A stretch of 64,000 bases of DNA from Hominimerdicola alba 8. GTDB lineage: Bacteria > Bacillota > Clostridia > Oscillospirales > Ruminococcaceae. A program made the position numbers and the translations under genes. The first letter of the stretch is position 1. Each line of letters starts with the position of its first letter. The stretch is from NCBI RefSeq assembly GCF_000178155.2, contig NZ_ADKM02000050.1, positions 1-64,000 on the forward strand, written 5' to 3'. The notes beneath the pieces are model-generated. The model did not search any database and was not told the origin of the DNA. It saw only the letters and a program-made list of their open reading frames with translations. Shown here piece after piece: positions 1-64,000 of this stretch.

Positions 1-40
1 CGGGCGATACCTTATGTTTAAGGTATCGCCCTGATTTTTT
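1..40. terminator. Hairpin at the left edge, probable terminator
   Basis: A 13 bp inverted repeat (GGGCGATACCTTA and its complement) with a short loop is followed on the + strand by a T-rich run. It lies directly past the stop codon of the dockerin gene, which is read leftward. It could end that transcript, one arriving from the left, or both. The bases beyond position 1 are not visible. Confidence 0.7.
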
Positions 41-44
41 ATGT

Positions 45-1973
45 TTATCTGGCTTTTATCAGTTCTTTTTCCATTATCTCCAGATCGGCTTCATCGAGTC
101 TGTTGTCTTCGCAGAGGTCGCCTGCCTTGATGTTGGGTATGAACGCATCATATGACGAGTTGAGCCACTGCCGCAGCAGCACTGCATCGGCTATGTTGAA
201 TTTTCCGTCAGCGTTGACATCACCTCTTACAGGCTGATCTTCCTGCGGGATCACTATGGGCGATGTTCCTGCCACCGCCTCCTGCCACTGCTTTGCATCA
301 AGGTCGTATTTCCAGATGCTTCCGTCAGTGCGGAGGAAGTAAACAAAACCGTGTCCCATTGCTTCATCATATGTACAGCATACTTCGGACTCAACATTTG
401 TCAGACCGCACCAGTCACCAAGAAATGCAAGCGACATGGTCTTATCATCATTCTGTATGAAGTAATTGAACACTGCATCGTCTTCTCTTATGCCGCGATA
501 CTGATACTGGTGGATATAGAATACCCCGTTATAGATGCCGAGCGCTCTTTCAGGGTGAGTGTTGTAGACATTTTTACCTGCTATCTTCTCAACTGTACCG
601 TCTGCTTTAGTGTACTCAGCATACAAGCCGTCATCTGACGCACGTACAGATACGACATCTTCAGCTATAACATTTTTTGTCAGGGTATCTGAATATCTTA
701 TCTCATAGAGCGTTCTGCCGTTTATCACATAGCAGTTTGAACCAACACAGCAAGCATCGGAAGGTTCACCGATATAGGTGCTGCCGGTATACACGTTGAC
801 TCTGCCATCACCGATAATTTTTGTGCTGTAATACTTTATATGCCCATTATCCGAAACATAGAAAGGCTCACAGCCGTCTATCCAGCCCTTTGAATCTGTT
901 GCGACTGTCGTGGTGATAAAACCGTCACCCTTAGGTACTAAAGTATAGATATTGCCGTTTTCACCGAGATAATAACCATTGCGCATCGACTTTACCTTGA
1001 TATCGGTGACAGGCTCACCGTTGACGAGCAGTGTGCCGTCTTTTTTCAGCACCATATCAGCCCTGTTGTAGTCATTGTTATACGTGCGCTTGCTGAAATA
1101 CTCATAATCCGCCACATCGGTTTCAAGGACTTTGACTTCACTGCCGCGAATGCTGTACAGTATTCCGTTGAGCAGTGCTACGTTACCCAGTCTGCCGTCT
1201 TCAGCATCGTAGTTGTAGAAATGACTGTATTCAACTTCAAAATTATCTATGCCTGTATCATGCAGAGCGGGGTCATACGCCTGCGGTGCTTTTTTGACGG
1301 TGATATCGCCTGTGTATAAGTCCTTTCCGCCGTAAGATATCGTGTAAGTCGTTTTGCCTGCGGAAACACCGTAGATATAATCATAGACATAAGAAGCGCT
1401 CGTTGTGCCGTTCAGAAATGCCGCAGTATCCTTATCTGCTATCGAGATATCATAATCCAAAAGATTTCTGGGCTGACATTCTATCCTTGCGGCTGTCCCT
1501 TCCCATATCTCAGGGGCAGTAAAATGAAGCACTTCCGCCCTTTGTTCAGGGGTGATCTGATCCATTTCATAAAGGCAACAGGACTCCAGATGCAGATCTT
1601 TCATAAAGGAAATATCTGTTATAGGCACATTTCTCATGTCCATATATTTCAGTGTGGGTAGTTCTTTAAGTATGGAAAAATCAGTGATATTGCCGTTGCT
1701 GAAAGAGATATCATTGCATGATGTCAGTTTTTTCAGCCATGACAGATCTGAAATACCGTCAAGATCTATACTAAGGTATTCAGTCTGTGCAAGTTCGGCA
1801 TCGGTGATAACCCCGTCAGAATCGAGATCGTATAAAAATTTGTGTTTCATAAGCTGTGCATATACAGCTTCGTCAACATTTGCAGGTGTTTGTGTGTTCT
1901 CTGCAAACGCTGTGATGTTGCAGCACGCAAGCAGTGAAGCAACGGCAGTAATGAACGATATAGTTTTTTTCAT
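45..1973 (-). CDS. Secreted dockerin protein with EF-hand and leucine-rich repeats
   Basis: A 642-residue secreted protein. An N-terminal signal peptide (about residues 1-24) is followed at about 50-64 by a canonical EF-hand-like loop, DLDSDGVITDAE. Short leucine-rich repeats come next (about 68-140, with ISDLSWLKKL, ITDFSILKEL and ITDISFMKDL spacing). A long middle region of unclassified repeats may be beta-propeller-like. The last 60 residues form a type I-like dockerin: its first calcium loop (DVNADGKFNIAD) is canonical, the second (DLCEDNRLDEAD) has Cys at a ligand position. Dockerins bind cohesins, so cell-surface or cellulosome-type attachment is likely. No catalytic domain was recognised, so the role may be adhesion or binding. 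It has its own promoter and terminator. Confidence 0.8.
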   Translation of the reverse strand: MKKTISFITAVASLLACCNITAFAENTQTPANVDEAVYAQLMKHKFLYDLDSDGVITDAELAQTEYLSIDLDGISDLSWLKKLTSCNDISFSNGNITDFSILKELPTLKYMDMRNVPITDISFMKDLHLESCCLYEMDQITPEQRAEVLHFTAPEIWEGTAARIECQPRNLLDYDISIADKDTAAFLNGTTSASYVYDYIYGVSAGKTTYTISYGGKDLYTGDITVKKAPQAYDPALHDTGIDNFEVEYSHFYNYDAEDGRLGNVALLNGILYSIRGSEVKVLETDVADYEYFSKRTYNNDYNRADMVLKKDGTLLVNGEPVTDIKVKSMRNGYYLGENGNIYTLVPKGDGFITTTVATDSKGWIDGCEPFYVSDNGHIKYYSTKIIGDGRVNVYTGSTYIGEPSDACCVGSNCYVINGRTLYEIRYSDTLTKNVIAEDVVSVRASDDGLYAEYTKADGTVEKIAGKNVYNTHPERALGIYNGVFYIHQYQYRGIREDDAVFNYFIQNDDKTMSLAFLGDWCGLTNVESEVCCTYDEAMGHGFVYFLRTDGSIWKYDLDAKQWQEAVAGTSPIVIPQEDQPVRGDVNADGKFNIADAVLLRQWLNSSYDAFIPNIKAGDLCEDNRLDEADLEIMEKELIKAR

Positions 1974-2062
1974 TGTCTGAGCCTCCGATCAAAATTTTGT
2001 TTTTTCGTTTCGTTGTCCTGTTCGGACAGCTTTTTGCCATTCATCGATGTGGGCATGAACTT

Positions 2063-2091
2063 ATTATAACATAACTGTAAAGAAAATACAA
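2063..2091 (-). promoter_or_regulatory. Sigma-A promoter of the dockerin gene
   Basis: Read on the minus strand, TTGTAT and TATAAT are separated by 17 bp, about 90 bp upstream of the dockerin start codon. Confidence 0.75.
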
Positions 2092-2152
2092 TAGCTTTTT
2101 CATGTCTTTGATGTTTCAGTCCAAATTTCCGAACACAGATCAGATCTTTCGC

Positions 2153-2184
2153 AAAAACGCTCTGCTTTGTTAAAAAGCAGAGCG
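2153..2184 (-). terminator. Terminator of the ABC exporter operon
   Basis: An 11 bp perfect stem (CGCTCTGCTTT) with a 5-base loop, followed on the minus strand by TTTTT, just downstream of the permease stop codon. Confidence 0.9.
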
Positions 2185-2194
2185 GTCAGATGTT

Positions 2195-3136
2195 TTAATA
2201 TGCACTACGTTTTTTGAAGAAGATCAGCATGAATGCTATCATCAGAGCAGTCGCCCCGACAGGTATAAGGTGCATCATATCCGACATTTCTTCGGTTTGT
2301 TGTAAATGAACGAAAGCGCCTTCAAAAATATATATCTTTGCCATAAAATGGTTGATGACATTTGAGATATCATACTTAAAGTTAAATGGCAAGAATGACT
2401 TTATCAAAACAATTATAAGGCAAAAGTAGCTTTTTCTGAATACGATCCCCAGAAATACGCCGATAACAGAATAGAATATAACAGCGGCTATAAGCACAAG
2501 TATCTGTACCGCGTAGTTTGACTTGTTGAGGTCGGTCACGGTAAGATCTATACCTGTTATATCTGTGCTTAATTTGCTGTAAATAACATGCCCCGCGATA
2601 TAAGCAAGTATCAGCGTTATGAAAACGACCAGCAGATTTTTCATGATAGTCGAAACTATCTTTGAAAGTATATATTTTGTCTTTCCATACCGCAGTACAT
2701 GATTTCTGATCGTTTTGTTTTTGATATCATCAGTCACGCATATCGATGCAAGAAACGTTACAAAAATAACTGCTATGGATATCACCGGTTCGATCACCAG
2801 TGACAGCAGATTTACAGGTGCAAAAACATTCACATCTTTTTGTGTAGCTTCAATATAATATGGCAGAGGGTTTTCGAGGAATAAATCGGATTTAAAAAAT
2901 GATTTATCCTGTAATAATATAGTATACCCGCGTTCTATCTCAGCTTTGATCTCTTCCTCAGTCATACCTTCTGATAAGTAACTTTCATAATCGTGTTTAT
3001 AACAATCGTAGTCGTTCACTGCATGATTATAATTTGAATAGAGATTCAGCGCCGATATAGCTGTAAACAACAGCAGGAAAACGACAAATGCTTTTGACTT
3101 GACAAAACGACGCATCTCATTCTTCAACATATTCAT
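2195..3136 (-). CDS. ABC-2 type transporter permease
   Basis: A 313-residue membrane protein with about six hydrophobic segments: one near residues 15-32, a large extracytoplasmic loop at about 35-105, then five segments from about 105 onward. This is the layout of ABC-2 family permeases, which export drugs, peptides or lipids. The start overlaps the end of the ATPase gene by 20 nt, and a GGAG sits 9 nt before the ATG, so the two genes are translationally coupled. The pair probably forms one exporter. The substrate cannot be told from sequence. Confidence 0.82.
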   Translation of the reverse strand: MNMLKNEMRRFVKSKAFVVFLLLFTAISALNLYSNYNHAVNDYDCYKHDYESYLSEGMTEEEIKAEIERGYTILLQDKSFFKSDLFLENPLPYYIEATQKDVNVFAPVNLLSLVIEPVISIAVIFVTFLASICVTDDIKNKTIRNHVLRYGKTKYILSKIVSTIMKNLLVVFITLILAYIAGHVIYSKLSTDITGIDLTVTDLNKSNYAVQILVLIAAVIFYSVIGVFLGIVFRKSYFCLIIVLIKSFLPFNFKYDISNVINHFMAKIYIFEGAFVHLQQTEEMSDMMHLIPVGATALMIAFMLIFFKKRSAY

Positions 3137-3785
3137 CGTATATTTCTCCTAAGTCAAATTTTTCTCCGTTTTTCTTTTCGTATCTCTGCATTTTTTTATC
3201 ACCTATAACGTAAACAGTATCGACTATCTCGGAATAAAATTCAAGGTGATGACCCGTGAGAATGATCGTTGAATCATTTTTCCAGATCTGCAGATCGCGT
3301 TTAAGTCCTTTCAGCATCGCATAGTCAAGCCCGTTCGTTACCTCGTCCATTATTATGGTCTTGGGTCTTAGTATGCTGATAAGTGCAAGTGAGAGTTTCT
3401 TCTTCTGCCCGTATGAATAATGCGACACCTTTTTTCTTATAAGTTCGGGGCTGAAATACTTAAGCGCCGCCTCTTTTATCTCCGCCTTGCTTTTGCCTTC
3501 CGCGAAGCAGATCAGATTGTCAAGACCGCTGAGTTCCTTGTAAAACGTACATTCGTCCCAGACTACAAAAATATCCTTACGTACTTCACCATTTATCGGT
3601 CTGCCGTCAAATTCGATCTTTCCCGAATAGCCTTCAAGGTCAGAGATACACTTTATAAGGGTAGTTTTTCCACAGCCGTTTTTGCCCATCAAAAAAGATA
3701 TTTTCCCTGTTTCAAACTCAGCATCTGCATTATCATATATGATATCTTTTCCGTATTTTTTTGAGAAGTCTGTTATTTTTATCAT
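3117..3785 (-). CDS. ABC transporter ATP-binding protein
   Basis: A 222-residue ABC ATPase. It has Walker A GKNGCGKTT near residue 35, a degenerate signature YSYGQKKKLSLA instead of LSGGQ near 125, Walker B TIIMDEV, and the switch histidine in TGHH. The reading frame opens 11 codons further upstream, but the ATG at 3785 starts the conserved IKITDFSKKYG and has GGAG upstream, so it is preferred. The protein is the energy-coupling partner of the overlapping downstream permease. The variant signature motif is typical of small ABC-2 exporters of the bacteriocin or antibiotic type. Confidence 0.88.
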   Translation of the reverse strand: MIKITDFSKKYGKDIIYDNADAEFETGKISFLMGKNGCGKTTLIKCISDLEGYSGKIEFDGRPINGEVRKDIFVVWDECTFYKELSGLDNLICFAEGKSKAEIKEAALKYFSPELIRKKVSHYSYGQKKKLSLALISILRPKTIIMDEVTNGLDYAMLKGLKRDLQIWKNDSTIILTGHHLEFYSEIVDTVYVIGDKKMQRYEKKNGEKFDLGEIYDEYVEE

Positions 3786-3934
3786 ACTTGTAATTATCTC
3801 CGATATTTTCCGATACATTCTGCATTCAGCTTAACGGTCACACAATCACTGTCAATTTTCAATAATTAAGCTACGTAGAATACCGTAATAAATTTTCTAA
3901 TTAAGCCTTATAATCAATCCATTTAACAATAAAC

Positions 3935-3963
3935 ATTATATCATTTATTTGCTCTGATATCAA
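3935..3963 (-). promoter_or_regulatory. Probable promoter of the ABC exporter operon
   Basis: On the minus strand TTGATA and TATAAT lie 17 bp apart, about 150 bp upstream of the ATPase start. The long leader leaves room for regulation. Confidence 0.65.
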
Positions 3964-4051
3964 TATCATAAACTCATTGTTTATCGTTTGTTCACAAAGA
4001 ATTGTTCGTTTGTTATTATTTTAACATAAGCCTAAACTTGCCGTTCTTCTT

Positions 4052-4096
4052 TAGCTATCCAACTTTTTGTCTGAAATTTAAGGCGGAGCCTATCGA
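4052..4096. repeat. Short relic of the palindromic repeat seen at 32315-32417
   Basis: The left part (TAGCTATCCAACT) and right part (GTCTGAAATTTAAGGCGGA) match the two ends of the 103 bp palindrome at 32315-32417, but the centre is missing. It looks like a deletion derivative of the same element. Confidence 0.6.
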
Positions 4097-4123
4097 GTGA
4101 TGCCCGAAATTAAAGATCCGCAA

Positions 4124-4160
4124 ATTAAAATACCCCTGAGTGTTTTGTGACACTCAGGGG
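4124..4160 (-). terminator. Terminator after rimI-like gene
   Basis: An 11 bp perfect stem (CCCCTGAGTGT) with a 6-base loop, followed by a T-rich tract on the minus strand. It closes the hisC operon. Confidence 0.85.
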
Positions 4161-4195
4161 CATAACTTCTATATCGTTCGCCGTTCCATTCTTGA

Positions 4196-4621
4196 CTATC
4201 TCGCCATTATCACCGCGTTTTCGGTCGGGTCATCGTAAAAATCCTTCCGCAGACCCACCTGCGCAAATCCAAGACTTTCATACAGTGCTTTAGCTGCGCT
4301 GTTAGACTCCCGCACCTCCAGCACCCAGCGCTCTGCATCGGGCAGAACTTCTTCCAGCTTTTCAAACATAGCCCGCGCCAGACCGCGCCTGCGGTATTCG
4401 GGCAATACGCAGATGTTGTTTATCTCAGCTTCGCCCGCCACACACCAACAGCTTACAAAGCCCGCCGCTTTGCCGTCAACGCAGGCTAAAAATGTGTGGT
4501 CGTTGGGATTTTTCAGCTGTGCGCAAAGGGTCTGTTCACTCCACGCTTCGCGCAGACATTTTGCCGAAATTTCCGCCGCCGCTGAAACATTTTCCTCATT
4601 GAGCGCAACTATCTCCGTCAT
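4196..4621 (-). CDS. rimI: Ribosomal-protein-alanine acetyltransferase-like GNAT protein
   Basis: A 141-residue GNAT acetyltransferase resembling RimI, which acetylates the N-terminal alanine of ribosomal protein S18 in E. coli. The acetyl-CoA binding motif PEYRRRGLARAMF is at about residues 74-86, and the RimI-typical WVLEVRESNSAAKALYESLGF follows. The ATG overlaps the TGA of the preceding methyltransferase gene (ATGA), so the two are coupled. It is the last gene of the hisC operon. The family call is secure; the exact target protein is inferred from homology. Confidence 0.8.
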   Translation of the reverse strand: MTEIVALNEENVSAAAEISAKCLREAWSEQTLCAQLKNPNDHTFLACVDGKAAGFVSCWCVAGEAEINNICVLPEYRRRGLARAMFEKLEEVLPDAERWVLEVRESNSAAKALYESLGFAQVGLRKDFYDDPTENAVIMAR

Positions 4622-5145
4622 GGCTTTTCACCCACCAGCAGATAGCCGCCATCTTCCCGCAGGACTTTCACGCTGACATTCACAAGACCCGCTTTACGCG
4701 CCTGCGCCCTGAATGCCCGCGGGGGAGTGCCTGCACCTGTTTCACCGTCAAACTCAAAGGCGCACACCAGCTGACCTCCCGACCTCAGCACCCGCAGTAT
4801 CTCCGCAAAAGCGGCGGCTTTGTCCTGCCACAGCGGGGGAGTGTCCACCGAAGTCACACAATCAAAAAAGCCGTCATTGTAGGGAAGTTCTTCAATGCTC
4901 GCCATACCCATCAGCGCTATCTCGTCTATACTGCGCTCACGGTCAGCAGAAGATATATCCACCCCGTAAAGGTCAAGCCCCTTGCCGCCCAGCATCCTGA
5001 GCATTTCATCACTGCCCATGCCGATGTCCAGCAGTCTGCCGCGCCCGCGCCCTTTTACAAACTGCCGCACCGCCGCATACCGCTCCTTTTCCGCCCTGCG
5101 TACACTCAGCGTATTTTTCAGCCTTTTTGCGTATTCCAAAAGCAT
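4618..5145 (-). CDS. Class I SAM-dependent methyltransferase
   Basis: A 175-residue Rossmann-type methyltransferase with motif I LLDIGMGSDEML at about residue 38, an acidic residue ending strand beta-2 (YGVDIS), and an FDCVTSVDTPPLW motif IV region. It resembles the UbiE/BioC-like methyltransferase_11 group. Its substrate is unknown. It starts 4 nt after the hisC stop and overlaps rimI by 4 nt, so it sits mid-operon. Similarity to small-molecule methyltransferases does not show a link to histidine synthesis. Confidence 0.75.
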   Translation of the reverse strand: MLLEYAKRLKNTLSVRRAEKERYAAVRQFVKGRGRGRLLDIGMGSDEMLRMLGGKGLDLYGVDISSADRERSIDEIALMGMASIEELPYNDGFFDCVTSVDTPPLWQDKAAAFAEILRVLRSGGQLVCAFEFDGETGAGTPPRAFRAQARKAGLVNVSVKVLREDGGYLLVGEKP

Positions 5146-5149
5146 CGAC

Positions 5150-6217
5150 TCACCTGCTTTCGATAAGTTCCCTCACTGCCGATATCAGCTTGTCCATCTC
5201 TTCATCTGTGCCAATGGTTATCCTCAGCCACCTGTCTATGACGGGCTTCTTGAAATACCTTATAAATATGCCCTTTTCACGGGTGTAGCTGAATATCTCC
5301 TCTGCGGGGATAGTCGGGTGCTTCACAAACAGGAAATTTGTTTCGCTGTCGGTAACAGTGAATCCCATCTCGCGGAAAGCCGCCGCCGACCTGTCCCTTG
5401 TCGCCTTGACCTTGCCAACAGTTTCGCGGAAATACTCCTCGTCCTTAAGACTTGCGATAGCAGTTTCAATGGCAAGCTGGTCAAGTGGGTAGCTGTTGTA
5501 GCTGTCCTTGACTGCCTGCATGTAGTTTATAAGTTCAGGCTGTGCAAACGCCATACCGATGCGCATGCCCGCCAGCGACCTTGACTTCGAGAAAGTCTGT
5601 GTGACTATCAGATTGTCGTACTTCTCTATCAGTTCAACACAGCTGTAACGCCCGAAATCCACATAAGCCTCATCTATTATCACGATGCAGTCGCGGTTGT
5701 GTTCAAGCAGGTCAACAATAAAGTCTTTGCCTACACCGATGGCGGTAGGCGCATTCGGGTTAGGTATGACAACGCCGCCGTTTTCGGGGTAGTAGTCCTT
5801 TACATTTATCAGAAAATCGCCGTCAACAGGCTTTGTTTCGTAGGGAATTTTCAGCAGTTCGCACCAAACAGGGTAAAAACTGTAAGTTATATCGGGGTAG
5901 AATATCGGCTTATCCGAGTTGAAAAACGCCCTGAACGCCGTAGCCAGCACATCGTCCGATCCGTTGCCGCAGAACACATTCTCCGCCTTAAGACCATACC
6001 TTTCAGCCAGTGCCGCCTTAAGGGGCACTGCATCAGCCGAAGGATACTTTTTCAGGTCGAAAATATCCTTTTTCGCCAGCACCTCAGCCACCGCAGGCGC
6101 AGGCGGATAGGGGTTCTCGTTGGCATTCAGCTTGATGATATTCTCATTTTTCGGCTGTTCGCCCGCCACATACGGCTCAATATTTATCAAATTTTTTCTC
6201 CAGAGTTTTTCAGACAT
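5150..6217 (-). CDS. hisC: Histidinol-phosphate aminotransferase
   Basis: A 355-residue fold type I PLP aminotransferase that converts imidazole acetol phosphate to histidinol phosphate in histidine synthesis. The PLP lysine is K211 in TFSKSRSLAGMRIG, the ring-stacking Asp lies in IDEAYVDFGRY (about 181-191), and the phosphate-binding Arg lies in the C-terminal WLRITIGT. The N-terminal KLNANENPYPP is typical of HisC. The length is normal. No other his gene is adjacent, so a related specificity (for example aromatic aminotransfer) cannot be excluded. SD GAGGAG precedes the ATG, and a consensus promoter lies about 120 bp upstream. Confidence 0.9.
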   Translation of the reverse strand: MSEKLWRKNLINIEPYVAGEQPKNENIIKLNANENPYPPAPAVAEVLAKKDIFDLKKYPSADAVPLKAALAERYGLKAENVFCGNGSDDVLATAFRAFFNSDKPIFYPDITYSFYPVWCELLKIPYETKPVDGDFLINVKDYYPENGGVVIPNPNAPTAIGVGKDFIVDLLEHNRDCIVIIDEAYVDFGRYSCVELIEKYDNLIVTQTFSKSRSLAGMRIGMAFAQPELINYMQAVKDSYNSYPLDQLAIETAIASLKDEEYFRETVGKVKATRDRSAAAFREMGFTVTDSETNFLFVKHPTIPAEEIFSYTREKGIFIRYFKKPVIDRWLRITIGTDEEMDKLISAVRELIESR

Positions 6218-6330
6218 TTCGTTACTCTCCTCACATTCAAAATTGCAGATATCGCATGGTGAATATCCTGCCCCGCATCAGACGGCACAGCAGACACTCA
6301 CGCCCGTCCGAACATTCAACTTTCTGAAAT

Positions 6331-6359
6331 ATTATAACACAGCGCGTGCGCTCTGTCAA
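6331..6359 (-). promoter_or_regulatory. Consensus sigma-A promoter of the hisC operon
   Basis: On the minus strand, TTGACA and TATAAT match the consensus perfectly with a 17 bp spacer. Confidence 0.9.
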
Positions 6360-6486
6360 ATTTCAGTATAGTAAAGTATTACCATGCTATCAACATAAAT
6401 TATTATATCACACCCTCCCCCGCTTGTCAATAGCCGCAGGATATTTTTATAATAAACGACATAATAATTTTCCCGCAAACCGACAG

Positions 6487-6518
6487 CAAAAAAGGCGGAA
6501 AGCCCACGCTTTCCGCCT
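6487..6518 (-). terminator. Terminator of the lipoprotein gene
   Basis: An 11 bp perfect stem (AGGCGGAAAGC), 4-base loop and T6 on the minus strand, 15 nt past the stop codon at 6533. Confidence 0.93.
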
Positions 6519-6532
6519 AAGATGTCATATTA

Positions 6533-7540
6533 TTACTCAGCAGCAGACTCTACAGCTTCCTCAGTTGCCTCAGCTGTGTCGCCCTCAGCCGCACCGTCTT
6601 CCTTATCAAGACCTGTGATGGTGAAAGTAACTTCAAGGCTCTGTGAGAACATCAGCTTGCTCTTGTCGATAGCAGGATCTTCCTTGCCCTTGCCGTACTC
6701 GTTGTATATCTCAAGTCTGTAGCAGTTGTTGTCACTCTCGATATTGCCCTTTACGATCTTGGCATCATCAAACTCAACGTCCTTGCCGTCAGCCTTGATG
6801 GAGTCAACAGTAACACTTATCTCCTGACCTGTGTACTTGCCTCTTGCCTTCTTGTTAACACCGTAGTTCTCTTCATCGGTGAACTTCTTCTGGTCGCCCT
6901 TTTTGGTTTCCTCGCCTGTGTCGGTCATTGTACCGTCGCAGATACCTGTGATATCTACGCAGAATACTGTTGCGCCGTTAGCAGGGAATACAACGCCCTC
7001 GTTCTCGTCCAGCAATACCTGAGGATTGTAAGCGCCTGTAACAGCGTCCTGAGCCGCGATCGAGTCCTTAGTGATCGAAACAGTGTATGTGCCGTCACCC
7101 GTAACATCAGCGTCAACGCCATAAGCACCGTCAGCTCTCAGATCCTCAGGATAACCCTGACCCGAGAAGTTAGACCAGAACCACTCGCTGTCAGCGAACA
7201 TCAGGAAAGCATCGTAGCCCTTGAATTCCGTAACAGCCTTGTAGTCAGGATCAGGCTTAAAGCACTCCAGACCTGTAACTTCGTCGATGTAAGGCAGGTC
7301 GCTGGCAGCAGAATCGCCGCCCTCTTCAGCCTTGCTTTCCTCAGCGGAAGTTTCTTCCTCAGCCTTGCTCTCTGCGGCAGCTGCTTCCTCGCTTGATGCC
7401 TCTTCTGCTGCGCTCTCGGCAGCCTTTGTTGTAGTTGTGGCAGCTTCGCTGCTGCCGCCCTCAGAAGTATCACCGCAAGATGCGAAAACAGCAGTTGTCA
7501 GACACAATGCGCAAGCCATAGCCATTATTTTCTTTAACAT
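6533..7540 (-). CDS. Acidic lipoprotein of unknown function
   Basis: A 335-residue exported lipoprotein. The signal peptide ends in a lipobox, VFASC, with Cys22 as the lipidated residue. Residues about 25-85 form a low-complexity linker rich in Ala, Glu, Ser and Thr, and the C-terminus has a second Ala/Glu-rich tail. The folded middle part (about 90-310) is probably beta-rich and has no motif I recognise. It sits alone between its own promoter and terminator. Codon use in the linker is strongly repetitive (GCA/GAA/GAG), so length variation between strains is likely. Confidence 0.75.
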   Translation of the reverse strand: MLKKIMAMACALCLTTAVFASCGDTSEGGSSEAATTTTKAAESAAEEASSEEAAAAESKAEEETSAEESKAEEGGDSAASDLPYIDEVTGLECFKPDPDYKAVTEFKGYDAFLMFADSEWFWSNFSGQGYPEDLRADGAYGVDADVTGDGTYTVSITKDSIAAQDAVTGAYNPQVLLDENEGVVFPANGATVFCVDITGICDGTMTDTGEETKKGDQKKFTDEENYGVNKKARGKYTGQEISVTVDSIKADGKDVEFDDAKIVKGNIESDNNCYRLEIYNEYGKGKEDPAIDKSKLMFSQSLEVTFTITGLDKEDGAAEGDTAEATEEAVESAAE

Positions 7541-7613
7541 AATAAATACCCTCCGTCCTTAATATCCGTTCAATACTATGCACAAGCCCTATTTTCGGGC
7601 TTTCCTCATTTTG

Positions 7614-7642
7614 ATTGTACATTATTTTCCCCATTTTTTCAA
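7614..7642 (-). promoter_or_regulatory. Promoter of the lipoprotein gene
   Basis: TTGAAA and TACAAT with a 17 bp spacer on the minus strand, about 75 bp upstream of the start codon. Confidence 0.75.
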
Positions 7643-7850
7643 GGTGTTATTTGTACAAATTACCCTTAGCGATGAACAGAAATAATCGTGGACTTTGCAC
7701 AAAATGCTCTAATTTGGTATTAACTTTTTATCATATATAGTCATTTTGAATAATTTTGGCAATTTTAATTCCATTTTAAGGCATTAACGCCCCCTCCGCC
7801 GAGAAAAGTTCACCCCCGTTAACAAAAGATTTACAAAGCCGCGTTCAGCC

Positions 7851-7890
7851 ACAAAAACAGCTTTCCTCCGCTGTGCGAAGGAAAGCTGTT
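7851..7890 (-). terminator. Terminator of the V/A-ATPase operon
   Basis: A 12 bp perfect stem (AACAGCTTTCCT) with an 11-base loop and a TTTTT run on the minus strand, directly after the DUF308 gene. This suggests that gene is the last member of the ATPase transcript. Confidence 0.88.
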
Positions 7891-7892
7891 CA

Positions 7893-8483
7893 TCAGTCGA
7901 TATCGATAAATTCGGCGCTGCCGCCTTTATTGTCTTCCTTTTTGCGTCGGAAAACGCTGCGTGAAATGGATATTCTTCCTGTCAGGTTCATTATGCCCGC
8001 CACCAGCAGACATATCCCCAGTATGGTCATAGCGCCGTTGACTATCAGCAGAGGATTCACCAGCAGTGATATGCCCAGCAGAGCCGTCAGCAATGCAGGC
8101 AGAAAAGCCCTCAGCCAGTTGGGTTCGCCCCTGCCCTTCACATAAAGCGCCTCCTGAACGTTCACCACACCGCTGACCAGCATGTAACAGCCGAATACCA
8201 GCGAGATGACTTTAGGGATAAAATCAGGTCTTACCATGACGAATATGCCAGCCGCCATGAAAATAACGCCCGATACCAGACCGCTCGCCCTTTCGGGGTC
8301 AGCCTTGTGCCCAACAAAGTACTTTACCAGTGATGCCGCGCCGTACAGCGCCATCAGCCCGCCGACAACGATGCCCACCATTCGGGTAAAAAATCCCGGT
8401 CTGTATATCAGTGCTCCGCCCATAACTATACAGAACGCCGACAGCACCCAATAGTTGCGGACTGCCTTTTTCAGACTTTCCAT
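7893..8483 (-). CDS. HdeD-like (DUF308) membrane protein
   Basis: A 196-residue integral membrane protein with six predicted helices arranged as repeating hairpins separated by RPGF, RPDF and NPLL-type turns, the pattern of the HdeD/DUF308 family. The C-terminus is a charged cytoplasmic tail. It starts 2 nt after the atpD stop with a strong GGAGG, so it is cotranscribed with the ATPase. The role is unknown; HdeD is linked to acid resistance in E. coli, but that function cannot be transferred here with confidence. Confidence 0.8.
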   Translation of the reverse strand: MESLKKAVRNYWVLSAFCIVMGGALIYRPGFFTRMVGIVVGGLMALYGAASLVKYFVGHKADPERASGLVSGVIFMAAGIFVMVRPDFIPKVISLVFGCYMLVSGVVNVQEALYVKGRGEPNWLRAFLPALLTALLGISLLVNPLLIVNGAMTILGICLLVAGIMNLTGRISISRSVFRRKKEDNKGGSAEFIDID

Positions 8484-8485
8484 GC

Positions 8486-9127
8486 TCAGCCCTCCCCTTC
8501 GCTCTCAGCCTCTTTTTTCAGCTTTACAGCCTTGATGACCTTCATGCGCGAGAATTCCTCTCTGTCCTTCTCTTCCAGCGAATCGGATATGAACTTGACA
8601 GTATTTGTGTAGCGCGGGATTATTATGTTCTGCAAAGCGTTCGCCCTGCGCTGAGTTTTCTTTATCGCCACCGAAAGCCTGTATATGCTGTTCTCGACCT
8701 CAGCCAGCGTTACAGTAAGCCTCTTTACCTTCTCAAAAGCAAGGAACGCTCTGTCCAGCTGCGAGTCCGTCCTTGAAAAGCCGTAGCAGACATCTGTTGG
8801 CGTTTCATGGAAAATGACTTCGGGCAGTTCAACGCCCATTACGCTCTTTGAACTCAGTTCGATGCCTTTCTCGATGGGCATGCACTCGGCATAAGGCATT
8901 ATGACACCCATCGACATGTTTGCCAGTTTCAGCATCTCATAAGCCTCTTTGTAGGTTTCCTCGATGGAACTTCTCAGTTCTTTCGCCTTTTCCACCAGCG
9001 TCATTATCTCGCGTATCAGAATGTTGCGTTTTCTGTCCAGCAGCTCGTAACCCAGCGCTGCAAGCTGTAGATTTTTCTTGGTAGCCATAAGGTTTCCTTT
9101 GGTAGGAAACACCTGCTGTTCAGCCAT
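8486..9127 (-). CDS. atpD: V/A-type ATPase subunit D (central shaft)
   Basis: A 213-residue central rotor stalk subunit. Long N- and C-terminal helices form the coiled-coil shaft, and the protein begins with the family-typical VFPTKGNLMATKK. The conserved C-terminal stretch RRANALQNIIIPRY is present. It transmits rotation between the membrane ring and the A3B3 head. It is the last core gene of the operon, with GAGGTGAG before the ATG and a 116 nt gap after atpB, the largest gap within the cluster. Confidence 0.95.
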   Translation of the reverse strand: MAEQQVFPTKGNLMATKKNLQLAALGYELLDRKRNILIREIMTLVEKAKELRSSIEETYKEAYEMLKLANMSMGVIMPYAECMPIEKGIELSSKSVMGVELPEVIFHETPTDVCYGFSRTDSQLDRAFLAFEKVKRLTVTLAEVENSIYRLSVAIKKTQRRANALQNIIIPRYTNTVKFISDSLEEKDREEFSRMKVIKAVKLKKEAESEGEG

Positions 9128-9243
9128 TTTCTCACCTCGTATCTTCGGTTATCCCGTACAGCCGTTGACCAGACGTAAAATTTCTTGCGCGACAGATATC
9201 TTCCGCCCCATGCGAACCCCGCCGCGCAATTATGGATTATGAA

Positions 9244-10632
9244 TCAAAAAGTCGCTTCTTCGGGCTTGTAGAACTTTTCCAGATGTTCGTCATCGACACG
9301 GTCAAGTTCGCTCTTCGGCAGAGTCGAAAGCAGTGCCCAGCCGAGATCAAGCGTTTCCTCGATGGAACGGTTCGTTTCAAAGCCCTGATTTATAAAATGC
9401 TCTTCAAACAAGTTACCGAATTTCAGGTAAGCCTTGTCTGTGTCGGTAAGTTCTTCCTCACCTATTACCGATGCCAGCGATCTTGCGTCCTGCACTTTTG
9501 CGTATGCCGCAAAAAGCTGGTTAGCACACATCTGGTGGTCTTCTCTGGTGTAGCCCTCACCGATGCCGTCCTTCATCAGTCGCGAAAGGCTCGGCAGTAT
9601 GGCAACGCCCGGATAAATGCCCGTAGCATCGAGGTTTCTGTCAAGCACTATCTGACCTTCTGTGATGTAGCCCGTCAGGTCGGGTACAGGGTGGGTGATA
9701 TCATCGTTGGGCATTGTAAGTATCGGTATCTGTGTGACAGAACCGCTCGAACCCTTGACGATGCCCGCTCTCTCATAGATAGCCGCAAGGTCGGAATACA
9801 GATAGCCGGGATAACCCTTTCTGCCGGGTATCTCGCCCTTTGATGACGAAAACTCACGCAACGCCTCAGCATAAGAGGTCATATCTGTCAGTATTACCAG
9901 TATGTGCATGTTCTTCTCAAACGCCAGATACTCAGCGCAGGTAAGGGCACACTTAGGTGTCAGTATACGCTCGATTATCGGGTCGTTGGAAAGGTTCAGG
10001 AACATGGCAACTCTCTGCAAAACGCCTGTTTCCTCAAAACTTCTGCGGAAGTAGTCCGCAACATCGTTGGTAACACCCATCGCGCCGAATACCACCGCAA
10101 AATCCTGACCCGCTTCGTCCGCTATCTTTGCCTGACGAACTATCTGCACCGCCAACTTGTTGTGCGAAAGACCCGAACCTGAGAAAATAGGCAATTTCTG
10201 ACCTCTGATAAGTGTCATCAGCGCATCTATCGAAGAAATACCTGTGTTTATGTAATTTCTTGGGTATACACGCGAAACGGGGTTCAGCGGACTGCCGTTT
10301 ATATCGCGGCTCTCTTCTGCCACTATCTCGCCCAGACCGTCTATCGGCTTGCCCGCACCGTTGAATATGCGTCCCAGCATCTCGCCCGAAAGCGGCAGTT
10401 CCATCGGTCTGCCTTCAAAGCTGGTGGTGGTGTTTTTCAGCGAAAGCCCCTTTGTGCCCTCGAACACCTGCAAAACAGCCTTGTCCTCATACACCTCAAC
10501 GACTCTCGCCAGACGGTGTGTGCCGTTGTCAAGTTCGATATCGGCTATCTCATCATAGCTGACATTCTTGCACTTGTCCAACACTACCAGCGGTCCGTTG
10601 ATCTCGCTCAAACCTATATATTTGATATTCAA
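9244..10632 (-). CDS. atpB: V/A-type ATPase subunit B (non-catalytic)
   Basis: A 462-residue non-catalytic nucleotide-binding subunit of the A3B3 hexamer. It has the alpha/beta N-terminal barrel, no functional Walker A ([16 protein letters not shown] at that position), and the conserved [17 protein letters not shown] signature. Translation starts at TTG (10632), supported by GGAGG 8 nt upstream; the frame opens directly after the atpA stop with no gap. The length is normal. Confidence 0.96.
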
Positions 10633-12402
10633 TCAGACCACCTCCGCTTTCTTGTACCAATCGGTCATTTCGCGCTCATATTCATCGAACATGCCGAGCT
10701 TGTCATTTGGGATATCATACTTTATCTTTATGAGCTTGTCAGCCCAGCCGTTTTTCATTATCTCATCGATCGATACGCCCTTGCCCAGTGCTTCCTTTGA
10801 TAACTCAAAGAACTGTAGTATCGCTTTCATCATGCGGTACTGCTTATCCAGCGGCACATAAGTATCGTCCTTATGGTAAGCGTTCTGCTGTAAGAAACCT
10901 ACACGCACTACTCTTGCCACTTCTATCAGCAGTTTCTGGTCATCGGGAAGTACATCTGTACCCATCAGCTTGACTATCTCCATCAGGCTGTTCTCCTCCA
11001 CCAGAATATTTGATATCTGCTGTCTTACCTCCATGAAATCGGGGGCAACATTGTTCTTGTAATAAGCGCTCAGGTCATCTGTGTACTCTGAGTAGCTGGT
11101 ATTCCAGTTTATCGCAGGATAGTGTCTTGCATAAGCCAGCGCCTTGTCCAGCGCCCAGAAGCATCTTACGAAACGCTTTGTGTTCTGGGTGACAGGCTCG
11201 GAGAAGTCCGAACCCTGCGGTGATACCGCACCGATTATAGTTACCGAACCCTCAGCGCCGCCCAGTGTCTTCACATATCCCGCTCTCTCGTAGAACTCGG
11301 ATATTCTCGAAGGCAGGTAAGCAGGGAAGCCTTCTTCTGCGGGCATCTCTTCCAGTCGTCCCGATATCTCACGCAAAGCCTCAGCCCAGCGTGAGGTCGA
11401 ATCTGCCATTATCGCGATATGGTAGCCCATATCGCGGTAGTATTCAGCCAGTGTTATGCCCGTGTATATCGAAGCCTCACGCGCCGCAACAGGCATGTTC
11501 GATGTATTAGCTATCATCGTGGTCCTGTCAGTCAGCGGACGCTGTGTCTTGGGGTCTATCAGTTCGCTGAACTCTTCAAGTACCTGCGTCATCTCGTTGC
11601 CGCGCTCGCCACAGCCTACATATACGATTATATCCGCATCGCACCACTTTGCTATCTGGTGCTGGTTCATGGTCTTGCCTGTACCGAAACCGCCCGGTAT
11701 AGCCGCAGTACCGCCCTTAGCCACAGGCACGACCGTGTCGATTATACGCTGACCTGTTATCAGCGGTCTTGACATCGGCATTCTCTCCGCACATGGGCGG
11801 GGAGTTCTGATAGGCCACTTCTGGCAGAGAGTAAGTTCTTCTTCCCTGCCGTATTCATCTCTTATCCTGCATACCACATCGTTGACGGTGTACTTGCCCG
11901 TCACCGCAGTCCAGATGACCTCACCGCCCTTTGAAAGCGGCGAGAGCATGCACTTGTGTGTTATCAGCGCAGTTTCGGGACAGGTAGCATATATCTGTCC
12001 GGGACGAAGCATGTCGCCGCGCTTGACCGCCAGCGTCACCTCAAATTTCCTCTCGGTGTCCAGAGACGGCACGTTCGCACCCTCAGAGATAAACGCACCG
12101 CTTATCTCCTCCAGCCTTTTCAGAGGTCTTTCTATGCCGTCATACATGTTGTCCAGTATTCCGGGACCCAGTGTTGCCGCCATCGGCGCACCTGTGCCGT
12201 AAACAGGTTCACCCGGTTTAAGACCTGTGGTAGTTTCATAGACCTGCAAAGTAGTTTCTTTCGCACTTACACGAATTACCTCGCCTATCAGCTTTTTGTT
12301 GCCCACAAACACCATTTCCTGCATGGAAAAACTCTTTGTGTTCCTGACAGTGACGACAGGTCCGTTGACCGAATATATCTTATCCATTGTTTCCGTACTC
12401 AT
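10633..12402 (-). CDS. atpA: V/A-type ATPase catalytic subunit A
   Basis: A 589-residue catalytic subunit. Walker A is GGFGTGKT at residues 237-244, and the catalytic glutamate lies in [10 protein letters not shown]. The large bulge domain typical of A subunits (about 115-185) separates it from F-type beta. A GTG three codons upstream is in frame, but AAGGG lies 10 nt before the ATG at 12402, so the ATG is preferred. Only one A subunit is present, so the head should be a standard A3B3. Confidence 0.96.
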
Positions 12403-12529
12403 TCTATTCACGCCCTTTATGTGAACTCTACCAAACCCCGACGGGCGTTCGGTATACCGCAGGTCAAACCCCGCAGATGTTTGTGTTTTATTATTGCAAA
12501 GCCCCGCCGCGCATACGCCCGATGACCTG

Positions 12530-13120
12530 CTAATTCAGCGAAAGTCCCGCCTTGCCTGCGAAGCCGCTCTTCTGCCTGTTGTATTCGTTGTCGAAAGTGC
12601 AGTCAACAGCCAGATTGTCCTCAGGGTAGACCACCATAAGCCCGCCCAGCAGGATATTCCCGCTCTCGCAGACGGTAAATCTGCCGCCGCATGTCAGCTT
12701 ATCTGCATACTTCATGTCAGCAGATGCCAGCCTTACCTCGCCCTTTTTGTCGGGATAAGCATCAGCGCATTCCTTCGCACGCTTCACCAGCAGTGCCTCA
12801 TAGTCAGCCGTCTGACGGAAAGCCGCCAGCTTTTCCCTGACATTTGCAAACACCTTGCCGATGACCTCTTCTCTTGCGGTCAGCACGACTCTTCTTGAAT
12901 CCAGTCTGCCCGCCGACTGCGCCCTCTGGGTCGCTTCACGCACTTCCTTATCGACCTTAGCTTTGCTTGTCTTTACGAGTTTCTCAGCCTCAGCCTTAGC
13001 CTGCAAAATGGTCTGTGCGCATTTTTCCTCAGCTTCTTTTATTATCTCTTCAGCCTTTTCGGCAGCCTCATCAAAGACCGCCTGCTTGAATTTTTCCAGC
13101 TTTTGTGTCTGATCAGTCAT
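12530..13120 (-). CDS. atpE: V/A-type ATPase subunit E (peripheral stalk)
   Basis: A 196-residue peripheral-stalk subunit. A long Glu/Lys/Ala-rich N-terminal helix (about 1-85) should pair with the G/H subunit in a right-handed coiled coil. A C-terminal globular domain (about 100-196, with ILLGGLMVVYPEDNLAVDCTF) binds subunit B. SD GGAGG precedes the ATG. A gap of about 130 nt separates it from atpA. Confidence 0.92.
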   Translation of the reverse strand: MTDQTQKLEKFKQAVFDEAAEKAEEIIKEAEEKCAQTILQAKAEAEKLVKTSKAKVDKEVREATQRAQSAGRLDSRRVVLTAREEVIGKVFANVREKLAAFRQTADYEALLVKRAKECADAYPDKKGEVRLASADMKYADKLTCGGRFTVCESGNILLGGLMVVYPEDNLAVDCTFDNEYNRQKSGFAGKAGLSLN

Positions 13121-13138
13121 ACTTGTCCTCCGATCATT

Positions 13139-13447
13139 TTACAGCTTGATGCCCACAGCCTCCGCCAGATACTTTGATATGGTATCGGATATGTTCGCTG
13201 TGGCATGTCTGTCGGGTATCTCAACTATCAGCGGCACCGCGCGGTTCAGCTTGTAATCCATGACCTTGTCGGTACACTGTTTCAGTGCCAGTTCAGTCAT
13301 CAGCACTATGCCCACATCCTCAAGTTCCATCGCCTCGTCCAGCGCCTTTGAAACTTCTTCGGGGGTGTGTACCACCTTGCCCTCGATACCCGCCAGCCTC
13401 ATACCCATCAGGGTATCTATGTTGTCGCTAAGCAGATAGAATTTCAT
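13139..13447 (-). CDS. atpF: V/A-type ATPase subunit F
   Basis: A 102-residue small rotor subunit that binds the D shaft. It begins with the typical MKFYLLSDNIDTLMGMRLAG and ends in a variable helix. It starts 2 nt after the subunit K stop. The upstream ribosome site is weak, so expression may depend on coupling to the highly translated K gene. Confidence 0.92.
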   Translation of the reverse strand: MKFYLLSDNIDTLMGMRLAGIEGKVVHTPEEVSKALDEAMELEDVGIVLMTELALKQCTDKVMDYKLNRAVPLIVEIPDRHATANISDTISKYLAEAVGIKL

Positions 13448-13449
13448 AC

Positions 13450-13896
13450 TTAGCCGCCGATGTTCGATATGATAAGGATCGAGATCAGCAGACCGTACAG
13501 TGCGATACCTTCACCCAGTACGACGAAGATCAGTGCCTTAACGAAGTTCTTGGGATCTTCGGAAGTAGCGCCGATAGCCGCAGGCGCACCCGAACCAACT
13601 GCGATGCCCGAACCGATACAGGAAAGACCTACCGAAAGACCTGCTGCCAGATAGCCCAGACCTGCGCCTGTGGAGATCGCCTTTGCAACAGTTGTGCCCT
13701 CTTCAGCGGCGAATGCCACCAGATTGCTGAAAGGCAGTATCATGCCCACCAGCATCAGACCCGCAAATGTACACAGGTTGCCGATGAAAGCGCCCTTTGC
13801 AGACTTCTCACCTGTCTTTATCTTCTTTGCCATTACAAGAAAAGGTACTGTCAGCAGAACGACAGCTGCCAGCGGCATCAACATTATTTTAAGCAT
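13450..13896 (-). CDS. atpK: V/A-type ATPase membrane ring subunit K (c)
   Basis: A 148-residue proteolipid with four membrane segments (about 4-22, 41-64, 75-105, 120-147). Only the second hairpin looks like a c subunit: it has the glycine-rich GLSCIGSGIAVGSGAPAAIG and the ion-carrying Glu129 in VLGEGIALYGL. The first hairpin lacks the glycine motif and any carboxylate. At the position of the Na+-ligand Gln of sodium-driven rings there is Val100, and Gly follows Glu129 rather than Ser or Thr. This favours proton coupling by inference only. The start is the ATG at 13896, with GGAGG 8 nt upstream, rather than the upstream in-frame TTG. Confidence 0.92.
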   Translation of the reverse strand: MLKIMLMPLAAVVLLTVPFLVMAKKIKTGEKSAKGAFIGNLCTFAGLMLVGMILPFSNLVAFAAEEGTTVAKAISTGAGLGYLAAGLSVGLSCIGSGIAVGSGAPAAIGATSEDPKNFVKALIFVVLGEGIALYGLLISILIISNIGG

Positions 13897-13920
13897 ATCA
13901 AAAACCTCCAAATAAGTTTA

Positions 13921-15873
13921 TCAAACATTTACCTCAGTATCGAAGCTGACGCTCATAGGCTCAAAAGCCTTGCCGTCGCTCTCATAGAAACGCGAGAATA
14001 TCTCATAGAATTCCAGACGGATTATCTGTATCGCAACTATCATGCCCTCCATCGCCATAACGAAGAGGTTGCCGATGATAAGTGTCACAGGCTTGCCCGC
14101 AGATGCGGTCATATCCATCAGGGTCATTACCACCATCATCATACCCGCGTGTGACAGTACGAAGCCGCCAACTCTCAGGAATGACATTGTATTTGAAACA
14201 TAACTCAGCAGAAACTCGAACATCTCAAAGAAATTCTCAACGATGAACCCGCCGATGGTCATATCTTCCTCGTCCTCAGACAGCCTCCACTTCTTGTACT
14301 TCATCGCTATCGAGAAAGGAACGCGGCAGAATATACATATCAGCGGTATAACTATCAGGAATATCTTGAACGGCAGTGACATGACTTCTATCTTAAGCAT
14401 CATGGTGCATACAACGCCCACGCATACCGATGCGTAGAACACCAGACCCGCTATGCCGTTGCAGCCGAATATAGCTTTTTCGTAGTTCTTCTCCTTGAAA
14501 CCGATGCCGATATTTATGAGCATCGAAACAAGTATCAGGAAAATGCCTATACCCACCGCAGTCAGCAGTATGAAAGTTGACTGCTTGAATATCTTCAGCG
14601 GCAAAAAGTCAACGCCGAAATTCTCAAACACAGGGTCGAGCAGTTCCTCAAAGCCGAATACCGAGCCGTAAAGCGTACCGAATACCATGCTGGAAAGTCC
14701 GCATCTGGTCACCATGCCGCCCGCAGGCTTGTTTATCTTCTTGCTTATCAGGAAGCCCAGCAGGAACAGCAGAAAGCCCTGTCCCAGGTCACCGAACATT
14801 ATACCGAACAGTATCGTGTAGGTTATTGCCACGAATGCCGTCGGGTTGAAGCCGTTATACTTAGGCAGACCGTACATCTCGACCAGCATCCCGAAAGGTC
14901 TTGTGAACCAGCCGTTTTTCAGCACTGTAGGCGGCGTTATGTTCGCGTCCGCATCAGCGGGCAGCAGAACCACTTCCACCTCGTCCATATCCTTGAACCC
15001 TTCACTGAACTTGTCAGCATTTTTCTTCGGTACAAAGCCCTTTATGTAGAACTTTTCCTTGACCGCCCCGACTTTTCGGCGCAGTTCAAATATATCATAC
15101 CGCTTTTTCAGTGCAGTGTAGGCTTCCAGCACAGTCTGGTCGTGCTTTTTCGCCAGCTGACTTATCTCCTTGTCGAGCGCCTCTATCTGCGCTTTCTTTT
15201 CCTTTATCTGACTTTCCAGCTTTTTCAGCGCCTCGTCAGTGTTGCCCGTTACATAATCAGGTATCCTTATCCTCTCAAAGAACATCGAGCGGAAGATGCT
15301 GTCTATCAGTTCCTTGTCGCCTTCTGCACAGAAGTACATGCCCCAGCAGAAGTCCTTCGTAGTTTCAAAAGGCACAAAGAAGAATGTCTGGTCGTAGTAC
15401 TGCAACTTCGCCAGATTGTCCGCAGGCATGCGTCCAACGCGGCAGGCAGTATGCTTGCAGGCGAATATCTTGCTGAAATCGTTGTTCATGCCCCGCAGGT
15501 GGTCTACCTGTAAAACAGCCCCCTCCAGTTCGGATACTTCCTTTGCAAGCCTTTGCTTTTCCTTGCTCTTTTCCTCTATCTCACCGTCAATATTATCCGA
15601 CAGTTCGCAAAACTGTTCAGCCGTCCAGCCCTTGAAGCGTGTGCCGGGCGCTTCGGTCAGCTTGATATCCATCTCACTCGCCAGTGACGCGAATTCTTTC
15701 AGCGGCACGCCGAAAGGGTTCTTCTCATTGAGCAGCCTTACAGTCGAGTTTGCCTCGTTCTTGAAAGCAGGCTCTATATGAAAACACCCGCTGTCACAGC
15801 ATCGCATCAGCGTTTCGTCCAGATCCTCAAATCTGCCGATTATATTGACAAGCGCCATTTTCTCGATCGCCAT
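13921..15873 (-). CDS. atpI: V/A-type ATPase subunit I (membrane stator a)
   Basis: A 650-residue stator. The N-terminal half is cytoplasmic with two coiled-coil stretches (about 85-120 and 210-265). The C-terminal half (from about 340) has seven or eight membrane helices. The essential arginine facing the ring should be the one in IQIIRLEFYEIFSRFYE near residue 620, matching the conserved RLHxVEFFSKFY motif. A GGAG lies about 17 nt before the ATG, unusually far, so initiation may be weak. Confidence 0.95.
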   Translation of the reverse strand: MAIEKMALVNIIGRFEDLDETLMRCCDSGCFHIEPAFKNEANSTVRLLNEKNPFGVPLKEFASLASEMDIKLTEAPGTRFKGWTAEQFCELSDNIDGEIEEKSKEKQRLAKEVSELEGAVLQVDHLRGMNNDFSKIFACKHTACRVGRMPADNLAKLQYYDQTFFFVPFETTKDFCWGMYFCAEGDKELIDSIFRSMFFERIRIPDYVTGNTDEALKKLESQIKEKKAQIEALDKEISQLAKKHDQTVLEAYTALKKRYDIFELRRKVGAVKEKFYIKGFVPKKNADKFSEGFKDMDEVEVVLLPADADANITPPTVLKNGWFTRPFGMLVEMYGLPKYNGFNPTAFVAITYTILFGIMFGDLGQGFLLFLLGFLISKKINKPAGGMVTRCGLSSMVFGTLYGSVFGFEELLDPVFENFGVDFLPLKIFKQSTFILLTAVGIGIFLILVSMLINIGIGFKEKNYEKAIFGCNGIAGLVFYASVCVGVVCTMMLKIEVMSLPFKIFLIVIPLICIFCRVPFSIAMKYKKWRLSEDEEDMTIGGFIVENFFEMFEFLLSYVSNTMSFLRVGGFVLSHAGMMMVVMTLMDMTASAGKPVTLIIGNLFVMAMEGMIVAIQIIRLEFYEIFSRFYESDGKAFEPMSVSFDTEVNV

Positions 15874-15921
15874 ATTCCGATGATCGCGCTCCTTTCCGTA
15901 ATAAATTCAAGAGGTCGCCCT

Positions 15922-16956
15922 CTAAAGCGTTATCAGCTGCGCTTCTATAGCCGCAGCCTCCACACCGTATCTGATGCCCTCGATTATAGTCACCAGATTT
16001 GAAACATCTATATCGCAAAGCTGTATGAAAGCATAAAGCGATACGGGAGCATAGGTGCTGCCCGTCAGATAATGCCTCAGCCTGCGTATCTTCACGCTGT
16101 TTATCTCCACCTCGATATTGTCGGTATCAGGCGAATTTTTGCCGTATATGGTATGGTTGACCATATCCATCATGACCTCAGCGTCTGCGGCTTCATACAG
16201 CCTTTCCATATTCTTTTTGCCTATACCGTAGAATTTCAGCGACCTGCGCTTTATCTCCTCAGGCTCAAACCCGAAGTATGCTTTCATACGGTAAGCGTTT
16301 ATGATATTGCGGCAGTCTATCTCGCGCAGTATCATCGTTTTCAGCTCGTCCGATACCGCCCCGCCGAACTCCTTATCCGCCTGCTCCAGCAATTCAGCAT
16401 AATAATCCGTCCTCAGACGAAGTTCGCATTCGGTATAGTCGGCATTGCCGTCCTCCCTGACGGGTATGCGCCCCAGCACCTTGCCGTAGCGCGTGCCTTT
16501 CAGCCCCGCCACCAGTTCTTCATAGGTCTGCGAGTTGCTCAGTTCCATCACAGGTATGCTCAGGTACTTTATAAGGTATCCGGGCAGGTCTGACAGATAA
16601 GTGCGGTCAAGCGACGAATTTATGCGGTTGATTATCGAGAGTATGCACTCTATCTCGCTGCGCCTTATCAGGAAGCCAAAGAACGGTTCTTTGTCAAGCC
16701 CCTGAAATTTGCACAAACGTATGTAAGTTTCAAAATTCTCCCTGTACAGAAGTTCTTCCAGATAACCGCGATGTATGGTATTCGGGTCAACTTCAGTGAA
16801 AGCCTCTTTGAAACGTGCCGACCTCGCGATGAACTCAGCCGCTTCGGGAACCGTCCTCAGTGCCGCCATCTCCCTGTATTCTTCGGGCGTGAACAGCTGT
16901 GCGTACTTTGCCCTTATCTTGGCAGTCGTCGCATTTGAACTGTAATTATCCAGCAT
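15922..16956 (-). CDS. atpC: V/A-type ATPase subunit C (ring-to-shaft socket)
   Basis: A 344-residue homologue of the funnel-shaped subunit C (eukaryotic d) that seats the central shaft on the membrane ring. It is all helical, with the conserved RNYxENFETYIRL-like and LREIDCRNIINAYRMKAYF segments. A GTG three codons upstream is in frame, but AAGGGGG lies about 9 nt before the ATG at 16956, so the shorter form is preferred. Confidence 0.93.
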   Translation of the reverse strand: MLDNYSSNATTAKIRAKYAQLFTPEEYREMAALRTVPEAAEFIARSARFKEAFTEVDPNTIHRGYLEELLYRENFETYIRLCKFQGLDKEPFFGFLIRRSEIECILSIINRINSSLDRTYLSDLPGYLIKYLSIPVMELSNSQTYEELVAGLKGTRYGKVLGRIPVREDGNADYTECELRLRTDYYAELLEQADKEFGGAVSDELKTMILREIDCRNIINAYRMKAYFGFEPEEIKRRSLKFYGIGKKNMERLYEAADAEVMMDMVNHTIYGKNSPDTDNIEVEINSVKIRRLRHYLTGSTYAPVSLYAFIQLCDIDVSNLVTIIEGIRYGVEAAAIEAQLITL

Positions 16957-16981
16957 GTCGGGCACCCCCTTTCAAGCCGCA

Positions 16982-17287
16982 CTACCCTTGACCCGTTATC
17001 GCGGCGACTATGTCGTTTTCCCACTTTTCGTGGTTCTTCTCAAAAGCCTCGCTCAGCGCTTTCAGCTGCGCCTGCTCGCTCTCTTTCAGCGCGCCTGCAT
17101 TGTTTGCCGCGCCGCATTCTTCCAGCTTTTTTCTGCGGTATTCTTCCGCTTCTGCTTCGGCTCGCATGCGTATCTCACCGACTTCAAAATCGCAGGAAAG
17201 TTCCATCTCGCCGCGCTTTTCCATAGCTGCTTCCAGCTTTTCTTCGGCAAGTCTGTCAGTTTCCAGTATCTCGCTGATTATATCCAA
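16982..17287 (-). CDS. V/A-type ATPase subunit G/H (peripheral stalk helix)
   Basis: A 101-residue, almost wholly helical, charged protein rich in Glu, Ala and Lys, as expected for the G/H (NtpF-like) partner of subunit E. It is the first gene of the operon. An ATG at 17314 opens the frame, but the strongest ribosome site (AAAGGAG) lies inside that extension, 10 nt before TTG at 17287. Starting there gives DIISEILETDRLAEEK, the typical family N-terminus. The low-complexity sequence makes the family call depend on context. Confidence 0.8.
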   Translation of the reverse strand: MDIISEILETDRLAEEKLEAAMEKRGEMELSCDFEVGEIRMRAEAEAEEYRRKKLEECGAANNAGALKESEQAQLKALSEAFEKNHEKWENDIVAAITGQG

Positions 17288-17382
17288 ACCGATCGCTCTC
17301 CTTTCGGCTATCATTTCTGTTTATCATGCAGAACGCTTTACTGCACTGATGCAAAAAAGCACTCTGTCCGAAACACAAATTC

Positions 17383-17411
17383 ATTTTACAACTTTTTTGA
17401 ATAAAATTCAA
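17383..17411 (-). promoter_or_regulatory. Promoter of the V/A-ATPase operon
   Basis: TTGAAT and TAAAAT with a 17 bp spacer on the minus strand, about 95 bp upstream of the first ATPase gene. It contains the short palindrome TTGAATTTTATTCAA over the -35 box. Confidence 0.75.
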
Positions 17412-17579
17412 GCAAAGCCTGACCTTTTCCACGCTTTTAACAATTGCTAACTTAAGTGCCGATTAATTTCGTTGATATTTACCAGAATCGTCTTTATATA
17501 CGCCTCAAAACAGCCGCAATTATTGTTTAAAAGCACTGTTATCTGACCCTGACGTTAACTTTAAATTAACATACGGCGC

Positions 17580-17608
17580 TTGACAAACGAAAAAAAAAGT
17601 GGTATAGT
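17580..17608 (+). promoter_or_regulatory. Promoter of the ACT-domain gene and hom
   Basis: TTGACA and TATAGT separated by 17 bp, about 45 bp upstream of the GTG start. Confidence 0.85.
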
Positions 17609-17652
17609 TGTATGTGTTGTGAATACACTTGTTTGCCGGAGGTGAACTTTTC

Positions 17653-18099
17653 GTGGCAGAAAACGACTCGGGTCTGGTGATAGTCAGTGCAGATGTACTG
17701 CCTGACATAGTGCTAAAAGTGCTTGCCGCAAAGCGCATGCGTGCAAGGGGCGAGGTATCTACCTCTACCGAAGCGTGCAGGGCAGTGGGCATATCGAGGA
17801 GCGCGTATTATAAATATAAAGACTCGGTTTTCAATTACGAGGAAAGGCTGACCAACAACATCGTGTCAGTCTACTGCACCCTGCGTGATGAAAAGGGTGT
17901 GCTTTCATCAATAATCTCAAAGCTGTATGAACTTGGCACGAATATACTGACGATAAACCAGAATATCCCTGTTGACTCAGTGGCAACGGTGACATTTTCG
18001 GTCAGGTTCGACAGAGATGCGCTCAACACTCAGCGGCTCACTGAGGAGCTTTCAAAGGTCGCAGGCGTGGTGGAAGCGAAGATAATCTCAGGCGAGTGA
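17653..18099 (+). CDS. ACT-domain regulatory protein, PheB/UPF0735 type
   Basis: A 148-residue protein. The N-terminus contains a short helix-turn-helix-like stretch (STSTEACRAVGISRSAYYKYKD, about residues 35-55), followed by an ACT domain (about 72-145: LRDEKGVLSSIISKLYELGT). ACT domains bind amino acids. The UPF0735/PheB family is often next to amino-acid genes; here it is upstream of hom on the same strand, which suggests a role in threonine or methionine control. The start is GTG at 17653, with GGAGGTGA 7 nt upstream. Confidence 0.83.
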   Translation: MAENDSGLVIVSADVLPDIVLKVLAAKRMRARGEVSTSTEACRAVGISRSAYYKYKDSVFNYEERLTNNIVSVYCTLRDEKGVLSSIISKLYELGTNILTINQNIPVDSVATVTFSVRFDRDALNTQRLTEELSKVAGVVEAKIISGE

Positions 18100-18193
18100 G
18101 AAAATTTCCTGCGCATACGGCGCGGGGCAAATAAATACAAACCGTTCTGACCGACCGGGTTCGGTCAAAAATACAATGGGAAGAGGATAATTT

Positions 18194-19438
18194 ATGAGCA
18201 AGAATGTAGCAGTCATCGGTTATGGTGTGGTAGGCTCGGGTACTGTCGAGCTGTTTATGAAGAACAGAGATGCCATCAACAAAAAGATAGGCAGAGAATG
18301 CGATATCAAGTACATTCTCGACCTGAGGGATTTCCCTGAGTCGCCTTTTGCCGACCGCATCATACACGACTTCGATACCATTCTGAACGATGATGAGATA
18401 GAAGTTGTAGCAGAGGTAGTAGGCGGCACAACTTTCGCATATGAATACACCAAGAAGCTGCTTGCAAAGGGCAAGAGCGTGGTAACTTCCAACAAGGCAC
18501 TTGTTGCGGCTTACGGCGCCGAGCTGTTACAGCTGGCACAGGATAACGGCTGCAGCTACCTGTTTGAAGCAAGCGTAGGCGGCGGTATACCGATAATCAG
18601 ACCGCTTTACAAGTGTCTGGCAGGCAACGAGATACAGCAGATATCGGGTATCCTCAACGGTACTACCAACTTCATTCTCTCCAAGATGATAAAGGATCAG
18701 ATGTCTTTTGAGGACGCGCTGAAACTGGCTCAGCAGCTGGGCTATGCCGAAGCCGACCCCACTGCCGATGTTGAGGGCGAGGACGCATGCCGCAAGATCT
18801 GCATACTGGGTTCACTGGTATACGGCAAACACATCTACCCCGAAATGGTACATAAGTCGGGCATCACCCGCATCACCCTCGATGATGTTGAGTACGCCGC
18901 AAACGCAGGCTATGTCATCAAGCTGATCGCTTCTGTAAAAAGACTTGAAGATAACAGTCTCAGCGCTATCGTTTGCCCAAGACTCGTTCCCAAGAGCAAT
19001 ATGCTGGCAAGCGTTGACGATGTTTACAATGCAGTCAGCGTAACAGGTGACGGCGTGGGCGATGTACTGTTCTACGGTCAGGGCGCAGGCAAACTGCCTA
19101 CCGCTTCGGCTGTTGTCGGTGACATCATCGACTGCCTCAGACATCAGGGCAGATCGCTGGGCATCCACTGGGAAGAGTCCAAGAAGGACGAGAAGTTCGT
19201 TGTAAGATACAAGGACACCAACTGCTCCATGTATGTTCGTCTTAAGGGCGAAAACGTTCAGGAACTCAAGCCTTCCATCTCCGAGATGTTCGGCAAGCTG
19301 ATGTATATCGAGCGCACCAACCGTCCCGATGATGAACTCGCTTTCATCACTCCAAATATGGTCGAGAGCGATATAGATGCTAATCTGGAAACTCTTTCCA
19401 AGTCTGCCGAGATAGCAAGCAAGATCAGAATGTTCTGA
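18194..19438 (+). CDS. hom: Homoserine dehydrogenase
   Basis: A 414-residue oxidoreductase that reduces aspartate semialdehyde to homoserine, the branch point to threonine and methionine. The NAD(P) motif GYGVVGSGTVELF is at about 9-21, the catalytic-region TSNKALVAAYG at about 98-108, and the signature ILNGTTNFILSKM near 155. A C-terminal ACT-like domain (about 340-414) suggests feedback control. SD GAGGA precedes the ATG, and a strong terminator follows the stop. Confidence 0.95.
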   Translation: MSKNVAVIGYGVVGSGTVELFMKNRDAINKKIGRECDIKYILDLRDFPESPFADRIIHDFDTILNDDEIEVVAEVVGGTTFAYEYTKKLLAKGKSVVTSNKALVAAYGAELLQLAQDNGCSYLFEASVGGGIPIIRPLYKCLAGNEIQQISGILNGTTNFILSKMIKDQMSFEDALKLAQQLGYAEADPTADVEGEDACRKICILGSLVYGKHIYPEMVHKSGITRITLDDVEYAANAGYVIKLIASVKRLEDNSLSAIVCPRLVPKSNMLASVDDVYNAVSVTGDGVGDVLFYGQGAGKLPTASAVVGDIIDCLRHQGRSLGIHWEESKKDEKFVVRYKDTNCSMYVRLKGENVQELKPSISEMFGKLMYIERTNRPDDELAFITPNMVESDIDANLETLSKSAEIASKIRMF

Positions 19439-19460
19439 TATATCCGATATAATGATACAA

Positions 19461-19492
19461 GCCGCAGAACACAGCGTTCTGCGGCTTTTTTA
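19461..19492 (+). terminator. Terminator of hom
   Basis: A perfect stem (GCCGCAGAAC paired with GTTCTGCGGC), 4-base loop and T6, just after hom. Confidence 0.95.
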
Positions 19493-19514
19493 CTTACCGT
19501 TCGTTTTCTTTATA

Positions 19515-19611
19515 ATCCCAGTTTTGATGTGTATTGCTGATGATACAAAATGGCTGTTCTTTCGTATTGTTCCCCCGCCTTCGGCGGGGGAACAATACAC
19601 AACCAAATTGG
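19515..19611. mobile_element. Miniature inverted-repeat element, family 2, long form
   Basis: A 97 bp element with imperfect terminal inverted repeats (CCCAGTTTTGATGTGTATTG against CCAATTTGGTTGTGTATTG). It is flanked by an exact 11 bp direct repeat, TTTTCTTTATA (19504-19514 and 19612-19622), a target-site duplication. Its centre carries a GC-rich palindrome at 19565-19597. The right duplication overlaps the stop codon of the leftward DUF3592 gene, so the insertion landed at the end of that gene without destroying it. It has no coding capacity. Confidence 0.85.
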
Positions 19612-19617
19612 TTTTCT

Positions 19618-20190
19618 TTATATGGACTGCTTGTCTTTCTCACCTGCATTGTCTTTCTTATCTTCGGGCTTTTTCCTGTCCCGCAAAATATAGACCAGCC
19701 ACCCCTTAAACACCAGCATCAGCACCCCCAGTGCCGTCAGCACACTGCCAATAATTATCTTGTCTTTGGGTCCCCCCTCAACATAGTAACTGTAACCGTC
19801 GGGGTCGTAGTATACCTTTACGTTCCCGCCTTCTTTAAAGCCGTCCTTTTCGATATATATTTCATGTACAGGACACTTGCTGTCATTTACCTCTATATAA
19901 GTGTGATATGTCCTGACTGTTGTCGGTCTGCCTCTTCTTGACCTGCTCGTTCTCGTGGTCACTTTTACATCAGTCACATAGCCCACAGCTTCGGCTGTAC
20001 ATTTTTTCTTTAGTTCGTATTCCGTTTTCAGATAGTTTATACCCGCTCCCGCAAGCACAAGGTCAACTATCACCAAAAACGCCAAAATAATGCGTATTGC
20101 CAGCTTCGCTCTCTTCTTTTTCTTAGCTTCCAGCTCCTGCCTCTGAGCTTCCAGCTTCTGCCTTTCTTTTTTCTTTCTTCTGCTCGCCAT
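19618..20190 (-). CDS. DUF3592-like membrane protein
   Basis: A 190-residue protein. A highly basic N-terminus (about 1-28, mostly Lys, Arg, Glu) precedes a membrane helix (about 30-50). A soluble beta-rich domain follows (about 60-140: AEAVGYVTDVKVTTRT and GGNVKVYYDPDGY), then a second helix (about 145-168) and a charged tail. The VxVYYDPxxP-like turn is the hallmark of DUF3592. Its function is unknown. The start is the ATG at 20190 with GAGGTG 5 nt upstream; an in-frame GTG 6 nt earlier is less likely. Confidence 0.72.
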   Translation of the reverse strand: MASRRKKKERQKLEAQRQELEAKKKKRAKLAIRIILAFLVIVDLVLAGAGINYLKTEYELKKKCTAEAVGYVTDVKVTTRTSRSRRGRPTTVRTYHTYIEVNDSKCPVHEIYIEKDGFKEGGNVKVYYDPDGYSYYVEGGPKDKIIIGSVLTALGVLMLVFKGWLVYILRDRKKPEDKKDNAGEKDKQSI

Positions 20191-20253
20191 GTTCACACCT
20201 CACATTTTATGCGTACAGTATACCACTGCGCTGAAGATTTGTCAAGATTTGTA

Positions 20254-20282
20254 TTGACAAAGACGGAATAACGTGTTATCAT
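20254..20282 (+). promoter_or_regulatory. Promoter of the GNAT gene
   Basis: TTGACA and TATCAT with a 17 bp spacer. Transcription should begin near 20288, at the first leader hairpin. Confidence 0.8.
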
Positions 20283-20287
20283 TATAG

Positions 20288-20455
20288 TGACCTCCCGCTG
20301 ATGCGGTGCGGGGTCATATAATATAATTGTAAGGAGTTAATTGTTTGAAACTTACTAGAACGGAGATAGCAGACTGATCGGGAGATCAGCTGTCAACACC
20401 CCGATCTCCCGATCCAAAAACGCATTGTTTAACGTTTGAACGGGAGGAAATAACT
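20288..20455 (+). promoter_or_regulatory. Structured 5' leader with two hairpins
   Basis: The leader between the promoter and the GNAT start is about 170 nt. Hairpin 1 (20288-20316) pairs TGACC and CCGC with GCGG and GGTCA. Hairpin 2 (20376-20414) has a perfect 12 bp stem, GATCGGGAGATC with its near-mirror. Between them AAGGAG precedes a possible five-codon frame, TTG TTT GAA ACT TAC TAG. No T-run follows hairpin 2, so it is not an ordinary terminator. Confidence 0.5.
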
Positions 20456-21079
20456 ATGGATAATTTTATAATACGCCTTGAGACCGAAAACGACCGCAGA
20501 GAGAACGAGTTTCTTGTACGCGAAGCATTCTGGAACGTCTATAAGCCGGGGTGCAGTGAGCATTATGTACTGCATGTCCTGCGTGATGACCCCGCTTTCG
20601 TGAAAGAACTCAACTTCGTGATGGTGCAAAACGGCAGACTTATCGGGCAGAACATCTTTGTCAGAACAGTGATAAACGCCGATGACGGCAGAGTTGTCGA
20701 TGTGCTTACGATGGGTCCCATCTGCATAACCCCCGATTTACAGCACACGGGTCTTGGCAGGAAACTGCTGGACTTCACCGTTGAAAAAGCCCGCAGTATG
20801 GGCTTCGGCGCAGTGCTGTTCGAGGGCAATATAAACTTCTACGGCAAAAGCGGTTTTGACTATGCCGAGAAATTCGGCATACGCTACCATGACCTGCCCG
20901 ATGGCGCAGATCAGTCATTCTTCCTCTGCAAAGAATTGAAAGAGGGCTATCTTGACGGCGTTACAGGCGTGTATCAGACACCGCAGGGGTACTATGTCCC
21001 CGATGACGAGGTGGAAGAGTTCGACAAGATCTTTCCGCCAAAGCAAAAGCTGAAACTCGCAGGACAGATATTCGGATAA
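20456..21079 (+). CDS. GNAT family N-acetyltransferase
   Basis: A 207-residue acetyltransferase. The acetyl-CoA motif DLQHTGLGRKLLDF is at about residues 98-111, followed by GFGAVLFEGNINFYGKSGFDYA, typical of YhbS-like GNATs that carry a C-terminal extension. The extension (about 140-207) may shape substrate choice. The substrate is unknown. SD GGGAGGA precedes the ATG. It stands alone between its own promoter and terminator. Confidence 0.85.
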   Translation: MDNFIIRLETENDRRENEFLVREAFWNVYKPGCSEHYVLHVLRDDPAFVKELNFVMVQNGRLIGQNIFVRTVINADDGRVVDVLTMGPICITPDLQHTGLGRKLLDFTVEKARSMGFGAVLFEGNINFYGKSGFDYAEKFGIRYHDLPDGADQSFFLCKELKEGYLDGVTGVYQTPQGYYVPDDEVEEFDKIFPPKQKLKLAGQIFG

Positions 21080-21085
21080 CAAACA

Positions 21086-21117
21086 GACCCGATGGTGCAT
21101 GCCGCCATCGGGTCTTT
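21086..21117 (+). terminator. Terminator of the GNAT gene
   Basis: A 10 bp perfect stem, GACCCGATGG with CCATCGGGTC, followed by TTTATA. The T-run is short. Confidence 0.8.
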
Positions 21118-21194
21118 ATAGTAAACGACAATTAAAATTTCACATAGACCGCTCGAAGATACTTCTCTCATTGTATCTGTGGTCGTTTACTATA
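21117..21194. repeat. Inverted-repeat element with TATAGTAAACGAC ends
   Basis: A 78 bp element bounded by perfect 13 bp inverted repeats (TATAGTAAACGAC and GTCGTTTACTATA). The same end sequence occurs singly at 6449, 29961 and 41081. Its right end abuts the -35 box of the next promoter. No clear target duplication is visible. Confidence 0.75.
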
Positions 21195-21195
21195 A

Positions 21196-21224
21196 TTGAC
21201 AAGTGCGGGAAATCGTGGTATAAT
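21196..21224 (+). promoter_or_regulatory. Consensus promoter of the trmN6-like operon
   Basis: TTGACA and TATAAT with a 17 bp spacer. The -35 box starts 2 bp after the inverted-repeat element ends. Confidence 0.9.
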
Positions 21225-21281
21225 CAATTCCGACAACACTCTTTTTCTGCGGAACATACCAAAGCATGATGAAAGGACGAT

Positions 21282-22004
21282 ATGATGGAATATACCGACT
21301 TCACCTTTGAATCGCTGGGCGACGGCATAGAGATATGTATATCTGAGGAACACCGCTTCGGCACTGACGCTTTTCTGCTGGCGGATTTCTCGCAGGCAAG
21401 ACGCAAAGACCTGTGTGCCGACTTCTGCACAGGCAGCGGCATCATAGCCATGCTGTTATATAAAAATTTCAAGCCGAAACTCACCTACGCGCTGGAGATA
21501 CAGGAAAAAGCCCACGACCAGCTGAAAGTTTCGCTGGAACGCTCGAAGATAGACAGCATTATCCCCGTACTGGGCGACTTGAAAGACTGGCGCGCCGAAA
21601 AAGAACTCGACCTGATAACCTGCAACCCGCCCTATAAAATAAACAACACAGGCGAAAAAAATGACAGCGAAGCGGTGTCCATCGCCCGACATGAAATGAT
21701 GTGTACGGTGGACGATGTTTGCGCCGCCGCAAAGCGCAGTCTGAAATTCGGCGGCAGACTTTGCCTTTGCAACCGCCCCGAACGCCTCTGCGATATAATG
21801 ACCGCCATGCGTGCAAACGGCATAGAACCCAAACGCCTGCGCACAGTCCACAAAAACCCGAACTGCCCGCCCTGGCTGATACTTGTCGAGGGGCGCAAGG
21901 GCGGCAGGAATTTTTTGCAGATAGAAAAGCCGCTTTACGTGCGTTCGGCTGACGGCGGGCTTTCACCTGAGATGAACCGCATCTATCACCTTGATGAAAC
22001 GTGA
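21282..22004 (+). CDS. tRNA1(Val) A37 N6-methyltransferase-like protein
   Basis: A 240-residue class I methyltransferase resembling TrmN6/YfiC. The N-terminal FGTDAFLLADF is the family signature, ADFCTGSGIIAMLL is motif I (about 46-59), and the catalytic motif for amino-nitrogen methylation is NPPYK (about 114-118). TrmN6 methylates A37 of tRNA1(Val) in E. coli; the target here is inferred. ATG at 21282 is followed immediately by a second ATG, either of which fits the AAAGGA upstream. It leads a small operon with the two following genes. Confidence 0.85.
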   Translation: MMEYTDFTFESLGDGIEICISEEHRFGTDAFLLADFSQARRKDLCADFCTGSGIIAMLLYKNFKPKLTYALEIQEKAHDQLKVSLERSKIDSIIPVLGDLKDWRAEKELDLITCNPPYKINNTGEKNDSEAVSIARHEMMCTVDDVCAAAKRSLKFGGRLCLCNRPERLCDIMTAMRANGIEPKRLRTVHKNPNCPPWLILVEGRKGGRNFLQIEKPLYVRSADGGLSPEMNRIYHLDET

Positions 22005-22016
22005 GGATAAACGAGA

Positions 22017-22391
22017 ATGAAAAACTTTAAACTCTATACCCCCGAAAAATATAACACCGCCGATTACGAAAAGGCAGGGCAGGGCATTTACAAAAATGCA
22101 GGCGGCGACTATGTAACTTCGCTGACCTTTGAGATGGATAACACCCGCTTCGGTGAGGAAGAGGACTGTCCGCAGGACATCTCGCAGACCCCGTTTGAAG
22201 ACCTGCTGGATTCCTATATGGTCTGGGTGTCGGATTTCTACGATGACCTCAACGCAGAAAGTGAAGTCACCTGCTATCAGGAATTTGCATCAGGCAATAT
22301 CGCAGATATAGAAAAACTGCTCACCATCATCGGCAAACAGTTCTATGCAGTCGATGACGGCGACGGCTATTACCACACAGTAACAGAATGA
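22017..22391 (+). CDS. Hypothetical acidic protein
   Basis: A 124-residue, acidic, soluble protein with no signal peptide and no motif I recognise. It starts 12 nt after the methyltransferase gene and its stop overlaps the next start (ATGA), so it is a genuine operon member. Aromatic and acidic residues are frequent throughout. Function unknown. Confidence 0.7.
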   Translation: MKNFKLYTPEKYNTADYEKAGQGIYKNAGGDYVTSLTFEMDNTRFGEEEDCPQDISQTPFEDLLDSYMVWVSDFYDDLNAESEVTCYQEFASGNIADIEKLLTIIGKQFYAVDDGDGYYHTVTE

Positions 22392-22861
22392 AGTACACCA
22401 TAAGACACCTCGCCCCCGCAGAATACCCGCTTTTAGAGGACTTCCTCTACAACGCCATCTTTATCCCCGATGGGGTATCACCGCCGCCGCGCGAGATAGT
22501 AAAACAGCCTGAGTTACAACTCTATATAAAAGATTTCGGGAAAAAGCCCGCCGACATCGCCCTCTGTGCCGAAGCTGACGGCAAAGTGGTCGGCGCTGTG
22601 TGGGTGCGCATCATGGAGGACTACGGACATATTGATGATAACACCCCGTCTTTCGCCATATCGCTCTATAAAGAGTACCGCAGTCGGGGGATAGGCACAG
22701 CGCTTATGTCAAAAATGCTTGAAGAACTTAAAAATGCGGGATTTGCACAGGCTTCCCTCGCAGTACAGAAAGCCAACTACGCCGTCAAGATGTACCGCAA
22801 AGTCGGCTTTGAAACAGTCGGTGAAAACGATGAAGAGTTCATCATGCTGTGCAGACTGTGA
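22388..22861 (+). CDS. GNAT family N-acetyltransferase
   Basis: A 157-residue acetyltransferase with the acetyl-CoA motif YKEYRSRGIGTALMSKML at about residues 97-114 and a C-terminal ASLAVQKANYAVKMYRKVGF typical of the fold. The ATG overlaps the previous stop by 4 nt. The substrate is unknown. A degenerate repeat element follows about 50 bp downstream, and no clear terminator was seen. Confidence 0.83.
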   Translation: MKYTIRHLAPAEYPLLEDFLYNAIFIPDGVSPPPREIVKQPELQLYIKDFGKKPADIALCAEADGKVVGAVWVRIMEDYGHIDDNTPSFAISLYKEYRSRGIGTALMSKMLEELKNAGFAQASLAVQKANYAVKMYRKVGFETVGENDEEFIMLCRL

Positions 22862-22911
22862 ACTTCACCTCAATACACCGCTCAATTATCCTTTTGTTCA
22901 CCGCATTTTTA

Positions 22912-23046
22912 GTTGGTGTGCTAAAGGGATAGTCATAATTATCGGTAATTGAATATAGTTGGCGCTTTTCTTTCCCCAGCCGCAGGCGAGGGAAAGAAAA
23001 CATCTCGGTAATGTTCCTTGTTATAGGTGTATCAAAGAGATGACCA
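22912..23046. mobile_element. Rearranged, degenerate family 1 inverted-repeat element
   Basis: It contains one family 1 end (GGTGTGCTAAAGGGATAGTCAT, 22915-22936), then the internal family sequence (GAATATAGTTGGCG), the central palindrome at 22966-23000, and a diverged opposite end (GGTGTATCAAAGAGATGACC). AATTATCG occurs just after both ends. The order suggests an insertion beside, or internal rearrangement of, an older copy. Confidence 0.7.
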
Positions 23047-23084
23047 ATTATCGCAAACCATGATCTTACTTAGGAGATGATCGC

Positions 23085-24101
23085 ATGAAAATATTGGGAA
23101 TTGAAAGCAGTTGTGACGAAACAGCCATATCCGTCACTGAAAACGGCAGAACGGTGCTGTCAAACATAGTGGCTTCACAGATAGACGAACACAGGCTTTA
23201 CGGCGGTGTCGTGCCTGAGATAGCTTCCCGCCGCCACGCCGAGAATATCTCATGGGTGGCAAAAGCGGCACTGGAAGAAGCACACTGCACTATGGACGAC
23301 ATCGATGCGGTGGCTGTCACATACGCACCGGGACTGATAGGCGCACTGCTGGTGGGTGTCAGCTTCGCAAAAGGCCTTGCGATGAGCGCAAAAAAGCCCC
23401 TTGTGCCCGTTCACCATATCGCAGGGCATATAGCCTCGAACTACATATCCCACCCCGACCTTGAACCGCCTTACCTCTGCCTTGTGGCATCGGGCGGGCA
23501 TTCTCACATAGTTGAGGTCAAAGACTACACCCACTACCACGTTGTCGGCAGAACGCGCGATGATGCCGCAGGCGAATGCTTCGATAAAGTCGCCCGCACA
23601 CTGGGCTATGAATATCCGGGCGGAAAATTCATTGATGCCGCCGCAAAACTGGGCGACCCCAAAGCATATACCCTCCCCAAGCCCCGCGTAACGGGCAGTG
23701 AGTATGATTTCAGCTTTTCGGGACTTAAGACCGCAGTTATCAACCTCGTCCACAACGCACAGCAGAAAGGCGAAGAGATAGACCGCGAGGGCATGGCGGC
23801 TTCATTCCAGTCCACCGTAGCAAAAACGCTGGTGGAAAAGACTCTGCTTGCCGCCAAAGACTTAGGATACACCACCATCGGTCTTGCAGGCGGAGTTTCT
23901 GCCAATTCGGGCGTGCGCACCCTTTTACAGAGCGAGTGTGAAAAGCGCGGCTATAAAGTCTACATGCCCGACCTCAAATACTGCGGCGACAACGGCGCGA
24001 TGATATCCTGTCAGGGCTATTACGATTTCCTTGCAGGCAAACGCGCAGACGAAAGTCTTAACGGCATAGCCACACTTTCGCTTGACGCAATTTCCGAATA
24101 A
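23085..24101 (+). CDS. tsaD: tRNA N6-adenosine threonylcarbamoyltransferase
   Basis: A 338-residue Kae1/TsaD protein that transfers the threonylcarbamoyl group to A37 of ANN-decoding tRNAs. It begins with ILGIESSCDETA, has the metal-binding HHIAGH (His111 and His115), the nucleotide-binding ASGGHSHI, and GLAGGVSANSGVR near the C-terminus. Length and motifs are standard. AGGAG precedes the ATG. The usual partners tsaB and tsaE are not adjacent. Confidence 0.97.
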   Translation: MKILGIESSCDETAISVTENGRTVLSNIVASQIDEHRLYGGVVPEIASRRHAENISWVAKAALEEAHCTMDDIDAVAVTYAPGLIGALLVGVSFAKGLAMSAKKPLVPVHHIAGHIASNYISHPDLEPPYLCLVASGGHSHIVEVKDYTHYHVVGRTRDDAAGECFDKVARTLGYEYPGGKFIDAAAKLGDPKAYTLPKPRVTGSEYDFSFSGLKTAVINLVHNAQQKGEEIDREGMAASFQSTVAKTLVEKTLLAAKDLGYTTIGLAGGVSANSGVRTLLQSECEKRGYKVYMPDLKYCGDNGAMISCQGYYDFLAGKRADESLNGIATLSLDAISE

Positions 24102-24118
24102 AATACTTGCCAATGAAG

Positions 24119-24150
24119 AAAGGACTGACAGCTGTTGTCAGTCCTTTCCT
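24119..24150 (+). terminator. Terminator of tsaD
   Basis: A 12 bp stem (AAAGGACTGACA) with a 5-base loop. The stem itself ends in TTT, followed by CCTG, so the U-tract is short. Confidence 0.75.
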
Positions 24151-24206
24151 GCGTTATCCGACTGCGAATAACATCGCTCCATTTACCCTTGCGGAACTTC
24201 TTTGTG

Positions 24207-25898
24207 TCATTTGTTCATTTCGTACTTGTGTTTTGTCAGCCTGTCCTCAAACTCGTTCAGCGGCAGAGGTTTGTCAAACAAAAAGCCCTGTGCGAATGAA
24301 CACCTGTTATCCCTCAGCACATCTACCTGATGCTCTGTTTCAACGCCCTCCGCTATCGTTTCAAGACCCAGCGCCTTAGCCATAGCCACCACATACTTGA
24401 ACATTATCGTCCTTGTACTCTCGGCGCTGTCATCATCAACAGGCAGGAAACTCTTGTCAACTTTCAGCACGTTCCAGGGTATCTCACGTATCAGCTTCAG
24501 CGATGAATAACCCATTCCGAAATCGTCCACCGAAGTATATATGCCCGCCATCTGCAAACCGTTCACGACTCGCTTGAGGTCTTTGAACTCAACATCTGTG
24601 GTAGTTTCCGTCAGTTCTATCTCTATGTACTTGTGAGGTACTTCGTTCTCATCGATTATCCGCAATATGTGTTCCAGCAGGTCAACATCCATCATGTGCT
24701 TGCGCGAAAGGTTAACCGATACCCTTACCACATTTCTGCCCTCAGCCAGCCACCGCTTGATATCCTTGCAGACCATATCCAGCATGTGGAAATCCAGCTT
24801 GCAGATGTCTGTGTTCTGCTCCAGTATAGGTATGAACTCCATCGGCGGGACTATCCTGCCGTCCCTTATCCAGCGGCAGAGCGCTTCAGCACCCGCCAGC
24901 TCACCTGTTTCAATGTCGATCTTAGGCTGATAGAATACCTTGAACTCGCCGTTTTCCAACGCTTTCGGGAAAAGCTGCTGTACCCGCATGACCTTTTCCT
25001 TGCCCTCTACCATTCTGCTGTTAAAGTACACTATGCTCTCCTGACCGCCTTCTCTCGCCGCCCGCGAACATGTCAGCACCTTGTCCATCACATCACCGAG
25101 ATTGCGGTACACAAAGTCATCGGGTATCACAAAAACCCCTGCGCTCGAAGATACCATCACCCGCTTCTCGCCCCCGACATCGTAGGCGACAGGCGCACTT
25201 TTCATGACCTCCAGTATAGGCGCTATCCTTTCAGAAGCGAACATGCACACGAAGTTGTCACCGCCCACGCGGCAGACTATGCCGTCATCGCCCACCAGCT
25301 TCCCTATCTCATTGAAATAGTTCTTCATGGCGATATCACCGCTCGTCCTGCCTATCTCCTGATTTATCAGTGTAAAATGCCGCAGGTTGAAATGCACCGC
25401 AGTGTAGCCGTAAAGCCTGTTGTTCTCAGCGTGCTTTTCGAGATATCTGGTAAAACTGCGCAGATTCGGGTAACCCGATTCGTCATAGAATGTCATCTGC
25501 TCAACGATATCCTGCAAATTGTTGTGGATTATAACGCGGAGTACTATGCGCATGATAAGGTCTACCTTTTTGCGCTCGTCCTCTTCAAGCGGGCATGCAC
25601 CCTCAGCCTGATATACCGTACACTTAGCCACCGCCATATTTTTGGTGACCACACGCTTCTCCATGAGGACAGTTCCTTCCTCACCACTGTCAAAACAGAT
25701 AAAGCGGTCACCCTTGCCGACCTGTTCATATGATATGGACTTGTAATATTCCGTAACGCCCTTAGATATATTAAAAAGCCCGCAAAGCCCCGCCAGCGCA
25801 CTTGTGATACTCTCAATATCAAAGCCCGCCTCTGATGTGACAGCTTCATTCAATTCTTCCAGCAAAACGTAATACCGCGACAGTTTATCCTCTTTCAT
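24207..25898 (-). CDS. EAL-domain protein with degenerate GGDEF domain
   Basis: A 563-residue cytoplasmic protein without membrane segments. Its N-terminal region (1-130) is GAF-like. A GGDEF domain (about 135-295) carries GGDNF at 212-216, so diguanylate cyclase activity is unlikely; such domains often bind GTP and regulate. The EAL domain (about 305-560) keeps the key residues: EAL at 338-340, Asn396 in VNLSRKH, Glu431 in LTET, DDFGMGYSS at 458-466, Lys482 and EGVE at 517-520. It is predicted to be an active cyclic-di-GMP phosphodiesterase. Monocistronic, with its own promoter. Confidence 0.9.
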   Translation of the reverse strand: MKEDKLSRYYVLLEELNEAVTSEAGFDIESITSALAGLCGLFNISKGVTEYYKSISYEQVGKGDRFICFDSGEEGTVLMEKRVVTKNMAVAKCTVYQAEGACPLEEDERKKVDLIMRIVLRVIIHNNLQDIVEQMTFYDESGYPNLRSFTRYLEKHAENNRLYGYTAVHFNLRHFTLINQEIGRTSGDIAMKNYFNEIGKLVGDDGIVCRVGGDNFVCMFASERIAPILEVMKSAPVAYDVGGEKRVMVSSSAGVFVIPDDFVYRNLGDVMDKVLTCSRAAREGGQESIVYFNSRMVEGKEKVMRVQQLFPKALENGEFKVFYQPKIDIETGELAGAEALCRWIRDGRIVPPMEFIPILEQNTDICKLDFHMLDMVCKDIKRWLAEGRNVVRVSVNLSRKHMMDVDLLEHILRIIDENEVPHKYIEIELTETTTDVEFKDLKRVVNGLQMAGIYTSVDDFGMGYSSLKLIREIPWNVLKVDKSFLPVDDDSAESTRTIMFKYVVAMAKALGLETIAEGVETEHQVDVLRDNRCSFAQGFLFDKPLPLNEFEDRLTKHKYEMNK

Positions 25899-25960
25899 AG
25901 TTATTCCCCAATTCTATATCTTTTCCTGTAAACGCATGAAGCGACTTGTTTCTAATGTAT

Positions 25961-25989
25961 ATTATATCACTTTTTCACTTAAATTTCAA
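25961..25989 (-). promoter_or_regulatory. Promoter of the EAL gene
   Basis: TTGAAA and TATAAT with a 17 bp spacer on the minus strand. Confidence 0.85.
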
Positions 25990-26162
25990 GCATTATTCTG
26001 ATAAAATAGCAAAATAATTATAATTTAGATACATTATCTTACAAATTCAATCAATTATTCATCTTGAAAACGTTTATTATACCATTTGCACAATCACAGG
26101 CTAAAGCCATTGACAAAATCGCCAAATATATGGTATCATATTCTGCGGGGAAGATATACCTG

Positions 26163-26192
26163 CAAAAAATACCCCGCGCATTCAGCGCGGGG
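26163..26192 (-). terminator. Terminator of the GH130 gene
   Basis: An 8 bp GC stem (CCCCGCGC) with a 5-base loop; on the minus strand it is followed by TATTTTTTG. Confidence 0.92.
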
Positions 26193-26208
26193 CATCAGTA
26201 TCATACTA

Positions 26209-27216
26209 TCAAACGGAAGAATGATTCTTTACGTAATCAACAACATCGTCAACGGTGGTGAATGCCATGCTTACGCAGGTATCAGCACAGCCGTAGTAGA
26301 TAGCTATCCTGCCTGTGTCAGCATCGACCAGAGTAGCGCAGGGGAATGTAACGTTCTGTACATCGCCAACGCACTCGTATATCTTCTGAGGGCTCAGCAG
26401 GTACTCAGCACATCTGTACTTTACCTTCCAAGGCTCGTCCTTGTCGAGTATGCAAGCCGAGAAGCTGTAAACGAAGCCGTTGCAGCTCTCCAGAACACCA
26501 TGATAGAAGCACAGCCAGCCTTCGCTTGTTTCTATCGGGATAGGACCTGCGCCTATCTTCTTGGATTCCCACGCCTTAAGGGGTCCCATAACGTGTCTGT
26601 GTTCGCCCCAGTACTTCATATCAGGTGACTGCGAGATATACATATCACCGAAAGGAGTATGACCGCTGTCAGAAGGTCTTGAGAACATAACGAACTTGTC
26701 GTTTATCTTTCTTGGGAACAGTACGCCGTTTCTGTTGAAAGGCAGGAAAGCGTTCTCACACTGATAGAACTTCTTGAAATCGAAGGTGTAGGCAACACCG
26801 ATGGTGGGCTTCCAGCCGTAAGCGTTGCACCAGGTCACCCAGAACCTGTCCTCGATGAAGCAAACTCTGGGGTCATAACCGTAACCCCACTGGTTAACTT
26901 CCTCAGTAGACTTTTCAGCCTGCTCAAAAACTATCCTGTCAGGCTCGATGTTCCAGTGTATGCCGTCCTCAGAGAAGCCTGCGTGCAGTTCCATGTTCCT
27001 GACCTTGTCATCAACACGGAAAACGCCTGCGAAGTGACCCTTGTCGCTTTCAAAGGGAACTACAGCACTGTTGAAGATAGAATTCGATGTAGGCAGAAGA
27101 TCTCTGGGTATAATGGGGTTAGCATCATATCTCCAGATAACGTCCTTGCAGTCTGCGGGCTTGTCCTGCCAGGGGATATTCGGCAGAGAAACGCCATTGA
27201 TTACCTGTGTTTTCAT
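26209..27216 (-). CDS. GH130 beta-1,4-mannoside phosphorylase
   Basis: A 335-residue cytoplasmic five-bladed beta-propeller enzyme of family GH130. Recognisable segments are the N-terminal [19 protein letters not shown], the [19 protein letters not shown] region, [17 protein letters not shown], and the sugar-binding [19 protein letters not shown]. Its length fits subfamily GH130_2, which includes the mannooligosaccharide phosphorylase RaMP2 of Ruminococcus albus (about 390 residues are usual for GH130_1). It should release mannose 1-phosphate from beta-mannosides by phosphorolysis, saving ATP. No signal peptide is present, so the substrate must be imported. It is monocistronic. Confidence 0.88.
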
Positions 27217-27610
27217 AATAATGATCCACCTTTCGTTTATATTTCATATCATATAGTTGCCACACGAAAGATACGTGCGGTCATCATGGATTTATTATAC
27301 ACAATTATTGCGCATTTTGCAAGCCCCCGACCATGTCAAGAAAACGATTAACCCTGAATGAAAACGTATACTTCCGAAAAGTTAATATTTTTTTTACAAT
27401 TTGCGCCTTATGAAGAATGGTTTATTATTGTACTATGCAAATATATTAACCAAAACGGAACTTTCGCGCTGACACATTTGTATACAGCGCCGCTTTTCTT
27501 TTGCACTTATCGTCTGATGTGCATTTTTACTTTGTGCGCATCAAATTTTGACCATAATTACGGATTTCCGTTTCTGCACCGCAGAATGATATATATAAAG
27601 GAGAATACCG
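27217..27610. other. Divergent intergenic region
   Basis: 394 bp between the GH130 gene and the DHHW lipoprotein gene. It contains the GH130 promoter (27294-27322). The right half is AT-rich, and no convincing rightward promoter was found. Confidence 0.55.
27294..27322 (-). promoter_or_regulatory. Promoter of the GH130 gene
   Basis: TTGCAA and TATAAT with a 17 bp spacer on the minus strand. The spacer includes the palindrome TTGCAAAATGCGCAA, which could be a repressor site. Confidence 0.75.
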
Positions 27611-28768
27611 ATGAATAAAAAATTCACCCTCGTTACCCTCGCCGCCGCTCTGATGTTTTCTTCCTGCGGCAATACCATCGCTGACAACAGCGATATCCGC
27701 AGTACCGTCAGCAGTGATGCCACATCGGGTACTCAGACCGCTCCACCGCCAACCGAATCCCCCGCCGATGTCGTGACAACCACTTCCGAAACGGTCGCCG
27801 TCACAACAACTACTCCCACCACAACAACGCTGCCTGTCACCACCACCGAGCCGCCCGCTGAGAGCTCATACGAATTTATGAACGGCTGTATCCTCGCATA
27901 TTCCGGCACACCGCAGGTGCGGGCGATGGAAGAATTCTACTACAGTCCCGAAAACGGCAGATACCTTGCCGACTGCATCGATGTCTTCGCTGAAAGCGTC
28001 GGCGCAAATGTCAACACCTCGCTGATGCTGATACCCACCTCACAGGAATTTTACACCCCCGCCGAACTGAAAGACAGCTACCCCGACCAGAAAGAATGCG
28101 CCGATGAAGTCTATGGCATGATGACTTCGGGCATCGGCGTGCCTATAAATTCCGTACTTGAAGAGCACAAGGCTGAATACATCTACTCCCGCACCGACTA
28201 CCACTGGCAGCCCCTTGCCGCCTACTACGCGGCTAAAGTTTATGCCGAACAGTCGGGTGTGGATTTTGCCGACTTTGAAAGCTATGAAGAGGTCGAGCGC
28301 GAGGGCTATCTCGGTGCGTTCTACTCGTTGAACGATATCTACCCGCTTGAAGAATATCCCGACACTTTCACCTACTACAAGCCCGCAAACCTCGATAAGC
28401 TGGGCGTTGTCTTCCACGATACCTATTTCAGCGATGGCTACGAGGGTCAGCTGTTCTTTGAGGATAACGACCTTTCTTCAAGCTACACAGTATTCGTCGG
28501 AACAGATGACACCATTCTGGAAATAGACACCGATGCCCCCAACGACCGTGTGCTTGTCATATTCAAAGACAGCTACGGCAACGCACTGGTGCCTTTCCTG
28601 ACGTCATCGTTCAAGAAAATATACCTCTGTGACAACAGATTTTTCGATATAAACTCAGTCAGCTTCGCCCACGATGTCGGCGCAACAGATGTCCTTTTCG
28701 CACTCGGCGCAGCATCTTCAAGCAGCTATGACAAAATAGAACTTATCGAAAACAACATGTACAAGTGA
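27611..28768 (+). CDS. DHHW-family surface lipoprotein (SGNH-like)
   Basis: A 385-residue lipoprotein. The lipobox is MFSSC with Cys19. A Thr/Pro-rich linker (about 35-85) leads to a domain with the family marker TDYHWQPLAAYYA near residue 195 and KDSYGNALVPFL near 317. These correspond to the DxxH and Ser motifs of the DHHW/AlgX-DltD-like proteins related to SGNH hydrolases, some of which O-acetylate cell-surface polymers. Catalysis is plausible but unproven here. It has a good ribosome site and a strong terminator. Confidence 0.78.
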   Translation: MNKKFTLVTLAAALMFSSCGNTIADNSDIRSTVSSDATSGTQTAPPPTESPADVVTTTSETVAVTTTTPTTTTLPVTTTEPPAESSYEFMNGCILAYSGTPQVRAMEEFYYSPENGRYLADCIDVFAESVGANVNTSLMLIPTSQEFYTPAELKDSYPDQKECADEVYGMMTSGIGVPINSVLEEHKAEYIYSRTDYHWQPLAAYYAAKVYAEQSGVDFADFESYEEVEREGYLGAFYSLNDIYPLEEYPDTFTYYKPANLDKLGVVFHDTYFSDGYEGQLFFEDNDLSSSYTVFVGTDDTILEIDTDAPNDRVLVIFKDSYGNALVPFLTSSFKKIYLCDNRFFDINSVSFAHDVGATDVLFALGAASSSSYDKIELIENNMYK

Positions 28769-28774
28769 CCCATA

Positions 28775-28807
28775 AGTGCGCAGTCAGCCCGACTGCGCAC
28801 TTTTTTC
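28775..28807 (+). terminator. Terminator of the DHHW gene
   Basis: An 11 bp perfect stem (AGTGCGCAGTC), 5-base loop and T6. Confidence 0.95.
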
Positions 28808-28826
28808 ACGCACACTCATTAGTTAT

Positions 28827-28846
28827 CCTAGTATACCAATAGGAAT
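28827..28846 (+). promoter_or_regulatory. Upstream candidate operator of cysK
   Basis: CCTA, nine bases, TAGG, then AAT. The same layout with the same spacing recurs 94 bp downstream over the cysK promoter. Confidence 0.6.
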
Positions 28847-28920
28847 TGTTAGTTAAAACTGCTGTATATGACCAAAGCGCGGAGGTGTTTGTTGTGCAAA
28901 GGGTAAAAATCACTATTTAA

Positions 28921-28940
28921 CCTATTGACATAGTAGGAAT
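28921..28940 (+). promoter_or_regulatory. Candidate operator overlapping the cysK -35 box
   Basis: CCTA-N9-TAGGAAT, with TTGACA forming part of the spacer. A repressor bound here would block RNA polymerase. Rrf2-type regulators such as CymR control cysK in many Firmicutes, so this is a candidate Rrf2-family site by inference. Confidence 0.65.
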
Positions 28941-28953
28941 AATGTGATATACT
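28925..28953 (+). promoter_or_regulatory. Promoter of cysK
   Basis: TTGACA and TATACT with a 17 bp spacer. Confidence 0.9.
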
Positions 28954-29028
28954 CTAATCACAGTAAACGAAGCGGTATAAAAAACCGCACACGATACAAT
29001 ATTTAATATCGAAAGGAAGTTATTCATC

Positions 29029-29958
29029 ATGGCAAAGATCTATAAGAACATTGGCGAACTTATCGGCAACACACCTATTGTAGAGGCTGAAAGATTTTCT
29101 AAGGCAGTGGGCGCAGGCAGCAATATACTTGCAAAGCTGGAGTACTTCAACCCCGCAGGCAGTGTAAAGGACAGAGTTGCCCTCAGCCTTATCGAAGATG
29201 CGGAGAAGAGCGGCGTGCTGAAAAAGGGTGCTACGATCATCGAGCCGACATCGGGCAACACAGGTATCGGTCTGGCGGCTGTAGGCGTATCTAAGGGCTA
29301 TAAGGTAATACTCACCATGCCAGAAACCATGAGCGTTGAGAGAAGAAACCTGCTCAAGGCATACGGCGCTGAGATAGTGCTGACCGAAGGTTCAAAGGGC
29401 ATGACAGGTTCTATCAAGAAGGCTGAAGAACTCAAGCAGGAGATAGAGAATTCTGTAATACTCGGTCAGTTCGTGAACCCTGCAAACCCTGCTGTTCATC
29501 TTGCTACAACAGGTCCTGAGATATGGGACGACACTGACGGCAAGGTAGATATCTTCGTAGCAGGTATCGGCACAGGCGGCACCATCACAGGTGTTGGTCA
29601 GTATCTTAAGTCCAAGAACCCCGATGTAAAGGTAGTTGCAGTTGAACCTGCATCTTCGCCCGTCCTTTCACAGGGCAAGTCGGGTGCGCACAAGATACAG
29701 GGTATCGGTGCAGGCTTTGTGCCTGATGTGCTTGACACTAAGGTATATGACGAAGTTTTCGCAGTAGAGAACGCAGATGCTTTTGCGGCAGGCAACAAGT
29801 TTGCCAAGACCGAAGGCATACTGGTTGGCATCTCTTCGGGCGCGGCACTGCATGCGGCTGCTGAACTTTCCAAGCGTCCCGAAAATGCAGGCAAGGTGAT
29901 AGTTGCACTTCTCCCCGACACAGGCGAGAGATATCTGTCTACTGCACTGTTTGACTGA
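29029..29958 (+). CDS. cysK: Cysteine synthase A (O-acetylserine sulfhydrylase)
   Basis: A 309-residue fold type II PLP enzyme that makes cysteine from O-acetylserine and sulfide. The PLP lysine is K47 in NPAGSVKDRVAL, TSGNTGIGLA (about 74-83) is the substrate-binding loop, and GIGTGGTITGVG binds the PLP phosphate. GAKIQGIGAGFVP-like sequence (here HKIQGIGAGFVP) marks CysK. Monocistronic, with a strong promoter and paired operator candidates. Confidence 0.96.
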   Translation: MAKIYKNIGELIGNTPIVEAERFSKAVGAGSNILAKLEYFNPAGSVKDRVALSLIEDAEKSGVLKKGATIIEPTSGNTGIGLAAVGVSKGYKVILTMPETMSVERRNLLKAYGAEIVLTEGSKGMTGSIKKAEELKQEIENSVILGQFVNPANPAVHLATTGPEIWDDTDGKVDIFVAGIGTGGTITGVGQYLKSKNPDVKVVAVEPASSPVLSQGKSGAHKIQGIGAGFVPDVLDTKVYDEVFAVENADAFAAGNKFAKTEGILVGISSGAALHAAAELSKRPENAGKVIVALLPDTGERYLSTALFD

Positions 29959-29960
29959 TA

Positions 29961-30040
29961 TATAGTAAACGACATTAATTTCAGGACATTCAGCGCTCAC
30001 AGCCACAAAGATCAAAGTGTCTGCAAGCGCTGAATGCAGA
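29961..30040. repeat. Palindromic repeat beginning with TATAGTAAACGAC
   Basis: It begins 3 nt after the cysK stop with TATAGTAAACGACATTAAT, the tag also seen at 21117, 41081 and 6449. The rest folds into a long imperfect hairpin (ATTTC and CATTCAGCGCT paired with AGCGCTGAATG and GAAAT). No T-run follows. Confidence 0.65.
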
Positions 30041-30084
30041 AATAAATGCTATAAAATATAGCGATCTGCCTTTCAATCATATGA

Positions 30085-30123
30085 AAGACCGTCCGACAAA
30101 CATATGCCGGGCGGTCTTGTTTT
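30085..30123 (+). terminator. Terminator of cysK
   Basis: AAGACCGTCCG paired with CGGGCGGTCTT (one mismatch), then TTGTTTTG. It lies about 125 bp past the stop, beyond the palindromic repeat. Confidence 0.8.
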
Positions 30124-30135
30124 GCCTAAATATAG

Positions 30136-30597
30136 CTATTCTTCGGTAAGAGAAGCAAACTTCTCTTCATCATCGGGTCGTATGACAAGTTCGGGGCGTA
30201 TGATGTAGCATGGCTGACCCTCGTGCAGGAAGGTCCCGCTGATGAAGCGGGCATTTACCTGTTCATTGACATCGGGCGGCGGCTGTATTTCTTCGGGGCG
30301 CACCTCGACAAAGCCTGTGATGCTGTCGCACAAAAGCCCCAGACTTTTCTCGCAGTCACACAGCATTATACATTCGCGCCCCGTTTCGGGCTTAGGCACA
30401 CAGCCGAAACGCACACGCAGGTCTATGACCGTTACGGTCCTGCCCTCGTTAACTATGGTGCCTTTGACATAATCGGGGAAATCAGGTATCTTCCTCGCGT
30501 ACTCATTGGCTATTATCAGTTTTACGTCAGAAAAACTTATGGCATAGACCTTATCATCTACGGGAAATATCAGATATTTGTTATCGCTGTCCTGCAT
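30136..30597 (-). CDS. CheW-like chemotaxis coupling protein
   Basis: A 153-residue single CheW domain with YLIFPVDDKVYAISFSDVKLII at the N-terminus, the conserved VKGTIVNEGRTVTVIDLRVRFG, and the GLLCDSITGFVEV segment. CheW links chemoreceptors to the CheA kinase. No cheA or receptor gene is nearby in this window, so it may belong to a remote chemotaxis or type IV pilus-like system, or act alone. Confidence 0.88.
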   Translation of the reverse strand: MQDSDNKYLIFPVDDKVYAISFSDVKLIIANEYARKIPDFPDYVKGTIVNEGRTVTVIDLRVRFGCVPKPETGRECIMLCDCEKSLGLLCDSITGFVEVRPEEIQPPPDVNEQVNARFISGTFLHEGQPCYIIRPELVIRPDDEEKFASLTEE

Positions 30598-30668
30598 ACG
30601 TTCCGCCCCCTGCTTGTTTTTTGTTTATTATAGCACATTTTTCTGACAAGTGCAAGTGCCGTCAGGCA

Positions 30669-30705
30669 ATAAAAAAACTGCGCAGTCTTTGCCGACTGTG
30701 CAGTT
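30669..30705 (-). terminator. Terminator of the amino-acid symporter gene
   Basis: AACTGCGCAGTC paired with GACTGTGCAGTT (one wobble), 6-base loop, T7 on the minus strand. Confidence 0.93.
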
Positions 30706-30718
30706 TTATCTTATTATC

Positions 30719-32152
30719 CTATCCTGCTTTTTCCTGCTGAGTTTCTTCACCTTTCAGCCGCCTGAAATAATCTTTCGTTTCACTCGCAACAGTCCCCGAA
30801 AGACATACCAGTGCAACAATGTTCGGCAAAGCCATCAGACCATTGAAAATGTCAGCCAGATTCCACACCGCCTCGACAGTCAGATACGGTCCTATAAAAA
30901 CAAATCCGATGTACACCCACTTGTATACCGAAGTTATCTTCTTGTGTGACCCTGTCAGATATGACAGACATCTCTCGGAATAATAGTTCCAGCCCAGTAT
31001 GGTAGTGAATGCGAACACCGCCAGACAGCACATCAGCATAAATGCCGAAACTTTTTCGGGGAACGGAAGACCCACCTTGAAAGCGTCAGTCGTTACTGCA
31101 ACGCCCTCCAGTCCCTTTTCGTGACTGCCCGCCATGACTATCGAAAGACCTGTCATGGTGCATACCAGCATCGTGTCGATGAATGTACCTGTCATGGTGA
31201 CAAGACCCTGTCTGACAGGTTCTTTCGTCCTTGCCGCTGCCGCCGCGATGGGTGCCGAACCAAGTCCCGCTTCGTTGGAGAAAATGCCCCTTGCAACACC
31301 GCTTCTCATCGCCATCTTCATTACAGCAAATCCTGCCGCGCCGCCTGCCATCGGTCTTAACCCGAACGCTCCCTTTACTATCTGCACAACAGCCGCAGGT
31401 ATCTCGGTGATGTTCGTGAAAATTATTATCAGACAGCTTCCCACATAAATGAGTATCATCGCAGGCACGACTATCTCGGAAACGGTGGCTATCCTCTTGA
31501 TGCCGCCTATGATTATCAGAGCCGCAAGAACTGTTATTATCAGTCCCGCTATTATGGTAGTGTAAGTGTAATCCGCACCGAAAATGCTGACTGTATGGGC
31601 ATTTTGGGGGTCAAAGAAATTGTTTGCCGCTGAGGTTATGCCGTTTATCTGGGTGATGGTGCCTATACCCATCAGACCCGCCAGCAGTCCGAACAGTGCG
31701 AACAGCTTGCCCAGCCACTTCCACTTTTCTCCAAGACCGCTCTCTATGTAATAGAACGGACCGCCTAGCATACTGCCGTGTTTGTCCTTTCGGCGGAATT
31801 TTATCGCCAGCAGACCCTCAGCATACTTAGTCGCCATGCCCAAAAATGCCGCAACTTCCATCCAGAAAAGCGCACCTGCGCCGCCTGCGCAAAGCGCCGT
31901 AGCCACACCGACTATGTTGCCTGTGCCCACCGTCGCGGAAAGCGCGGTGCATAACGCCTGAAAGCTGGAAACTTCGCCGCTTTCGCCCTCTTCGTCCTTG
32001 AACATGTATTTGATCGCCAGACCCAGCTTCCTCACCTGCAAAAGCCCGACCCTCACAGTCAGTATCAGCCCGCAGGCGATTATCAGCAGTATCAGCGGCA
32101 GACCCCATACATATCCGTCAATATCGCGTATCAGTTCGTTGAATTTTTCCAT
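30719..32152 (-). CDS. Alanine/glycine:cation symporter (AgcS family)
   Basis: A 477-residue integral membrane protein with about 11 helices. Family signatures are the GGPFYYIESGLGEKWKW loop (about 125-141) and the NEAGLGSAPIAAAAA segment (about 290-304). It imports alanine or glycine with Na+ or H+. Monocistronic. An inverted-repeat element ends about 40 bp upstream of the start codon, so its promoter must lie in or beside that element. Confidence 0.93.
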   Translation of the reverse strand: MEKFNELIRDIDGYVWGLPLILLIIACGLILTVRVGLLQVRKLGLAIKYMFKDEEGESGEVSSFQALCTALSATVGTGNIVGVATALCAGGAGALFWMEVAAFLGMATKYAEGLLAIKFRRKDKHGSMLGGPFYYIESGLGEKWKWLGKLFALFGLLAGLMGIGTITQINGITSAANNFFDPQNAHTVSIFGADYTYTTIIAGLIITVLAALIIIGGIKRIATVSEIVVPAMILIYVGSCLIIIFTNITEIPAAVVQIVKGAFGLRPMAGGAAGFAVMKMAMRSGVARGIFSNEAGLGSAPIAAAAARTKEPVRQGLVTMTGTFIDTMLVCTMTGLSIVMAGSHEKGLEGVAVTTDAFKVGLPFPEKVSAFMLMCCLAVFAFTTILGWNYYSERCLSYLTGSHKKITSVYKWVYIGFVFIGPYLTVEAVWNLADIFNGLMALPNIVALVCLSGTVASETKDYFRRLKGEETQQEKAG

Positions 32153-32193
32153 AAATTACCCCATCGTATCATGTCTGTAGTATAAAGCATCAA

Positions 32194-32314
32194 ATGGCTG
32201 TCCCTTTTGCACGCCTCATATCTTTCCCCCGCCGCATGCGGGGGAAAGATATACAACGACCACCTTAAGTTCTGTAAAACCGCTGTTTTTGTGGTGTGTC
32301 AGCGTGATAACCAC
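32194..32314. mobile_element. Miniature inverted-repeat element, family 1
   Basis: A 121 bp copy with diverged ends (ATGGCTGTCCCTTTTGCAC on the left; GTGTGTCAGCGTGATAACCAC on the right) and a central palindrome (32218-32251, TCTTTCCCCCGC arms). No exact target duplication is visible; a second palindrome starts directly at its right end and may have removed it. Confidence 0.75.
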
Positions 32315-32417
32315 TATAGCAATCCAACTATTTAAATTCACAAAATCCAGTCGCAAAAGCTCGGATCTATGGATTTTGTGACTGGATTTTGTCTGAATTT
32401 TAAGGCGGATTGCTATA
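32315..32417. repeat. 103 bp palindromic element
   Basis: Arms beginning TATAGCAATCC and ending GGATTGCTATA enclose longer complementary stretches (ACAAAATCCAGTC with GACTGGATTTTGT). The whole sequence can fold into one hairpin. A shortened relative is at 4052-4096. It directly abuts the family 1 element on its left. Confidence 0.8.
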
Positions 32418-32465
32418 AATATCAGATCGTTCATTCTGTATTCAGTAACTTTTACAAAACATCTT

Positions 32466-32490
32466 CTTCCCCCGACATTGTCGGGGGAAG
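32466..32490. repeat. Stand-alone GC palindrome
   Basis: CTTCCCCCGAC, ATT, GTCGGGGGAAG: an 11 bp perfect stem with a 3-base loop. It resembles the palindromes inside the mobile elements but has no element ends around it. Confidence 0.7.
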
Positions 32491-32558
32491 CCCCGCCATC
32501 AGCAGTGTAAGAAAAATGTTCCAAAGCAAAACGCCCCCGACAAAGTGTCTTTAAGATA

Positions 32559-33485
32559 TCAGCCCTTTACAGACTCCAGCGCCTTGCTGAGTGTAGCTTC
32601 GTTTTCGATGTTTACAGCGTTCTTGCCCTTGAGGGTCTTCTTCACCAGACCTGTCAGAACCTTGTTTGGTCCCAGTTCGATGAAGTTCTCATAGCCTGCC
32701 TTTTCCATCTCAGCCAGTTCAGATGTGAACTTTACAGGCGAAACAATGTGCTTAGCCAGCATTTCGGGCATGTTGGTGAAATCGGTCAGCTTCTCGCCCA
32801 GTACGTTTGAATAAAATTCCTTTTCCGCCGCCTTGAAGTTTATCTCCTTAGCCGCACCAATGAACTCATCTGCCGCAGGCTGCATCAGCTTTGAATGGAA
32901 AGCACTGGCAACATTCAGCTTGACCGCTCTCTTCTTCATCTCACCGAACTTAGCAGCAGCAGCCTCGCAAGCCGCAGTATCGCCTGCAATAACAGTCTGT
33001 GCAGAAGAGTTGTAGTTTACAGGCACAACATAGCCCTCGACCTCTTCGCACACCTTTTCTACCTCAGCCGCATCAAGACCGATTATCGCATACATCGAAC
33101 CCTCAGCGCTCTCGGCAGCTTTCTGCATAGCGGCAGCCCTTGCCTTTATCAGCCTGAAACCGTCCTCTATGGTGACTACACCTGCTGCCACCATAGCAGC
33201 ATACTCGCCCAGCGAATGACCTGCAACGCCGTCAAACTCGATACCCTCAGCCTTTGCAGCCTCAAAAGCTGCCAGCGAGCAAGCCATTATAGCAGGCTGC
33301 GAGTTGATGGTCTTGTTCAGTTCCTCCTCAGGACCGTCAAAAGCTATCGCAGATATGTCGTAGCCCAGAACCTCTGATGCCTTGTCAAATACTGCCTTTG
33401 CGGCTGGGTACTTATCGCAGAGTTCCTTAGCCATGCCCACATACTGCGAGCCCTGTCCCGAAAATAAAAACATGTTCTTAGCCAT
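32559..33485 (-). CDS. fabD: Malonyl-CoA:ACP transacylase
   Basis: A 308-residue enzyme that loads malonate onto acyl carrier protein. The nucleophile is Ser91 in AGHSLGEYAAM, and the partner histidine is His197 in ASAFHSKLM; FSGQGSQYVGM is the N-terminal oxyanion motif. GGAGGA precedes the ATG. It is transcribed away from the main fatty-acid operon that starts 366 bp to its right, which is unusual because fabD is normally inside such operons. Confidence 0.96.
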   Translation of the reverse strand: MAKNMFLFSGQGSQYVGMAKELCDKYPAAKAVFDKASEVLGYDISAIAFDGPEEELNKTINSQPAIMACSLAAFEAAKAEGIEFDGVAGHSLGEYAAMVAAGVVTIEDGFRLIKARAAAMQKAAESAEGSMYAIIGLDAAEVEKVCEEVEGYVVPVNYNSSAQTVIAGDTAACEAAAAKFGEMKKRAVKLNVASAFHSKLMQPAADEFIGAAKEINFKAAEKEFYSNVLGEKLTDFTNMPEMLAKHIVSPVKFTSELAEMEKAGYENFIELGPNKVLTGLVKKTLKGKNAVNIENEATLSKALESVKG

Positions 33486-33850
33486 TTGTTTTCCTCCTGA
33501 ATCTACTTTTTAATTATTGAAATTACACACTTCGCCCTTTTGCGTGAACCTTATTTGTTGAAAATCGCCACTTAAGTAACATGATTTAACTTTTGCAAAT
33601 AATTTTCAAAATCAGTCACAAATTATTAACCAACACCCGAAATTCTATGAAAAATTCTCCGAATTTTCAGAAAACGCACGCGTTGTTCATAATTTGTTAA
33701 TTGAATTGCCCGCGAAAAGGGTTTATAATTAGTATTGTGGTTCGCCAATGTCGGGCAAGCTATGCCCTATCGGCAGTACCGAAATAATATTATAACATAG
33801 TTTTTCCCATATTGCAAGGGCTTTTCGGACTTTTTACGAGGTGAACGGCT
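33486..33850. other. Divergent control region of the fatty-acid genes
   Basis: 365 bp between fabD and the rightward operon. It is AT-rich, with a rightward promoter at 33701-33729 and a leader hairpin near 33747-33774. No FapR or FabT-type consensus operator was recognised by eye, and no convincing leftward promoter for fabD. Confidence 0.55.
33701..33729 (+). promoter_or_regulatory. Promoter of the fatty-acid operon
   Basis: TTGAAT and TATAAT with a 17 bp spacer, about 120 bp upstream of the first gene. The leader that follows contains a hairpin built on GGGC and GCCC with flanking GCCAAT and ATCGGC. Confidence 0.8.
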
Positions 33851-34252
33851 GTGATATATGAACTCTGTATGACCGACAGGGAACTTTCCTGCGAGGGTCA
33901 CAAAGAAAGTTTCTGTATAGGCTTTTTCACCGAACGCCTTAAGGCTGAAAAGACCGCACAGCGATATCTTAAAGACACCGCAGGCTTCAAAGACTATGAT
34001 ATCGGCTTTGAGATCACCGAAAAGGAAGTCATCGGCGCGGCAGACAGCGACATCATATATATGGTGTACGGCTGGAATGTCAATGAAAGCGGCGACGAAA
34101 CAGATATCACCGAAAGCATATGCTTCACCTCGCGCTGTGATGCACAGCGGGCGATGGAAGACCTGAAAAAGCGCTTCCGCCGCCGGGAATGGTGCATAAG
34201 CAGATACACCCTGAATGAATGCCTTTGGCAGGAAGGTTTTGTGAGAGCGTGA
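33851..34252 (+). CDS. Hypothetical protein, first gene of the fatty-acid operon
   Basis: A 133-residue soluble protein that I do not recognise. It starts at GTG with GAGGTGA 6 nt upstream. It is rich in charged and aromatic residues, has several Cys, and ends in a basic segment (KKRFRRREWCISRY). It lacks a helix-turn-helix, so it is not an obvious FabT- or FapR-like regulator despite its leading position. A 92 nt gap separates it from fabH. Confidence 0.68.
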   Translation: MIYELCMTDRELSCEGHKESFCIGFFTERLKAEKTAQRYLKDTAGFKDYDIGFEITEKEVIGAADSDIIYMVYGWNVNESGDETDITESICFTSRCDAQRAMEDLKKRFRRREWCISRYTLNECLWQEGFVRA

Positions 34253-34344
34253 CAGCGCACATTGTTATACCGTCATTCTGAGCGGCGTTTGAAGGGATAA
34301 CCATAAATATAATTTTTGCATTAGCACACAAGGAGGATATTCAA

Positions 34345-35358
34345 TTGTCTGAAACAAAAAAGGTAACAGGAATAAAGGTAAAGGGTATAGGCAAGTATGT
34401 GCCCGAGATGATAGCATCGAACGAGGATTTCGCTAAGATAGTCGATACCAGTGATGAGTGGATAACCCAGCGTACAGGCATCAAGACAAGGCACATCACC
34501 AACGGCGAACCTACCTACTGGATAGGCGCTGAGGCGGCTAAGAAAGCCATCGCTGATGCGGGCATAGATGTCAGCGAGATAGACCTTATCATCTGCGCCA
34601 CAGTTACACCTGATTTCTACACACCCTCTACCGCCTGTCTTATACAGCGCGAGATAGGCGCTATAGGTTCAATGGCGATAGACATAAACTGTGCCTGCAC
34701 AGGCTTCGATTACGGTCTTGATATGGCAAGGCGCTACCTGCTTTCCGAGGACGATGTGAACACTGTTCTGCTGGTATCGGCAGAGGAACTTTCAAAGTTC
34801 ACCGACTATACTGACCGTTCAAGCTGTATCCTCTTTGGTGACGGCGCGGCGGCATTCGTGCTGGAAAGAAAGTACGATGCACTTTACTCGGCTTATCTGG
34901 GCGCAGACGGCAGCGGCGCTAAATTCCTTGTTTCACGCGCCATGAGGAGCGAGAACGTATTCCGCACCAACAAGGAAGATTTCGATATGGGCATGCCCGA
35001 AACAAAACTCCACTACTTCACACAGGACGGCAAAGAGGTATACAAGTTCGCGACTAAGGCACTGCCGCTGGCGGTAACAAAGGCTTGTGAAAAGGCGGGC
35101 ATCTCCCCCGAAGACCTTGACGCTATCGTTCCCCATCAGGCTAATGTGCGCATAATCGAAACTGCCGCAAAAAATCTTGGCGTTTCGATGGACAAGATGG
35201 TGGTATACATAGACCGCTACGGCAACACATCTTCGGCATCTATACCGATAGCTTTCTGTGATGCGGTGGCTGAGGGCAGGATAAAGCGCGGCGACAAGAT
35301 ATGCTTTGTAGGCTTCGGCGGCGGTCTGACCTACGCGGGCATAATATTTGAATACTGA
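34345..35358 (+). CDS. fabH: 3-oxoacyl-ACP synthase III
   Basis: A 337-residue initiating condensing enzyme that joins acetyl-CoA (or a branched starter) with malonyl-ACP. The catalytic triad is Cys118 (NCACTGFDYG), His264 (VPHQANVRI) and Asn294 (YGNTSSASIPIA). Translation starts at TTG, with AAGGAGGA 7 nt upstream. Its stop overlaps the next ATG. Confidence 0.96.
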   Translation: MSETKKVTGIKVKGIGKYVPEMIASNEDFAKIVDTSDEWITQRTGIKTRHITNGEPTYWIGAEAAKKAIADAGIDVSEIDLIICATVTPDFYTPSTACLIQREIGAIGSMAIDINCACTGFDYGLDMARRYLLSEDDVNTVLLVSAEELSKFTDYTDRSSCILFGDGAAAFVLERKYDALYSAYLGADGSGAKFLVSRAMRSENVFRTNKEDFDMGMPETKLHYFTQDGKEVYKFATKALPLAVTKACEKAGISPEDLDAIVPHQANVRIIETAAKNLGVSMDKMVVYIDRYGNTSSASIPIAFCDAVAEGRIKRGDKICFVGFGGGLTYAGIIFEY

Positions 35359-36029
35359 TGGGTTCCAGGCTGATGCACTTCGCGCTTGGCAAGACACTTG
35401 CCGAGCGGCTGGACATCAATGATAAAGAGGGTCTTATCATCGGCAGTATACTGCCCGATGCACTTCCCGCCAAAGAGAAGCAGGAGCGCAATTCGCACTT
35501 CATATCTGTATTTGATGACGGGCGTTACAAGTGGTTCGACAGTCTGACTTTCTTTGAAAAGTACAGGCAAGAGGTCATGGAAGACCCGATATATCTGGGG
35601 TATTATTTCCATCTTATCTCAGACAATATCTTCCGTCAGACCTTTTACATCGACATGGGGCTTCTTTCACGGCGCGGCGAGAAGAGCCTGTTTGAAGAAT
35701 TCTACCGCGACTACAATCTGCTCAACCCCATGATAACAGAAAATTTCGGTCTGACAAGGACGCTGACAGTCCCCGAAAGGCTGAGAGATACGCGGCTGTA
35801 TCGTGATTTCGGCTTTGAACCTGAAAACCTCATAGCTGATATTTACGCGGACATGCAGATGCACATCGAGGGCGAACTGATGCACTTTGATATGGATATA
35901 GTGCGCGGCTTTGTTGAAAAGAGCGCTGATGTCTGCATGAAAGAATATGCTGCTATAAAAGAGGGCAGACACGTTTACACCAAGTACGAAATGGCGATAG
36001 AGAACCATTATTCCAAAAGCGGCAAATAA
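35358..36029 (+). CDS. Zinc-dependent phospholipase C-like protein
   Basis: A 223-residue soluble, mainly helical protein. The pattern MHFALGKTLAE, GSILPDALPA and YYFHLISDNIFRQ, with His and Asp residues spaced as metal ligands, resembles the zinc-dependent phospholipase C/S1-P1 nuclease-like domain common in Firmicutes. It overlaps fabH by 1 nt (TGATG), so it is translated with it. A lipid-related role is suggested by position only. It has no signal peptide, unlike secreted phospholipase C. Confidence 0.65.
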   Translation: MGSRLMHFALGKTLAERLDINDKEGLIIGSILPDALPAKEKQERNSHFISVFDDGRYKWFDSLTFFEKYRQEVMEDPIYLGYYFHLISDNIFRQTFYIDMGLLSRRGEKSLFEEFYRDYNLLNPMITENFGLTRTLTVPERLRDTRLYRDFGFEPENLIADIYADMQMHIEGELMHFDMDIVRGFVEKSADVCMKEYAAIKEGRHVYTKYEMAIENHYSKSGK

Positions 36030-36068
36030 AACGAATTTAAAGAAAATATATAAAGAGAGGTAAAAACA

Positions 36069-37007
36069 ATGACTACCACAAAAACAAGGATAACCGACCT
36101 GCTGGGCATAAAGTACCCTATACTTCAGGGCGGCATGGCATGGGTCGCTGAACACACACTGGCAAGCGCTGTCACAAATGCAGGCGGCGCAGGCATAATC
36201 GCAGGCGGCTCGGCACCCATCGACTACCTGCGCGAGCAGATAAGGCTGACCAAAGCCGCTGTGGGCGACAAGCCTTTCGGTGTGAACATCATGCTGATGA
36301 GCCCGAATGCTGACGACCTGGCAAAGCTGGTCATCGAAGAGGGCGTGCCTTTTGTAACAACAGGCGCGGGCAATCCGGGCAAGTACATGGCAGACTGGAA
36401 AGCCGCAAATATCAAAGTGATACCTGTTGTTCCCTCTGTTGCGCTGGCAAAGAGAATGGAGAGAAGCGGCGCTGACGCAGTCATCGCTGAGGGCACCGAG
36501 TCGGGCGGTCACATCGGTGAGAACACTACGATGTGCCTTGTTCCGCAGGTAGTTGACGCAGTTGAGATACCCGTTATCGCAGCAGGCGGCATCGCTGACG
36601 GCAGAGGTATCTGCGCAAGTTTCATGCTGGGCGCTGAGGGCGTTCAGGTGGGCACACGCTTCCTCGCCGCTGAGGAATGTCAGATACACCCCACCTACAA
36701 GGAACTGGTAGTCAAGGCTAAGGACACTGACAGCGTGGTAACCGGCAGAACTACAGGTCACCCATGCAGAAATGTCAAGACAAAGTTCTTAAAACAGCTG
36801 GCTAAGCGCGAGATGGAGGGCGGTATCGACCCTGACGAGTTTGAGAAGATAACACTCGGCGCACTGAGAAAGGCTGTTCAGGACGGCAACCTCGATGAGG
36901 GTTCGTTCCTCTGCGGCGCTATCGCGGGCATGGTAAACGAAGTAAAGCCTGCGAAGGAGATAGTCGAGGAAATGTTCGCACAGGCAGAAGCGATATTTAA
37001 TTCATAA
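36069..37007 (+). CDS. fabK: FMN-dependent enoyl-ACP reductase
   Basis: A 312-residue TIM-barrel flavoprotein of the FabK/nitronate monooxygenase family that performs the last reduction of the elongation cycle. Typical segments are YPILQGGMAWVAEHTLA, AEGTESGGHIGE (FMN and substrate site) and IAAGGIADGRG with GVQVGTRFLA (FMN phosphate). FabK replaces FabI in many Firmicutes and confers natural triclosan tolerance in known cases. GAGAGG precedes the ATG. Confidence 0.95.
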   Translation: MTTTKTRITDLLGIKYPILQGGMAWVAEHTLASAVTNAGGAGIIAGGSAPIDYLREQIRLTKAAVGDKPFGVNIMLMSPNADDLAKLVIEEGVPFVTTGAGNPGKYMADWKAANIKVIPVVPSVALAKRMERSGADAVIAEGTESGGHIGENTTMCLVPQVVDAVEIPVIAAGGIADGRGICASFMLGAEGVQVGTRFLAAEECQIHPTYKELVVKAKDTDSVVTGRTTGHPCRNVKTKFLKQLAKREMEGGIDPDEFEKITLGALRKAVQDGNLDEGSFLCGAIAGMVNEVKPAKEIVEEMFAQAEAIFNS

Positions 37008-37080
37008 TTTTTTGTGGTCAAAGGTCGGCGCTTTTATCGCCTGACTATCCTGACAATGATATTTGACGGAGGAAAATAAA

Positions 37081-37815
37081 ATGGCAACAGCATTTATAAC
37101 AGGTTCGGCAAGAGGTATCGGTGCGGCTATCGCGCTCAGACTTGCTGAGGACGGTTTTGACATAGCACTCAACGACATCAGCGAGGCTATGTTCGAGGAT
37201 AACGATATAATGGAAAAGATAGCCGCAAAGGGCGTAAAGGTACAGAAGTTCATCTGCGATGTATCGAACTACGCACAGGCTGAGGAAACTGTAAAAGCTA
37301 TCAAGGCTGAGTTCGGTTCTATCGATGTTCTTGTAAACAACGCGGGCATCACAAGGGACGGTCTGATGGCGAGAATGAGCGAAGAACAGTATGACATGGT
37401 AGTTGCTGTCAACCAGAAGAGCGTTTTCAACATGTCTAAGTTCGTGGGCAACGTTATGATGCGCCAGAAGTCGGGCAGGATAATCAACCTTGCTTCGGTG
37501 GCAGGCGTTTACGGCAATCCCGGACAGATAAACTATTCGGCAACAAAAGCCGCTATCATCGGCATGACAAAGACTGTCGCCAAGGAACTGGGTTCGCGCG
37601 GCATCACCTGCAACGCGGTAGCGCCGGGCTTCATCAAGACCCCCATGACCGACAAGCTGACCGATGACCAGAAGAACGCTATGCTGGGTCAGATAGCTAT
37701 GAAGCGTTTTGGCGAGGTCGAGGACATCGCGGGCGTGGTATCTTTCCTCGCTTCAAAGGACGCGGCTTACGTGACAGGACAGGTCATCGAGATAAGCGGC
37801 GGCATAATGATGTAA
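37081..37815 (+). CDS. fabG: 3-oxoacyl-ACP reductase
   Basis: A 244-residue short-chain dehydrogenase. NADPH motif GSARGIG is at residues 8-14, NNAG at about 86-89, and the catalytic residues are Ser139, Tyr152 and Lys156 (NYSATKAA). The start is the ATG at 37081, with GGAGG upstream, rather than an in-frame TTG 18 nt earlier. Confidence 0.96.
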   Translation: MATAFITGSARGIGAAIALRLAEDGFDIALNDISEAMFEDNDIMEKIAAKGVKVQKFICDVSNYAQAEETVKAIKAEFGSIDVLVNNAGITRDGLMARMSEEQYDMVVAVNQKSVFNMSKFVGNVMMRQKSGRIINLASVAGVYGNPGQINYSATKAAIIGMTKTVAKELGSRGITCNAVAPGFIKTPMTDKLTDDQKNAMLGQIAMKRFGEVEDIAGVVSFLASKDAAYVTGQVIEISGGIMM

Positions 37816-37861
37816 AACCGATAAATATGGATATATCTCTAAATTACAAGGAGTGTTTTAA

Positions 37862-39097
37862 TTGAGCAGAAGAGTAGTGATAACGGGTATGGGTACCATA
37901 AACCCGCTGGGCAAAAATGTTGAAGAGTTCTGGGAGAACATCAAGGCGAACAAGAACGGTCTTAGTTACATCGACCAGTTCGATGCCTCTGATTTCCCCG
38001 TTAAGATAGTCGGTGCAGTCAAGGATTTTGACCCCACCGAGTATATAGAGAAGAAAGAAGCAAAGCGCATGGACAGGTTCACACAGTTCGCGCTGGCGGC
38101 TTCAAAGCAGGCGCTTGAGAACGCGGGCAGCGACCTCAAAGACCTTGATCCTTTCCGTGTGGGCGTTATAATCGGTGTAGGCATCGGCGGTCTGAACATG
38201 ACCGAAGCTGAGGTGACAAAATTCAACGAGAAGCCCGATAAGGTATCGGTATTCTTCATACCCATGATGATAGGCAATATGGCGGCAGGCACAGTTGCAA
38301 TGAAAACAGGCTTCAAGGGCGATAACTACTGCACCACCACTGCATGTTCATCTGCTACCCACGCCATCGGTGAGGCTTTCCGCAAGATAAAGGACGGCTA
38401 TCTCGATGCCTGCCTCTGCGGCGGTTCTGAGGCTTGCATATCCAGATTTGCACTCAGCGGCTTCAACAACATGAAAGCCCTCTCGCAGGCTACCGACCTT
38501 GACAAGGCTTCCACACCTTTCGATGCGAACCGTCAGGGCTTCGTACTGGGCGAAGGTTCGGGCATGCTGGTGCTGGAAGAGTATGAACACGCAAAGGCAA
38601 GGGGCGCAAACATCATCGCAGAAGTTGCAGGCTACGGCGCAACAGGCGATGCTTACCACATGACCAGCCCTTCACCTACAGGCGAAGCTGCTGCACATGC
38701 TATGGAAATGGCATACAAGGAGGCAGGTCTTGCGCCTGAGCAGGTAAACTACATCAACGCACACGGCACTTCAACAGGGCTGAACGACAAGTACGAAACA
38801 AACGCTATCAAGATAGCGCTCGGTGAAGATGCTGCGCGTAAGACAGTCATCAATTCCACTAAGTCTATGGTAGGTCATCTGCTGGGCGCGGCAGGCGGCG
38901 TTGAAGCCATCGTTACTGCACTGTCTGTAAAGAACGACTTCGTACACAAGACCATAAACTTCACCACCCCCGACCCTGAGTGCGACCTTGACTACGCAGT
39001 TGATGCCAACCGCGAGATGCCCGTATATGCGGCACTTTCAAACTCGCTGGGCTTCGGTGGTCACAATGCTACGATCTGCATAAAGAAGTGCGACTAA
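37862..39097 (+). CDS. fabF: 3-oxoacyl-ACP synthase II
   Basis: A 411-residue elongation condensing enzyme. The catalytic triad is Cys162 (TTACSSATHAIG), His301 (NAHGTSTGLND) and His339 (MVGHLLGAAGG). Translation starts at TTG (37862) with AAGGAG 8 nt upstream. Confidence 0.97.
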   Translation: MSRRVVITGMGTINPLGKNVEEFWENIKANKNGLSYIDQFDASDFPVKIVGAVKDFDPTEYIEKKEAKRMDRFTQFALAASKQALENAGSDLKDLDPFRVGVIIGVGIGGLNMTEAEVTKFNEKPDKVSVFFIPMMIGNMAAGTVAMKTGFKGDNYCTTTACSSATHAIGEAFRKIKDGYLDACLCGGSEACISRFALSGFNNMKALSQATDLDKASTPFDANRQGFVLGEGSGMLVLEEYEHAKARGANIIAEVAGYGATGDAYHMTSPSPTGEAAAHAMEMAYKEAGLAPEQVNYINAHGTSTGLNDKYETNAIKIALGEDAARKTVINSTKSMVGHLLGAAGGVEAIVTALSVKNDFVHKTINFTTPDPECDLDYAVDANREMPVYAALSNSLGFGGHNATICIKKCD

Positions 39098-39118
39098 TAG
39101 AAAAGGAGAATATCACCG

Positions 39119-39601
39119 ATGAGTGAGAAGATACACGGTCAGTTCGACCTTGAAACAATTGAGAAGCTCGCTGATATAATCAACGCTAAGGAACTCTCCG
39201 AGTTGACTATAACCGACGGCGGCACTACCATCACCATTAAGGGCAAAAGACCTGCTCCTGCGCCCGCTCCTATCCCTATGATGCCCCCGATTGGCGCACC
39301 CGCAGGCATGCCTCAGATGCCCGCACCCGCACAGGGCTTTGATGCCCCCGCAGCTGCACCCGTTTCGGGCAAGCAGGTGAAAGCGCCTATCGTAGGCACT
39401 TTCTATTCTGCACCGTCACCCGATTCAAAGCCTTTCGTAAAGGTAGGCGACAGGGTGAAGAAGGGCGATGTCATCTTCATCATCGAATCGATGAAGGTGA
39501 TGAGCGAGGTGCCCAGCGAATTTGACGGCGTTGTAAAGGAGATATGTGTTCAGAACGGCGATGCGGTCGAATATGACCAGACTATAATGGTGCTTGAATA
39601 A
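39119..39601 (+). CDS. accB: Acetyl-CoA carboxylase biotin carboxyl carrier protein
   Basis: A 160-residue carrier. A short N-terminal helical region is followed by an Ala/Pro/Met-rich flexible linker (about 45-82) and the biotinyl domain, with biotin on Lys126 in ESMKVM. It is separated from accC by four genes and a mobile element, whereas accB and accC are usually neighbours. Confidence 0.96.
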   Translation: MSEKIHGQFDLETIEKLADIINAKELSELTITDGGTTITIKGKRPAPAPAPIPMMPPIGAPAGMPQMPAPAQGFDAPAAAPVSGKQVKAPIVGTFYSAPSPDSKPFVKVGDRVKKGDVIFIIESMKVMSEVPSEFDGVVKEICVQNGDAVEYDQTIMVLE

Positions 39602-39650
39602 CTCCCCTTTCGTTTAAACGCGGCGTTTGCCCGCAGAAAGGCTGACAACT

Positions 39651-40100
39651 ATGAAAAAGATCTATCTTAAATTCACCATTGCGGCAGTTGTTATGCAGCT
39701 GCTTTTGTGGGCAGTATTCTGCCTGTACGACTACGAGATAGACGAGGGCAGGATACGCATTCATTACATTTTGCGATACATCGTTGATTTTCTGTTGCTT
39801 TTCGCACTGCCTGCCGTTCCTGCGGTGCTGTACCTGCTAAAAGAGAAGCTGTTCAGCACAGGCGAGCGCATAAAGGATACTGCGATACACTGTATCATAT
39901 GGACGGCTGTATCGGCACTGATATCACTGCCGCTCTGGGATGCCGTTAATTACGACCACTGGTTCATTCATCAGAGGCGTATAATGTTCAACGGTATGGA
40001 GTATCTGATATTCGCCATCACATCAGCCGCAGGCTTTGTACTGCTAACACCGATAGCTATGGGCATTCGCCATTTTGTCAGAAAAAAGCGGGGTGCATGA
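39651..40100 (+). CDS. Four-helix membrane protein of unknown function
   Basis: A 149-residue membrane protein with four predicted helices (about 6-27, 45-68, 80-100, 115-137). The start is the ATG at 39651 with GAAAGG upstream; the longer in-frame TTG is unsupported. It forms a pair with the next gene, which has the same size and topology, and the two may be distant paralogues. No family was recognised. Confidence 0.7.
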   Translation: MKKIYLKFTIAAVVMQLLLWAVFCLYDYEIDEGRIRIHYILRYIVDFLLLFALPAVPAVLYLLKEKLFSTGERIKDTAIHCIIWTAVSALISLPLWDAVNYDHWFIHQRRIMFNGMEYLIFAITSAAGFVLLTPIAMGIRHFVRKKRGA

Positions 40101-40104
40101 TATT

Positions 40105-40578
40105 ATGGAACAGTATGATATCCATCCGCGCAGGAATTTCCTGATATTCTGCGTTGCAGTGCATCTTGCGGGCTTTTTCGCGGCAATAGTCACCGACTAT
40201 CTTGATAATTTTCTTGACGATGATACGAACAAATATGTGTACTTTGCGTGTCTGCCGCTGGCCGCGATGCCGATAGCTTATCTGATAAACTACAAAAAGC
40301 TGACAGGTGAAAGTGACTCCGCAGTGGGCAAGCACTTCAAGGAAATAGGCATATGGCTGTTGACCGTATTCCCGATGGGTGCGATCTTGTTCACGGTACT
40401 CTTAGCTTTACGTGTCACTGAGCACATTTATAGTGCAGCTGAGTATTATCTGGGCTATCTTGGGGTATGTACGCTGAGCATATTTTTTGTTACACCGCTG
40501 TACAAGATGGGCAGAATGATAATATCAGCAGGCAGAAAATCTGACGATGACTATTACCGCTATTACGGCGGTATGTGA
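40105..40578 (+). CDS. Four-helix membrane protein of unknown function
   Basis: A 157-residue membrane protein with four helices (about 12-33, 47-65, 80-105, 113-135) and a Tyr/Asp-rich C-terminal tail. It starts 4 nt after the preceding stop at ATG 40105. Topology and size match its upstream neighbour. Both lie inside the fatty-acid operon between accB and fabZ. Confidence 0.7.
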   Translation: MEQYDIHPRRNFLIFCVAVHLAGFFAAIVTDYLDNFLDDDTNKYVYFACLPLAAMPIAYLINYKKLTGESDSAVGKHFKEIGIWLLTVFPMGAILFTVLLALRVTEHIYSAAEYYLGYLGVCTLSIFFVTPLYKMGRMIISAGRKSDDDYYRYYGGM

Positions 40579-40645
40579 GATGCTTCACAACAAATGAAAA
40601 CACCGACCCTGACGGTCAAAAATAAATCTGAAAGGAGCTGCTGAG

Positions 40646-41077
40646 ATGGCAGTTTTAATGAATAAAGAACAGATAATGGAAGTCATACCCCACCGCGACC
40701 CTTTCCTGCTCATTGATGAGATAAACGAACTGGAAGTCGGCAAGAGGGTGAAAGCCACAAAGTACATAAAGGAAGATGATTTCTGGTTCAAGGGTCACTT
40801 TCCGCAGTACCCTGTTACTCCGGGTGTGCTGATGGTGGAGATGTGCGCACAGGCGGGCGCTGTTGCTCTGCTGGCACTGCCTGAGAACAAGGGCAAGATA
40901 GGTTTCTTCGGCGGCATCAACGACTGCAAGTTCCGCCAGCAGGTGGTACCGGGCGACACGCTGGAGATAGAAGTCGAGATCATCAAGGTAAAGGGACCTA
41001 TCGGCGTGGGCAAGGCGCTGGCTACCGTAGGCGGCAAGAAGGCTGTTTCCTGCGAGATAACATTTGCAATAAAGTAA
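40646..41077 (+). CDS. fabZ: 3-hydroxyacyl-ACP dehydratase
   Basis: A 143-residue hot-dog fold dehydratase. The catalytic residues are His51 (FKGHFPQYPVTPG) and Glu65 (MVEMCAQAG), with HRDPFLLID at the N-terminus. AAAGGAG precedes the ATG. Confidence 0.96.
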   Translation: MAVLMNKEQIMEVIPHRDPFLLIDEINELEVGKRVKATKYIKEDDFWFKGHFPQYPVTPGVLMVEMCAQAGAVALLALPENKGKIGFFGGINDCKFRQQVVPGDTLEIEVEIIKVKGPIGVGKALATVGGKKAVSCEITFAIK

Positions 41078-41080
41078 CAT

Positions 41081-41096
41081 ATGGTAAACGACATAA
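41081..41096 (+). repeat. Single copy of the GTAAACGAC tag
   Basis: ATGGTAAACGACATAA lies 3 nt after the fabZ stop, the same position relative to the upstream gene as the copy after cysK. Confidence 0.5.
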
Positions 41097-41129
41097 AAAC
41101 AGGGCATCTTCCGAAAAGGAGAGTCTGAC

Positions 41130-41732
41130 ATGAAGCCTGACCTGAAAAAAATGCAGTGGACAAGACCTCCGCATTCTTTCACTATCGGAGAGGATAAGGT
41201 GGAGATAGTCACCGAACCGCACACCGACTTGTGGCAGAGGACTTATTATCATTTCCGCAACGACAATGCCCCTGTTTTACAGGCTGAGAGCGATGAAAAA
41301 TTCTTCTCGTTCACCGTCAGGACAGAGTTTGCATCAACGACCCGATTTGACCAGTGCGGCGTTGCAGTCTACCTTGATTGCGACAACTGGGTAAAGGCAT
41401 CTGTTGAGTACGAAAATGACAGGATACAGCGTCTTGGCAGTGTGGTCACAAACAACGGCTATTCAGACTGGGCATCGGTCGATATCGACGCTTCGGTGAA
41501 AGTCATGTGGTTCAGGCTGAGCCGCCGCGAGGAAGATATCTGCATAGAAAACTCCCTTGACGGCGTGGATTTCAGCCAGATGCGCATCTGCCACCTTTTC
41601 AGCCTGAAAGATACCATAAAATTCGGCATCTACGCATGCAGTCCCGAAGAGTCGTCATTCAGAGCGACTTTCACCGATATGGAGGTCACTGAATGCAAGT
41701 GGCTCGCCCATGACGGTCAGCAGCCCGACTGA
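41130..41732 (+). CDS. DUF1349 concanavalin-like protein
   Basis: A 200-residue beta-sandwich protein of the DUF1349 family (distantly concanavalin A-like). Characteristic segments are RTYYHFRNDNAPVLQ, DQCGVAVYLDCDNWVKASVEYEND and FRLSRREEDICIENSLDG. Members occur widely beside sugar-metabolism genes; the function is unknown. It lacks a signal peptide. Its presence in a fatty-acid operon is unexplained. A mobile element is inserted 12 bp after its stop. Confidence 0.78.
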   Translation: MKPDLKKMQWTRPPHSFTIGEDKVEIVTEPHTDLWQRTYYHFRNDNAPVLQAESDEKFFSFTVRTEFASTTRFDQCGVAVYLDCDNWVKASVEYENDRIQRLGSVVTNNGYSDWASVDIDASVKVMWFRLSRREEDICIENSLDGVDFSQMRICHLFSLKDTIKFGIYACSPEESSFRATFTDMEVTECKWLAHDGQQPD

Positions 41733-41744
41733 TGAAAAACTTAT

Positions 41745-41906
41745 ATGACTATCCCTTTAGCACACCACCAAAAAATACCTTTATAACAAGGAAATACTGA
41801 GTTGATGTTATCTTTCCCCCGCCGCAGGCGGGGGAAAGATAAACGCCAACTATATTCAGTTCCCGATATAACATCGTTTATTTTGGTGTGTCAGCGGGAT
41901 AACCAC
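41745..41906. mobile_element. Miniature inverted-repeat element, family 1, long form
   Basis: A 162 bp element with imperfect terminal inverted repeats (ATGACTATCCCTTTAGCACACCA against GTGGTTATCCCGCTGACACACCA). It is flanked by an exact 10 bp direct repeat, AAAAACTTAT (41735-41744 and 41907-41916). The centre carries a 14 bp-stem GC palindrome at 41810-41840. There is no reading frame for a transposase. It lies within the fatty-acid operon between the DUF1349 gene and accC. Confidence 0.9.
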
Positions 41907-41936
41907 AAAAACTTATCGCGACAGTTGTACTGCCGC

Positions 41937-41969
41937 ATCTTTTCTCCCGCCGACGGCGAGGGGAAAGAT
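41937..41969. repeat. Stand-alone GC palindrome upstream of accC
   Basis: ATCTTTTCTCCCGCC, GAC, GGCGAGGGGAAAGAT: an imperfect 15 bp stem close in sequence to the centre of the family 1 element 100 bp to its left. Confidence 0.7.
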
Positions 41970-42022
41970 ACCGCAGCTGCATCAACAGCTGATAAATAAT
42001 TTTCCTTATCAAGGAGTAAGAT

Positions 42023-43393
42023 ATGTTAAAAAAAGTTCTGATAGCCAATCGCGGCGAGATCGCGGTGCGTGTTATACGTGCCTGCCGTGAACTTGGCATA
42101 AAAACTGTGGCGGTATATTCCACCGCCGACAAAAATGCACTGCACGCCATGCTCGCAGATGAAGCAGTCTGCATCGGCGGTCCGCAGAGCAAGGACAGCT
42201 ACCTGAATGTACGCGCGATAATCTCAGCCTGCGAGATAACGGGCGCGGAAGCTATCCACCCCGGATTCGGTTTTCTGTCCGAGAATCCCGCTTTTGCCCG
42301 CATGTGCGAAAAGTGCGGCATAGTTTTCATAGGTCCGCGTGCGACTTCGATCGAGATGCTGGGCGACAAGGCGCAGGCTAAAGAAACTATGAAAGAAAAC
42401 GGCGTGCCTGTAATAATGGGCAGTGACGGCGCGATATCCAATATACACGCCGCAAAGACCCTCGCACGCGACTTGGGCTACCCTGTGCTGGTCAAAGCAT
42501 CGGCAGGCGGCGGCGGACGCGGCATACGCATCGTGGAGAGCGAGGAAGAGCTTGAACCGATGATGAAGGCTGCCCGTCAGGAAGCGCTGGCATGCTTCGG
42601 CAATGACGAGGTGTACATAGAGAAGTTCATCAAAGACCCTAAGCACATCGAGATACAGATACTCGCTGACGACTACGGCGATGTCATATATCTTGGTGAG
42701 CGCGACTGCTCGATGCAGCGCAGAAGACAGAAAGTCCTCGAAGAAGCACCCTCACCTGCCAGCTTCATGACAGAAGAACTGCGTGCGAAAATGGGCAGGG
42801 CTGCTGTCACAGCTGCAAGGGTATGCGGCTACAGGAATGCAGGCACGATAGAATTTCTGGTGGACAGCAACGGCGATTTCTATTTTATGGAGATGAACAC
42901 CCGCATACAGGTCGAACACCCCATCACTGAGGCTGTAACGGGCATCGACCTTGTAAAGCAGCAGCTTCTTATAGCGGGCGGCGAAAGGCTCACGATAAAG
43001 CAGGAAGATGTCAAGCTGACAGGTCACGCGATAGAGTGCCGTATAAATGCCGAAGACCCCGCTAATGACTTCCGTCCGTCACCGGGCAGGATAAACTCAA
43101 TGTTCATACCAGGCGGATTTGGCGTGCGTGTGGACACTGCGGCTTATTCGGGCTATGAGATACCGCCTTACTATGATTCGATGATAGGCAAGCTGATAGT
43201 ACACGGCAAGAACCGCGAAGAAGCCATAGCTAAAATGAACTGGGCGCTGGCTGAGTTCATCGTTGACGGCGTTGCCACCAACGTTGATTTCCAGCTGAAA
43301 CTGATACGCCGCCCCGAGTTCATCGACGGCAACTACGACAACGGCTTCCTCAACCGCACAGATATACTTGCTGATGAAAGAGGTGAAGACTGA
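42023..43393 (+). CDS. accC: Acetyl-CoA carboxylase, biotin carboxylase subunit
   Basis: A 456-residue ATP-grasp enzyme that carboxylates biotin on AccB. It shows KVLIANRGEIAVRVIRACRE at the start, the glycine-rich ATP loop KASAGGGGRGIRIV (about 157-170), and the catalytic EMNTRIQVEHPITE region. AAGGAG precedes the ATG. Confidence 0.97.
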   Translation: MLKKVLIANRGEIAVRVIRACRELGIKTVAVYSTADKNALHAMLADEAVCIGGPQSKDSYLNVRAIISACEITGAEAIHPGFGFLSENPAFARMCEKCGIVFIGPRATSIEMLGDKAQAKETMKENGVPVIMGSDGAISNIHAAKTLARDLGYPVLVKASAGGGGRGIRIVESEEELEPMMKAARQEALACFGNDEVYIEKFIKDPKHIEIQILADDYGDVIYLGERDCSMQRRRQKVLEEAPSPASFMTEELRAKMGRAAVTAARVCGYRNAGTIEFLVDSNGDFYFMEMNTRIQVEHPITEAVTGIDLVKQQLLIAGGERLTIKQEDVKLTGHAIECRINAEDPANDFRPSPGRINSMFIPGGFGVRVDTAAYSGYEIPPYYDSMIGKLIVHGKNREEAIAKMNWALAEFIVDGVATNVDFQLKLIRRPEFIDGNYDNGFLNRTDILADERGED

Positions 43394-44283
43394 TGCAGTT
43401 CGATGAATTTTTCTCAGTTGTAAGGGAAAGACTTGGCAGTGACAAGGGTGATGACAATTCAAAGAAAAAAACCGATATCCCCGCAGGACTGCTTTTCAAA
43501 TGCCCCCGCTGCCGCAGCGTGACTTTCATCGAAGAGTTCAACCAGAACGGCAAGGTTTGCCCCAACTGCAACTACCATTCACGTCTGACTGCCCGCGAAA
43601 GGCTGAAAATAACCGCTGATGACGGCAGTTTCCGTGAGTTTGACAGAAAGATGATATCAAAAAACCCCATCGATTTTCCAGGCTATGATGCTAAGCAGAA
43701 AGAACTGCGCGAGAAGACAGGTCTTAATGATGCGGTGCTGACAGGCAGGGCTAAGATACATCACGAAGATGTGGTGCTGATAGTCATGGACTCAAACTAC
43801 ATGATGGCATCTATGGGAAGCGTGGTGGGCGAACGCATCACCCGCGCCATCGAGTACGCCACCGAGAAAAAACTCCCTGTTGTGGCTTTCACTGCATCGG
43901 GCGGCGCACGTATGCAGGAGGGCATAGTGTCACTGATGCAGATGGCTAAGACATCGGGCGCTGTGGCAAGACATAACGAAGCGGGCGGACTGTACATATC
44001 TGTTATGACAGACCCCACCACAGGCGGCGTAACAGCCAGCTTTGCCTCGCTGGGCGACATAATAATCGCTGAGCCGAAAGTGCTTATAGGATTTGCAGGC
44101 AGGCGCGTCATAGAGGGCACTATAAAGCAGAAACTCCCCGATGATTTCCAGTCGGCAGAATTTATGCTTGAAAACGGCTTTGTGGATATGATAGTTGAAC
44201 GCAACAAGATGCGCCGTGTGCTGGCACACCTTATCAGACTCCACAGAACGCCTGAGATAAAGGAGGTCGAGAGCGATGAATGA
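43393..44283 (+). CDS. accD: Acetyl-CoA carboxylase carboxyltransferase subunit beta
   Basis: A 296-residue subunit with an N-terminal four-cysteine zinc ribbon (CPRC near 37 and CPNC near 56) followed by the carboxyltransferase crotonase fold (GARMQEGIVSLMQMAKT, TGGVTASFASLGD). Its ATG overlaps the accC stop. Confidence 0.96.
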   Translation: MQFDEFFSVVRERLGSDKGDDNSKKKTDIPAGLLFKCPRCRSVTFIEEFNQNGKVCPNCNYHSRLTARERLKITADDGSFREFDRKMISKNPIDFPGYDAKQKELREKTGLNDAVLTGRAKIHHEDVVLIVMDSNYMMASMGSVVGERITRAIEYATEKKLPVVAFTASGGARMQEGIVSLMQMAKTSGAVARHNEAGGLYISVMTDPTTGGVTASFASLGDIIIAEPKVLIGFAGRRVIEGTIKQKLPDDFQSAEFMLENGFVDMIVERNKMRRVLAHLIRLHRTPEIKEVESDE

Positions 44284-45133
44284 ACAGCTTTCTGCCAGCC
44301 GCAGGCTGGATATAATCAGACACAAGGGCAGACCCACCGCCCTCGACTACATACCGATGATATTTGACGAGTTCTTTGAACTTCACGGCGACAGGCTTTG
44401 CGGCGATGACAGGGCTATAATCGGCGGCGTGGCATCTTTTCACGGCACGCCCGTAACGGTCATCGCAGAGGTCAAGGGACGCGACCTTGAGGAAAATCAG
44501 CAGTGCAACTTCGGCATGCCCCACCCTGAGGGCTACCGCAAGGCACTGAGGCTCGCCAAGCAGGCTGAGAAGTTCCACAGACCAATCATCTGCCTTGTGG
44601 ATACTCCCGGTGCATATCCGGGCGTCGAGGCTGAAAAGCGTGGTCAGGGCGAAGCTATCGCCCGCAATATAATGGAATTCATGATGCTGAAAACACCTGT
44701 TATCTCCATTATATTAGGCGAAGGCGGTTCGGGCGGTGCGCTGGCACTGGCAGTCTGCGATGAACTTGCTATGCTGGAAAACTCGCTTTACTCGGTAATA
44801 TCGCCAAAGGGCTTTGCCAGCATTCTCTGGAAAGATGCTTCACGCGAGCGCGAAGCCTGCGATATAATGAAGATAACCGCCGAAGATCTGGTACGCTTAA
44901 AGGTCTGCGACCACGTTATACCAGAAGCAGACGGCGGTGCGCACAACGACCCTCAGCTGACTGCTGAGAACATTTCTGCATATATTTCAGAAAGTCTGCA
45001 AAATTTACAAAGAAAATTTCAAAAAGGGCTTGACGAAATGCTAAATAGTCGTTATAATAAGTTTAGAGTTGTCGGAGACTTTGATGAGTTTCCGCATTCT
45101 GATACACAGCCGTCAGATAATGCGGCTGAATGA
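44276..45133 (+). CDS. accA: Acetyl-CoA carboxylase carboxyltransferase subunit alpha
   Basis: A 285-residue subunit that forms the carboxyltransferase active site with AccD. It has RPTALDYIPMIFDEFFELHGDR-type N-terminus, DTPGAYPGVEAEKRGQGEAI and GEGGSGGALALAV. It overlaps accD by 8 nt. It is slightly shorter than E. coli AccA (about 319), as is common in Firmicutes. The C-terminus carries an extra acidic tail. Confidence 0.96.
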   Translation: MNEQLSASRRLDIIRHKGRPTALDYIPMIFDEFFELHGDRLCGDDRAIIGGVASFHGTPVTVIAEVKGRDLEENQQCNFGMPHPEGYRKALRLAKQAEKFHRPIICLVDTPGAYPGVEAEKRGQGEAIARNIMEFMMLKTPVISIILGEGGSGGALALAVCDELAMLENSLYSVISPKGFASILWKDASREREACDIMKITAEDLVRLKVCDHVIPEADGGAHNDPQLTAENISAYISESLQNLQRKFQKGLDEMLNSRYNKFRVVGDFDEFPHSDTQPSDNAAE

Positions 45134-45166
45134 ACCAGTTTGAGTATAGAATGGAGGGAAATGAAC

Positions 45167-45400
45167 ATGGTATTTGACAAGATTCGTGAGATCATTGTTG
45201 AGCAGCTCGACGTTGACGAGGACAAGGTAACTACAGACGCTTCTATCACCGAAGATCTGGGTGCTGACTCTCTGGACGTTGTTGATCTGGTCATGAGTAT
45301 CGAAGAGAGCTTTGATCTTGAAATTCCCGATGAAGAGGTTGAGAATATCAAGACTGTTGGCGACATCGTTAAGTTCATCGAGGCTAAGACCGAAGACTGA
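45167..45400 (+). CDS. acpP: Acyl carrier protein
   Basis: A 77-residue acidic four-helix protein. The phosphopantetheine is attached to Ser35 in [13 protein letters not shown]. The start is the ATG at 45167, 9 nt after GGAGG; an ATG at 45161 is too close to that site. As the last gene before a terminator it may be made in excess from its own internal promoter, but none was identified. Confidence 0.96.
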
Positions 45401-45417
45401 TCAAAGTCGATTTACAA

Positions 45418-45441
45418 AAGTCCGCTTATGCGGGCTTTTTT
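45418..45441 (+). terminator. Terminator of the fatty-acid operon
   Basis: AAGTCCGC paired with GCGGGCTT (one G-U pair), 4-base loop and T6. Confidence 0.9.
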
Positions 45442-45447
45442 CTTTTG

Positions 45448-45490
45448 GTCAAAAAAAGTGCGCAGACATTATTTTTCGTCTGCGCACTTT
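45448..45490 (-). terminator. Terminator of the GH95-GH26 operon
   Basis: A 13 bp perfect stem (AAAGTGCGCAGAC) with a 10-base loop, followed by T7 on the minus strand. It lies just after the GH26 stop. Confidence 0.92.
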
Positions 45491-45494
45491 ATGT

Positions 45495-47222
45495 TTATTC
45501 AGCCTTGCTTTCGTCTTTTTTTTCTGCCGCCGCCTTTTCCTCAGCTTTTTTGACCTCTTCCGCCATAGTCATGAAGTCGGGCAGTTTATCCATAGTCACT
45601 GTAAGGTCGTTGTTGTACATGGTGATGATATCCTGCGCATCGTTGTATGCCTGCGAAAGTTCGCCGTCCTCACCCACGATGTAGCTTCCGCCCCACTGAC
45701 CGATGTACGACCACATAGCGTGCTCGTCAGCCATGTTCTGTATCAGCGGCATGCTGTCACACTCGCTCATGGCGATGGGCTTGCCGCCCGCAATGCTCTG
45801 CATAAACAGCAGTGTGCTCACCTGACCGCCCTTGCCGCCGCCGTACACATCAGCCGACAACACATCACAGTACTCGCCGCCCACGAACCAGTTGGAATTC
45901 TGTGCCGACCACACCCATATCAGGTTGTGCAGACCGTGATACTCGGTCATGCGCTTGTACATGGTCTTCCAGAGCCATATGTAGGCATCAGCATCTTTGC
46001 CCCACCAGTACAGCCCGTTGGAAGCCTCCTGCAAGGGTCGCCAAAGCACAGGCACTCCCTCGTCCCTGAGTTTCTCCAACTCGGCAGATACCTTATCTAT
46101 GTCGCTCATAAGCTGTAAGCATTCGACTGTTATGCCGCCGCTCTCAGCCATGTTCTCCAGCGTGTCGATGTCCAGCATCGCCACATCTTCTTTGGTGACA
46201 GCCTTTGTTATATCGAAATCAGAGTTCTCGGCATAAACGCTCTCACTGTCATCAGGCTTGTTGGGCGAAGTCCAGTTCCACATATAACCTATCACAGCAC
46301 CGCTCTCAGACCTGCTCAGCGCTTCGTTTACCTCAGCCTGTGCCTGTTCGGTATGCTCTCCGCCAGTAACATACATCATGTCGCCCAGCCTTATGGCGGG
46401 GTACTTGCCTGTGTTCTTGTAGATAAGTTCGCTTTCGTAGCTTGTGCCTATAGTGTCGTTCTGCGCAAGAAGTATCTTACTGCCGAAGCTGTCACAGAGG
46501 TACTTGTACAGCGCCTTTGCATTGTACTCCGCTTTCCTGTCGGAGAGCGTGCCGCCCGCCGCCGTCAGTTTCAGCTTGCTTATCTCGTCGCTTGCCGCCA
46601 CCTGTATGCGGTCGATATCCACATTGCCGCTGACAGGTATGAAAGACAGCTTGTTCTCGCCCTTCTTCAGCTTTATGTTGCGGAAAGTCCGCCCCTCGAA
46701 CTTCTCGGTCTTTCCCACCTCGAATTCGCTTATCTTACTGCCGTTCAGACTGAGTCCGCCCTCTGCTGTGTCATCAGCCGCGACTGTCAGTATGATATTG
46801 TAGTACTGTTCGGCAGGCACCTCAAAACTCACCGACCAGTCTTCTTCACTGCCGATGCCGCTGACATAGCCATCGCCCTGATATCCCTTGCGTTCCTTTG
46901 ATATCGCCGCACTGCCGCCGACAGTCCCGCTCTCAGCCTGATATATCTCGTCAAACTTCTCATATTTCAGATCGGCAGGCTTTATCTTGACTTCGCTGAA
47001 AGTCTTGACCTCTTCTTCTGTTTCCTCTGCCACAGGCACAGGTGTTTCCGCCTCTTCCTCATCGGTGAGTGCGTCTTCCTCATTCGTCACGATATCTTCG
47101 TCAGCCGTAAGCACACCCAGATCCGCCGAAACTTCGGCGTTATCCTGTATCTCACTGCCGCACCCCGCGAGCATAGCCGCAAGCACAGCCGCAACAACAG
47201 CAGATATAAACCTAATTTTCAT
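45495..47222 (-). CDS. GH26 family lipoprotein, probable beta-mannanase, with CBM35-like module
   Basis: A 575-residue lipoprotein (lipobox LAGC, Cys21). An acidic linker (about 25-80) is followed by a CBM35-like beta-sandwich (about 88-210) and a GH26 catalytic domain (about 225-540). The acid/base is Glu399 in WRPLQEASNGLYWWG and the nucleophile Glu487 in PIAMSECDS. Most GH26 enzymes have RPxHE at the first site; here the histidine is replaced by Gln, so activity or specificity may differ. It should cut beta-mannans at the cell surface and feed the GH130 phosphorylase at 26.2 kb (inference). Confidence 0.88.
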   Translation of the reverse strand: MKIRFISAVVAAVLAAMLAGCGSEIQDNAEVSADLGVLTADEDIVTNEEDALTDEEEAETPVPVAEETEEEVKTFSEVKIKPADLKYEKFDEIYQAESGTVGGSAAISKERKGYQGDGYVSGIGSEEDWSVSFEVPAEQYYNIILTVAADDTAEGGLSLNGSKISEFEVGKTEKFEGRTFRNIKLKKGENKLSFIPVSGNVDIDRIQVAASDEISKLKLTAAGGTLSDRKAEYNAKALYKYLCDSFGSKILLAQNDTIGTSYESELIYKNTGKYPAIRLGDMMYVTGGEHTEQAQAEVNEALSRSESGAVIGYMWNWTSPNKPDDSESVYAENSDFDITKAVTKEDVAMLDIDTLENMAESGGITVECLQLMSDIDKVSAELEKLRDEGVPVLWRPLQEASNGLYWWGKDADAYIWLWKTMYKRMTEYHGLHNLIWVWSAQNSNWFVGGEYCDVLSADVYGGGKGGQVSTLLFMQSIAGGKPIAMSECDSMPLIQNMADEHAMWSYIGQWGGSYIVGEDGELSQAYNDAQDIITMYNNDLTVTMDKLPDFMTMAEEVKKAEEKAAAEKKDESKAE

Positions 47223-47268
47223 TTTACCTTTTACTATCCTCTCTTCACCATCTTACACAAATACCCGC

Positions 47269-47475
47269 TCAGTCTTTCCGAGCCTTTCTCAGCTTAAACA
47301 GCCTGACTGTCGTGTATGCCGCCGCAGGCACACCCACAGCAAAGACCGCCGCACACACCGCTTTAACGATGACAGGCAGTTCCACCGATGCCAGATCGCA
47401 CACATTTATTGTCAGCGCCGCAATACTTATGACCAGCAGACTGATGCTCCATATCTTTCTTGGTTTTTCTTCCAT
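47269..47475 (-). CDS. Small two-helix membrane protein
   Basis: A 68-residue protein with two predicted membrane helices (about 9-29 and 36-57), a short charged N-terminus and a basic C-terminus (RLFKLRKARKD). GAGGAG precedes the ATG. It lies between the GH95 and GH26 genes on the same strand and is probably cotranscribed. Function unknown. Confidence 0.65.
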   Translation of the reverse strand: MEEKPRKIWSISLLVISIAALTINVCDLASVELPVIVKAVCAAVFAVGVPAAAYTTVRLFKLRKARKD

Positions 47476-47494
47476 AATGTCATCTCCTCTGTAT

Positions 47495-49780
47495 TTATGC
47501 GAAAACTATCTCCGCGCTTTCGCCTGCGTTCATATTAAGTTCGATGCAGTCACCTGATGTTACATACTCTGCCGATGCGTTCTTTATCTCACAGCCGTCA
47601 GGGATCACCAGCCTGCACTTTTCGCCTTTAAGGGACTTTATAACACACTTCACAGGCTTGCCGTCAGCCCAGTCACAGTCTACCGCAAAGCCGCCGCGCG
47701 CTCTCAGCCCTCTGAAATGACCGTTCTTCCAGTCGGGGCTTGCCGCAGGCAGAAGTTCTATCTCACCGCACTCACTCTGCAAAAGGCTTTCCGCTATACC
47801 TGCCGCCGCGCCGAAATTTCCGTCTATCTGGAACGGCGGGTGCATATCGAACAGATTGTCAGATGTTGAATTTTCCAGCAATGCCGCGATGTTCTCCTTT
47901 ACCTTGACACCGTCATGCAGACGCGCCCAGTGGTTTATTATCCACGCCCTCGACCAGCCTGTGTGACCGCCGCCGTGTGCCAGCCTGCGCTCTATGGTCG
48001 CCCGCGCCGCCGCCGCCAGTTCGGGGGTCTTCCTGTATGATATTATATCGGCAGGGTATAGTGCGAACAGCTGGCTTATATGCCTGTGACCCGGTTCAGC
48101 TTCGTCATAGTCTTCAGCCCACTCCATTATCTGCCCGTACTTGCCTATCTGCGGTTTCGGGAGTTTTTCACGCATACCTTTCAGCTTCTCTCTGTAATCG
48201 GCATCTATGCCCAGCACCTCGCCCGCTTCTATCACCGCTGTGAACAGTTCGTATATTATCTGGCTGTCCATAGAGGGTCCCATGCAGACCGAACCTTTCG
48301 CGCCGCTCGCCGTGATATAGGTGTTCTCAGGCGATACAGACGGGCAGGTCACCAGCTGACCCTTGCCGTTGTCGATTAGGAAATCCACAAAGAACAGCGA
48401 TGCTTCTTTCAGCGTATCGTACTTCTCTGCAAGGAACTCTCTGTCGCGGCTGTACAGCCAGTGTTCCCATATGTGTGTGCAAAGCCATGCCGCGCCTGTC
48501 ACCCACTGTGTACCGGGCATCCACAAGTCCTGCGGCGCAGTATCGCCCCAGATGTCTGTATTGTGGTGGCAGACAAATCCGCCGCACCCATACATCTCCC
48601 TTGCTGTTGCCCGTCCGTTGGGGCGCATTCTCTCTATATGGTCGAACAGCGGCATATGCAGGTCGCCCATATCAGCAACTTCCGCAAGCCAGTAGTTCAT
48701 CTCGGTATTTATATTAACGGTGAATCGGCAGCCCCATGCAGGCCACATATCCTTGTTCCAGATGCCCTGCAAATTCAGCGGGAGCGTACCCTCGCGGCTT
48801 CCCGATATCATCAGGTATCTGCCAAAGTCGAAATACAGGCTGACCAGCCCGTTGTCAACGCCGCCCTCTTTCACCAGCTTCAATCTCTCATCAGTGGGCA
48901 GGCTGTCATTCCCGCCCTCATCAAAAACTATCTCCGTCCTGTCAAAATAACTTCGGTAGTCCTCGATATGCTCTTTCAGCAGTTCTTCAAAATCTTTCTC
49001 TGCCGCTGTGATAACATCCAGTTCGGCAGATTTTTTATAGTCGCTGACACGGTAGCTTGTCTGTACACCGATGAGTATGGTCACGCTGTCGCAGTCCTCA
49101 GTGACGATGCTGCTGCCCCATCGGTGTACGCTGCCGCCCACACCGATGACCCGCAGATACGCCGCGAAATTTATGCCGTCCTCGCCGCCGCAGCCGCCGT
49201 AGTAGAGTATGTCTGTATCGTTCATGGGGCTGTTGTCATCAAAATAATCGTCCCGTCCGTCAAGGGTCAGCTTAAGCGAGATGCTTGCCGACTTGTCTGC
49301 TGTGATGTTTATCGCCATCACCTGTGCAGGCTCGGAACATATCACCCGCCTTACGTAATTCACGCCTTTTATGGAATATTCCGCAGTGCAGACAGCATTT
49401 TCAAGGTCAAGGCTCCTGCACTTGTATTCGCATTCGCTCTCAAGGTGGTGCTGTATCACAAGGTCACCCAGAGGCATGTAGTGCCGCTGATTTACAGGCG
49501 TGCCGCAGAAAGCCTCCAGCACTATCTTTTCGGCTTCGGCTATCTTCTCTTCTTTAAGCAGCTGCCTTACCTTTTCAAGGTTCTCCCTCGCTGACGGATT
49601 GTTTCTCTTACGCTGTCCGCCCGAAAATATCGAATCCTCATTCAGCTGTATCTTCTCATAAAGCGGCTGACCGAAGCACATGCCGCCTATCCTGCCGTTA
49701 CCCACAGGCAGAGCAACGTTCCAGTCCTCCGCAGGGGCTTTGAACCATATTTTTCTGTTTCTCATCATAAGCACCGCCAT
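47495..49780 (-). CDS. GH95 family alpha-L-fucosidase (or galactosidase)
   Basis: A 761-residue cytoplasmic glycosidase of family GH95. The N-terminal beta domain has ALPVGNGRIGGMCFG and KIQLNEDSIFSGG. The (alpha/alpha)6 barrel has LPLNLQGIWN, NINTEMNYWLAEVADM and FQIDGNFGAAAGIAE, including the catalytic-site Asn/Asp region. GH95 enzymes remove alpha-1,2-fucose or L-galactose from glycans such as xyloglucan or mucin. An open frame continues 28 codons upstream, but that part lies in a mobile element; ATG 49780 or ATG 49768 is the likely start. No signal peptide is evident. First gene of the GH95-small protein-GH26 operon. Confidence 0.9.
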   Translation of the reverse strand: MAVLMMRNRKIWFKAPAEDWNVALPVGNGRIGGMCFGQPLYEKIQLNEDSIFSGGQRKRNNPSARENLEKVRQLLKEEKIAEAEKIVLEAFCGTPVNQRHYMPLGDLVIQHHLESECEYKCRSLDLENAVCTAEYSIKGVNYVRRVICSEPAQVMAINITADKSASISLKLTLDGRDDYFDDNSPMNDTDILYYGGCGGEDGINFAAYLRVIGVGGSVHRWGSSIVTEDCDSVTILIGVQTSYRVSDYKKSAELDVITAAEKDFEELLKEHIEDYRSYFDRTEIVFDEGGNDSLPTDERLKLVKEGGVDNGLVSLYFDFGRYLMISGSREGTLPLNLQGIWNKDMWPAWGCRFTVNINTEMNYWLAEVADMGDLHMPLFDHIERMRPNGRATAREMYGCGGFVCHHNTDIWGDTAPQDLWMPGTQWVTGAAWLCTHIWEHWLYSRDREFLAEKYDTLKEASLFFVDFLIDNGKGQLVTCPSVSPENTYITASGAKGSVCMGPSMDSQIIYELFTAVIEAGEVLGIDADYREKLKGMREKLPKPQIGKYGQIMEWAEDYDEAEPGHRHISQLFALYPADIISYRKTPELAAAARATIERRLAHGGGHTGWSRAWIINHWARLHDGVKVKENIAALLENSTSDNLFDMHPPFQIDGNFGAAAGIAESLLQSECGEIELLPAASPDWKNGHFRGLRARGGFAVDCDWADGKPVKCVIKSLKGEKCRLVIPDGCEIKNASAEYVTSGDCIELNMNAGESAEIVFA

Positions 49781-49792
49781 TCTCACACAAAC

Positions 49793-49856
49793 TCCCAATT
49801 TTGATATGTATTGCTGATGATACAAAATTGGGGAACAATACACAACCAAATTGGGA
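49793..49856. mobile_element. Miniature inverted-repeat element, family 2, short form
   Basis: A 64 bp copy matching the element at 19515-19611 but lacking its central GC palindrome. Ends are CCCAATTTTGATATGTATTG and CAATACACAACCAAATTGGG. The flanks TCACACAAAC and TTACACAAAA match at 8 of 10 positions, a decayed target duplication. It lies just before the GH95 start codon, so it separates that gene from its older promoter region. Confidence 0.8.
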
Positions 49857-49970
49857 TTACACAAAAAGACATATATATCTTATTATAGCATACTCGTTCT
49901 CAAAAATCAACCAAAAATAGACAAACTACTCGAAAATCAATTTTTGCATGCCGCAAAAGTAAACACATGC

Positions 49971-50003
49971 AAAAAAACACCCGTCGGAGTTTCCCCCGAC
50001 GGG
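49971..50003 (-). terminator. Leftward terminator
   Basis: CCCGTCGG paired with CCGACGGG and, on the minus strand, T7 after the stem. The nearest upstream gene on this strand ends 270 bp away. Confidence 0.88.
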
Positions 50004-50276
50004 CGTGCCGCTTATGACCGAGCTTCTGCGGCAGCAGCTTTTCTGCCTGACCTGCGCTAAATTACTTATAAGAAAGTATCCGTTTACATACACAGACCTT
50101 GTACCTTTACATATAACGACAAAAAATAACTGTCAGCATCCTAGATCCTCATATCATTGAACCCGAACCTATTCAAAACTGAACCTGTTAAAAATCTCAA
50201 AATGCAGGAGGCAGCGGAAAATCTTTTCAGCAGCGCCCGACAGGTTCCCGACCGCCTGAGCACTGCTTATTCACTT

Positions 50277-50780
50277 TTACAACTCGACTTCCAGAGTCAC
50301 AGTGCTGTTGACAAGATCGAGGGCTGTCTGCAACCTCGCAAGTTCTTCACCTGTTTTTGCATAGTCAGCCTTAGCCTGCTCAACATCATAGTTGGCGTAA
50401 GTGTAGTCGATTATATTGCTGTAACTGCCTGAAGTACAGCGGCGCTTTGGCAGGACGTTCATCATGCCGTACAGCTTATTGCGCTTTGCACCCAGCTGAG
50501 GTATGTACACCAGCGCCTGGTCGATGGTCATACCGAAACCGGGTATCTCAGTGACAGTATTGAACACGTTTATGGCATGTTTCAGCTTGCGTATCTTCGC
50601 ATCTATCTCGTCCAGCGCGTCACGAGTTTCTTCGTAGCTGTAATCGGGGCGCAGTTCTTCTATATCCTCGCCCACTGCGGCATTGAATTCTTTGGAGTTT
50701 CTCTCCTTGTTGGCTATGGTGTTGAACTCTTCGTTGAACTGTCTTAACAGCTTTGCAGCCTCTGCCGATGTGATCTTCAT
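50277..50780 (-). CDS. Coiled-coil protein of unknown function
   Basis: A 167-residue, mainly helical cytoplasmic protein. Helical heptad-like stretches at about 8-45, 55-75 and 130-158 flank a central segment (TVTEIPGFGMTIDQALVYIPQLGAKR-like, about 80-105) followed by a Tyr/Ser-rich loop. The layout resembles the small DIP1984/septicolysin-type family, but I am not certain. GAAAGGAG precedes the ATG. It has its own promoter. Confidence 0.6.
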   Translation of the reverse strand: MKITSAEAAKLLRQFNEEFNTIANKERNSKEFNAAVGEDIEELRPDYSYEETRDALDEIDAKIRKLKHAINVFNTVTEIPGFGMTIDQALVYIPQLGAKRNKLYGMMNVLPKRRCTSGSYSNIIDYTYANYDVEQAKADYAKTGEELARLQTALDLVNSTVTLEVEL

Positions 50781-50823
50781 TTAACATCTCTCCTTTCAAA
50801 CTTTCGTCCCTTGCGATGTTTAA

Positions 50824-50852
50824 AGTATATCACAACCGACCGCATTTTTCAA
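50824..50852 (-). promoter_or_regulatory. Promoter of the coiled-coil protein gene
   Basis: TTGAAA and TATACT with a 17 bp spacer on the minus strand. Confidence 0.82.
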
Positions 50853-50941
50853 CTAATTTTTTCTGCGAACCACAGAAAGCATCTTTAAGGAAATGCAGAG
50901 GTCAGCACAGTCATTACGTTGGCAGATCATGGCGTTAAATG

Positions 50942-50970
50942 ATTCTTCACCGCCTGCGGCGGGGAAGAAT
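50942..50970. repeat. Stand-alone GC palindrome
   Basis: ATTCTTCACCGCC, TGC, GGCGGGGAAGAAT: a 13 bp stem with one mismatch, similar to the palindromes inside the mobile elements. AATACACAA follows it, as in the family 2 elements. Confidence 0.65.
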
Positions 50971-51007
50971 ACACAAAAATACCGCTTCTGCAAATCTCAT
51001 TTTCTGC

Positions 51008-51041
51008 AAAAAAATTCGGGCAGCAGTCACCTGCCGCCCGA
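51008..51041 (-). terminator. Terminator of the MIF-like gene cluster
   Basis: TCGGGCAGC paired with GCCGCCCGA (one mismatch), and T7 on the minus strand. Confidence 0.85.
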
Positions 51042-51055
51042 CTGATATTACCTTA

Positions 51056-51397
51056 TCAGAAATTTGCACCGTTCCAGCCCCAGTCAGCTGTTTCGGCATA
51101 GCTGACATATATCCTCGATGGGCTGATACCCAGTTCGTCGCCCAGTATCTCGGATATCTTGCCTGTCAGCTTGTTCTTTGCAGACCTGTCAGCGCTTCCG
51201 TAGATGCTCACCTGCACCATAGCGGCAGGATCGGCAGTACCCTTGAAATACAGCTTGAATTCAGGCTCGATGCCCACCATCAGCCAGCTTTCGGACTTAC
51301 CCGGTATGGCAGTTATTGCCTGTCCCATAGCGGTCTTGATGACCTCTTCCTCAGCGGAAGTAACTGCAACATTTGTCTTGATGTCAATGAATGGCAT
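51056..51397 (-). CDS. MIF/phenylpyruvate tautomerase family protein
   Basis: A 113-residue protein of the macrophage migration inhibitory factor/tautomerase fold. The catalytic Pro2 is directly after Met1 (MPFIDIKTNV), and the segments SWLMVGIEPEF and ISPSRIYVSYAETADWGWNG match the family. MIF-type enzymes form trimers and tautomerise keto-enol substrates. The physiological substrate in bacteria is generally unclear. Probably cotranscribed with the nitroreductase gene upstream. Confidence 0.87.
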   Translation of the reverse strand: MPFIDIKTNVAVTSAEEEVIKTAMGQAITAIPGKSESWLMVGIEPEFKLYFKGTADPAAMVQVSIYGSADRSAKNKLTGKISEILGDELGISPSRIYVSYAETADWGWNGANF

Positions 51398-51444
51398 GAT
51401 CTATTCCTCCTTTATAATGACCCTCAGCGGGGTATTTTCGTCTG

Positions 51445-51972
51445 TTATCTTATGTAGTAAACGTAATTTTCCTTGCGGGGCTTGTCGGCGGGGTAGTCGC
51501 CCTTGATGTGACCTATAACGCAGTGACCGATGCCCTCATAGTCGCCCTCTATGCCCAGTTCTTTGAGGATAGCTTTGCACTCATCGGTTTCAAACTCCTC
51601 TTTTGCGCGGTGTATCCAACAGCTTCCCAATCCCTGGTCGTGGGCGGCAAGCATCAGGTTGCCCATGACAAGGCTTCCGTCATAAATGTACGTGGGAGCG
51701 CTCTTGTCTGCCAGAACTATCAGCACTGCGGGTGCGCCGTAAAACGGGTCAAAACTTTCGTCCTTGCCCATGAACTTTGCATTCATAACAGCCAGCTTAT
51801 CCCTAAGCGCCTTGTTGGTAACGGCGATGATTATGGGCGACTGCCTGTTCATGCCTGTGGCGGCGTATGTACCCGCCTTGACTATCTCGGCTATCTGCTC
51901 ATCAGTGGGCATCTCATCGGTGAAAGCCCTCACGCTTCGTCTTGTTACCATGTTTTCGATAACTTTGCTCAT
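51445..51972 (-). CDS. Nitroreductase family protein
   Basis: A 175-residue FMN-dependent oxidoreductase. The N-terminal RRSVRAFTDEMPT binds FMN phosphate, and the GNLMLAAHDQGLGSCWI segment lines the flavin. It is short compared with NfsB (about 217), as in the clostridial short nitroreductases. The natural substrate is unknown. AAAAGGAGG precedes the ATG. Confidence 0.87.
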   Translation of the reverse strand: MSKVIENMVTRRSVRAFTDEMPTDEQIAEIVKAGTYAATGMNRQSPIIIAVTNKALRDKLAVMNAKFMGKDESFDPFYGAPAVLIVLADKSAPTYIYDGSLVMGNLMLAAHDQGLGSCWIHRAKEEFETDECKAILKELGIEGDYEGIGHCVIGHIKGDYPADKPRKENYVYYIR

Positions 51973-52013
51973 TATAAGTCCTCCTTTTTATCCCCGAAAT
52001 ATCGGGGGCTTTT

Positions 52014-52757
52014 TTATTCCGCGAACAGCTGTACCCTGCCGTTCCCGACTATGACTGCCTCATTGTGCGGGTGGTTGAGATCGAGGTTCGTGTTTATGAC
52101 ATATATCTTTGCGCCGCTCTCATTTCCGTCCCAGATCGCAGACATCTTCCCAACTTCAACGTGTGAGCCTGATGTATCTGTCTTGACCGCGAGTTCAGTT
52201 TCATAACCTGCGGGGTCAAAACTTTCGTCTGTCTGATATTCCTCCAGCGGTATGATATATTTCGCCCGCTCTTTACCGAATTCTTCCCACTTTGCGCACT
52301 CTTCATCACTGCACTCAAAGCCTGCTGTGAAGAAGCCTGTACCCTGCATTATCGAGGGCGTATAATCCATGCGGCAGTTTTTGGCGCTGTCGGGCAGTTC
52401 TTTCGGGAACCATTCGGGCAGAGTCGAAGTGTGGCGCATCTCCACGTAGCTTCTTTCAAACGGGTAGCGCCAGCCGCCTGTTTTCGCCATAGACAGGAAA
52501 GGGAAGAGGTTCATCAGCCCCGCCGCCAGCACGAAAATTATTATCCGCTTGGTATTCTCCTGCCAGTCTGTGATGCCTTTTTTGCGCTTTGATCTCATCA
52601 TCAGCAGCCAGACGATCCCCAGCACCGCTATCGCATAGCCTGTGCTTGCACCGAACAATATTATGAGAAGCACCGCAAGCAACATCACCACCGCGATGAA
52701 CAACGTTTCAACGATATAACTTTTTGTCCCTTTTATGCTTTTGTTCTCTTCATTCAT
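52014..52757 (-). CDS. Membrane protein of unknown function
   Basis: A 247-residue protein with three helices near the N-terminus (about 15-33, 36-53, 69-87), then a soluble domain of about 155 residues (WFPKELPDSAKNCRMDY, FTAGFECSDEECAKW, GSHVEVGKMSAIWDGNES). The soluble domain may face outward. I recognise no family. It sits 17 nt downstream of the degV-like gene on the same strand and may share its transcript. Confidence 0.65.
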   Translation of the reverse strand: MNEENKSIKGTKSYIVETLFIAVVMLLAVLLIILFGASTGYAIAVLGIVWLLMMRSKRKKGITDWQENTKRIIIFVLAAGLMNLFPFLSMAKTGGWRYPFERSYVEMRHTSTLPEWFPKELPDSAKNCRMDYTPSIMQGTGFFTAGFECSDEECAKWEEFGKERAKYIIPLEEYQTDESFDPAGYETELAVKTDTSGSHVEVGKMSAIWDGNESGAKIYVINTNLDLNHPHNEAVIVGNGRVQLFAE

Positions 52758-52774
52758 ATCTTTTTCCCCGCTGT

Positions 52775-53647
52775 TTACTTTTTCTGCGACTTGAATATAA
52801 CGCCGACCACCTTAGGTCCTGCGTTAACTGCCACCTCAGAACCTATACGGTAGGTATCAGCGGGAGGGTAGCCGACTTTCTTTGTCATAGCCTGCACCAT
52901 TTCATCGCGCACAGCTTCATCACTGCCGTAAACTACACAGTAGGGTGTCTTCGGTATCTGTTCACCGACTGTCAGTTCGAGTATCTTCGGCACAAGGGCT
53001 TTGTCGCCGCGCACCTTTGACTCGGTGGTGATGCTGTTATGCTGTATGCGCGATACAGGTCTGAGACCCATTATCTCGCCCACAAAAGCCGCCGCCGCAG
53101 GTATCCTGCCCGACTTTTTCGCATACTGTAACGAATACATGCCAAAGAATATCACGCAGTTATCCACCCAGTCGCGGATAAAACTCTCTATCTCGCTGAC
53201 AGATGCGCCTTTCTGCGCCTTTTTAGCGGCTTCCACCACCGCATAGCCGTAACCGCCCGTGTAGCCCTTGCCGTCTATGTTGATTATATTGAACTTGCCC
53301 TTAGCTTCGGGAATCTCTTCAAAAAGCTGTTCTGCCGCCATTACAGCGTTATTGTAGGTGGAAGAACCCTTTGAATTTATGCTGACATATATGACATCGG
53401 TGTACCCCTGCTGATACAGCGCCTTGAAATGCTCGGTAAATTCAAAGACAGTTATCTGCGAGGTAATGGGTATGCCGTCATACTCGTCCATCATCTTATA
53501 GAACTTTTCGTTGTCGAAATCGACACGGCTGGTGTAGCTGTTATCACCCAGCGCCACCTTGAACGATACCACATGTATATCGTACTTCTTTTCGTTCTCA
53601 GCAGATATATCACTTGCTGAGTCGGTCATTATCTTGATCTTTGACAT
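52775..53647 (-). CDS. DegV family fatty-acid-binding protein
   Basis: A 290-residue DegV protein (FakB-like). It begins with IMTDSASDISAENEKKYDIHVV, the family signature, and has SSTYNNAVMAAEQL and GRIPAAAAFVGEIMGLRPV, which contact the bound fatty acid in known structures. FakB proteins present fatty acids to the FakA kinase. No fakA is in this window. GGAGGA precedes the ATG. Confidence 0.92.
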   Translation of the reverse strand: MSKIKIMTDSASDISAENEKKYDIHVVSFKVALGDNSYTSRVDFDNEKFYKMMDEYDGIPITSQITVFEFTEHFKALYQQGYTDVIYVSINSKGSSTYNNAVMAAEQLFEEIPEAKGKFNIINIDGKGYTGGYGYAVVEAAKKAQKGASVSEIESFIRDWVDNCVIFFGMYSLQYAKKSGRIPAAAAFVGEIMGLRPVSRIQHNSITTESKVRGDKALVPKILELTVGEQIPKTPYCVVYGSDEAVRDEMVQAMTKKVGYPPADTYRIGSEVAVNAGPKVVGVIFKSQKK

Positions 53648-53648
53648 C

Positions 53649-54140
53649 TTAGTTTTCCTCCTGAATATTCATTTTACTTTCTATATAACGCTTTAACTGC
53701 GAAAATTTGCTGTTATCAAACTGTTTTCCGAGTTCATCGGGGTCAGCGGACAGCTTGTCATAGTCTATATCCATTATTGAACTGAATGTTAGTTCTCTGT
53801 CATCAAGTTTAAAGCAGATAGTTTCCAGCCAGTGTGTGCCGCTCCTTGTATCATAATGCTCTCGCTTTATTTCCATGCTCCTGATCTCGCTGTATTTTAT
53901 AACATCGGTCTTTATAAACGCTTTTATAAATTTGACTTCCTTTTCCTGCGCATCAAAGCTACACGGCACAAAGGATAATATCAATAAGATAAGGAAACAC
54001 AACAATAACAGTATCCCGAAGACAGCAAATCCATCATACCAATCTTTATCTGCCGCTATAACAAATACAAAGGTCACTACGAAAGTCGGGAAAAGAAACA
54101 CATAAGTCATATTCGACGGATAAGTAAATTCTTCTCTCAT
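53649..54140 (-). CDS. Tandem membrane protein family, copy 4 (most diverged)
   Basis: A 163-residue protein with two membrane helices (about 12-30 and 38-58) and a cytoplasmic domain. Compared with its three neighbours it keeps SEIRSMEI and SKFSQLKRYIESKM but has lost the FTADD motif (here FDAQEKEVKF). Its start overlaps the previous stop (ATGA). It ends 2 nt before the degV-like start codon, so all may be cotranscribed. Possibly a PH-like domain, by pattern only. Confidence 0.7.
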   Translation of the reverse strand: MREEFTYPSNMTYVFLFPTFVVTFVFVIAADKDWYDGFAVFGILLLLCFLILLILSFVPCSFDAQEKEVKFIKAFIKTDVIKYSEIRSMEIKREHYDTRSGTHWLETICFKLDDRELTFSSIMDIDYDKLSADPDELGKQFDNSKFSQLKRYIESKMNIQEEN

Positions 54141-54634
54141 GCCATTTTGCCCTCAATAAACGCTTTCAGTCTTGTGAATTTGCTGTTCTCCGTCTGCTTT
54201 TGCAGATAATTCGGGTCTTTTAGTATCGCTTCAAAGTCTATATCCAGATTGCCGCCAAAAACATATTCCTTTTCATCATCACAGTGAAAAGATATGACTT
54301 CCGCATAATACCTGTTCACCCCGCCGCGACCGCGCATCTCCCGCAACTCAGCATTTACCTCTATGCTTTTTATGTTTTCATAAGGTATAACTGTCTTTTT
54401 CAGCAGATAGCGGAATGTCACGGCATGGTCATCGGCAGAAAAACTCGCCTTGCATGTATACAGTATGACAAGCATTATGGCAAAGACCAGAATAAAGAAC
54501 AGCATGCCGATCATGGTGTCATCGATCAGCACAGCGATAATCAATGGAACGCCAAAGATGACCATTGTCCCCAAACAGCCCATTACCTGACCATCTTCCT
54601 TGCTTGCAAAATCGTGATTGTAGTTTTCTTTCAT
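54137..54634 (-). CDS. Tandem membrane protein family, copy 3
   Basis: A 165-residue protein with two membrane helices (about 17-38 and 42-62), then FSADDHAVTFRYLLKKTVIPYE, NIKSIEV, VISFHCDD and SKFTRLKAFIEGKM. This is the same order of motifs as its neighbours. It starts within 1 nt of the previous stop. Function unknown. Confidence 0.75.
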   Translation of the reverse strand: MKENYNHDFASKEDGQVMGCLGTMVIFGVPLIIAVLIDDTMIGMLFFILVFAIMLVILYTCKASFSADDHAVTFRYLLKKTVIPYENIKSIEVNAELREMRGRGGVNRYYAEVISFHCDDEKEYVFGGNLDIDFEAILKDPNYLQKQTENSKFTRLKAFIEGKMA

Positions 54635-54635
54635 G

Positions 54636-55142
54636 TCAGAGATACCTCTTGCTTTCGATGAAGTATTTCAGTCTTGAAAAGGCGCTGTTCGCCTTGTCCT
54701 CTGCGCTGACACCCGTTGAACCTTGTACATATGTCAGGCTTTTGCGGGAGGGTTCTATCATTCCCGCAAAGGAATGATCGCCGTCTTCGCAGTGGAAAGT
54801 TATTATTTCTGCAACATATGAATAATCGTGTCTGTTGCGGCGGTATGTTCTTTTTTCGGTTTGTATGTCGATGCTTCTTATTGAAGAATATGGTATTTTC
54901 TTTCTGAATACTCTGCCGAATGTGACTGCGTTATCATCTGCGGTAAATACCGATGTCCAGACTGGGAACAGTGCGCAGTAAAACATTGCACCCAGACTTA
55001 AGATCATGTACAGGTCAAGGTTTTTGCCAGTCCTGTCAGAGTAGATTTTTAAAACACATGCTATCGCCAGAAAAACGATGCACGCAACAAGCAGAGGAGT
55101 TTTATTTCTGCTTATGGTATCTTTTTTGTATTTTTCTTTCAT
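54636..55142 (-). CDS. Tandem membrane protein family, copy 2
   Basis: A 168-residue protein with two membrane helices (about 16-33 and 43-62) and the cytoplasmic motifs FTADDNAVTFGRVFRKKIPY, SSIRSIDI, EIITFHCEDGDHSFAG and SAFSRLKYFIES. It is closest to copy 1 in sequence. AAAGGAGAAAC precedes the ATG. Confidence 0.75.
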   Translation of the reverse strand: MKEKYKKDTISRNKTPLLVACIVFLAIACVLKIYSDRTGKNLDLYMILSLGAMFYCALFPVWTSVFTADDNAVTFGRVFRKKIPYSSIRSIDIQTEKRTYRRNRHDYSYVAEIITFHCEDGDHSFAGMIEPSRKSLTYVQGSTGVSAEDKANSAFSRLKYFIESKRYL

Positions 55143-55180
55143 TTTGTTTCTCCTTTTGGTAAGTTTTTCTTTAGCCTGTC

Positions 55181-55684
55181 CTATAATTTCATTTGTTCTT
55201 CGATGTATCTTTTAAGCTGCCAAAAAGGGCTGACAGACCAGTCGCCTTTAAACATAGACATTTCTGAACCCGGCGAGCTGCATTCTCGTTCCGGGACCAG
55301 TACGCCCGCAAATCTATGATCGCCGTCCTCACAGTGGAAGGTGATCCACTCGACCAGTTTTGCATATTTTTTGTGGTTTTTCCGGCGTGTTTTCGTTGAT
55401 CTGCAAATATCGATGCTTTTTATCGAAGAATACTCTATCCTCTTTTTGGAGAACTTGCCGAATGTTACAGCTTTGTCGTCAGCGGTAAAGGATCCTTGAA
55501 GATTTAAATATATGATCCAGCAGATAAATAACACGAGCGATATGGCAAGCAGCGTGAAGAATACCTTTGTTTCAATAGCATCACGTTTGATAAATGCTAT
55601 GATAAACAATGCTAACGAACCTAAAATCAGTGCATCCGCCGGCTCAAGGTCTTTGTCCGATTCGTAACAGTATTTTTTTTTCAT
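55181..55684 (-). CDS. Tandem membrane protein family, copy 1
   Basis: A 167-residue protein with two membrane helices (about 15-33 and 41-62), then FTADDKAVTFGKFSKKRIEY, SSIKSIDI, EWITFHCEDGDHRFAG and SPFWQLKRYIEEQMKL. The frame opens 27 codons upstream inside the trmL region; the ATG at 55684 matches the length of the other copies, although its ribosome site is weak. Function unknown; the domain could be PH-like. Confidence 0.73.
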   Translation of the reverse strand: MKKKYCYESDKDLEPADALILGSLALFIIAFIKRDAIETKVFFTLLAISLVLFICWIIYLNLQGSFTADDKAVTFGKFSKKRIEYSSIKSIDICRSTKTRRKNHKKYAKLVEWITFHCEDGDHRFAGVLVPERECSSPGSEMSMFKGDWSVSPFWQLKRYIEEQMKL

Positions 55685-55707
55685 TTTTTTGTTCTTTTCT
55701 TTTACTT

Positions 55708-56280
55708 TCAGTCCCAGGTATATTTTGTCAGCTTTCCCTCTCTGCCGAGATCGGGGTAATCCCACTGACGCAGTACCTCATAGGTCGCTATCGCCACCGA
55801 GTTTGAAAGGTTAAGGCTTCTCAGCGTGTTTCGCATGGGTATGCGCACGCATTCTTCGGGGTGTGCATACAGCAGTTCTTCGGGCAGACCCGCATCTTCT
55901 CTGCCGAAAACTATGTAAACGGGCTTGTCTTCGGGGTACGCCGCATCTGAGTGTACTTTTCTGCCCTTTGTGGTGAAGAAATAGAACTCGCCCTCGTTCT
56001 TCGCAAAGAAGTCCTCCAAGTTATCATAATAGTATATATCCAGTTTATCCCAGTAGTCAAGACCTGCGCGTTTCAGCTTTTTATCGTCTATCTCAAAGCC
56101 GAACGGTCTTACCATGTGCAGTGCCGCGCCCGTTACGGCGCAGGTGCGGGATATGTTGCCTGTGTTCTGCGGTATGCGGGGTTCAACCAGCACAATGTTC
56201 AGCCTGTGTGCCCTTTTTGGGGAATTTTCGGGCGGCTGATGTTCTGGCGAAAGGGCATTTACGTTATCCTGCTTCATCAT
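55708..56280 (-). CDS. trmL: tRNA (cytidine/uridine-34 2'-O)-methyltransferase
   Basis: A 190-residue SPOUT-class methyltransferase that modifies the wobble base of tRNA-Leu isoacceptors in E. coli. Family motifs are NIVLVEPRIPQNTGNISRTC, LDYWDKLDI, YIVFGREDAGLPEE and RIPMRNTLRSLNLSNSVAIATYE, which contains the knot. The start overlaps the pyridoxamine kinase stop (ATGATG). Compared with E. coli TrmL it carries an N-terminal extension of about 30 residues, so a later start is possible. Confidence 0.93.
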   Translation of the reverse strand: MMKQDNVNALSPEHQPPENSPKRAHRLNIVLVEPRIPQNTGNISRTCAVTGAALHMVRPFGFEIDDKKLKRAGLDYWDKLDIYYYDNLEDFFAKNEGEFYFFTTKGRKVHSDAAYPEDKPVYIVFGREDAGLPEELLYAHPEECVRIPMRNTLRSLNLSNSVAIATYEVLRQWDYPDLGREGKLTKYTWD

Positions 56281-57137
56281 AGTATCGAATAATCGTCCAA
56301 CTGCTGGTAGCTTGTAAGCCACGGCAGCTGACCCTCCAGCATAAGACCCTCAGTCCACGGCTGCTGATAGCTGTATGTTATCTTGACATTCAGTTCACTG
56401 AAAGCAGTCGCGCGGTTCATGGCTATGGGCAGGCTGTCACCCTTTAACAGCGAACCTATCAGCACACTGGTGAAAATATCGCCCGTACCCGAATAGTGTG
56501 CGCCCCTTACATAGTCGTTGCGTATCTTCCAGAAGCTGTTCGTAGCCTTGTCATAGCCGATGGTGTGCATGCCGCCGCCCGCCAGATTTACGCTGGTTAT
56601 GACAACGGTCTTAGCGCCCTGTTCGGAAAGCCTTACCAGCCACGACCTTGCATCGCTGCTGCCCAGCGGGTTAGCGGGGTAGTCCTCACCCAGAAGTATC
56701 GCCGCTTCAGTGATATTCGGTGTGATTATATCTGCCACCGCCACCAGTTCACCCATGCGCTTGCAGAGTTCGCCCGTATATGTGGCATAGCTTTTGCCGT
56801 CATCACCCATCACAGGGTCAACGACTTTCAGCGCATCGGGAAAAGCAGAGAAAAATTCCAGACAATGGTCTATCTGCTCAGCCGAAGCCAGAAAACCGCT
56901 GTAAATGCAGTCAAAATGTGTGCCCATGCGCTTGTAGTGTTCAAGGGCGGGGTGTATGAAATCGGTGAGGTCGCGAATAACGAACTCACTGTAACCCGTG
57001 TGGGCGCTCAGCACCGCCGTCGGTACAGGACAGACCTGCACCCCCATAGCGGAGAGTGTGGGGATTATAACTGTCAGCGAGCATCTGCCCAGCCCTGACA
57101 GGTCTTGTATAGCGGCAACTCTTTTGCAGCCATTCAT
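56277..57137 (-). CDS. Pyridoxamine/pyridoxal kinase
   Basis: A 286-residue ribokinase-fold kinase that phosphorylates B6 vitamers in the salvage route to PLP. Motifs are IQDLSGLGRCSLTVIIPTLSA at the N-terminus, VVDPVMGDDGK (about 105-115), ITPNITEAAILLG, and the catalytic GTGD at 217-220. It resembles PdxY of Gram-positives. A mobile element with exact target duplication ends only 28 bp upstream of its ATG, so its transcription depends on sequence inside or beyond that element. Confidence 0.9.
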   Translation of the reverse strand: MNGCKRVAAIQDLSGLGRCSLTVIIPTLSAMGVQVCPVPTAVLSAHTGYSEFVIRDLTDFIHPALEHYKRMGTHFDCIYSGFLASAEQIDHCLEFFSAFPDALKVVDPVMGDDGKSYATYTGELCKRMGELVAVADIITPNITEAAILLGEDYPANPLGSSDARSWLVRLSEQGAKTVVITSVNLAGGGMHTIGYDKATNSFWKIRNDYVRGAHYSGTGDIFTSVLIGSLLKGDSLPIAMNRATAFSELNVKITYSYQQPWTEGLMLEGQLPWLTSYQQLDDYSIL

Positions 57138-57164
57138 TTTACTTACCTTCTTTTATTTATATTT

Positions 57165-57281
57165 GTGATCATCCCGCTGATACACCAAAATAAACGATGT
57201 TATATCGGGAAAGATAACATCAACTCAGTTTTTCCTCATTGATAAAGGTATTTTGCAGTGGTGTGCTAAAGGGATAGTCAT
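57165..57281. mobile_element. Miniature inverted-repeat element, family 1, short form
   Basis: A 117 bp element in the opposite orientation to the one at 41745-41906. Ends are GTGATCATCCCGCTGATACACC and GGTGTGCTAAAGGGATAGTCAT. It is flanked by an exact 10 bp direct repeat, ATTTATATTT (57155-57164 and 57282-57291). Relative to the long form it lacks about 45 bp containing one arm and the loop of the central GC palindrome. Confidence 0.9.
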
Positions 57282-57330
57282 ATTTATATTTTGTCATACC
57301 GCTCACTGTTTTTACAGCGGCAGGTGACCT

Positions 57331-58359
57331 TTATTCATCTGTATCGTCCTTATCTTCAAACGTACTGTCAGTTTTTTCCTGTACTTTGAAGTATTCTTCC
57401 GCGCTCTGCCTCAGCAGTTTTTCGGCGGGGGCTTGCATTCTGACAAATTCCTGCTCGGCAGTTATCTCGTTGAAGCCTATCTTAAGGCGTATCGCCTGTT
57501 TGAGGTTGACGATCTCCACCTCGTCATGCACGCCGCCCGACTCACCGTCCAGCGACCATGCCAACGGCTGTTTGCTCTTTATAGTCAGTTTTGAAGTCTT
57601 GAAAGTCACAAAATGCGGACCTGTCAGCTTGTTTATGGCGGCATCTGCCAGTATACTGCTGAGTACTATGGGGTTGCCTGGTGTCCTTATAAGGCAGACC
57701 TCAAAAAGACCGTCATCATAGCAGACACCATGCTGTATGAAATTCTTCATGCCCGCGATGGACTGCGAGTTTGATATAAGCCCCAGCGCAAAACTGCCCT
57801 CGATAGTTTCGCCGTCATGTTCGATAACAAGGTCATAGCCGCGTATCTCATTAAGGCGGCGAAGCGCTTCAACAATGTAAGCCGCGTGACCGAACTTGTT
57901 TTTATACTCCTGCGGAGTTTCATATGACACCGCCGTAAAAGCGCCGAAAGCCGCCACATAGACAAAATTCGTGTCGCCGTTGAACAGACCGATGTCATAG
58001 TCAAAGAAAACGCCGTGTGCGACAGCGTTGGCGCACTCAACGGGATTGCGGGGCAGTCCCAGTGACATTGCGACATCGTTGGTCGAACCTGCGGGTATAT
58101 ATCCCAGCGGGACTTTCTTATCAAGCCCTATCATAGCAGATACCGCTTCACTGAGAGTGCCGTCACCGCCGCTGGCTACCACGAGATCGTAATTGCCTGC
58201 TTCCTCATGCAGTTTTCGCCCGCCGTCACCTGCATATTGTGTGGGGTAAACGGTAACGTCATAGCCCTCTTGGGTGAATATATCTATTATATTGAAAAGT
58301 TCGTTCTTTATCTGCCCTTTTCCCGCAAAAGGATTGAACACAAAAAGCAGTTTTTTCAT
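57331..58359 (-). CDS. Diacylglycerol kinase family lipid kinase
   Basis: A 342-residue lipid kinase of the YegS/DgkB group. FVFNPFAGKG binds nucleotide, VVASGGDGTLSEAV (about 59-72) is the catalytic glycine-rich motif, and PLGYIPAGSTNDVAMSLGLP follows. It probably phosphorylates diacylglycerol, recycling it to phosphatidic acid. The C-terminal extension (about 310-342) is charged. GGAGG precedes the ATG, and it has a consensus-like promoter. Confidence 0.93.
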   Translation of the reverse strand: MKKLLFVFNPFAGKGQIKNELFNIIDIFTQEGYDVTVYPTQYAGDGGRKLHEEAGNYDLVVASGGDGTLSEAVSAMIGLDKKVPLGYIPAGSTNDVAMSLGLPRNPVECANAVAHGVFFDYDIGLFNGDTNFVYVAAFGAFTAVSYETPQEYKNKFGHAAYIVEALRRLNEIRGYDLVIEHDGETIEGSFALGLISNSQSIAGMKNFIQHGVCYDDGLFEVCLIRTPGNPIVLSSILADAAINKLTGPHFVTFKTSKLTIKSKQPLAWSLDGESGGVHDEVEIVNLKQAIRLKIGFNEITAEQEFVRMQAPAEKLLRQSAEEYFKVQEKTDSTFEDKDDTDE

Positions 58360-58442
58360 TATATCCCTCCATCTTATAGAAAATCAAATGTTGAATGTGA
58401 TGAAAAAGTCAGCACTTTTATTGTGCGGATATACCTATTTAG

Positions 58443-58471
58443 ATTTTAACACTAACAGCCTCCATTGTCAA
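58443..58471 (-). promoter_or_regulatory. Promoter of the lipid kinase gene
   Basis: TTGACA and TAAAAT with a 17 bp spacer on the minus strand. Confidence 0.88.
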
Positions 58472-58622
58472 GAGAATATCTGTTAATAACACGGGGTAAT
58501 TTCGCGGCAGGTTTTTCACCGAATGCCTATATTTTTCACAGAAGTTTCACCGCCTGCTTTAGGTTGGTTTAAGTCATGTGCGGTATACTTTAGTCAACAT
58601 AAAGAAAGCGAGGTAAGACCTT

Positions 58623-60011
58623 ATGAAAAAGACTAATATTTACGCAGCTATGATAGCAATAACAATGGTACTCTCTCTGGCATCATGCGCAGAGTCGGCA
58701 GTAAGCAGTGACAACACAGCAGAAACAACAACAAAGACAACAACCGACCTTTCCACCGAAACAGTTTCGGGCGAAAAAGTCGCGGCAGGCGATACTGAGA
58801 ACGCTGATACCGAGATAAAGTCAGCATTCACCGATGACGGTGACAGCTTAGACATCGTATCAGCTTCATTTGAGGGCAGCACATCGGGTATGCTCGACAC
58901 CGCTGACATGTTCAGCGAAAGAGATCTCGAACAGACAGCCGATGTTTCTGAGGCTGAGTATATCACCGTCAGCAGCAATGACACCATAAGCATAACAGAC
59001 GGCGGCGTTTATGTGATAAGCGGTTCGGCTGAAAACTGCACCATCAGGGTAGAAGCTGACAGTCAGGAGAAAGTTCAGCTGGTGCTGGACGGTGTTTCCA
59101 TCACCAACGAAGATTTCCCCGCGATTTACGTTGTAAGTGCCGACAAGTGCTTCATCACCACTGCTGAGGGCAGTGAGAACACCCTCTCGGTAACAGGCAG
59201 TTTTACCGCTGATGCTGACACCAACACCGATGCAGTCATATTCTCAAAGGACGACATCGTGTTCAACGGTATGGGCGTGCTGAACATCTCTTCGGCATAC
59301 GGCAACGGCATATCAGGCAAGGACGATGTCAAGTTCACAGGCGGCAGTTACAATATCACCTCAGCCCTTGATGCTGTAGAAGCCAACGACTCCATAAGGA
59401 TATGCGGCGGCACATTCGATATTATTTCAGGCAAAGACGGTCTGCACAGCGAGAATGACGAGGACGATTCGCAGGGCTATATCTACATAGCGGACGGCAC
59501 ATTCTCGATAGATGCAAAGAGCGATGCTGTACAGGCAACGACCATCGCGCAGATAGACGGCGGCAGTTTCGACATGACCGCAAGCGAGGGCATAGAAGCT
59601 ACCTACGTGCAGATAAATGACGGCACTATAAACATAACCGCATCTGATGACGGCATAAACGCCACAAACAAGAGTACCGCATACGATGTTGCGATAGAGT
59701 TCAACGGCGGCTATACCACGATAGTCATGGGTCAGGGCGACACCGACGGCGTTGATGCCAACGGTTCGGTAATAGTAAACGGCGGCACTATTGATGTTAC
59801 CGCACAGATGTCCTCTTTCGACTATGACGGCACTGCCGAATTCAACGGCGGTACTATAATCGTCAACGGTGAAGAGGTAAGCGAGATACCCGTTTCAATG
59901 ATGGGCGGCGGAATGGGCGGTCACGGCGGCATGATGGGCGGCGAGATGCAGGAAGGTATGCAAGGCGGCATGCGCGGCGGCAGACGCGGCGAAATGTTCT
60001 CGATGACATAA
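58623..60011 (+). CDS. Beta-helix-like carbohydrate-binding lipoprotein (Cthe_2159-like)
   Basis: A 462-residue lipoprotein (lipobox LASC, Cys22). A Thr-rich linker leads to repeating strands of about 20 residues, each ending in GGTF, GGSF, DGTI or similar (about 195-410). This is the pattern of the carbohydrate-binding family that includes C. thermocellum Cthe_2159, which binds cellulose and pectic polymers through a right-handed beta-helix. The last 35 residues are Gly/Met/Arg-rich (GGMGGHGGMMGG). AGGTAAG precedes the ATG. TTTAGGTTGGTTTAAG upstream (58558-58573) is a direct repeat that could bind a response regulator. Confidence 0.82.
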   Translation: MKKTNIYAAMIAITMVLSLASCAESAVSSDNTAETTTKTTTDLSTETVSGEKVAAGDTENADTEIKSAFTDDGDSLDIVSASFEGSTSGMLDTADMFSERDLEQTADVSEAEYITVSSNDTISITDGGVYVISGSAENCTIRVEADSQEKVQLVLDGVSITNEDFPAIYVVSADKCFITTAEGSENTLSVTGSFTADADTNTDAVIFSKDDIVFNGMGVLNISSAYGNGISGKDDVKFTGGSYNITSALDAVEANDSIRICGGTFDIISGKDGLHSENDEDDSQGYIYIADGTFSIDAKSDAVQATTIAQIDGGSFDMTASEGIEATYVQINDGTINITASDDGINATNKSTAYDVAIEFNGGYTTIVMGQGDTDGVDANGSVIVNGGTIDVTAQMSSFDYDGTAEFNGGTIIVNGEEVSEIPVSMMGGGMGGHGGMMGGEMQEGMQGGMRGGRRGEMFSMT

Positions 60012-60044
60012 TTATGCAGATGATTTTCTCCCATATATAGATAA

Positions 60045-60086
60045 AACGCAGTCGGGACATATCTTCCCGACTGCGCTTTATCTTTA
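60045..60086 (+). terminator. Terminator of the beta-helix lipoprotein gene
   Basis: An 11 bp perfect stem (CGCAGTCGGGA) with a 7-base loop and an interrupted T-tract. Confidence 0.75.
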
Positions 60087-60093
60087 ATCGCAT

Positions 60094-60124
60094 AAAAAAC
60101 CGCCCCAACTATTGTCGGAACGGT
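60094..60124 (-). terminator. Terminator of the NrdD-tail-like gene
   Basis: Read leftward, ACCGTTCCGAC pairs with GTTGGGGCGGT using three G-U pairs and is followed by T6. The wobble pairs form only in RNA of this strand, so it acts leftward. Confidence 0.8.
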
Positions 60125-60155
60125 CTTCAAGCAATAAAATCAAATTATATAATTA

Positions 60156-60428
60156 TCAGCTTACAATGCCATGCTTTACTCTGTCTTCAACTTCCTGACG
60201 CTTGGCATCATTGAAGCGGTCAAGTGTGCCGACCAGATAACCTGTTATTCTCCTTATCCTCTGAAAAGGAACTGCCGAGAAGTGATACTCGACATCAGCA
60301 TAGTCACCGTCAAGTGAGATATCGATGGAGTCTATAGCCTTACCGGGATAAAGGTCATGCGCCCTTGATACATATGCCTGCTTCTCTTCCTCACTGAGGA
60401 CACCGTTTTTAACGTTTACGCTTATCAT
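60156..60428 (-). CDS. Small protein resembling the C-terminal tail of anaerobic ribonucleotide reductase
   Basis: A 90-residue protein. The second half (RIRRITGYLVGTLDRFNDAKRQEVEDRVKHG) resembles the segment around the zinc site and glycyl-radical tail of NrdD, but the zinc-binding Cys pairs are absent (PFQRIRR where a CxxC would be) and there is no RVCGY glycyl-radical loop. The first half (EKQAYVSRAHDLYPG, ISLDGDYADVEYHFSAVPF) is unrecognised. It is a complete gene with its own ribosome site and terminator, not a fragment of an adjacent nrdD. Database annotation as NrdD would be misleading. Confidence 0.65.
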   Translation of the reverse strand: MISVNVKNGVLSEEEKQAYVSRAHDLYPGKAIDSIDISLDGDYADVEYHFSAVPFQRIRRITGYLVGTLDRFNDAKRQEVEDRVKHGIVS

Positions 60429-60666
60429 AGTATTTTCCTCTCACTTTCATCATGTTGTATTGCGTATATTATAATAACACAAGATATAGTATTTGTCAAG
60501 CGATTTGGTAATTAATGTTGCACAATAACACGCTGTTTTTTTTGGAACACCTCACAAAGGGCGGTTCATATTTTACGGTGTTTTGTTTAGCTGAACCATC
60601 TGCATGACCGCACTGTCGGGCTAAGACAAACATTGTTAAAAATCGGACGATAATAATATTCATGCG

Positions 60667-60866
60667 TTTTTTTGCGGCAGGTCGGACGGAATGTAAAATA
60701 AGGTGTCCTTCACTCCATATACAGCGTCAAAACGCCATGTCTGCGGGGCTTCATGCTTCTCCGCCCACCTGAACACGCGCTTATATCCGAGTATCCGACC
60801 ACTATATATAGTGCATTAAGTGTACATACAGCAAAGCACCCCCGAAAAACGGAGGTGCTTTTTTGT
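60667..60866 (+). ncRNA. Candidate structured non-coding RNA
   Basis: About 200 nt ending in a good intrinsic terminator, with no reading frame. Nested complementary blocks are visible: GGTCGGA (60680-60686) with TCCGACC (60794-60800), AGGTG (60701-60705) with CACCT (60766-60770), and two enclosed hairpins, GCGT-CAAA-ACGC (60724-60735) and CGGGG with CTCCG (60743-60762). A weak promoter (TTGTTA, 15 bp, TAATAT) lies at 60633-60659. Size and stem arrangement recall a 6S-like RNA, but I cannot assign a family. Strand choice rests on the terminator. Confidence 0.5.
60834..60865 (+). terminator. Terminator of the candidate RNA
   Basis: AAGCACCCCCG paired with CGGAGGTGCTT (one mismatch), A5 loop, T6 after the stem on the + strand. 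Confidence 0.88.
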
Positions 60867-60900
60867 GTGACCACTGCAAAACTCCGAAGAGTTCAGCATG

Positions 60901-61950
60901 TTAGTTTGCAAGACCCGATTTCTCGATACCTTCAACGAAGTATCTCTGGAGAAATACATACATTACCAGTATAGGTGTTATCGACAGCAGACAGCCTGCT
61001 TCCAGCCAAACGATTATCTGACGAACAGATACCGACTGACCATCGAACAACTGCTGTATCAGGTTGGTATTCAGGTTCTTCAGCATCAGCGCAACTGTGT
61101 CGTTGTTAGTGAAGAATGAACTGGATACATAGTAGTCATTCCAGTACCATACGATGGAGAACAGGAAAACTGTCAGGAAAGACTGCCTTGCGTTTGGTAT
61201 CATTATCTTCACGTAGGTGTAAAGAGGTGAACAGCCGTCAAGGTAAGCCGCATCTTCCAGTTCCTTCGGCAGTCCTCTGAAGAACTGACGGAAGATGAAG
61301 ATGAACAGACCTGCTCTGATACCGTTTGCGAACAGTGCGGGCAGATACATTGTCCACGGGCTGTTTATCAGCGAAGCGGATCTGCCCAGCGTGAACAGCT
61401 TTGCTAAGAATTCAGGCTTGAAGTGCGCAAACTGCATGTACAGAGGTATGGTGGTTATCTGAGGCGGAACGACGATCATCATTATAACGATGCCGAACAG
61501 TATGTTCTTGCCCTTGAACTTGAATCTTGCAAAGCCGTAGCCTGTTATCGAACAGGTCACGACCTGCAATATAGAAGCCACCAGATTGAGGATTATGGTG
61601 TTTATAAGGGTCTTATCGAACTTCATAACGCCCCATGTCTGCTTAACATTATCCATTGTGAAACTCTTTGGGATCCAGATGATAGAGGGGTCGTTCATCT
61701 GCTCACTGGGTCTGAATGCTGTTGACAGCATAAAGATCAGAGGATAGAGAATGATGAAACACAGACCAAACAATATCAGAAATCTGAAAACAGGCCAAAC
61801 AGCACTGATAGCCCTCTGTCTTCTGTTGTACTTGATCTGCTCAGGGGTCAGGAACTTTTCGATACCGATCTCTTTCATGCGTCTTTGACGCGCTTTAGCA
61901 GCCGCTTTACGTTCCTTTTCAAACTGCTTTTCTTCTTTTTTAGTCGCCAC
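60901..61950 (-). CDS. Carbohydrate ABC transporter permease (MalG/CUT1 type)
   Basis: A 349-residue inner-membrane permease with six helices. The EAA loop that contacts the ATPase is EDAAYLDGCSPLYTYVKIMIPN (about 235-256). An unusually long basic N-terminus (about 1-45, rich in Lys, Glu, Arg) precedes the first helix. Translation starts at GTG with AAGGGGGG 8 nt upstream. Forms the transport channel with the permease encoded just upstream. No ATPase gene is adjacent, as is common for CUT1 systems that share MsmK-type ATPases. Confidence 0.93.
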   Translation of the reverse strand: MATKKEEKQFEKERKAAAKARQRRMKEIGIEKFLTPEQIKYNRRQRAISAVWPVFRFLILFGLCFIILYPLIFMLSTAFRPSEQMNDPSIIWIPKSFTMDNVKQTWGVMKFDKTLINTIILNLVASILQVVTCSITGYGFARFKFKGKNILFGIVIMMIVVPPQITTIPLYMQFAHFKPEFLAKLFTLGRSASLINSPWTMYLPALFANGIRAGLFIFIFRQFFRGLPKELEDAAYLDGCSPLYTYVKIMIPNARQSFLTVFLFSIVWYWNDYYVSSSFFTNNDTVALMLKNLNTNLIQQLFDGQSVSVRQIIVWLEAGCLLSITPILVMYVFLQRYFVEGIEKSGLAN

Positions 61951-61964
61951 TTCTATCCCCCCTT

Positions 61965-62918
61965 TTACTCAACTTCGTAGTAGATGACCTTGTTCAGTAT
62001 GGCAACGATGATCGCAAGGCAAACACCGATTATCGCGAAGTAAGCCCACGCCATTGCCGCCGAATAGCCGTGATCCCAGTTGGTAGACTTGTTAAGAACT
62101 ATGGTCATTACCTTGTTGCCGGGGTCAACGAACGAGTCAACTACAGTGTAAACAACGCTTGCGAGTATCATCGGGCTGATCGTAGGAAGTGTGATCTTCC
62201 AGAAAAATTCCCATGATGTTGCGCCCTCCATCTGCGCCGCTTCCTTAGAGGCGGGCGAGATGCCCTGGAGAGCTGCCAATATCAGAAGTATCTGTATACC
62301 CGAGTTCCACACCAGATTGAAGATGTCGGTGGTCAGCGAATTGATGATGCTCGACAGCTTGTCACTGATGTTATATATGCCTAAGAAATTCAGCAGCTGG
62401 TCAACGAGGTTAGCCTCGAACATTGTGCTGAACTGCTCGGAACCGCCCGAGTAGCCGCCTGTGCTCATGTTACCGTTGATGATATCCATTACAGGACCCG
62501 TAGCGATGATAACAGGCAGGAAGAATACCGCTCTCGCGAAAGTTCTTCCCTTGAACTTCTGGTTAAGTACAAGTGCTATAAATATGGAGAATATGATTAT
62601 CAGAGGAGTCCTCAGCGCGGTGTTTTTAAGCATATCCACCAGCGCCAGCGAATAGTCCTGATCCTTACGGAAGGCATTCACATAGTTCTTCCAGCCGATA
62701 TATTTCATCTCCATGCCGCCGGGCTGTACGTGAGTTTCATTGAACGAGTAGATGATCGAAACGATCAGCGGGTATATGAAAAAGTATATAGTACCCAGTG
62801 CCCACAGTGCAATAAATCCGTAGCCGTACAGACCTTTTCTCTTTTCATAGGAGAGTCTGTGCTTTTTCTCCGCCTTTGCAGGCGCTGCAGCGGTAGTGGT
62901 CTTTTCAGTATCGCTCAT
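61965..62918 (-). CDS. Carbohydrate ABC transporter permease (MalF/CUT1 type)
   Basis: A 317-residue permease with six helices and the EAA loop KEAAQMEGATSWEFFWKITLP near residues 225-245. The N-terminus is Thr/Ala/Lys-rich. The ATG overlaps the stop of the preceding DUF5696 gene and has GGAGG upstream. The partner of the following MalG-type permease; the sugar is unknown. Confidence 0.93.
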   Translation of the reverse strand: MSDTEKTTTAAAPAKAEKKHRLSYEKRKGLYGYGFIALWALGTIYFFIYPLIVSIIYSFNETHVQPGGMEMKYIGWKNYVNAFRKDQDYSLALVDMLKNTALRTPLIIIFSIFIALVLNQKFKGRTFARAVFFLPVIIATGPVMDIINGNMSTGGYSGGSEQFSTMFEANLVDQLLNFLGIYNISDKLSSIINSLTTDIFNLVWNSGIQILLILAALQGISPASKEAAQMEGATSWEFFWKITLPTISPMILASVVYTVVDSFVDPGNKVMTIVLNKSTNWDHGYSAAMAWAYFAIIGVCLAIIVAILNKVIYYEVE

Positions 62919-64000
62919 TATCTCAGACCTCCTTCAATACAGTTTTCTATGCTGACGCTTCTGCCATCGACCGATGCTGTAGCATCTTCCTTGTTGATGA
63001 CTACCACAACGTCCTTCTGACCATCTTTAGAATATGTTGTGGTGAACTCATTGCCGTCAGCGCTTACCTCGTACTTGCTGATGGTGTAGTCGCCCAGACC
63101 GCTCAGCAGTTCGTTTTCAGCCTTGAACTGGTTAGCCGCAGCATCAGTCCAGCCCTTGTAGTTGGTATAATACAGCTTGTTGTAGTCTGTATCCTGCAAA
63201 ACATCGCTGTCTGCATAAGTGAAATCGTAGTGTATCTGCGAACCCGAAGCCAGCGCCAGCATGAATGTTTCATCAGTGTTGGAACTCTTGTTGATAGCGC
63301 TTGAAGAGTAAGGCAGATAGCCGTGAAGCACCATCTGATAGAACGGAATGTCGAAATCTGTCAGGTCAAATCCGCTTGACGATACGGGCACGCCTGTTAC
63401 CGTAGAAACATAAGGCAGAACGTAAGCGTTAGCCTCATCAGCTATCAGTGAACCGATGGAAGACTGTGCTTTCTGATAGTTCTCGACCACAGTGTTCATG
63501 GTCTTGTTTCTGGAGTATGTGTCCTTTCTGGTGTAGTCGCCCACCAGTCTTGACGAGAACATACCGAAGCCTGCGTTCTTAACGCCCTTGTCACTGAAAC
63601 TCTCGGTTATCTCTTCAAAGGTGTCCTGATACTTGCTGGGTGACAGCAGTGCAGGCGCAACGCCCTTCTGTGCAACGCCGAAGGACAGGCTGTAGGAAGA
63701 CTGTCTTGAATAAGCATTGGATATCCTTATGGCTGTACTGGTCAGTGTCCAGTAGCCTGCGCTCGACTTGTTCATGGTGAAGTTGTTGAGCGATGGGTAA
63801 ACAGTAACGCCGTCAGTACCCATGAAGTCCAGCATATCGCCCTTGCCGCCCAGTGTGCCCGAAGGCTTGAAGCCTGTGGAGATATTGCCCTTGATAGCGG
63901 CATTTGTCCAGTCGTTGTAGTTTACTGTGAAACCGCTGACGCCCTTGCCTTTAAGTTCGTCAACTATCTCACCTGCCTGGTCGAAGCCTGTTATCTCAGT
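62918..64000 (-). CDS. DUF5696 glycan-associated protein (5' end outside window)
   Basis: The frame is open to the right edge, so only the C-terminal 360 residues are visible. The sequence fits the DUF5696 family, large proteins often encoded beside CUT1 sugar permeases and possibly glycosidase-like (a segment near the edge reads GVSGFTVNYNDWTN, resembling a barrel strand). An ATG at 63835 is internal and not the start. It overlaps the MalF-type gene by 1 nt. The sugar-binding protein of the transporter is probably further right. Confidence 0.75.
   Translation of the reverse strand, partial: TEITGFDQAGEIVDELKGKGVSGFTVNYNDWTNAAIKGNISTGFKPSGTLGGKGDMLDFMGTDGVTVYPSLNNFTMNKSSAGYWTLTSTAIRISNAYSRQSSYSLSFGVAQKGVAPALLSPSKYQDTFEEITESFSDKGVKNAGFGMFSSRLVGDYTRKDTYSRNKTMNTVVENYQKAQSSIGSLIADEANAYVLPYVSTVTGVPVSSSGFDLTDFDIPFYQMVLHGYLPYSSSAINKSSNTDETFMLALASGSQIHYDFTYADSDVLQDTDYNKLYYTNYKGWTDAAANQFKAENELLSGLGDYTISKYEVSADGNEFTTTYSKDGQKDVVVVINKEDATASVDGRSVSIENCIEGGLR

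Follow-up and report, generated by a model that had tools for sequence, protein, structure and literature searches.

How do unrelated miniature elements come to carry the same palindrome at their centre, and what does it do to them? The question is raised by a 64-kb stretch of Hominimerdicola alba 8 (Ruminococcus group), referred to here as the window, in which two distinct families of gene-less miniature inverted-repeat elements, A and B, are found in long forms with a GC-rich hairpin and in short forms in which it is disrupted. A first-pass annotation offered two answers: the palindrome is itself a mobile REP-like unit that inserts into miniature elements, or it is repeatedly lost by replication slippage. 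Its observations were partly confirmed and its interpretation is partly supported, in that the second answer, taken as loss at short repeats, finds support at orthologous sites and the first does not. The explanation favoured here, with a probability of about 0.82, is that the hairpin acts as a seam, where elements that lie side by side or one within the other either fuse into hybrids made of two halves or shed the hairpin. This role as a joint between the halves of different elements is beyond what a single sequence could show, and a syntenic congener (MAG RUG10798) served as the comparison genome.

The long form of family A measures ~163 bp with its hairpin and ends in imperfect terminal inverted repeats, TGTGGTTATCCCGCTGACACACC and TATGACTATCCCTTTAGCACACC; its two ends have 185 and 199 matches in the genome. 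The long form of family B measures ~97 bp, its likewise imperfect repeats read CTCCCAATTTTGATGTGTATTG and ATCCCAATTTGGTTGTGTATTG, and B ends are matched 69 times. As first noticed, hairpins with CCCCCGCC arms occupy the centre of both long forms, and the remainder of each family aligns on both flanks of the palindrome. The long B element of the window (19515-19611, forward strand, supported by end matches in the genome) is composed of a left half (BL), the central hairpin GTATTGTTCCCCCGCC-TTC-GGCGGGGGAACAATAC at 19564-19598 and a right half (BR), and it lies between two identical target duplications, TTTTCTTTATA, at 19504-19514 and 19612-19622. The long A element, of subtype A1 (41745-41907, forward strand), contains the hairpin TATCTTTCCCCCGCC-GCA-GGCGGGGGAAAGATA at 41809-41841 and is flanked by identical copies of AAAACTTAT at 41736-41744 and 41908-41916; it is absent at the congener position, where the sequence is changed. 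The short B element (49792-49856, forward strand) has the target duplications TCACACAAA on the left (49783-49791; TTACACAAA in the congener) and TTACACAAA on the right (49857-49865), and the short A1 element (57165-57281, reverse strand) lies between identical copies of ATTTATATTT at 57155-57164 and 57282-57291. Two further copies are decayed or truncated: a composite, decayed family A element with approximate borders (22879-23045), in which an A2-type left half adjoins an A1 piece with a degenerate hairpin (22966-22999), and a truncated family A element on the forward strand with an approximate left border (32206-32314), made up of a near-exact third hairpin (32219-32251) and an A2b-type right half. 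Adjoining the latter is a member of a third miniature family, C (TATAGCAATCC...GGATTGCTATA, 32315-32417), which at other loci sits within A with a TA duplication.

Several features identify A and B as probable non-autonomous miniature transposons that would be moved in trans by transposases. The elements in the window span 65 to 163 bp, a size into which a transposase gene would not fit, and insertions of both families are accompanied by AT-rich target duplications of ~9 bp. Among pure elements 152 of 181 have such duplications, as do 11 of 15 chimeras between A subfamilies; the figure is 1 of 12 for A-by-B hybrids and 405 of 4200 for shuffled flank pairs, with a Fisher p of 9e-8. The count leaves out 73 of 291 hairpins because one half falls under the score limit and 8 further ones without a readable end, and it classes mixed A2a/A2b elements as pure; two right ends are present in 2 of 17 A-subfamily chimeras. 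Additionally, five orthologous sites are empty and hold a single target copy (L004/L209, L043/L259, L083/L262, L092/L316 and L094/L313); the flank of the L094/L313 site is repetitive. Element spacings fall into two classes, 147-154 and 114-115, and at least five types of half are seen on each side, in many pairings. Neither the ~0.35 Mb read from the own genome nor the 1.0 Mb read from G024, totals that include overlaps, contained a recognisable parent transposase or insertion sequence with A or B ends. Among the A end pairs listed, only those 1734 and 1764 bases apart fall between 1 and 2 kb, and both intervals turned out on inspection to consist of separate elements; the open reading frames within four unusual end pairs, whose translations were read by eye, included no recognisable transposase.

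The claim that unrelated elements share a palindrome is borne out: A and B are separate families, and their hairpins have the core CCCCCGCC-NNN-GGCGGGGG and ten-base arms, TTCCCCCGCC, in common, with different loops and outer arms. In the window the pattern CCCGCC..GGCGGG is found twice against 0.01 expected, which is beyond chance. Across the whole genome TTYCCCCCGCC..GGCGGGGGRAA, a pattern that suits A arms but only some B arms, occurs at 55 places and its reversed control at none; among the 50 of these 55 that were listed, 48 have two element ends and 2 have one. On two whole contigs of 119 and 82 kb, all 8 exact cores are flanked left and right by A or B ends, and in the diverged family A relatives L147 and L148 the hairpin is already central. 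The hairpin is thus an integral part of the elements.

Its use as a joint is visible in the hybrids. An end-seeded scan recovered 19 A-by-B hybrids, 18 of them from the G024 sample, which was collected mostly via a B pattern, so that their frequencies are not genome-wide rates. On inspection, 15 of the 19 are joined within a hairpin, whether still intact or decayed, and hairpins that pair an A arm with a B arm occur at L176, L185, L255 and L262. The remaining four hybrids (L179, L251, L250 and L260:2487) are joined elsewhere, and the hairpin is therefore a favoured joint, not the sole one. In the L250 joint only the B arm is used. Three orthologous loci capture the exchange of a half: at 49792 the window has B where the congener (L164) has BL, hairpin and an A2 right half; elsewhere an own A1 corresponds to BL plus an A1 right half (L262), and an own A2b left half with R4 (L052) to BR with R4 (L312). 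In all three, the target copy of the resident element contains or adjoins the new outer end, which is where a second insertion would place it. Of the 15 hybrid sites traceable in the other genome, six show absence alone there. Both uncollapsed and collapsed nests are present. At L080, A lies within B at the hairpin edge with ATTTCGTATT duplicated, and the congener has B without A; L238 and L239 carry B within A. L206 reads as an A2 right half, a decayed hairpin, BL and then the outer rest of an A2 left half, the whole being bordered left and right by ATAAGCATAT; L266 reads as BR, hairpin, an A2 left half and the outer remainder of BL. By raw count, with no control, 17 of 93 B elements touch A or lie within it.

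These arrangements suggest the following route. Elements often insert next to or within one another, at target duplications, element ends and hairpin flanks, and two such elements carry two copies of the same core ~100 bases apart. Since the core is its own inverse, the two copies are direct repeats in either orientation. A deletion between them would then remove the intervening DNA and leave one hairpin with one half from each element. Hairpins also disappear when a deletion runs between two short repeats present by chance, one of which lies in an arm. It is tentatively proposed, and rather doubtful in this extended form, that unrelated miniature transposons retain the self-complementary core as an orientation-independent exchange point, that the population evolves combinatorially by halves, and that arms are re-matched after fusions by hairpin-templated correction. 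Replacement of inverted repeats of the IS1272 type (PMC5678879), which to judge by a title would exchange the whole stem-loop, was set aside, as it would not replace one half.

A different reason for the common core, convergence on a stable GC hairpin that both families keep for an RNA function such as an RNase site or end protection, with recombination as a by-product, carries some weight at somewhat less than even odds, and it is compatible with the seam explanation. It draws on two-sided arm changes, which number 33 against ~1.4 under independence in 111 A hairpins and 15 against ~0.7 in 95 B hairpins, values that include any shared descent, on RNA folding z-scores of -6 to -8 and on similar GC hairpins in further congeners (L151, L152). 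However, hairpin-templated correction can also match arms, and hairpin-less short forms are numerous, one type alone having 35 copies. Nor does the A1 hairpin appear to act as an intrinsic terminator: in a scan limited to 41500-42100, two terminator-like sites were returned and neither coincides with it.

The short forms show how the hairpin is lost. They had been described as elements lacking the palindrome, and the hairpin is indeed disrupted in both; neither is simply the element minus the palindrome, as remnants of the arms are kept. Relative to the congener long form, 57165-57281 has lost 45 bp (the loop, one arm and part of a half) between GGGAA repeats, with 6 further bases missing at the outer end and the other arm partly retained, and the short B at 49792-49856 retains GGGGAACAATAC of the right arm. 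A different hairpin, at 50942, has undergone partial deletion between GGCG repeats in the congener, which brings to two the orthologous sites in favour of loss at short repeats. Sharp borders, the proposed mark of an inserted unit, were found at a single junction, GGCGTAT-GGC/GGT/GGGC-GCTC, which recurs in 35 A2 short copies from two genomes and two sublineages, as counted by a pattern that detects only forms with both junction sides; the other borders are ragged. In family B a nearly clean loss of the hairpin is seen at L078 alone, and the remaining borders differ; clean excision was therefore rejected as an overall explanation of the short forms.

The sharp A2 form might suggest that, besides the ragged losses, one site has seen many precise removals of the hairpin, which is considered unlikely. 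A single deletion gives no simple explanation of one junction in two sublineages, and repeated precise loss after insertion could account for it; an A2 tree of ~105 columns, too weakly resolved to rely on and with no shuffle control, has 20 as its fewest long/short changes. Against this, none of the orthologous sites seen pairs the long form of one genome with the sharp short form of the other, the presence of copies with their own target duplications fits the spread of one deleted form, and a TAT repeat together with slippage in a G-run would, on reading, produce the junction. Some short forms keep both ends and appear to spread as elements, rather than re-arising at each site.

Alternatively, dispersed copies might swap halves through template switching or gene conversion, with entry at the hairpin, exit at a short shared end sequence and no neighbouring insertion. 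The two element ends at 49792 have GGGAT..ACA in common, which would allow a second switch there or a conversion tract ending in the shared GGGAT, and the arms remain matched, the outcome generally expected when templates switch within a hairpin. This route is nevertheless improbable: the three orthologous swaps end in or at the target copy of the resident, nested intermediates and collapsed nests occur, and matching flanks are mostly absent from A-by-B hybrids.

Tn3-derived miniature elements (TIMEs, PMC4133298) are said, to judge by a title, to generate mosaic non-autonomous transposons; in the present case a central hairpin is the point where halves are swapped, a difference drawn from that title only. 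A and B resemble miniature inverted-repeat transposable elements (MITEs) in being short and gene-less, with inverted terminal repeats, target duplications, many copies and internal deletion derivatives, but their unlike ends and the common core joining their halves set them apart. MITEs are hot spots of homologous recombination according to the available part of a review (PMC10969869), which makes no mention of chimeric or nested elements. The Correia repeat enclosed elements of Neisseria, as far as described in the excerpt available, come in full (~150 bp) and internally deleted (~105 bp) classes (PMC2649163) that recall the two spacing classes given above; here, however, the missing block is a GC hairpin common to another family, and ends and host differ. 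The orthologous loci of A and B, with their intermediates, show one concrete route to bacterial hybrid miniature transposons in which the core is the favoured joint, and hundreds of copies in two syntenic genomes form a natural data set on hairpin loss, arm re-matching and collapse.

REP sequences are likewise short GC-rich palindromes in many copies, and REP-associated tyrosine transposase (RAYT) genes are flanked by REPs that, in the cases shown in the accessible part of the source, have a GT(A/G)G head (PMC2817692). The suggestion that the hairpin is such a unit, which a Y1 (TnpA_REP-like) transposase has placed in miniature elements of two kinds, can be dismissed as very improbable: despite the identical core in unrelated elements, the one sharp border in A2 and a REP-associated-transposase-like gene in the genome (C7, L040), there are no free copies among the 50 listed pattern matches (TTY-flanked cores) or the 8 exact cores, GT(A/G)G stands at the stem base in 0 of 169 exact cores and within 14 bases in 1 of 169, the hairpin is already central in the diverged A relatives and was found only in elements having target duplications, and the 3.3-kb locus of the Y1 gene holds no such hairpin at up to 3 mismatches and has different, GTAG-tagged palindromes, GTAGGGTGGGGGCTTGCCCCCACC.

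The palindromes reported to stand alone at 32466, 41937 and 50942 are hairpins outside recognisable element ends, as described, but the exact core is absent from all three. The first, CCCCCGACATTGTCGGGGG, has a counterpart in the congener outside any element, with other elements nearby in both genomes, and the counterpart of the second, CTCCCGCCGACGGCGAGGG, does not lie within an element. The third, CACCGCCTGCGGCGGGG, is 72% like the right half of B over 25 bases and may, on this resemblance, be a decayed B relic.

Two short-repeat families with a central GC hairpin had been proposed by the first-pass annotation, and both are present as stated in the window, a stretch of contig C87 of the 4.05-Mb genome. 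Family A (type A1) occurs as a long form at 41745-41907, flanked by copies of AAAACTTAT, and as a short form at 57165-57281, flanked by copies of ATTTATATTT; family B occurs as a long form at 19515-19611, flanked by copies of TTTTCTTTATA, and as a short form at 49792-49856, flanked by TCACACAAA and TTACACAAA. Genome-wide, the two A ends gave 185 and 199 matches (up to two mismatches) and the B ends 69 (up to three), whereas the corresponding reversed controls matched 0, 1 and 0 times. At least three A subfamilies with differing halves can be distinguished, A1, A2 (a and b) and A3, and an A2 element was matched in 12 of the 61 genomes searched, all 12 belonging to the window's genus. Additional A-like elements with other inner halves, e.g. 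ACATTTTTGCAAGCAAACAGGGC..., occur in the syntenic congener G024 (MAG RUG10798; loci L163, L172, L176, L204 and L293), as do B elements whose left end carries right-end sequence, as if copied end to end (L187, L209 and L240). B elements with the same core are found in two other Ruminococcus MAGs, RGIG4311 and UBA3800 (L193, L232); in Colwellia the pattern has a single match (L190), which does not represent an element. A third miniature element, TAGCAATCC...GGATTGCTA, which we take by convention to be IS630-like, shows a TA duplication, lies at 32315-32417 and at L126, L129, L133 and L139, and sits nested inside family A at several loci.

The hairpin belongs to these elements. The pattern TTYCCCCCGCC..GGCGGGGGRAA, which fits the A arms and only some of the B arms, occurs at 55 places in the genome; all 50 among the matches listed were read, and an A or B end lies within 100 bases on both sides in 48 and on one side in two (L054, L056). 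In an unselected sample made up of two complete contigs, C87 (119 kb) and C5 of G024 (82 kb), A or B ends flank all eight exact cores on both sides, and diverged A relatives in other congeners (L147, L148; 74-76% in alignment) carry the core at the same central position. The hairpins previously taken to stand alone have neither an exact core nor recognisable element ends, and the one at 50942, which resembles B's right half at 72% over 25 bases, could be what is left of a B element; at this hairpin (50929-50976), 27 bases between two GGCG, comprising the left arm and the loop, are missing from G024. A REP-like reading of the palindrome was also considered. REPs of REP-associated transposases are described as carrying a GT(A/G)G head (PMC2817692), and among the exact cores in the fetched sequence this motif stands at the stem base in 0 of 169 and within 14 bases in one of 169. 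The proposed search for a Y1-type transposase gene did recover two in this genome, one IS200-type and one resembling a REP-associated transposase (L040:1267-1830, contig C7), whose best NCBIfam match is the REP-associated tyrosine transposase at 58.9 of 80 bits, i.e. under the cut-off. The reading frame of the latter gene contains GTAGGGTGGGGGCTTGCCCCCACC; two GC palindromes lie within this frame, one GTAG-headed in gene orientation and one inverted. Of the four occurrences of the palindrome GGTGGGGGC..GCCCCCACC in the genome, two fall within this gene, and the gene's locus holds no A/B-type hairpin.

Halves of different elements are found joined, across families (A-by-B hybrids) and across A subfamilies (chimeras). 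Since the hairpin-seeded census is blind to joint position, hybrids were also sought as uninterrupted pairs of an A end and a facing B end; this gave 19, of which 18 come from G024 and one from the own genome. By our reading, the joint falls within the hairpin in 15 of the 19 (decayed in L206 and L196); of the remaining four, two (L179, L251) have a more complex structure, L250 involves only B's arm, and the joint of L260:2487 lies outside both hairpins. L266 stands outside the 19, its changed B end having escaped the scan. For target duplications (8-10 bases, one mismatch tolerated), 291 hairpins of fetched sequence were typed by their halves, 73 with a sub-limit half being left out. Duplications flank pure elements in 152 of 181 cases, A-subfamily chimeras in 11 of 15 and both B elements with two right ends, compared with one of 12 A-by-B hybrids (Fisher p = 9e-8 against pure elements); among shuffled flank pairs, 405 of 4200 show them. 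These figures describe the census and not genome rates, as the G024 loci come mostly from the matches listed for a B pattern. Judging from 11/15 versus 1/12, A-subfamily chimeras look mobile, whereas A-by-B hybrids do not. An insertion of B into the target copy belonging to A would account for the sole hybrid duplication (L235, AAAAAAGAA).

The simplest account is that one element inserts beside or inside another and that a deletion between the two copies of the self-complementary core, by a molecular route that we infer, then follows. Such events would place most joints in the hairpin regardless of orientation, leave the outer flanks of A-by-B hybrids mostly unmatched and put the new end inside the target copy of the resident element. 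G024 is syntenic with window positions 40000-59900 (most pieces 90-97% identical, one 79%), and at 49792 the left flank and left half are the same, the window having B and G024 the left half of B (BL), the hairpin and then the right half of A2 (A2R). For further hybrid and chimera sites, nine G024 flanks gave seven long matches and 12 own flanks gave eight. At L262, BL+A1R in G024 stands opposite an own-genome A1L+A1R that lies between copies of TTGAAAAA. At L312, BR in G024 is followed by a right half termed R4, which the own genome (L052) pairs with A2bL between copies of TTATTTTTTAT. In all three swaps the new outer end falls within or at the target copy of the resident element. The own places corresponding to L255, L179, L234, L235, L187 and L209 have neither A nor B and distinguish only presence from absence, G024 has empty sites at L092 and L094, and the sequence at L057, L049 and L031 is too altered for reading. 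A hybrid A2L+BR is found in both genomes (L085, own; L317, G024) between copies of a duplicated flank; this flank measures ~130-180 bases, and G024 retains a damaged B at the first copy's far end. Separately, A1 lies between the same target copies, ATATAATTT, in opposite orientations at L021 (own) and L286 (G024).

Nested arrangements are also present. At L080, A lies within B at the hairpin edge with ATTTCGTATT duplicated, and G024 has B without A there; at L238 and L239, B lies within A, with two hairpins ~100 bases apart. L206 consists of A2R, a decayed hairpin, BL and then the remaining outer part of A2L, flanked on both outer sides by ATAAGCATAT; in L266 the order is BR, hairpin, A2L, followed by the remaining outer part of BL. 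Both orders match the expected product of a deletion running from one hairpin of a nest to the other. B elements touch or lie within A in 17 of 93 cases, a count without a control. In the literature searched, which leaves out most subscription journals, no report of A/B elements or of an exchange of halves at a common hairpin was recognised, and the one paper found on chimeric MITEs deals with chromosomal inversions; as an argument for novelty, this absence is weak.

The sharp borders sought for a removable palindrome were found in one short form of A2, whose junction recurs in 35 copies; apart from a recurrent B form described below, the borders of other short forms differ from one to the next. 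Among the 100 listed A left ends (185 in total), a partner no more than 3 kb away is also listed for 59, at a spacing, measured between inner end motifs and thus slightly under full length, of 147-154 bases (n=27), 114-115 bases (n=18) or scattered values (n=14). The 114-115 form lacks the hairpin and has one single junction, which in the 35 copies (fetched sequence, two genomes, alongside 54 long copies) reads GGC in 16, GGT in 16 and GGGC in three; the pattern needs both junction sides, and ragged forms fall outside this count. The junction is found in A2a and A2b alike; as the flanks of the copies differ and many show target duplications, we infer that this form spreads, with repeated precise loss of the hairpin as a less probable alternative. 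A 48-base hairpin-less B form is seen at several sites. At 57165, opposite a long A1 in G024, the window is shorter by 45 bases, a stretch bounded by two GGGAA of which one belongs to a hairpin arm, and by 6 bases at the outer end.

Compared with the family consensus, 111 A hairpins show 33 arm positions with the same change in the two arms and 81 with a change confined to one arm, and 95 B hairpins show 15 and 67, with ~1.4 (A) and ~0.7 (B) two-arm changes expected under independence; shared descent among copies makes the events fewer than these counts. The matched arms indicate either that the structure is selected or that mismatched arms are re-copied from each other. As RNA, the hairpin forms fold far more stably than shuffles, with z values of -6 to -8, and the B short form has a z of -2.8.
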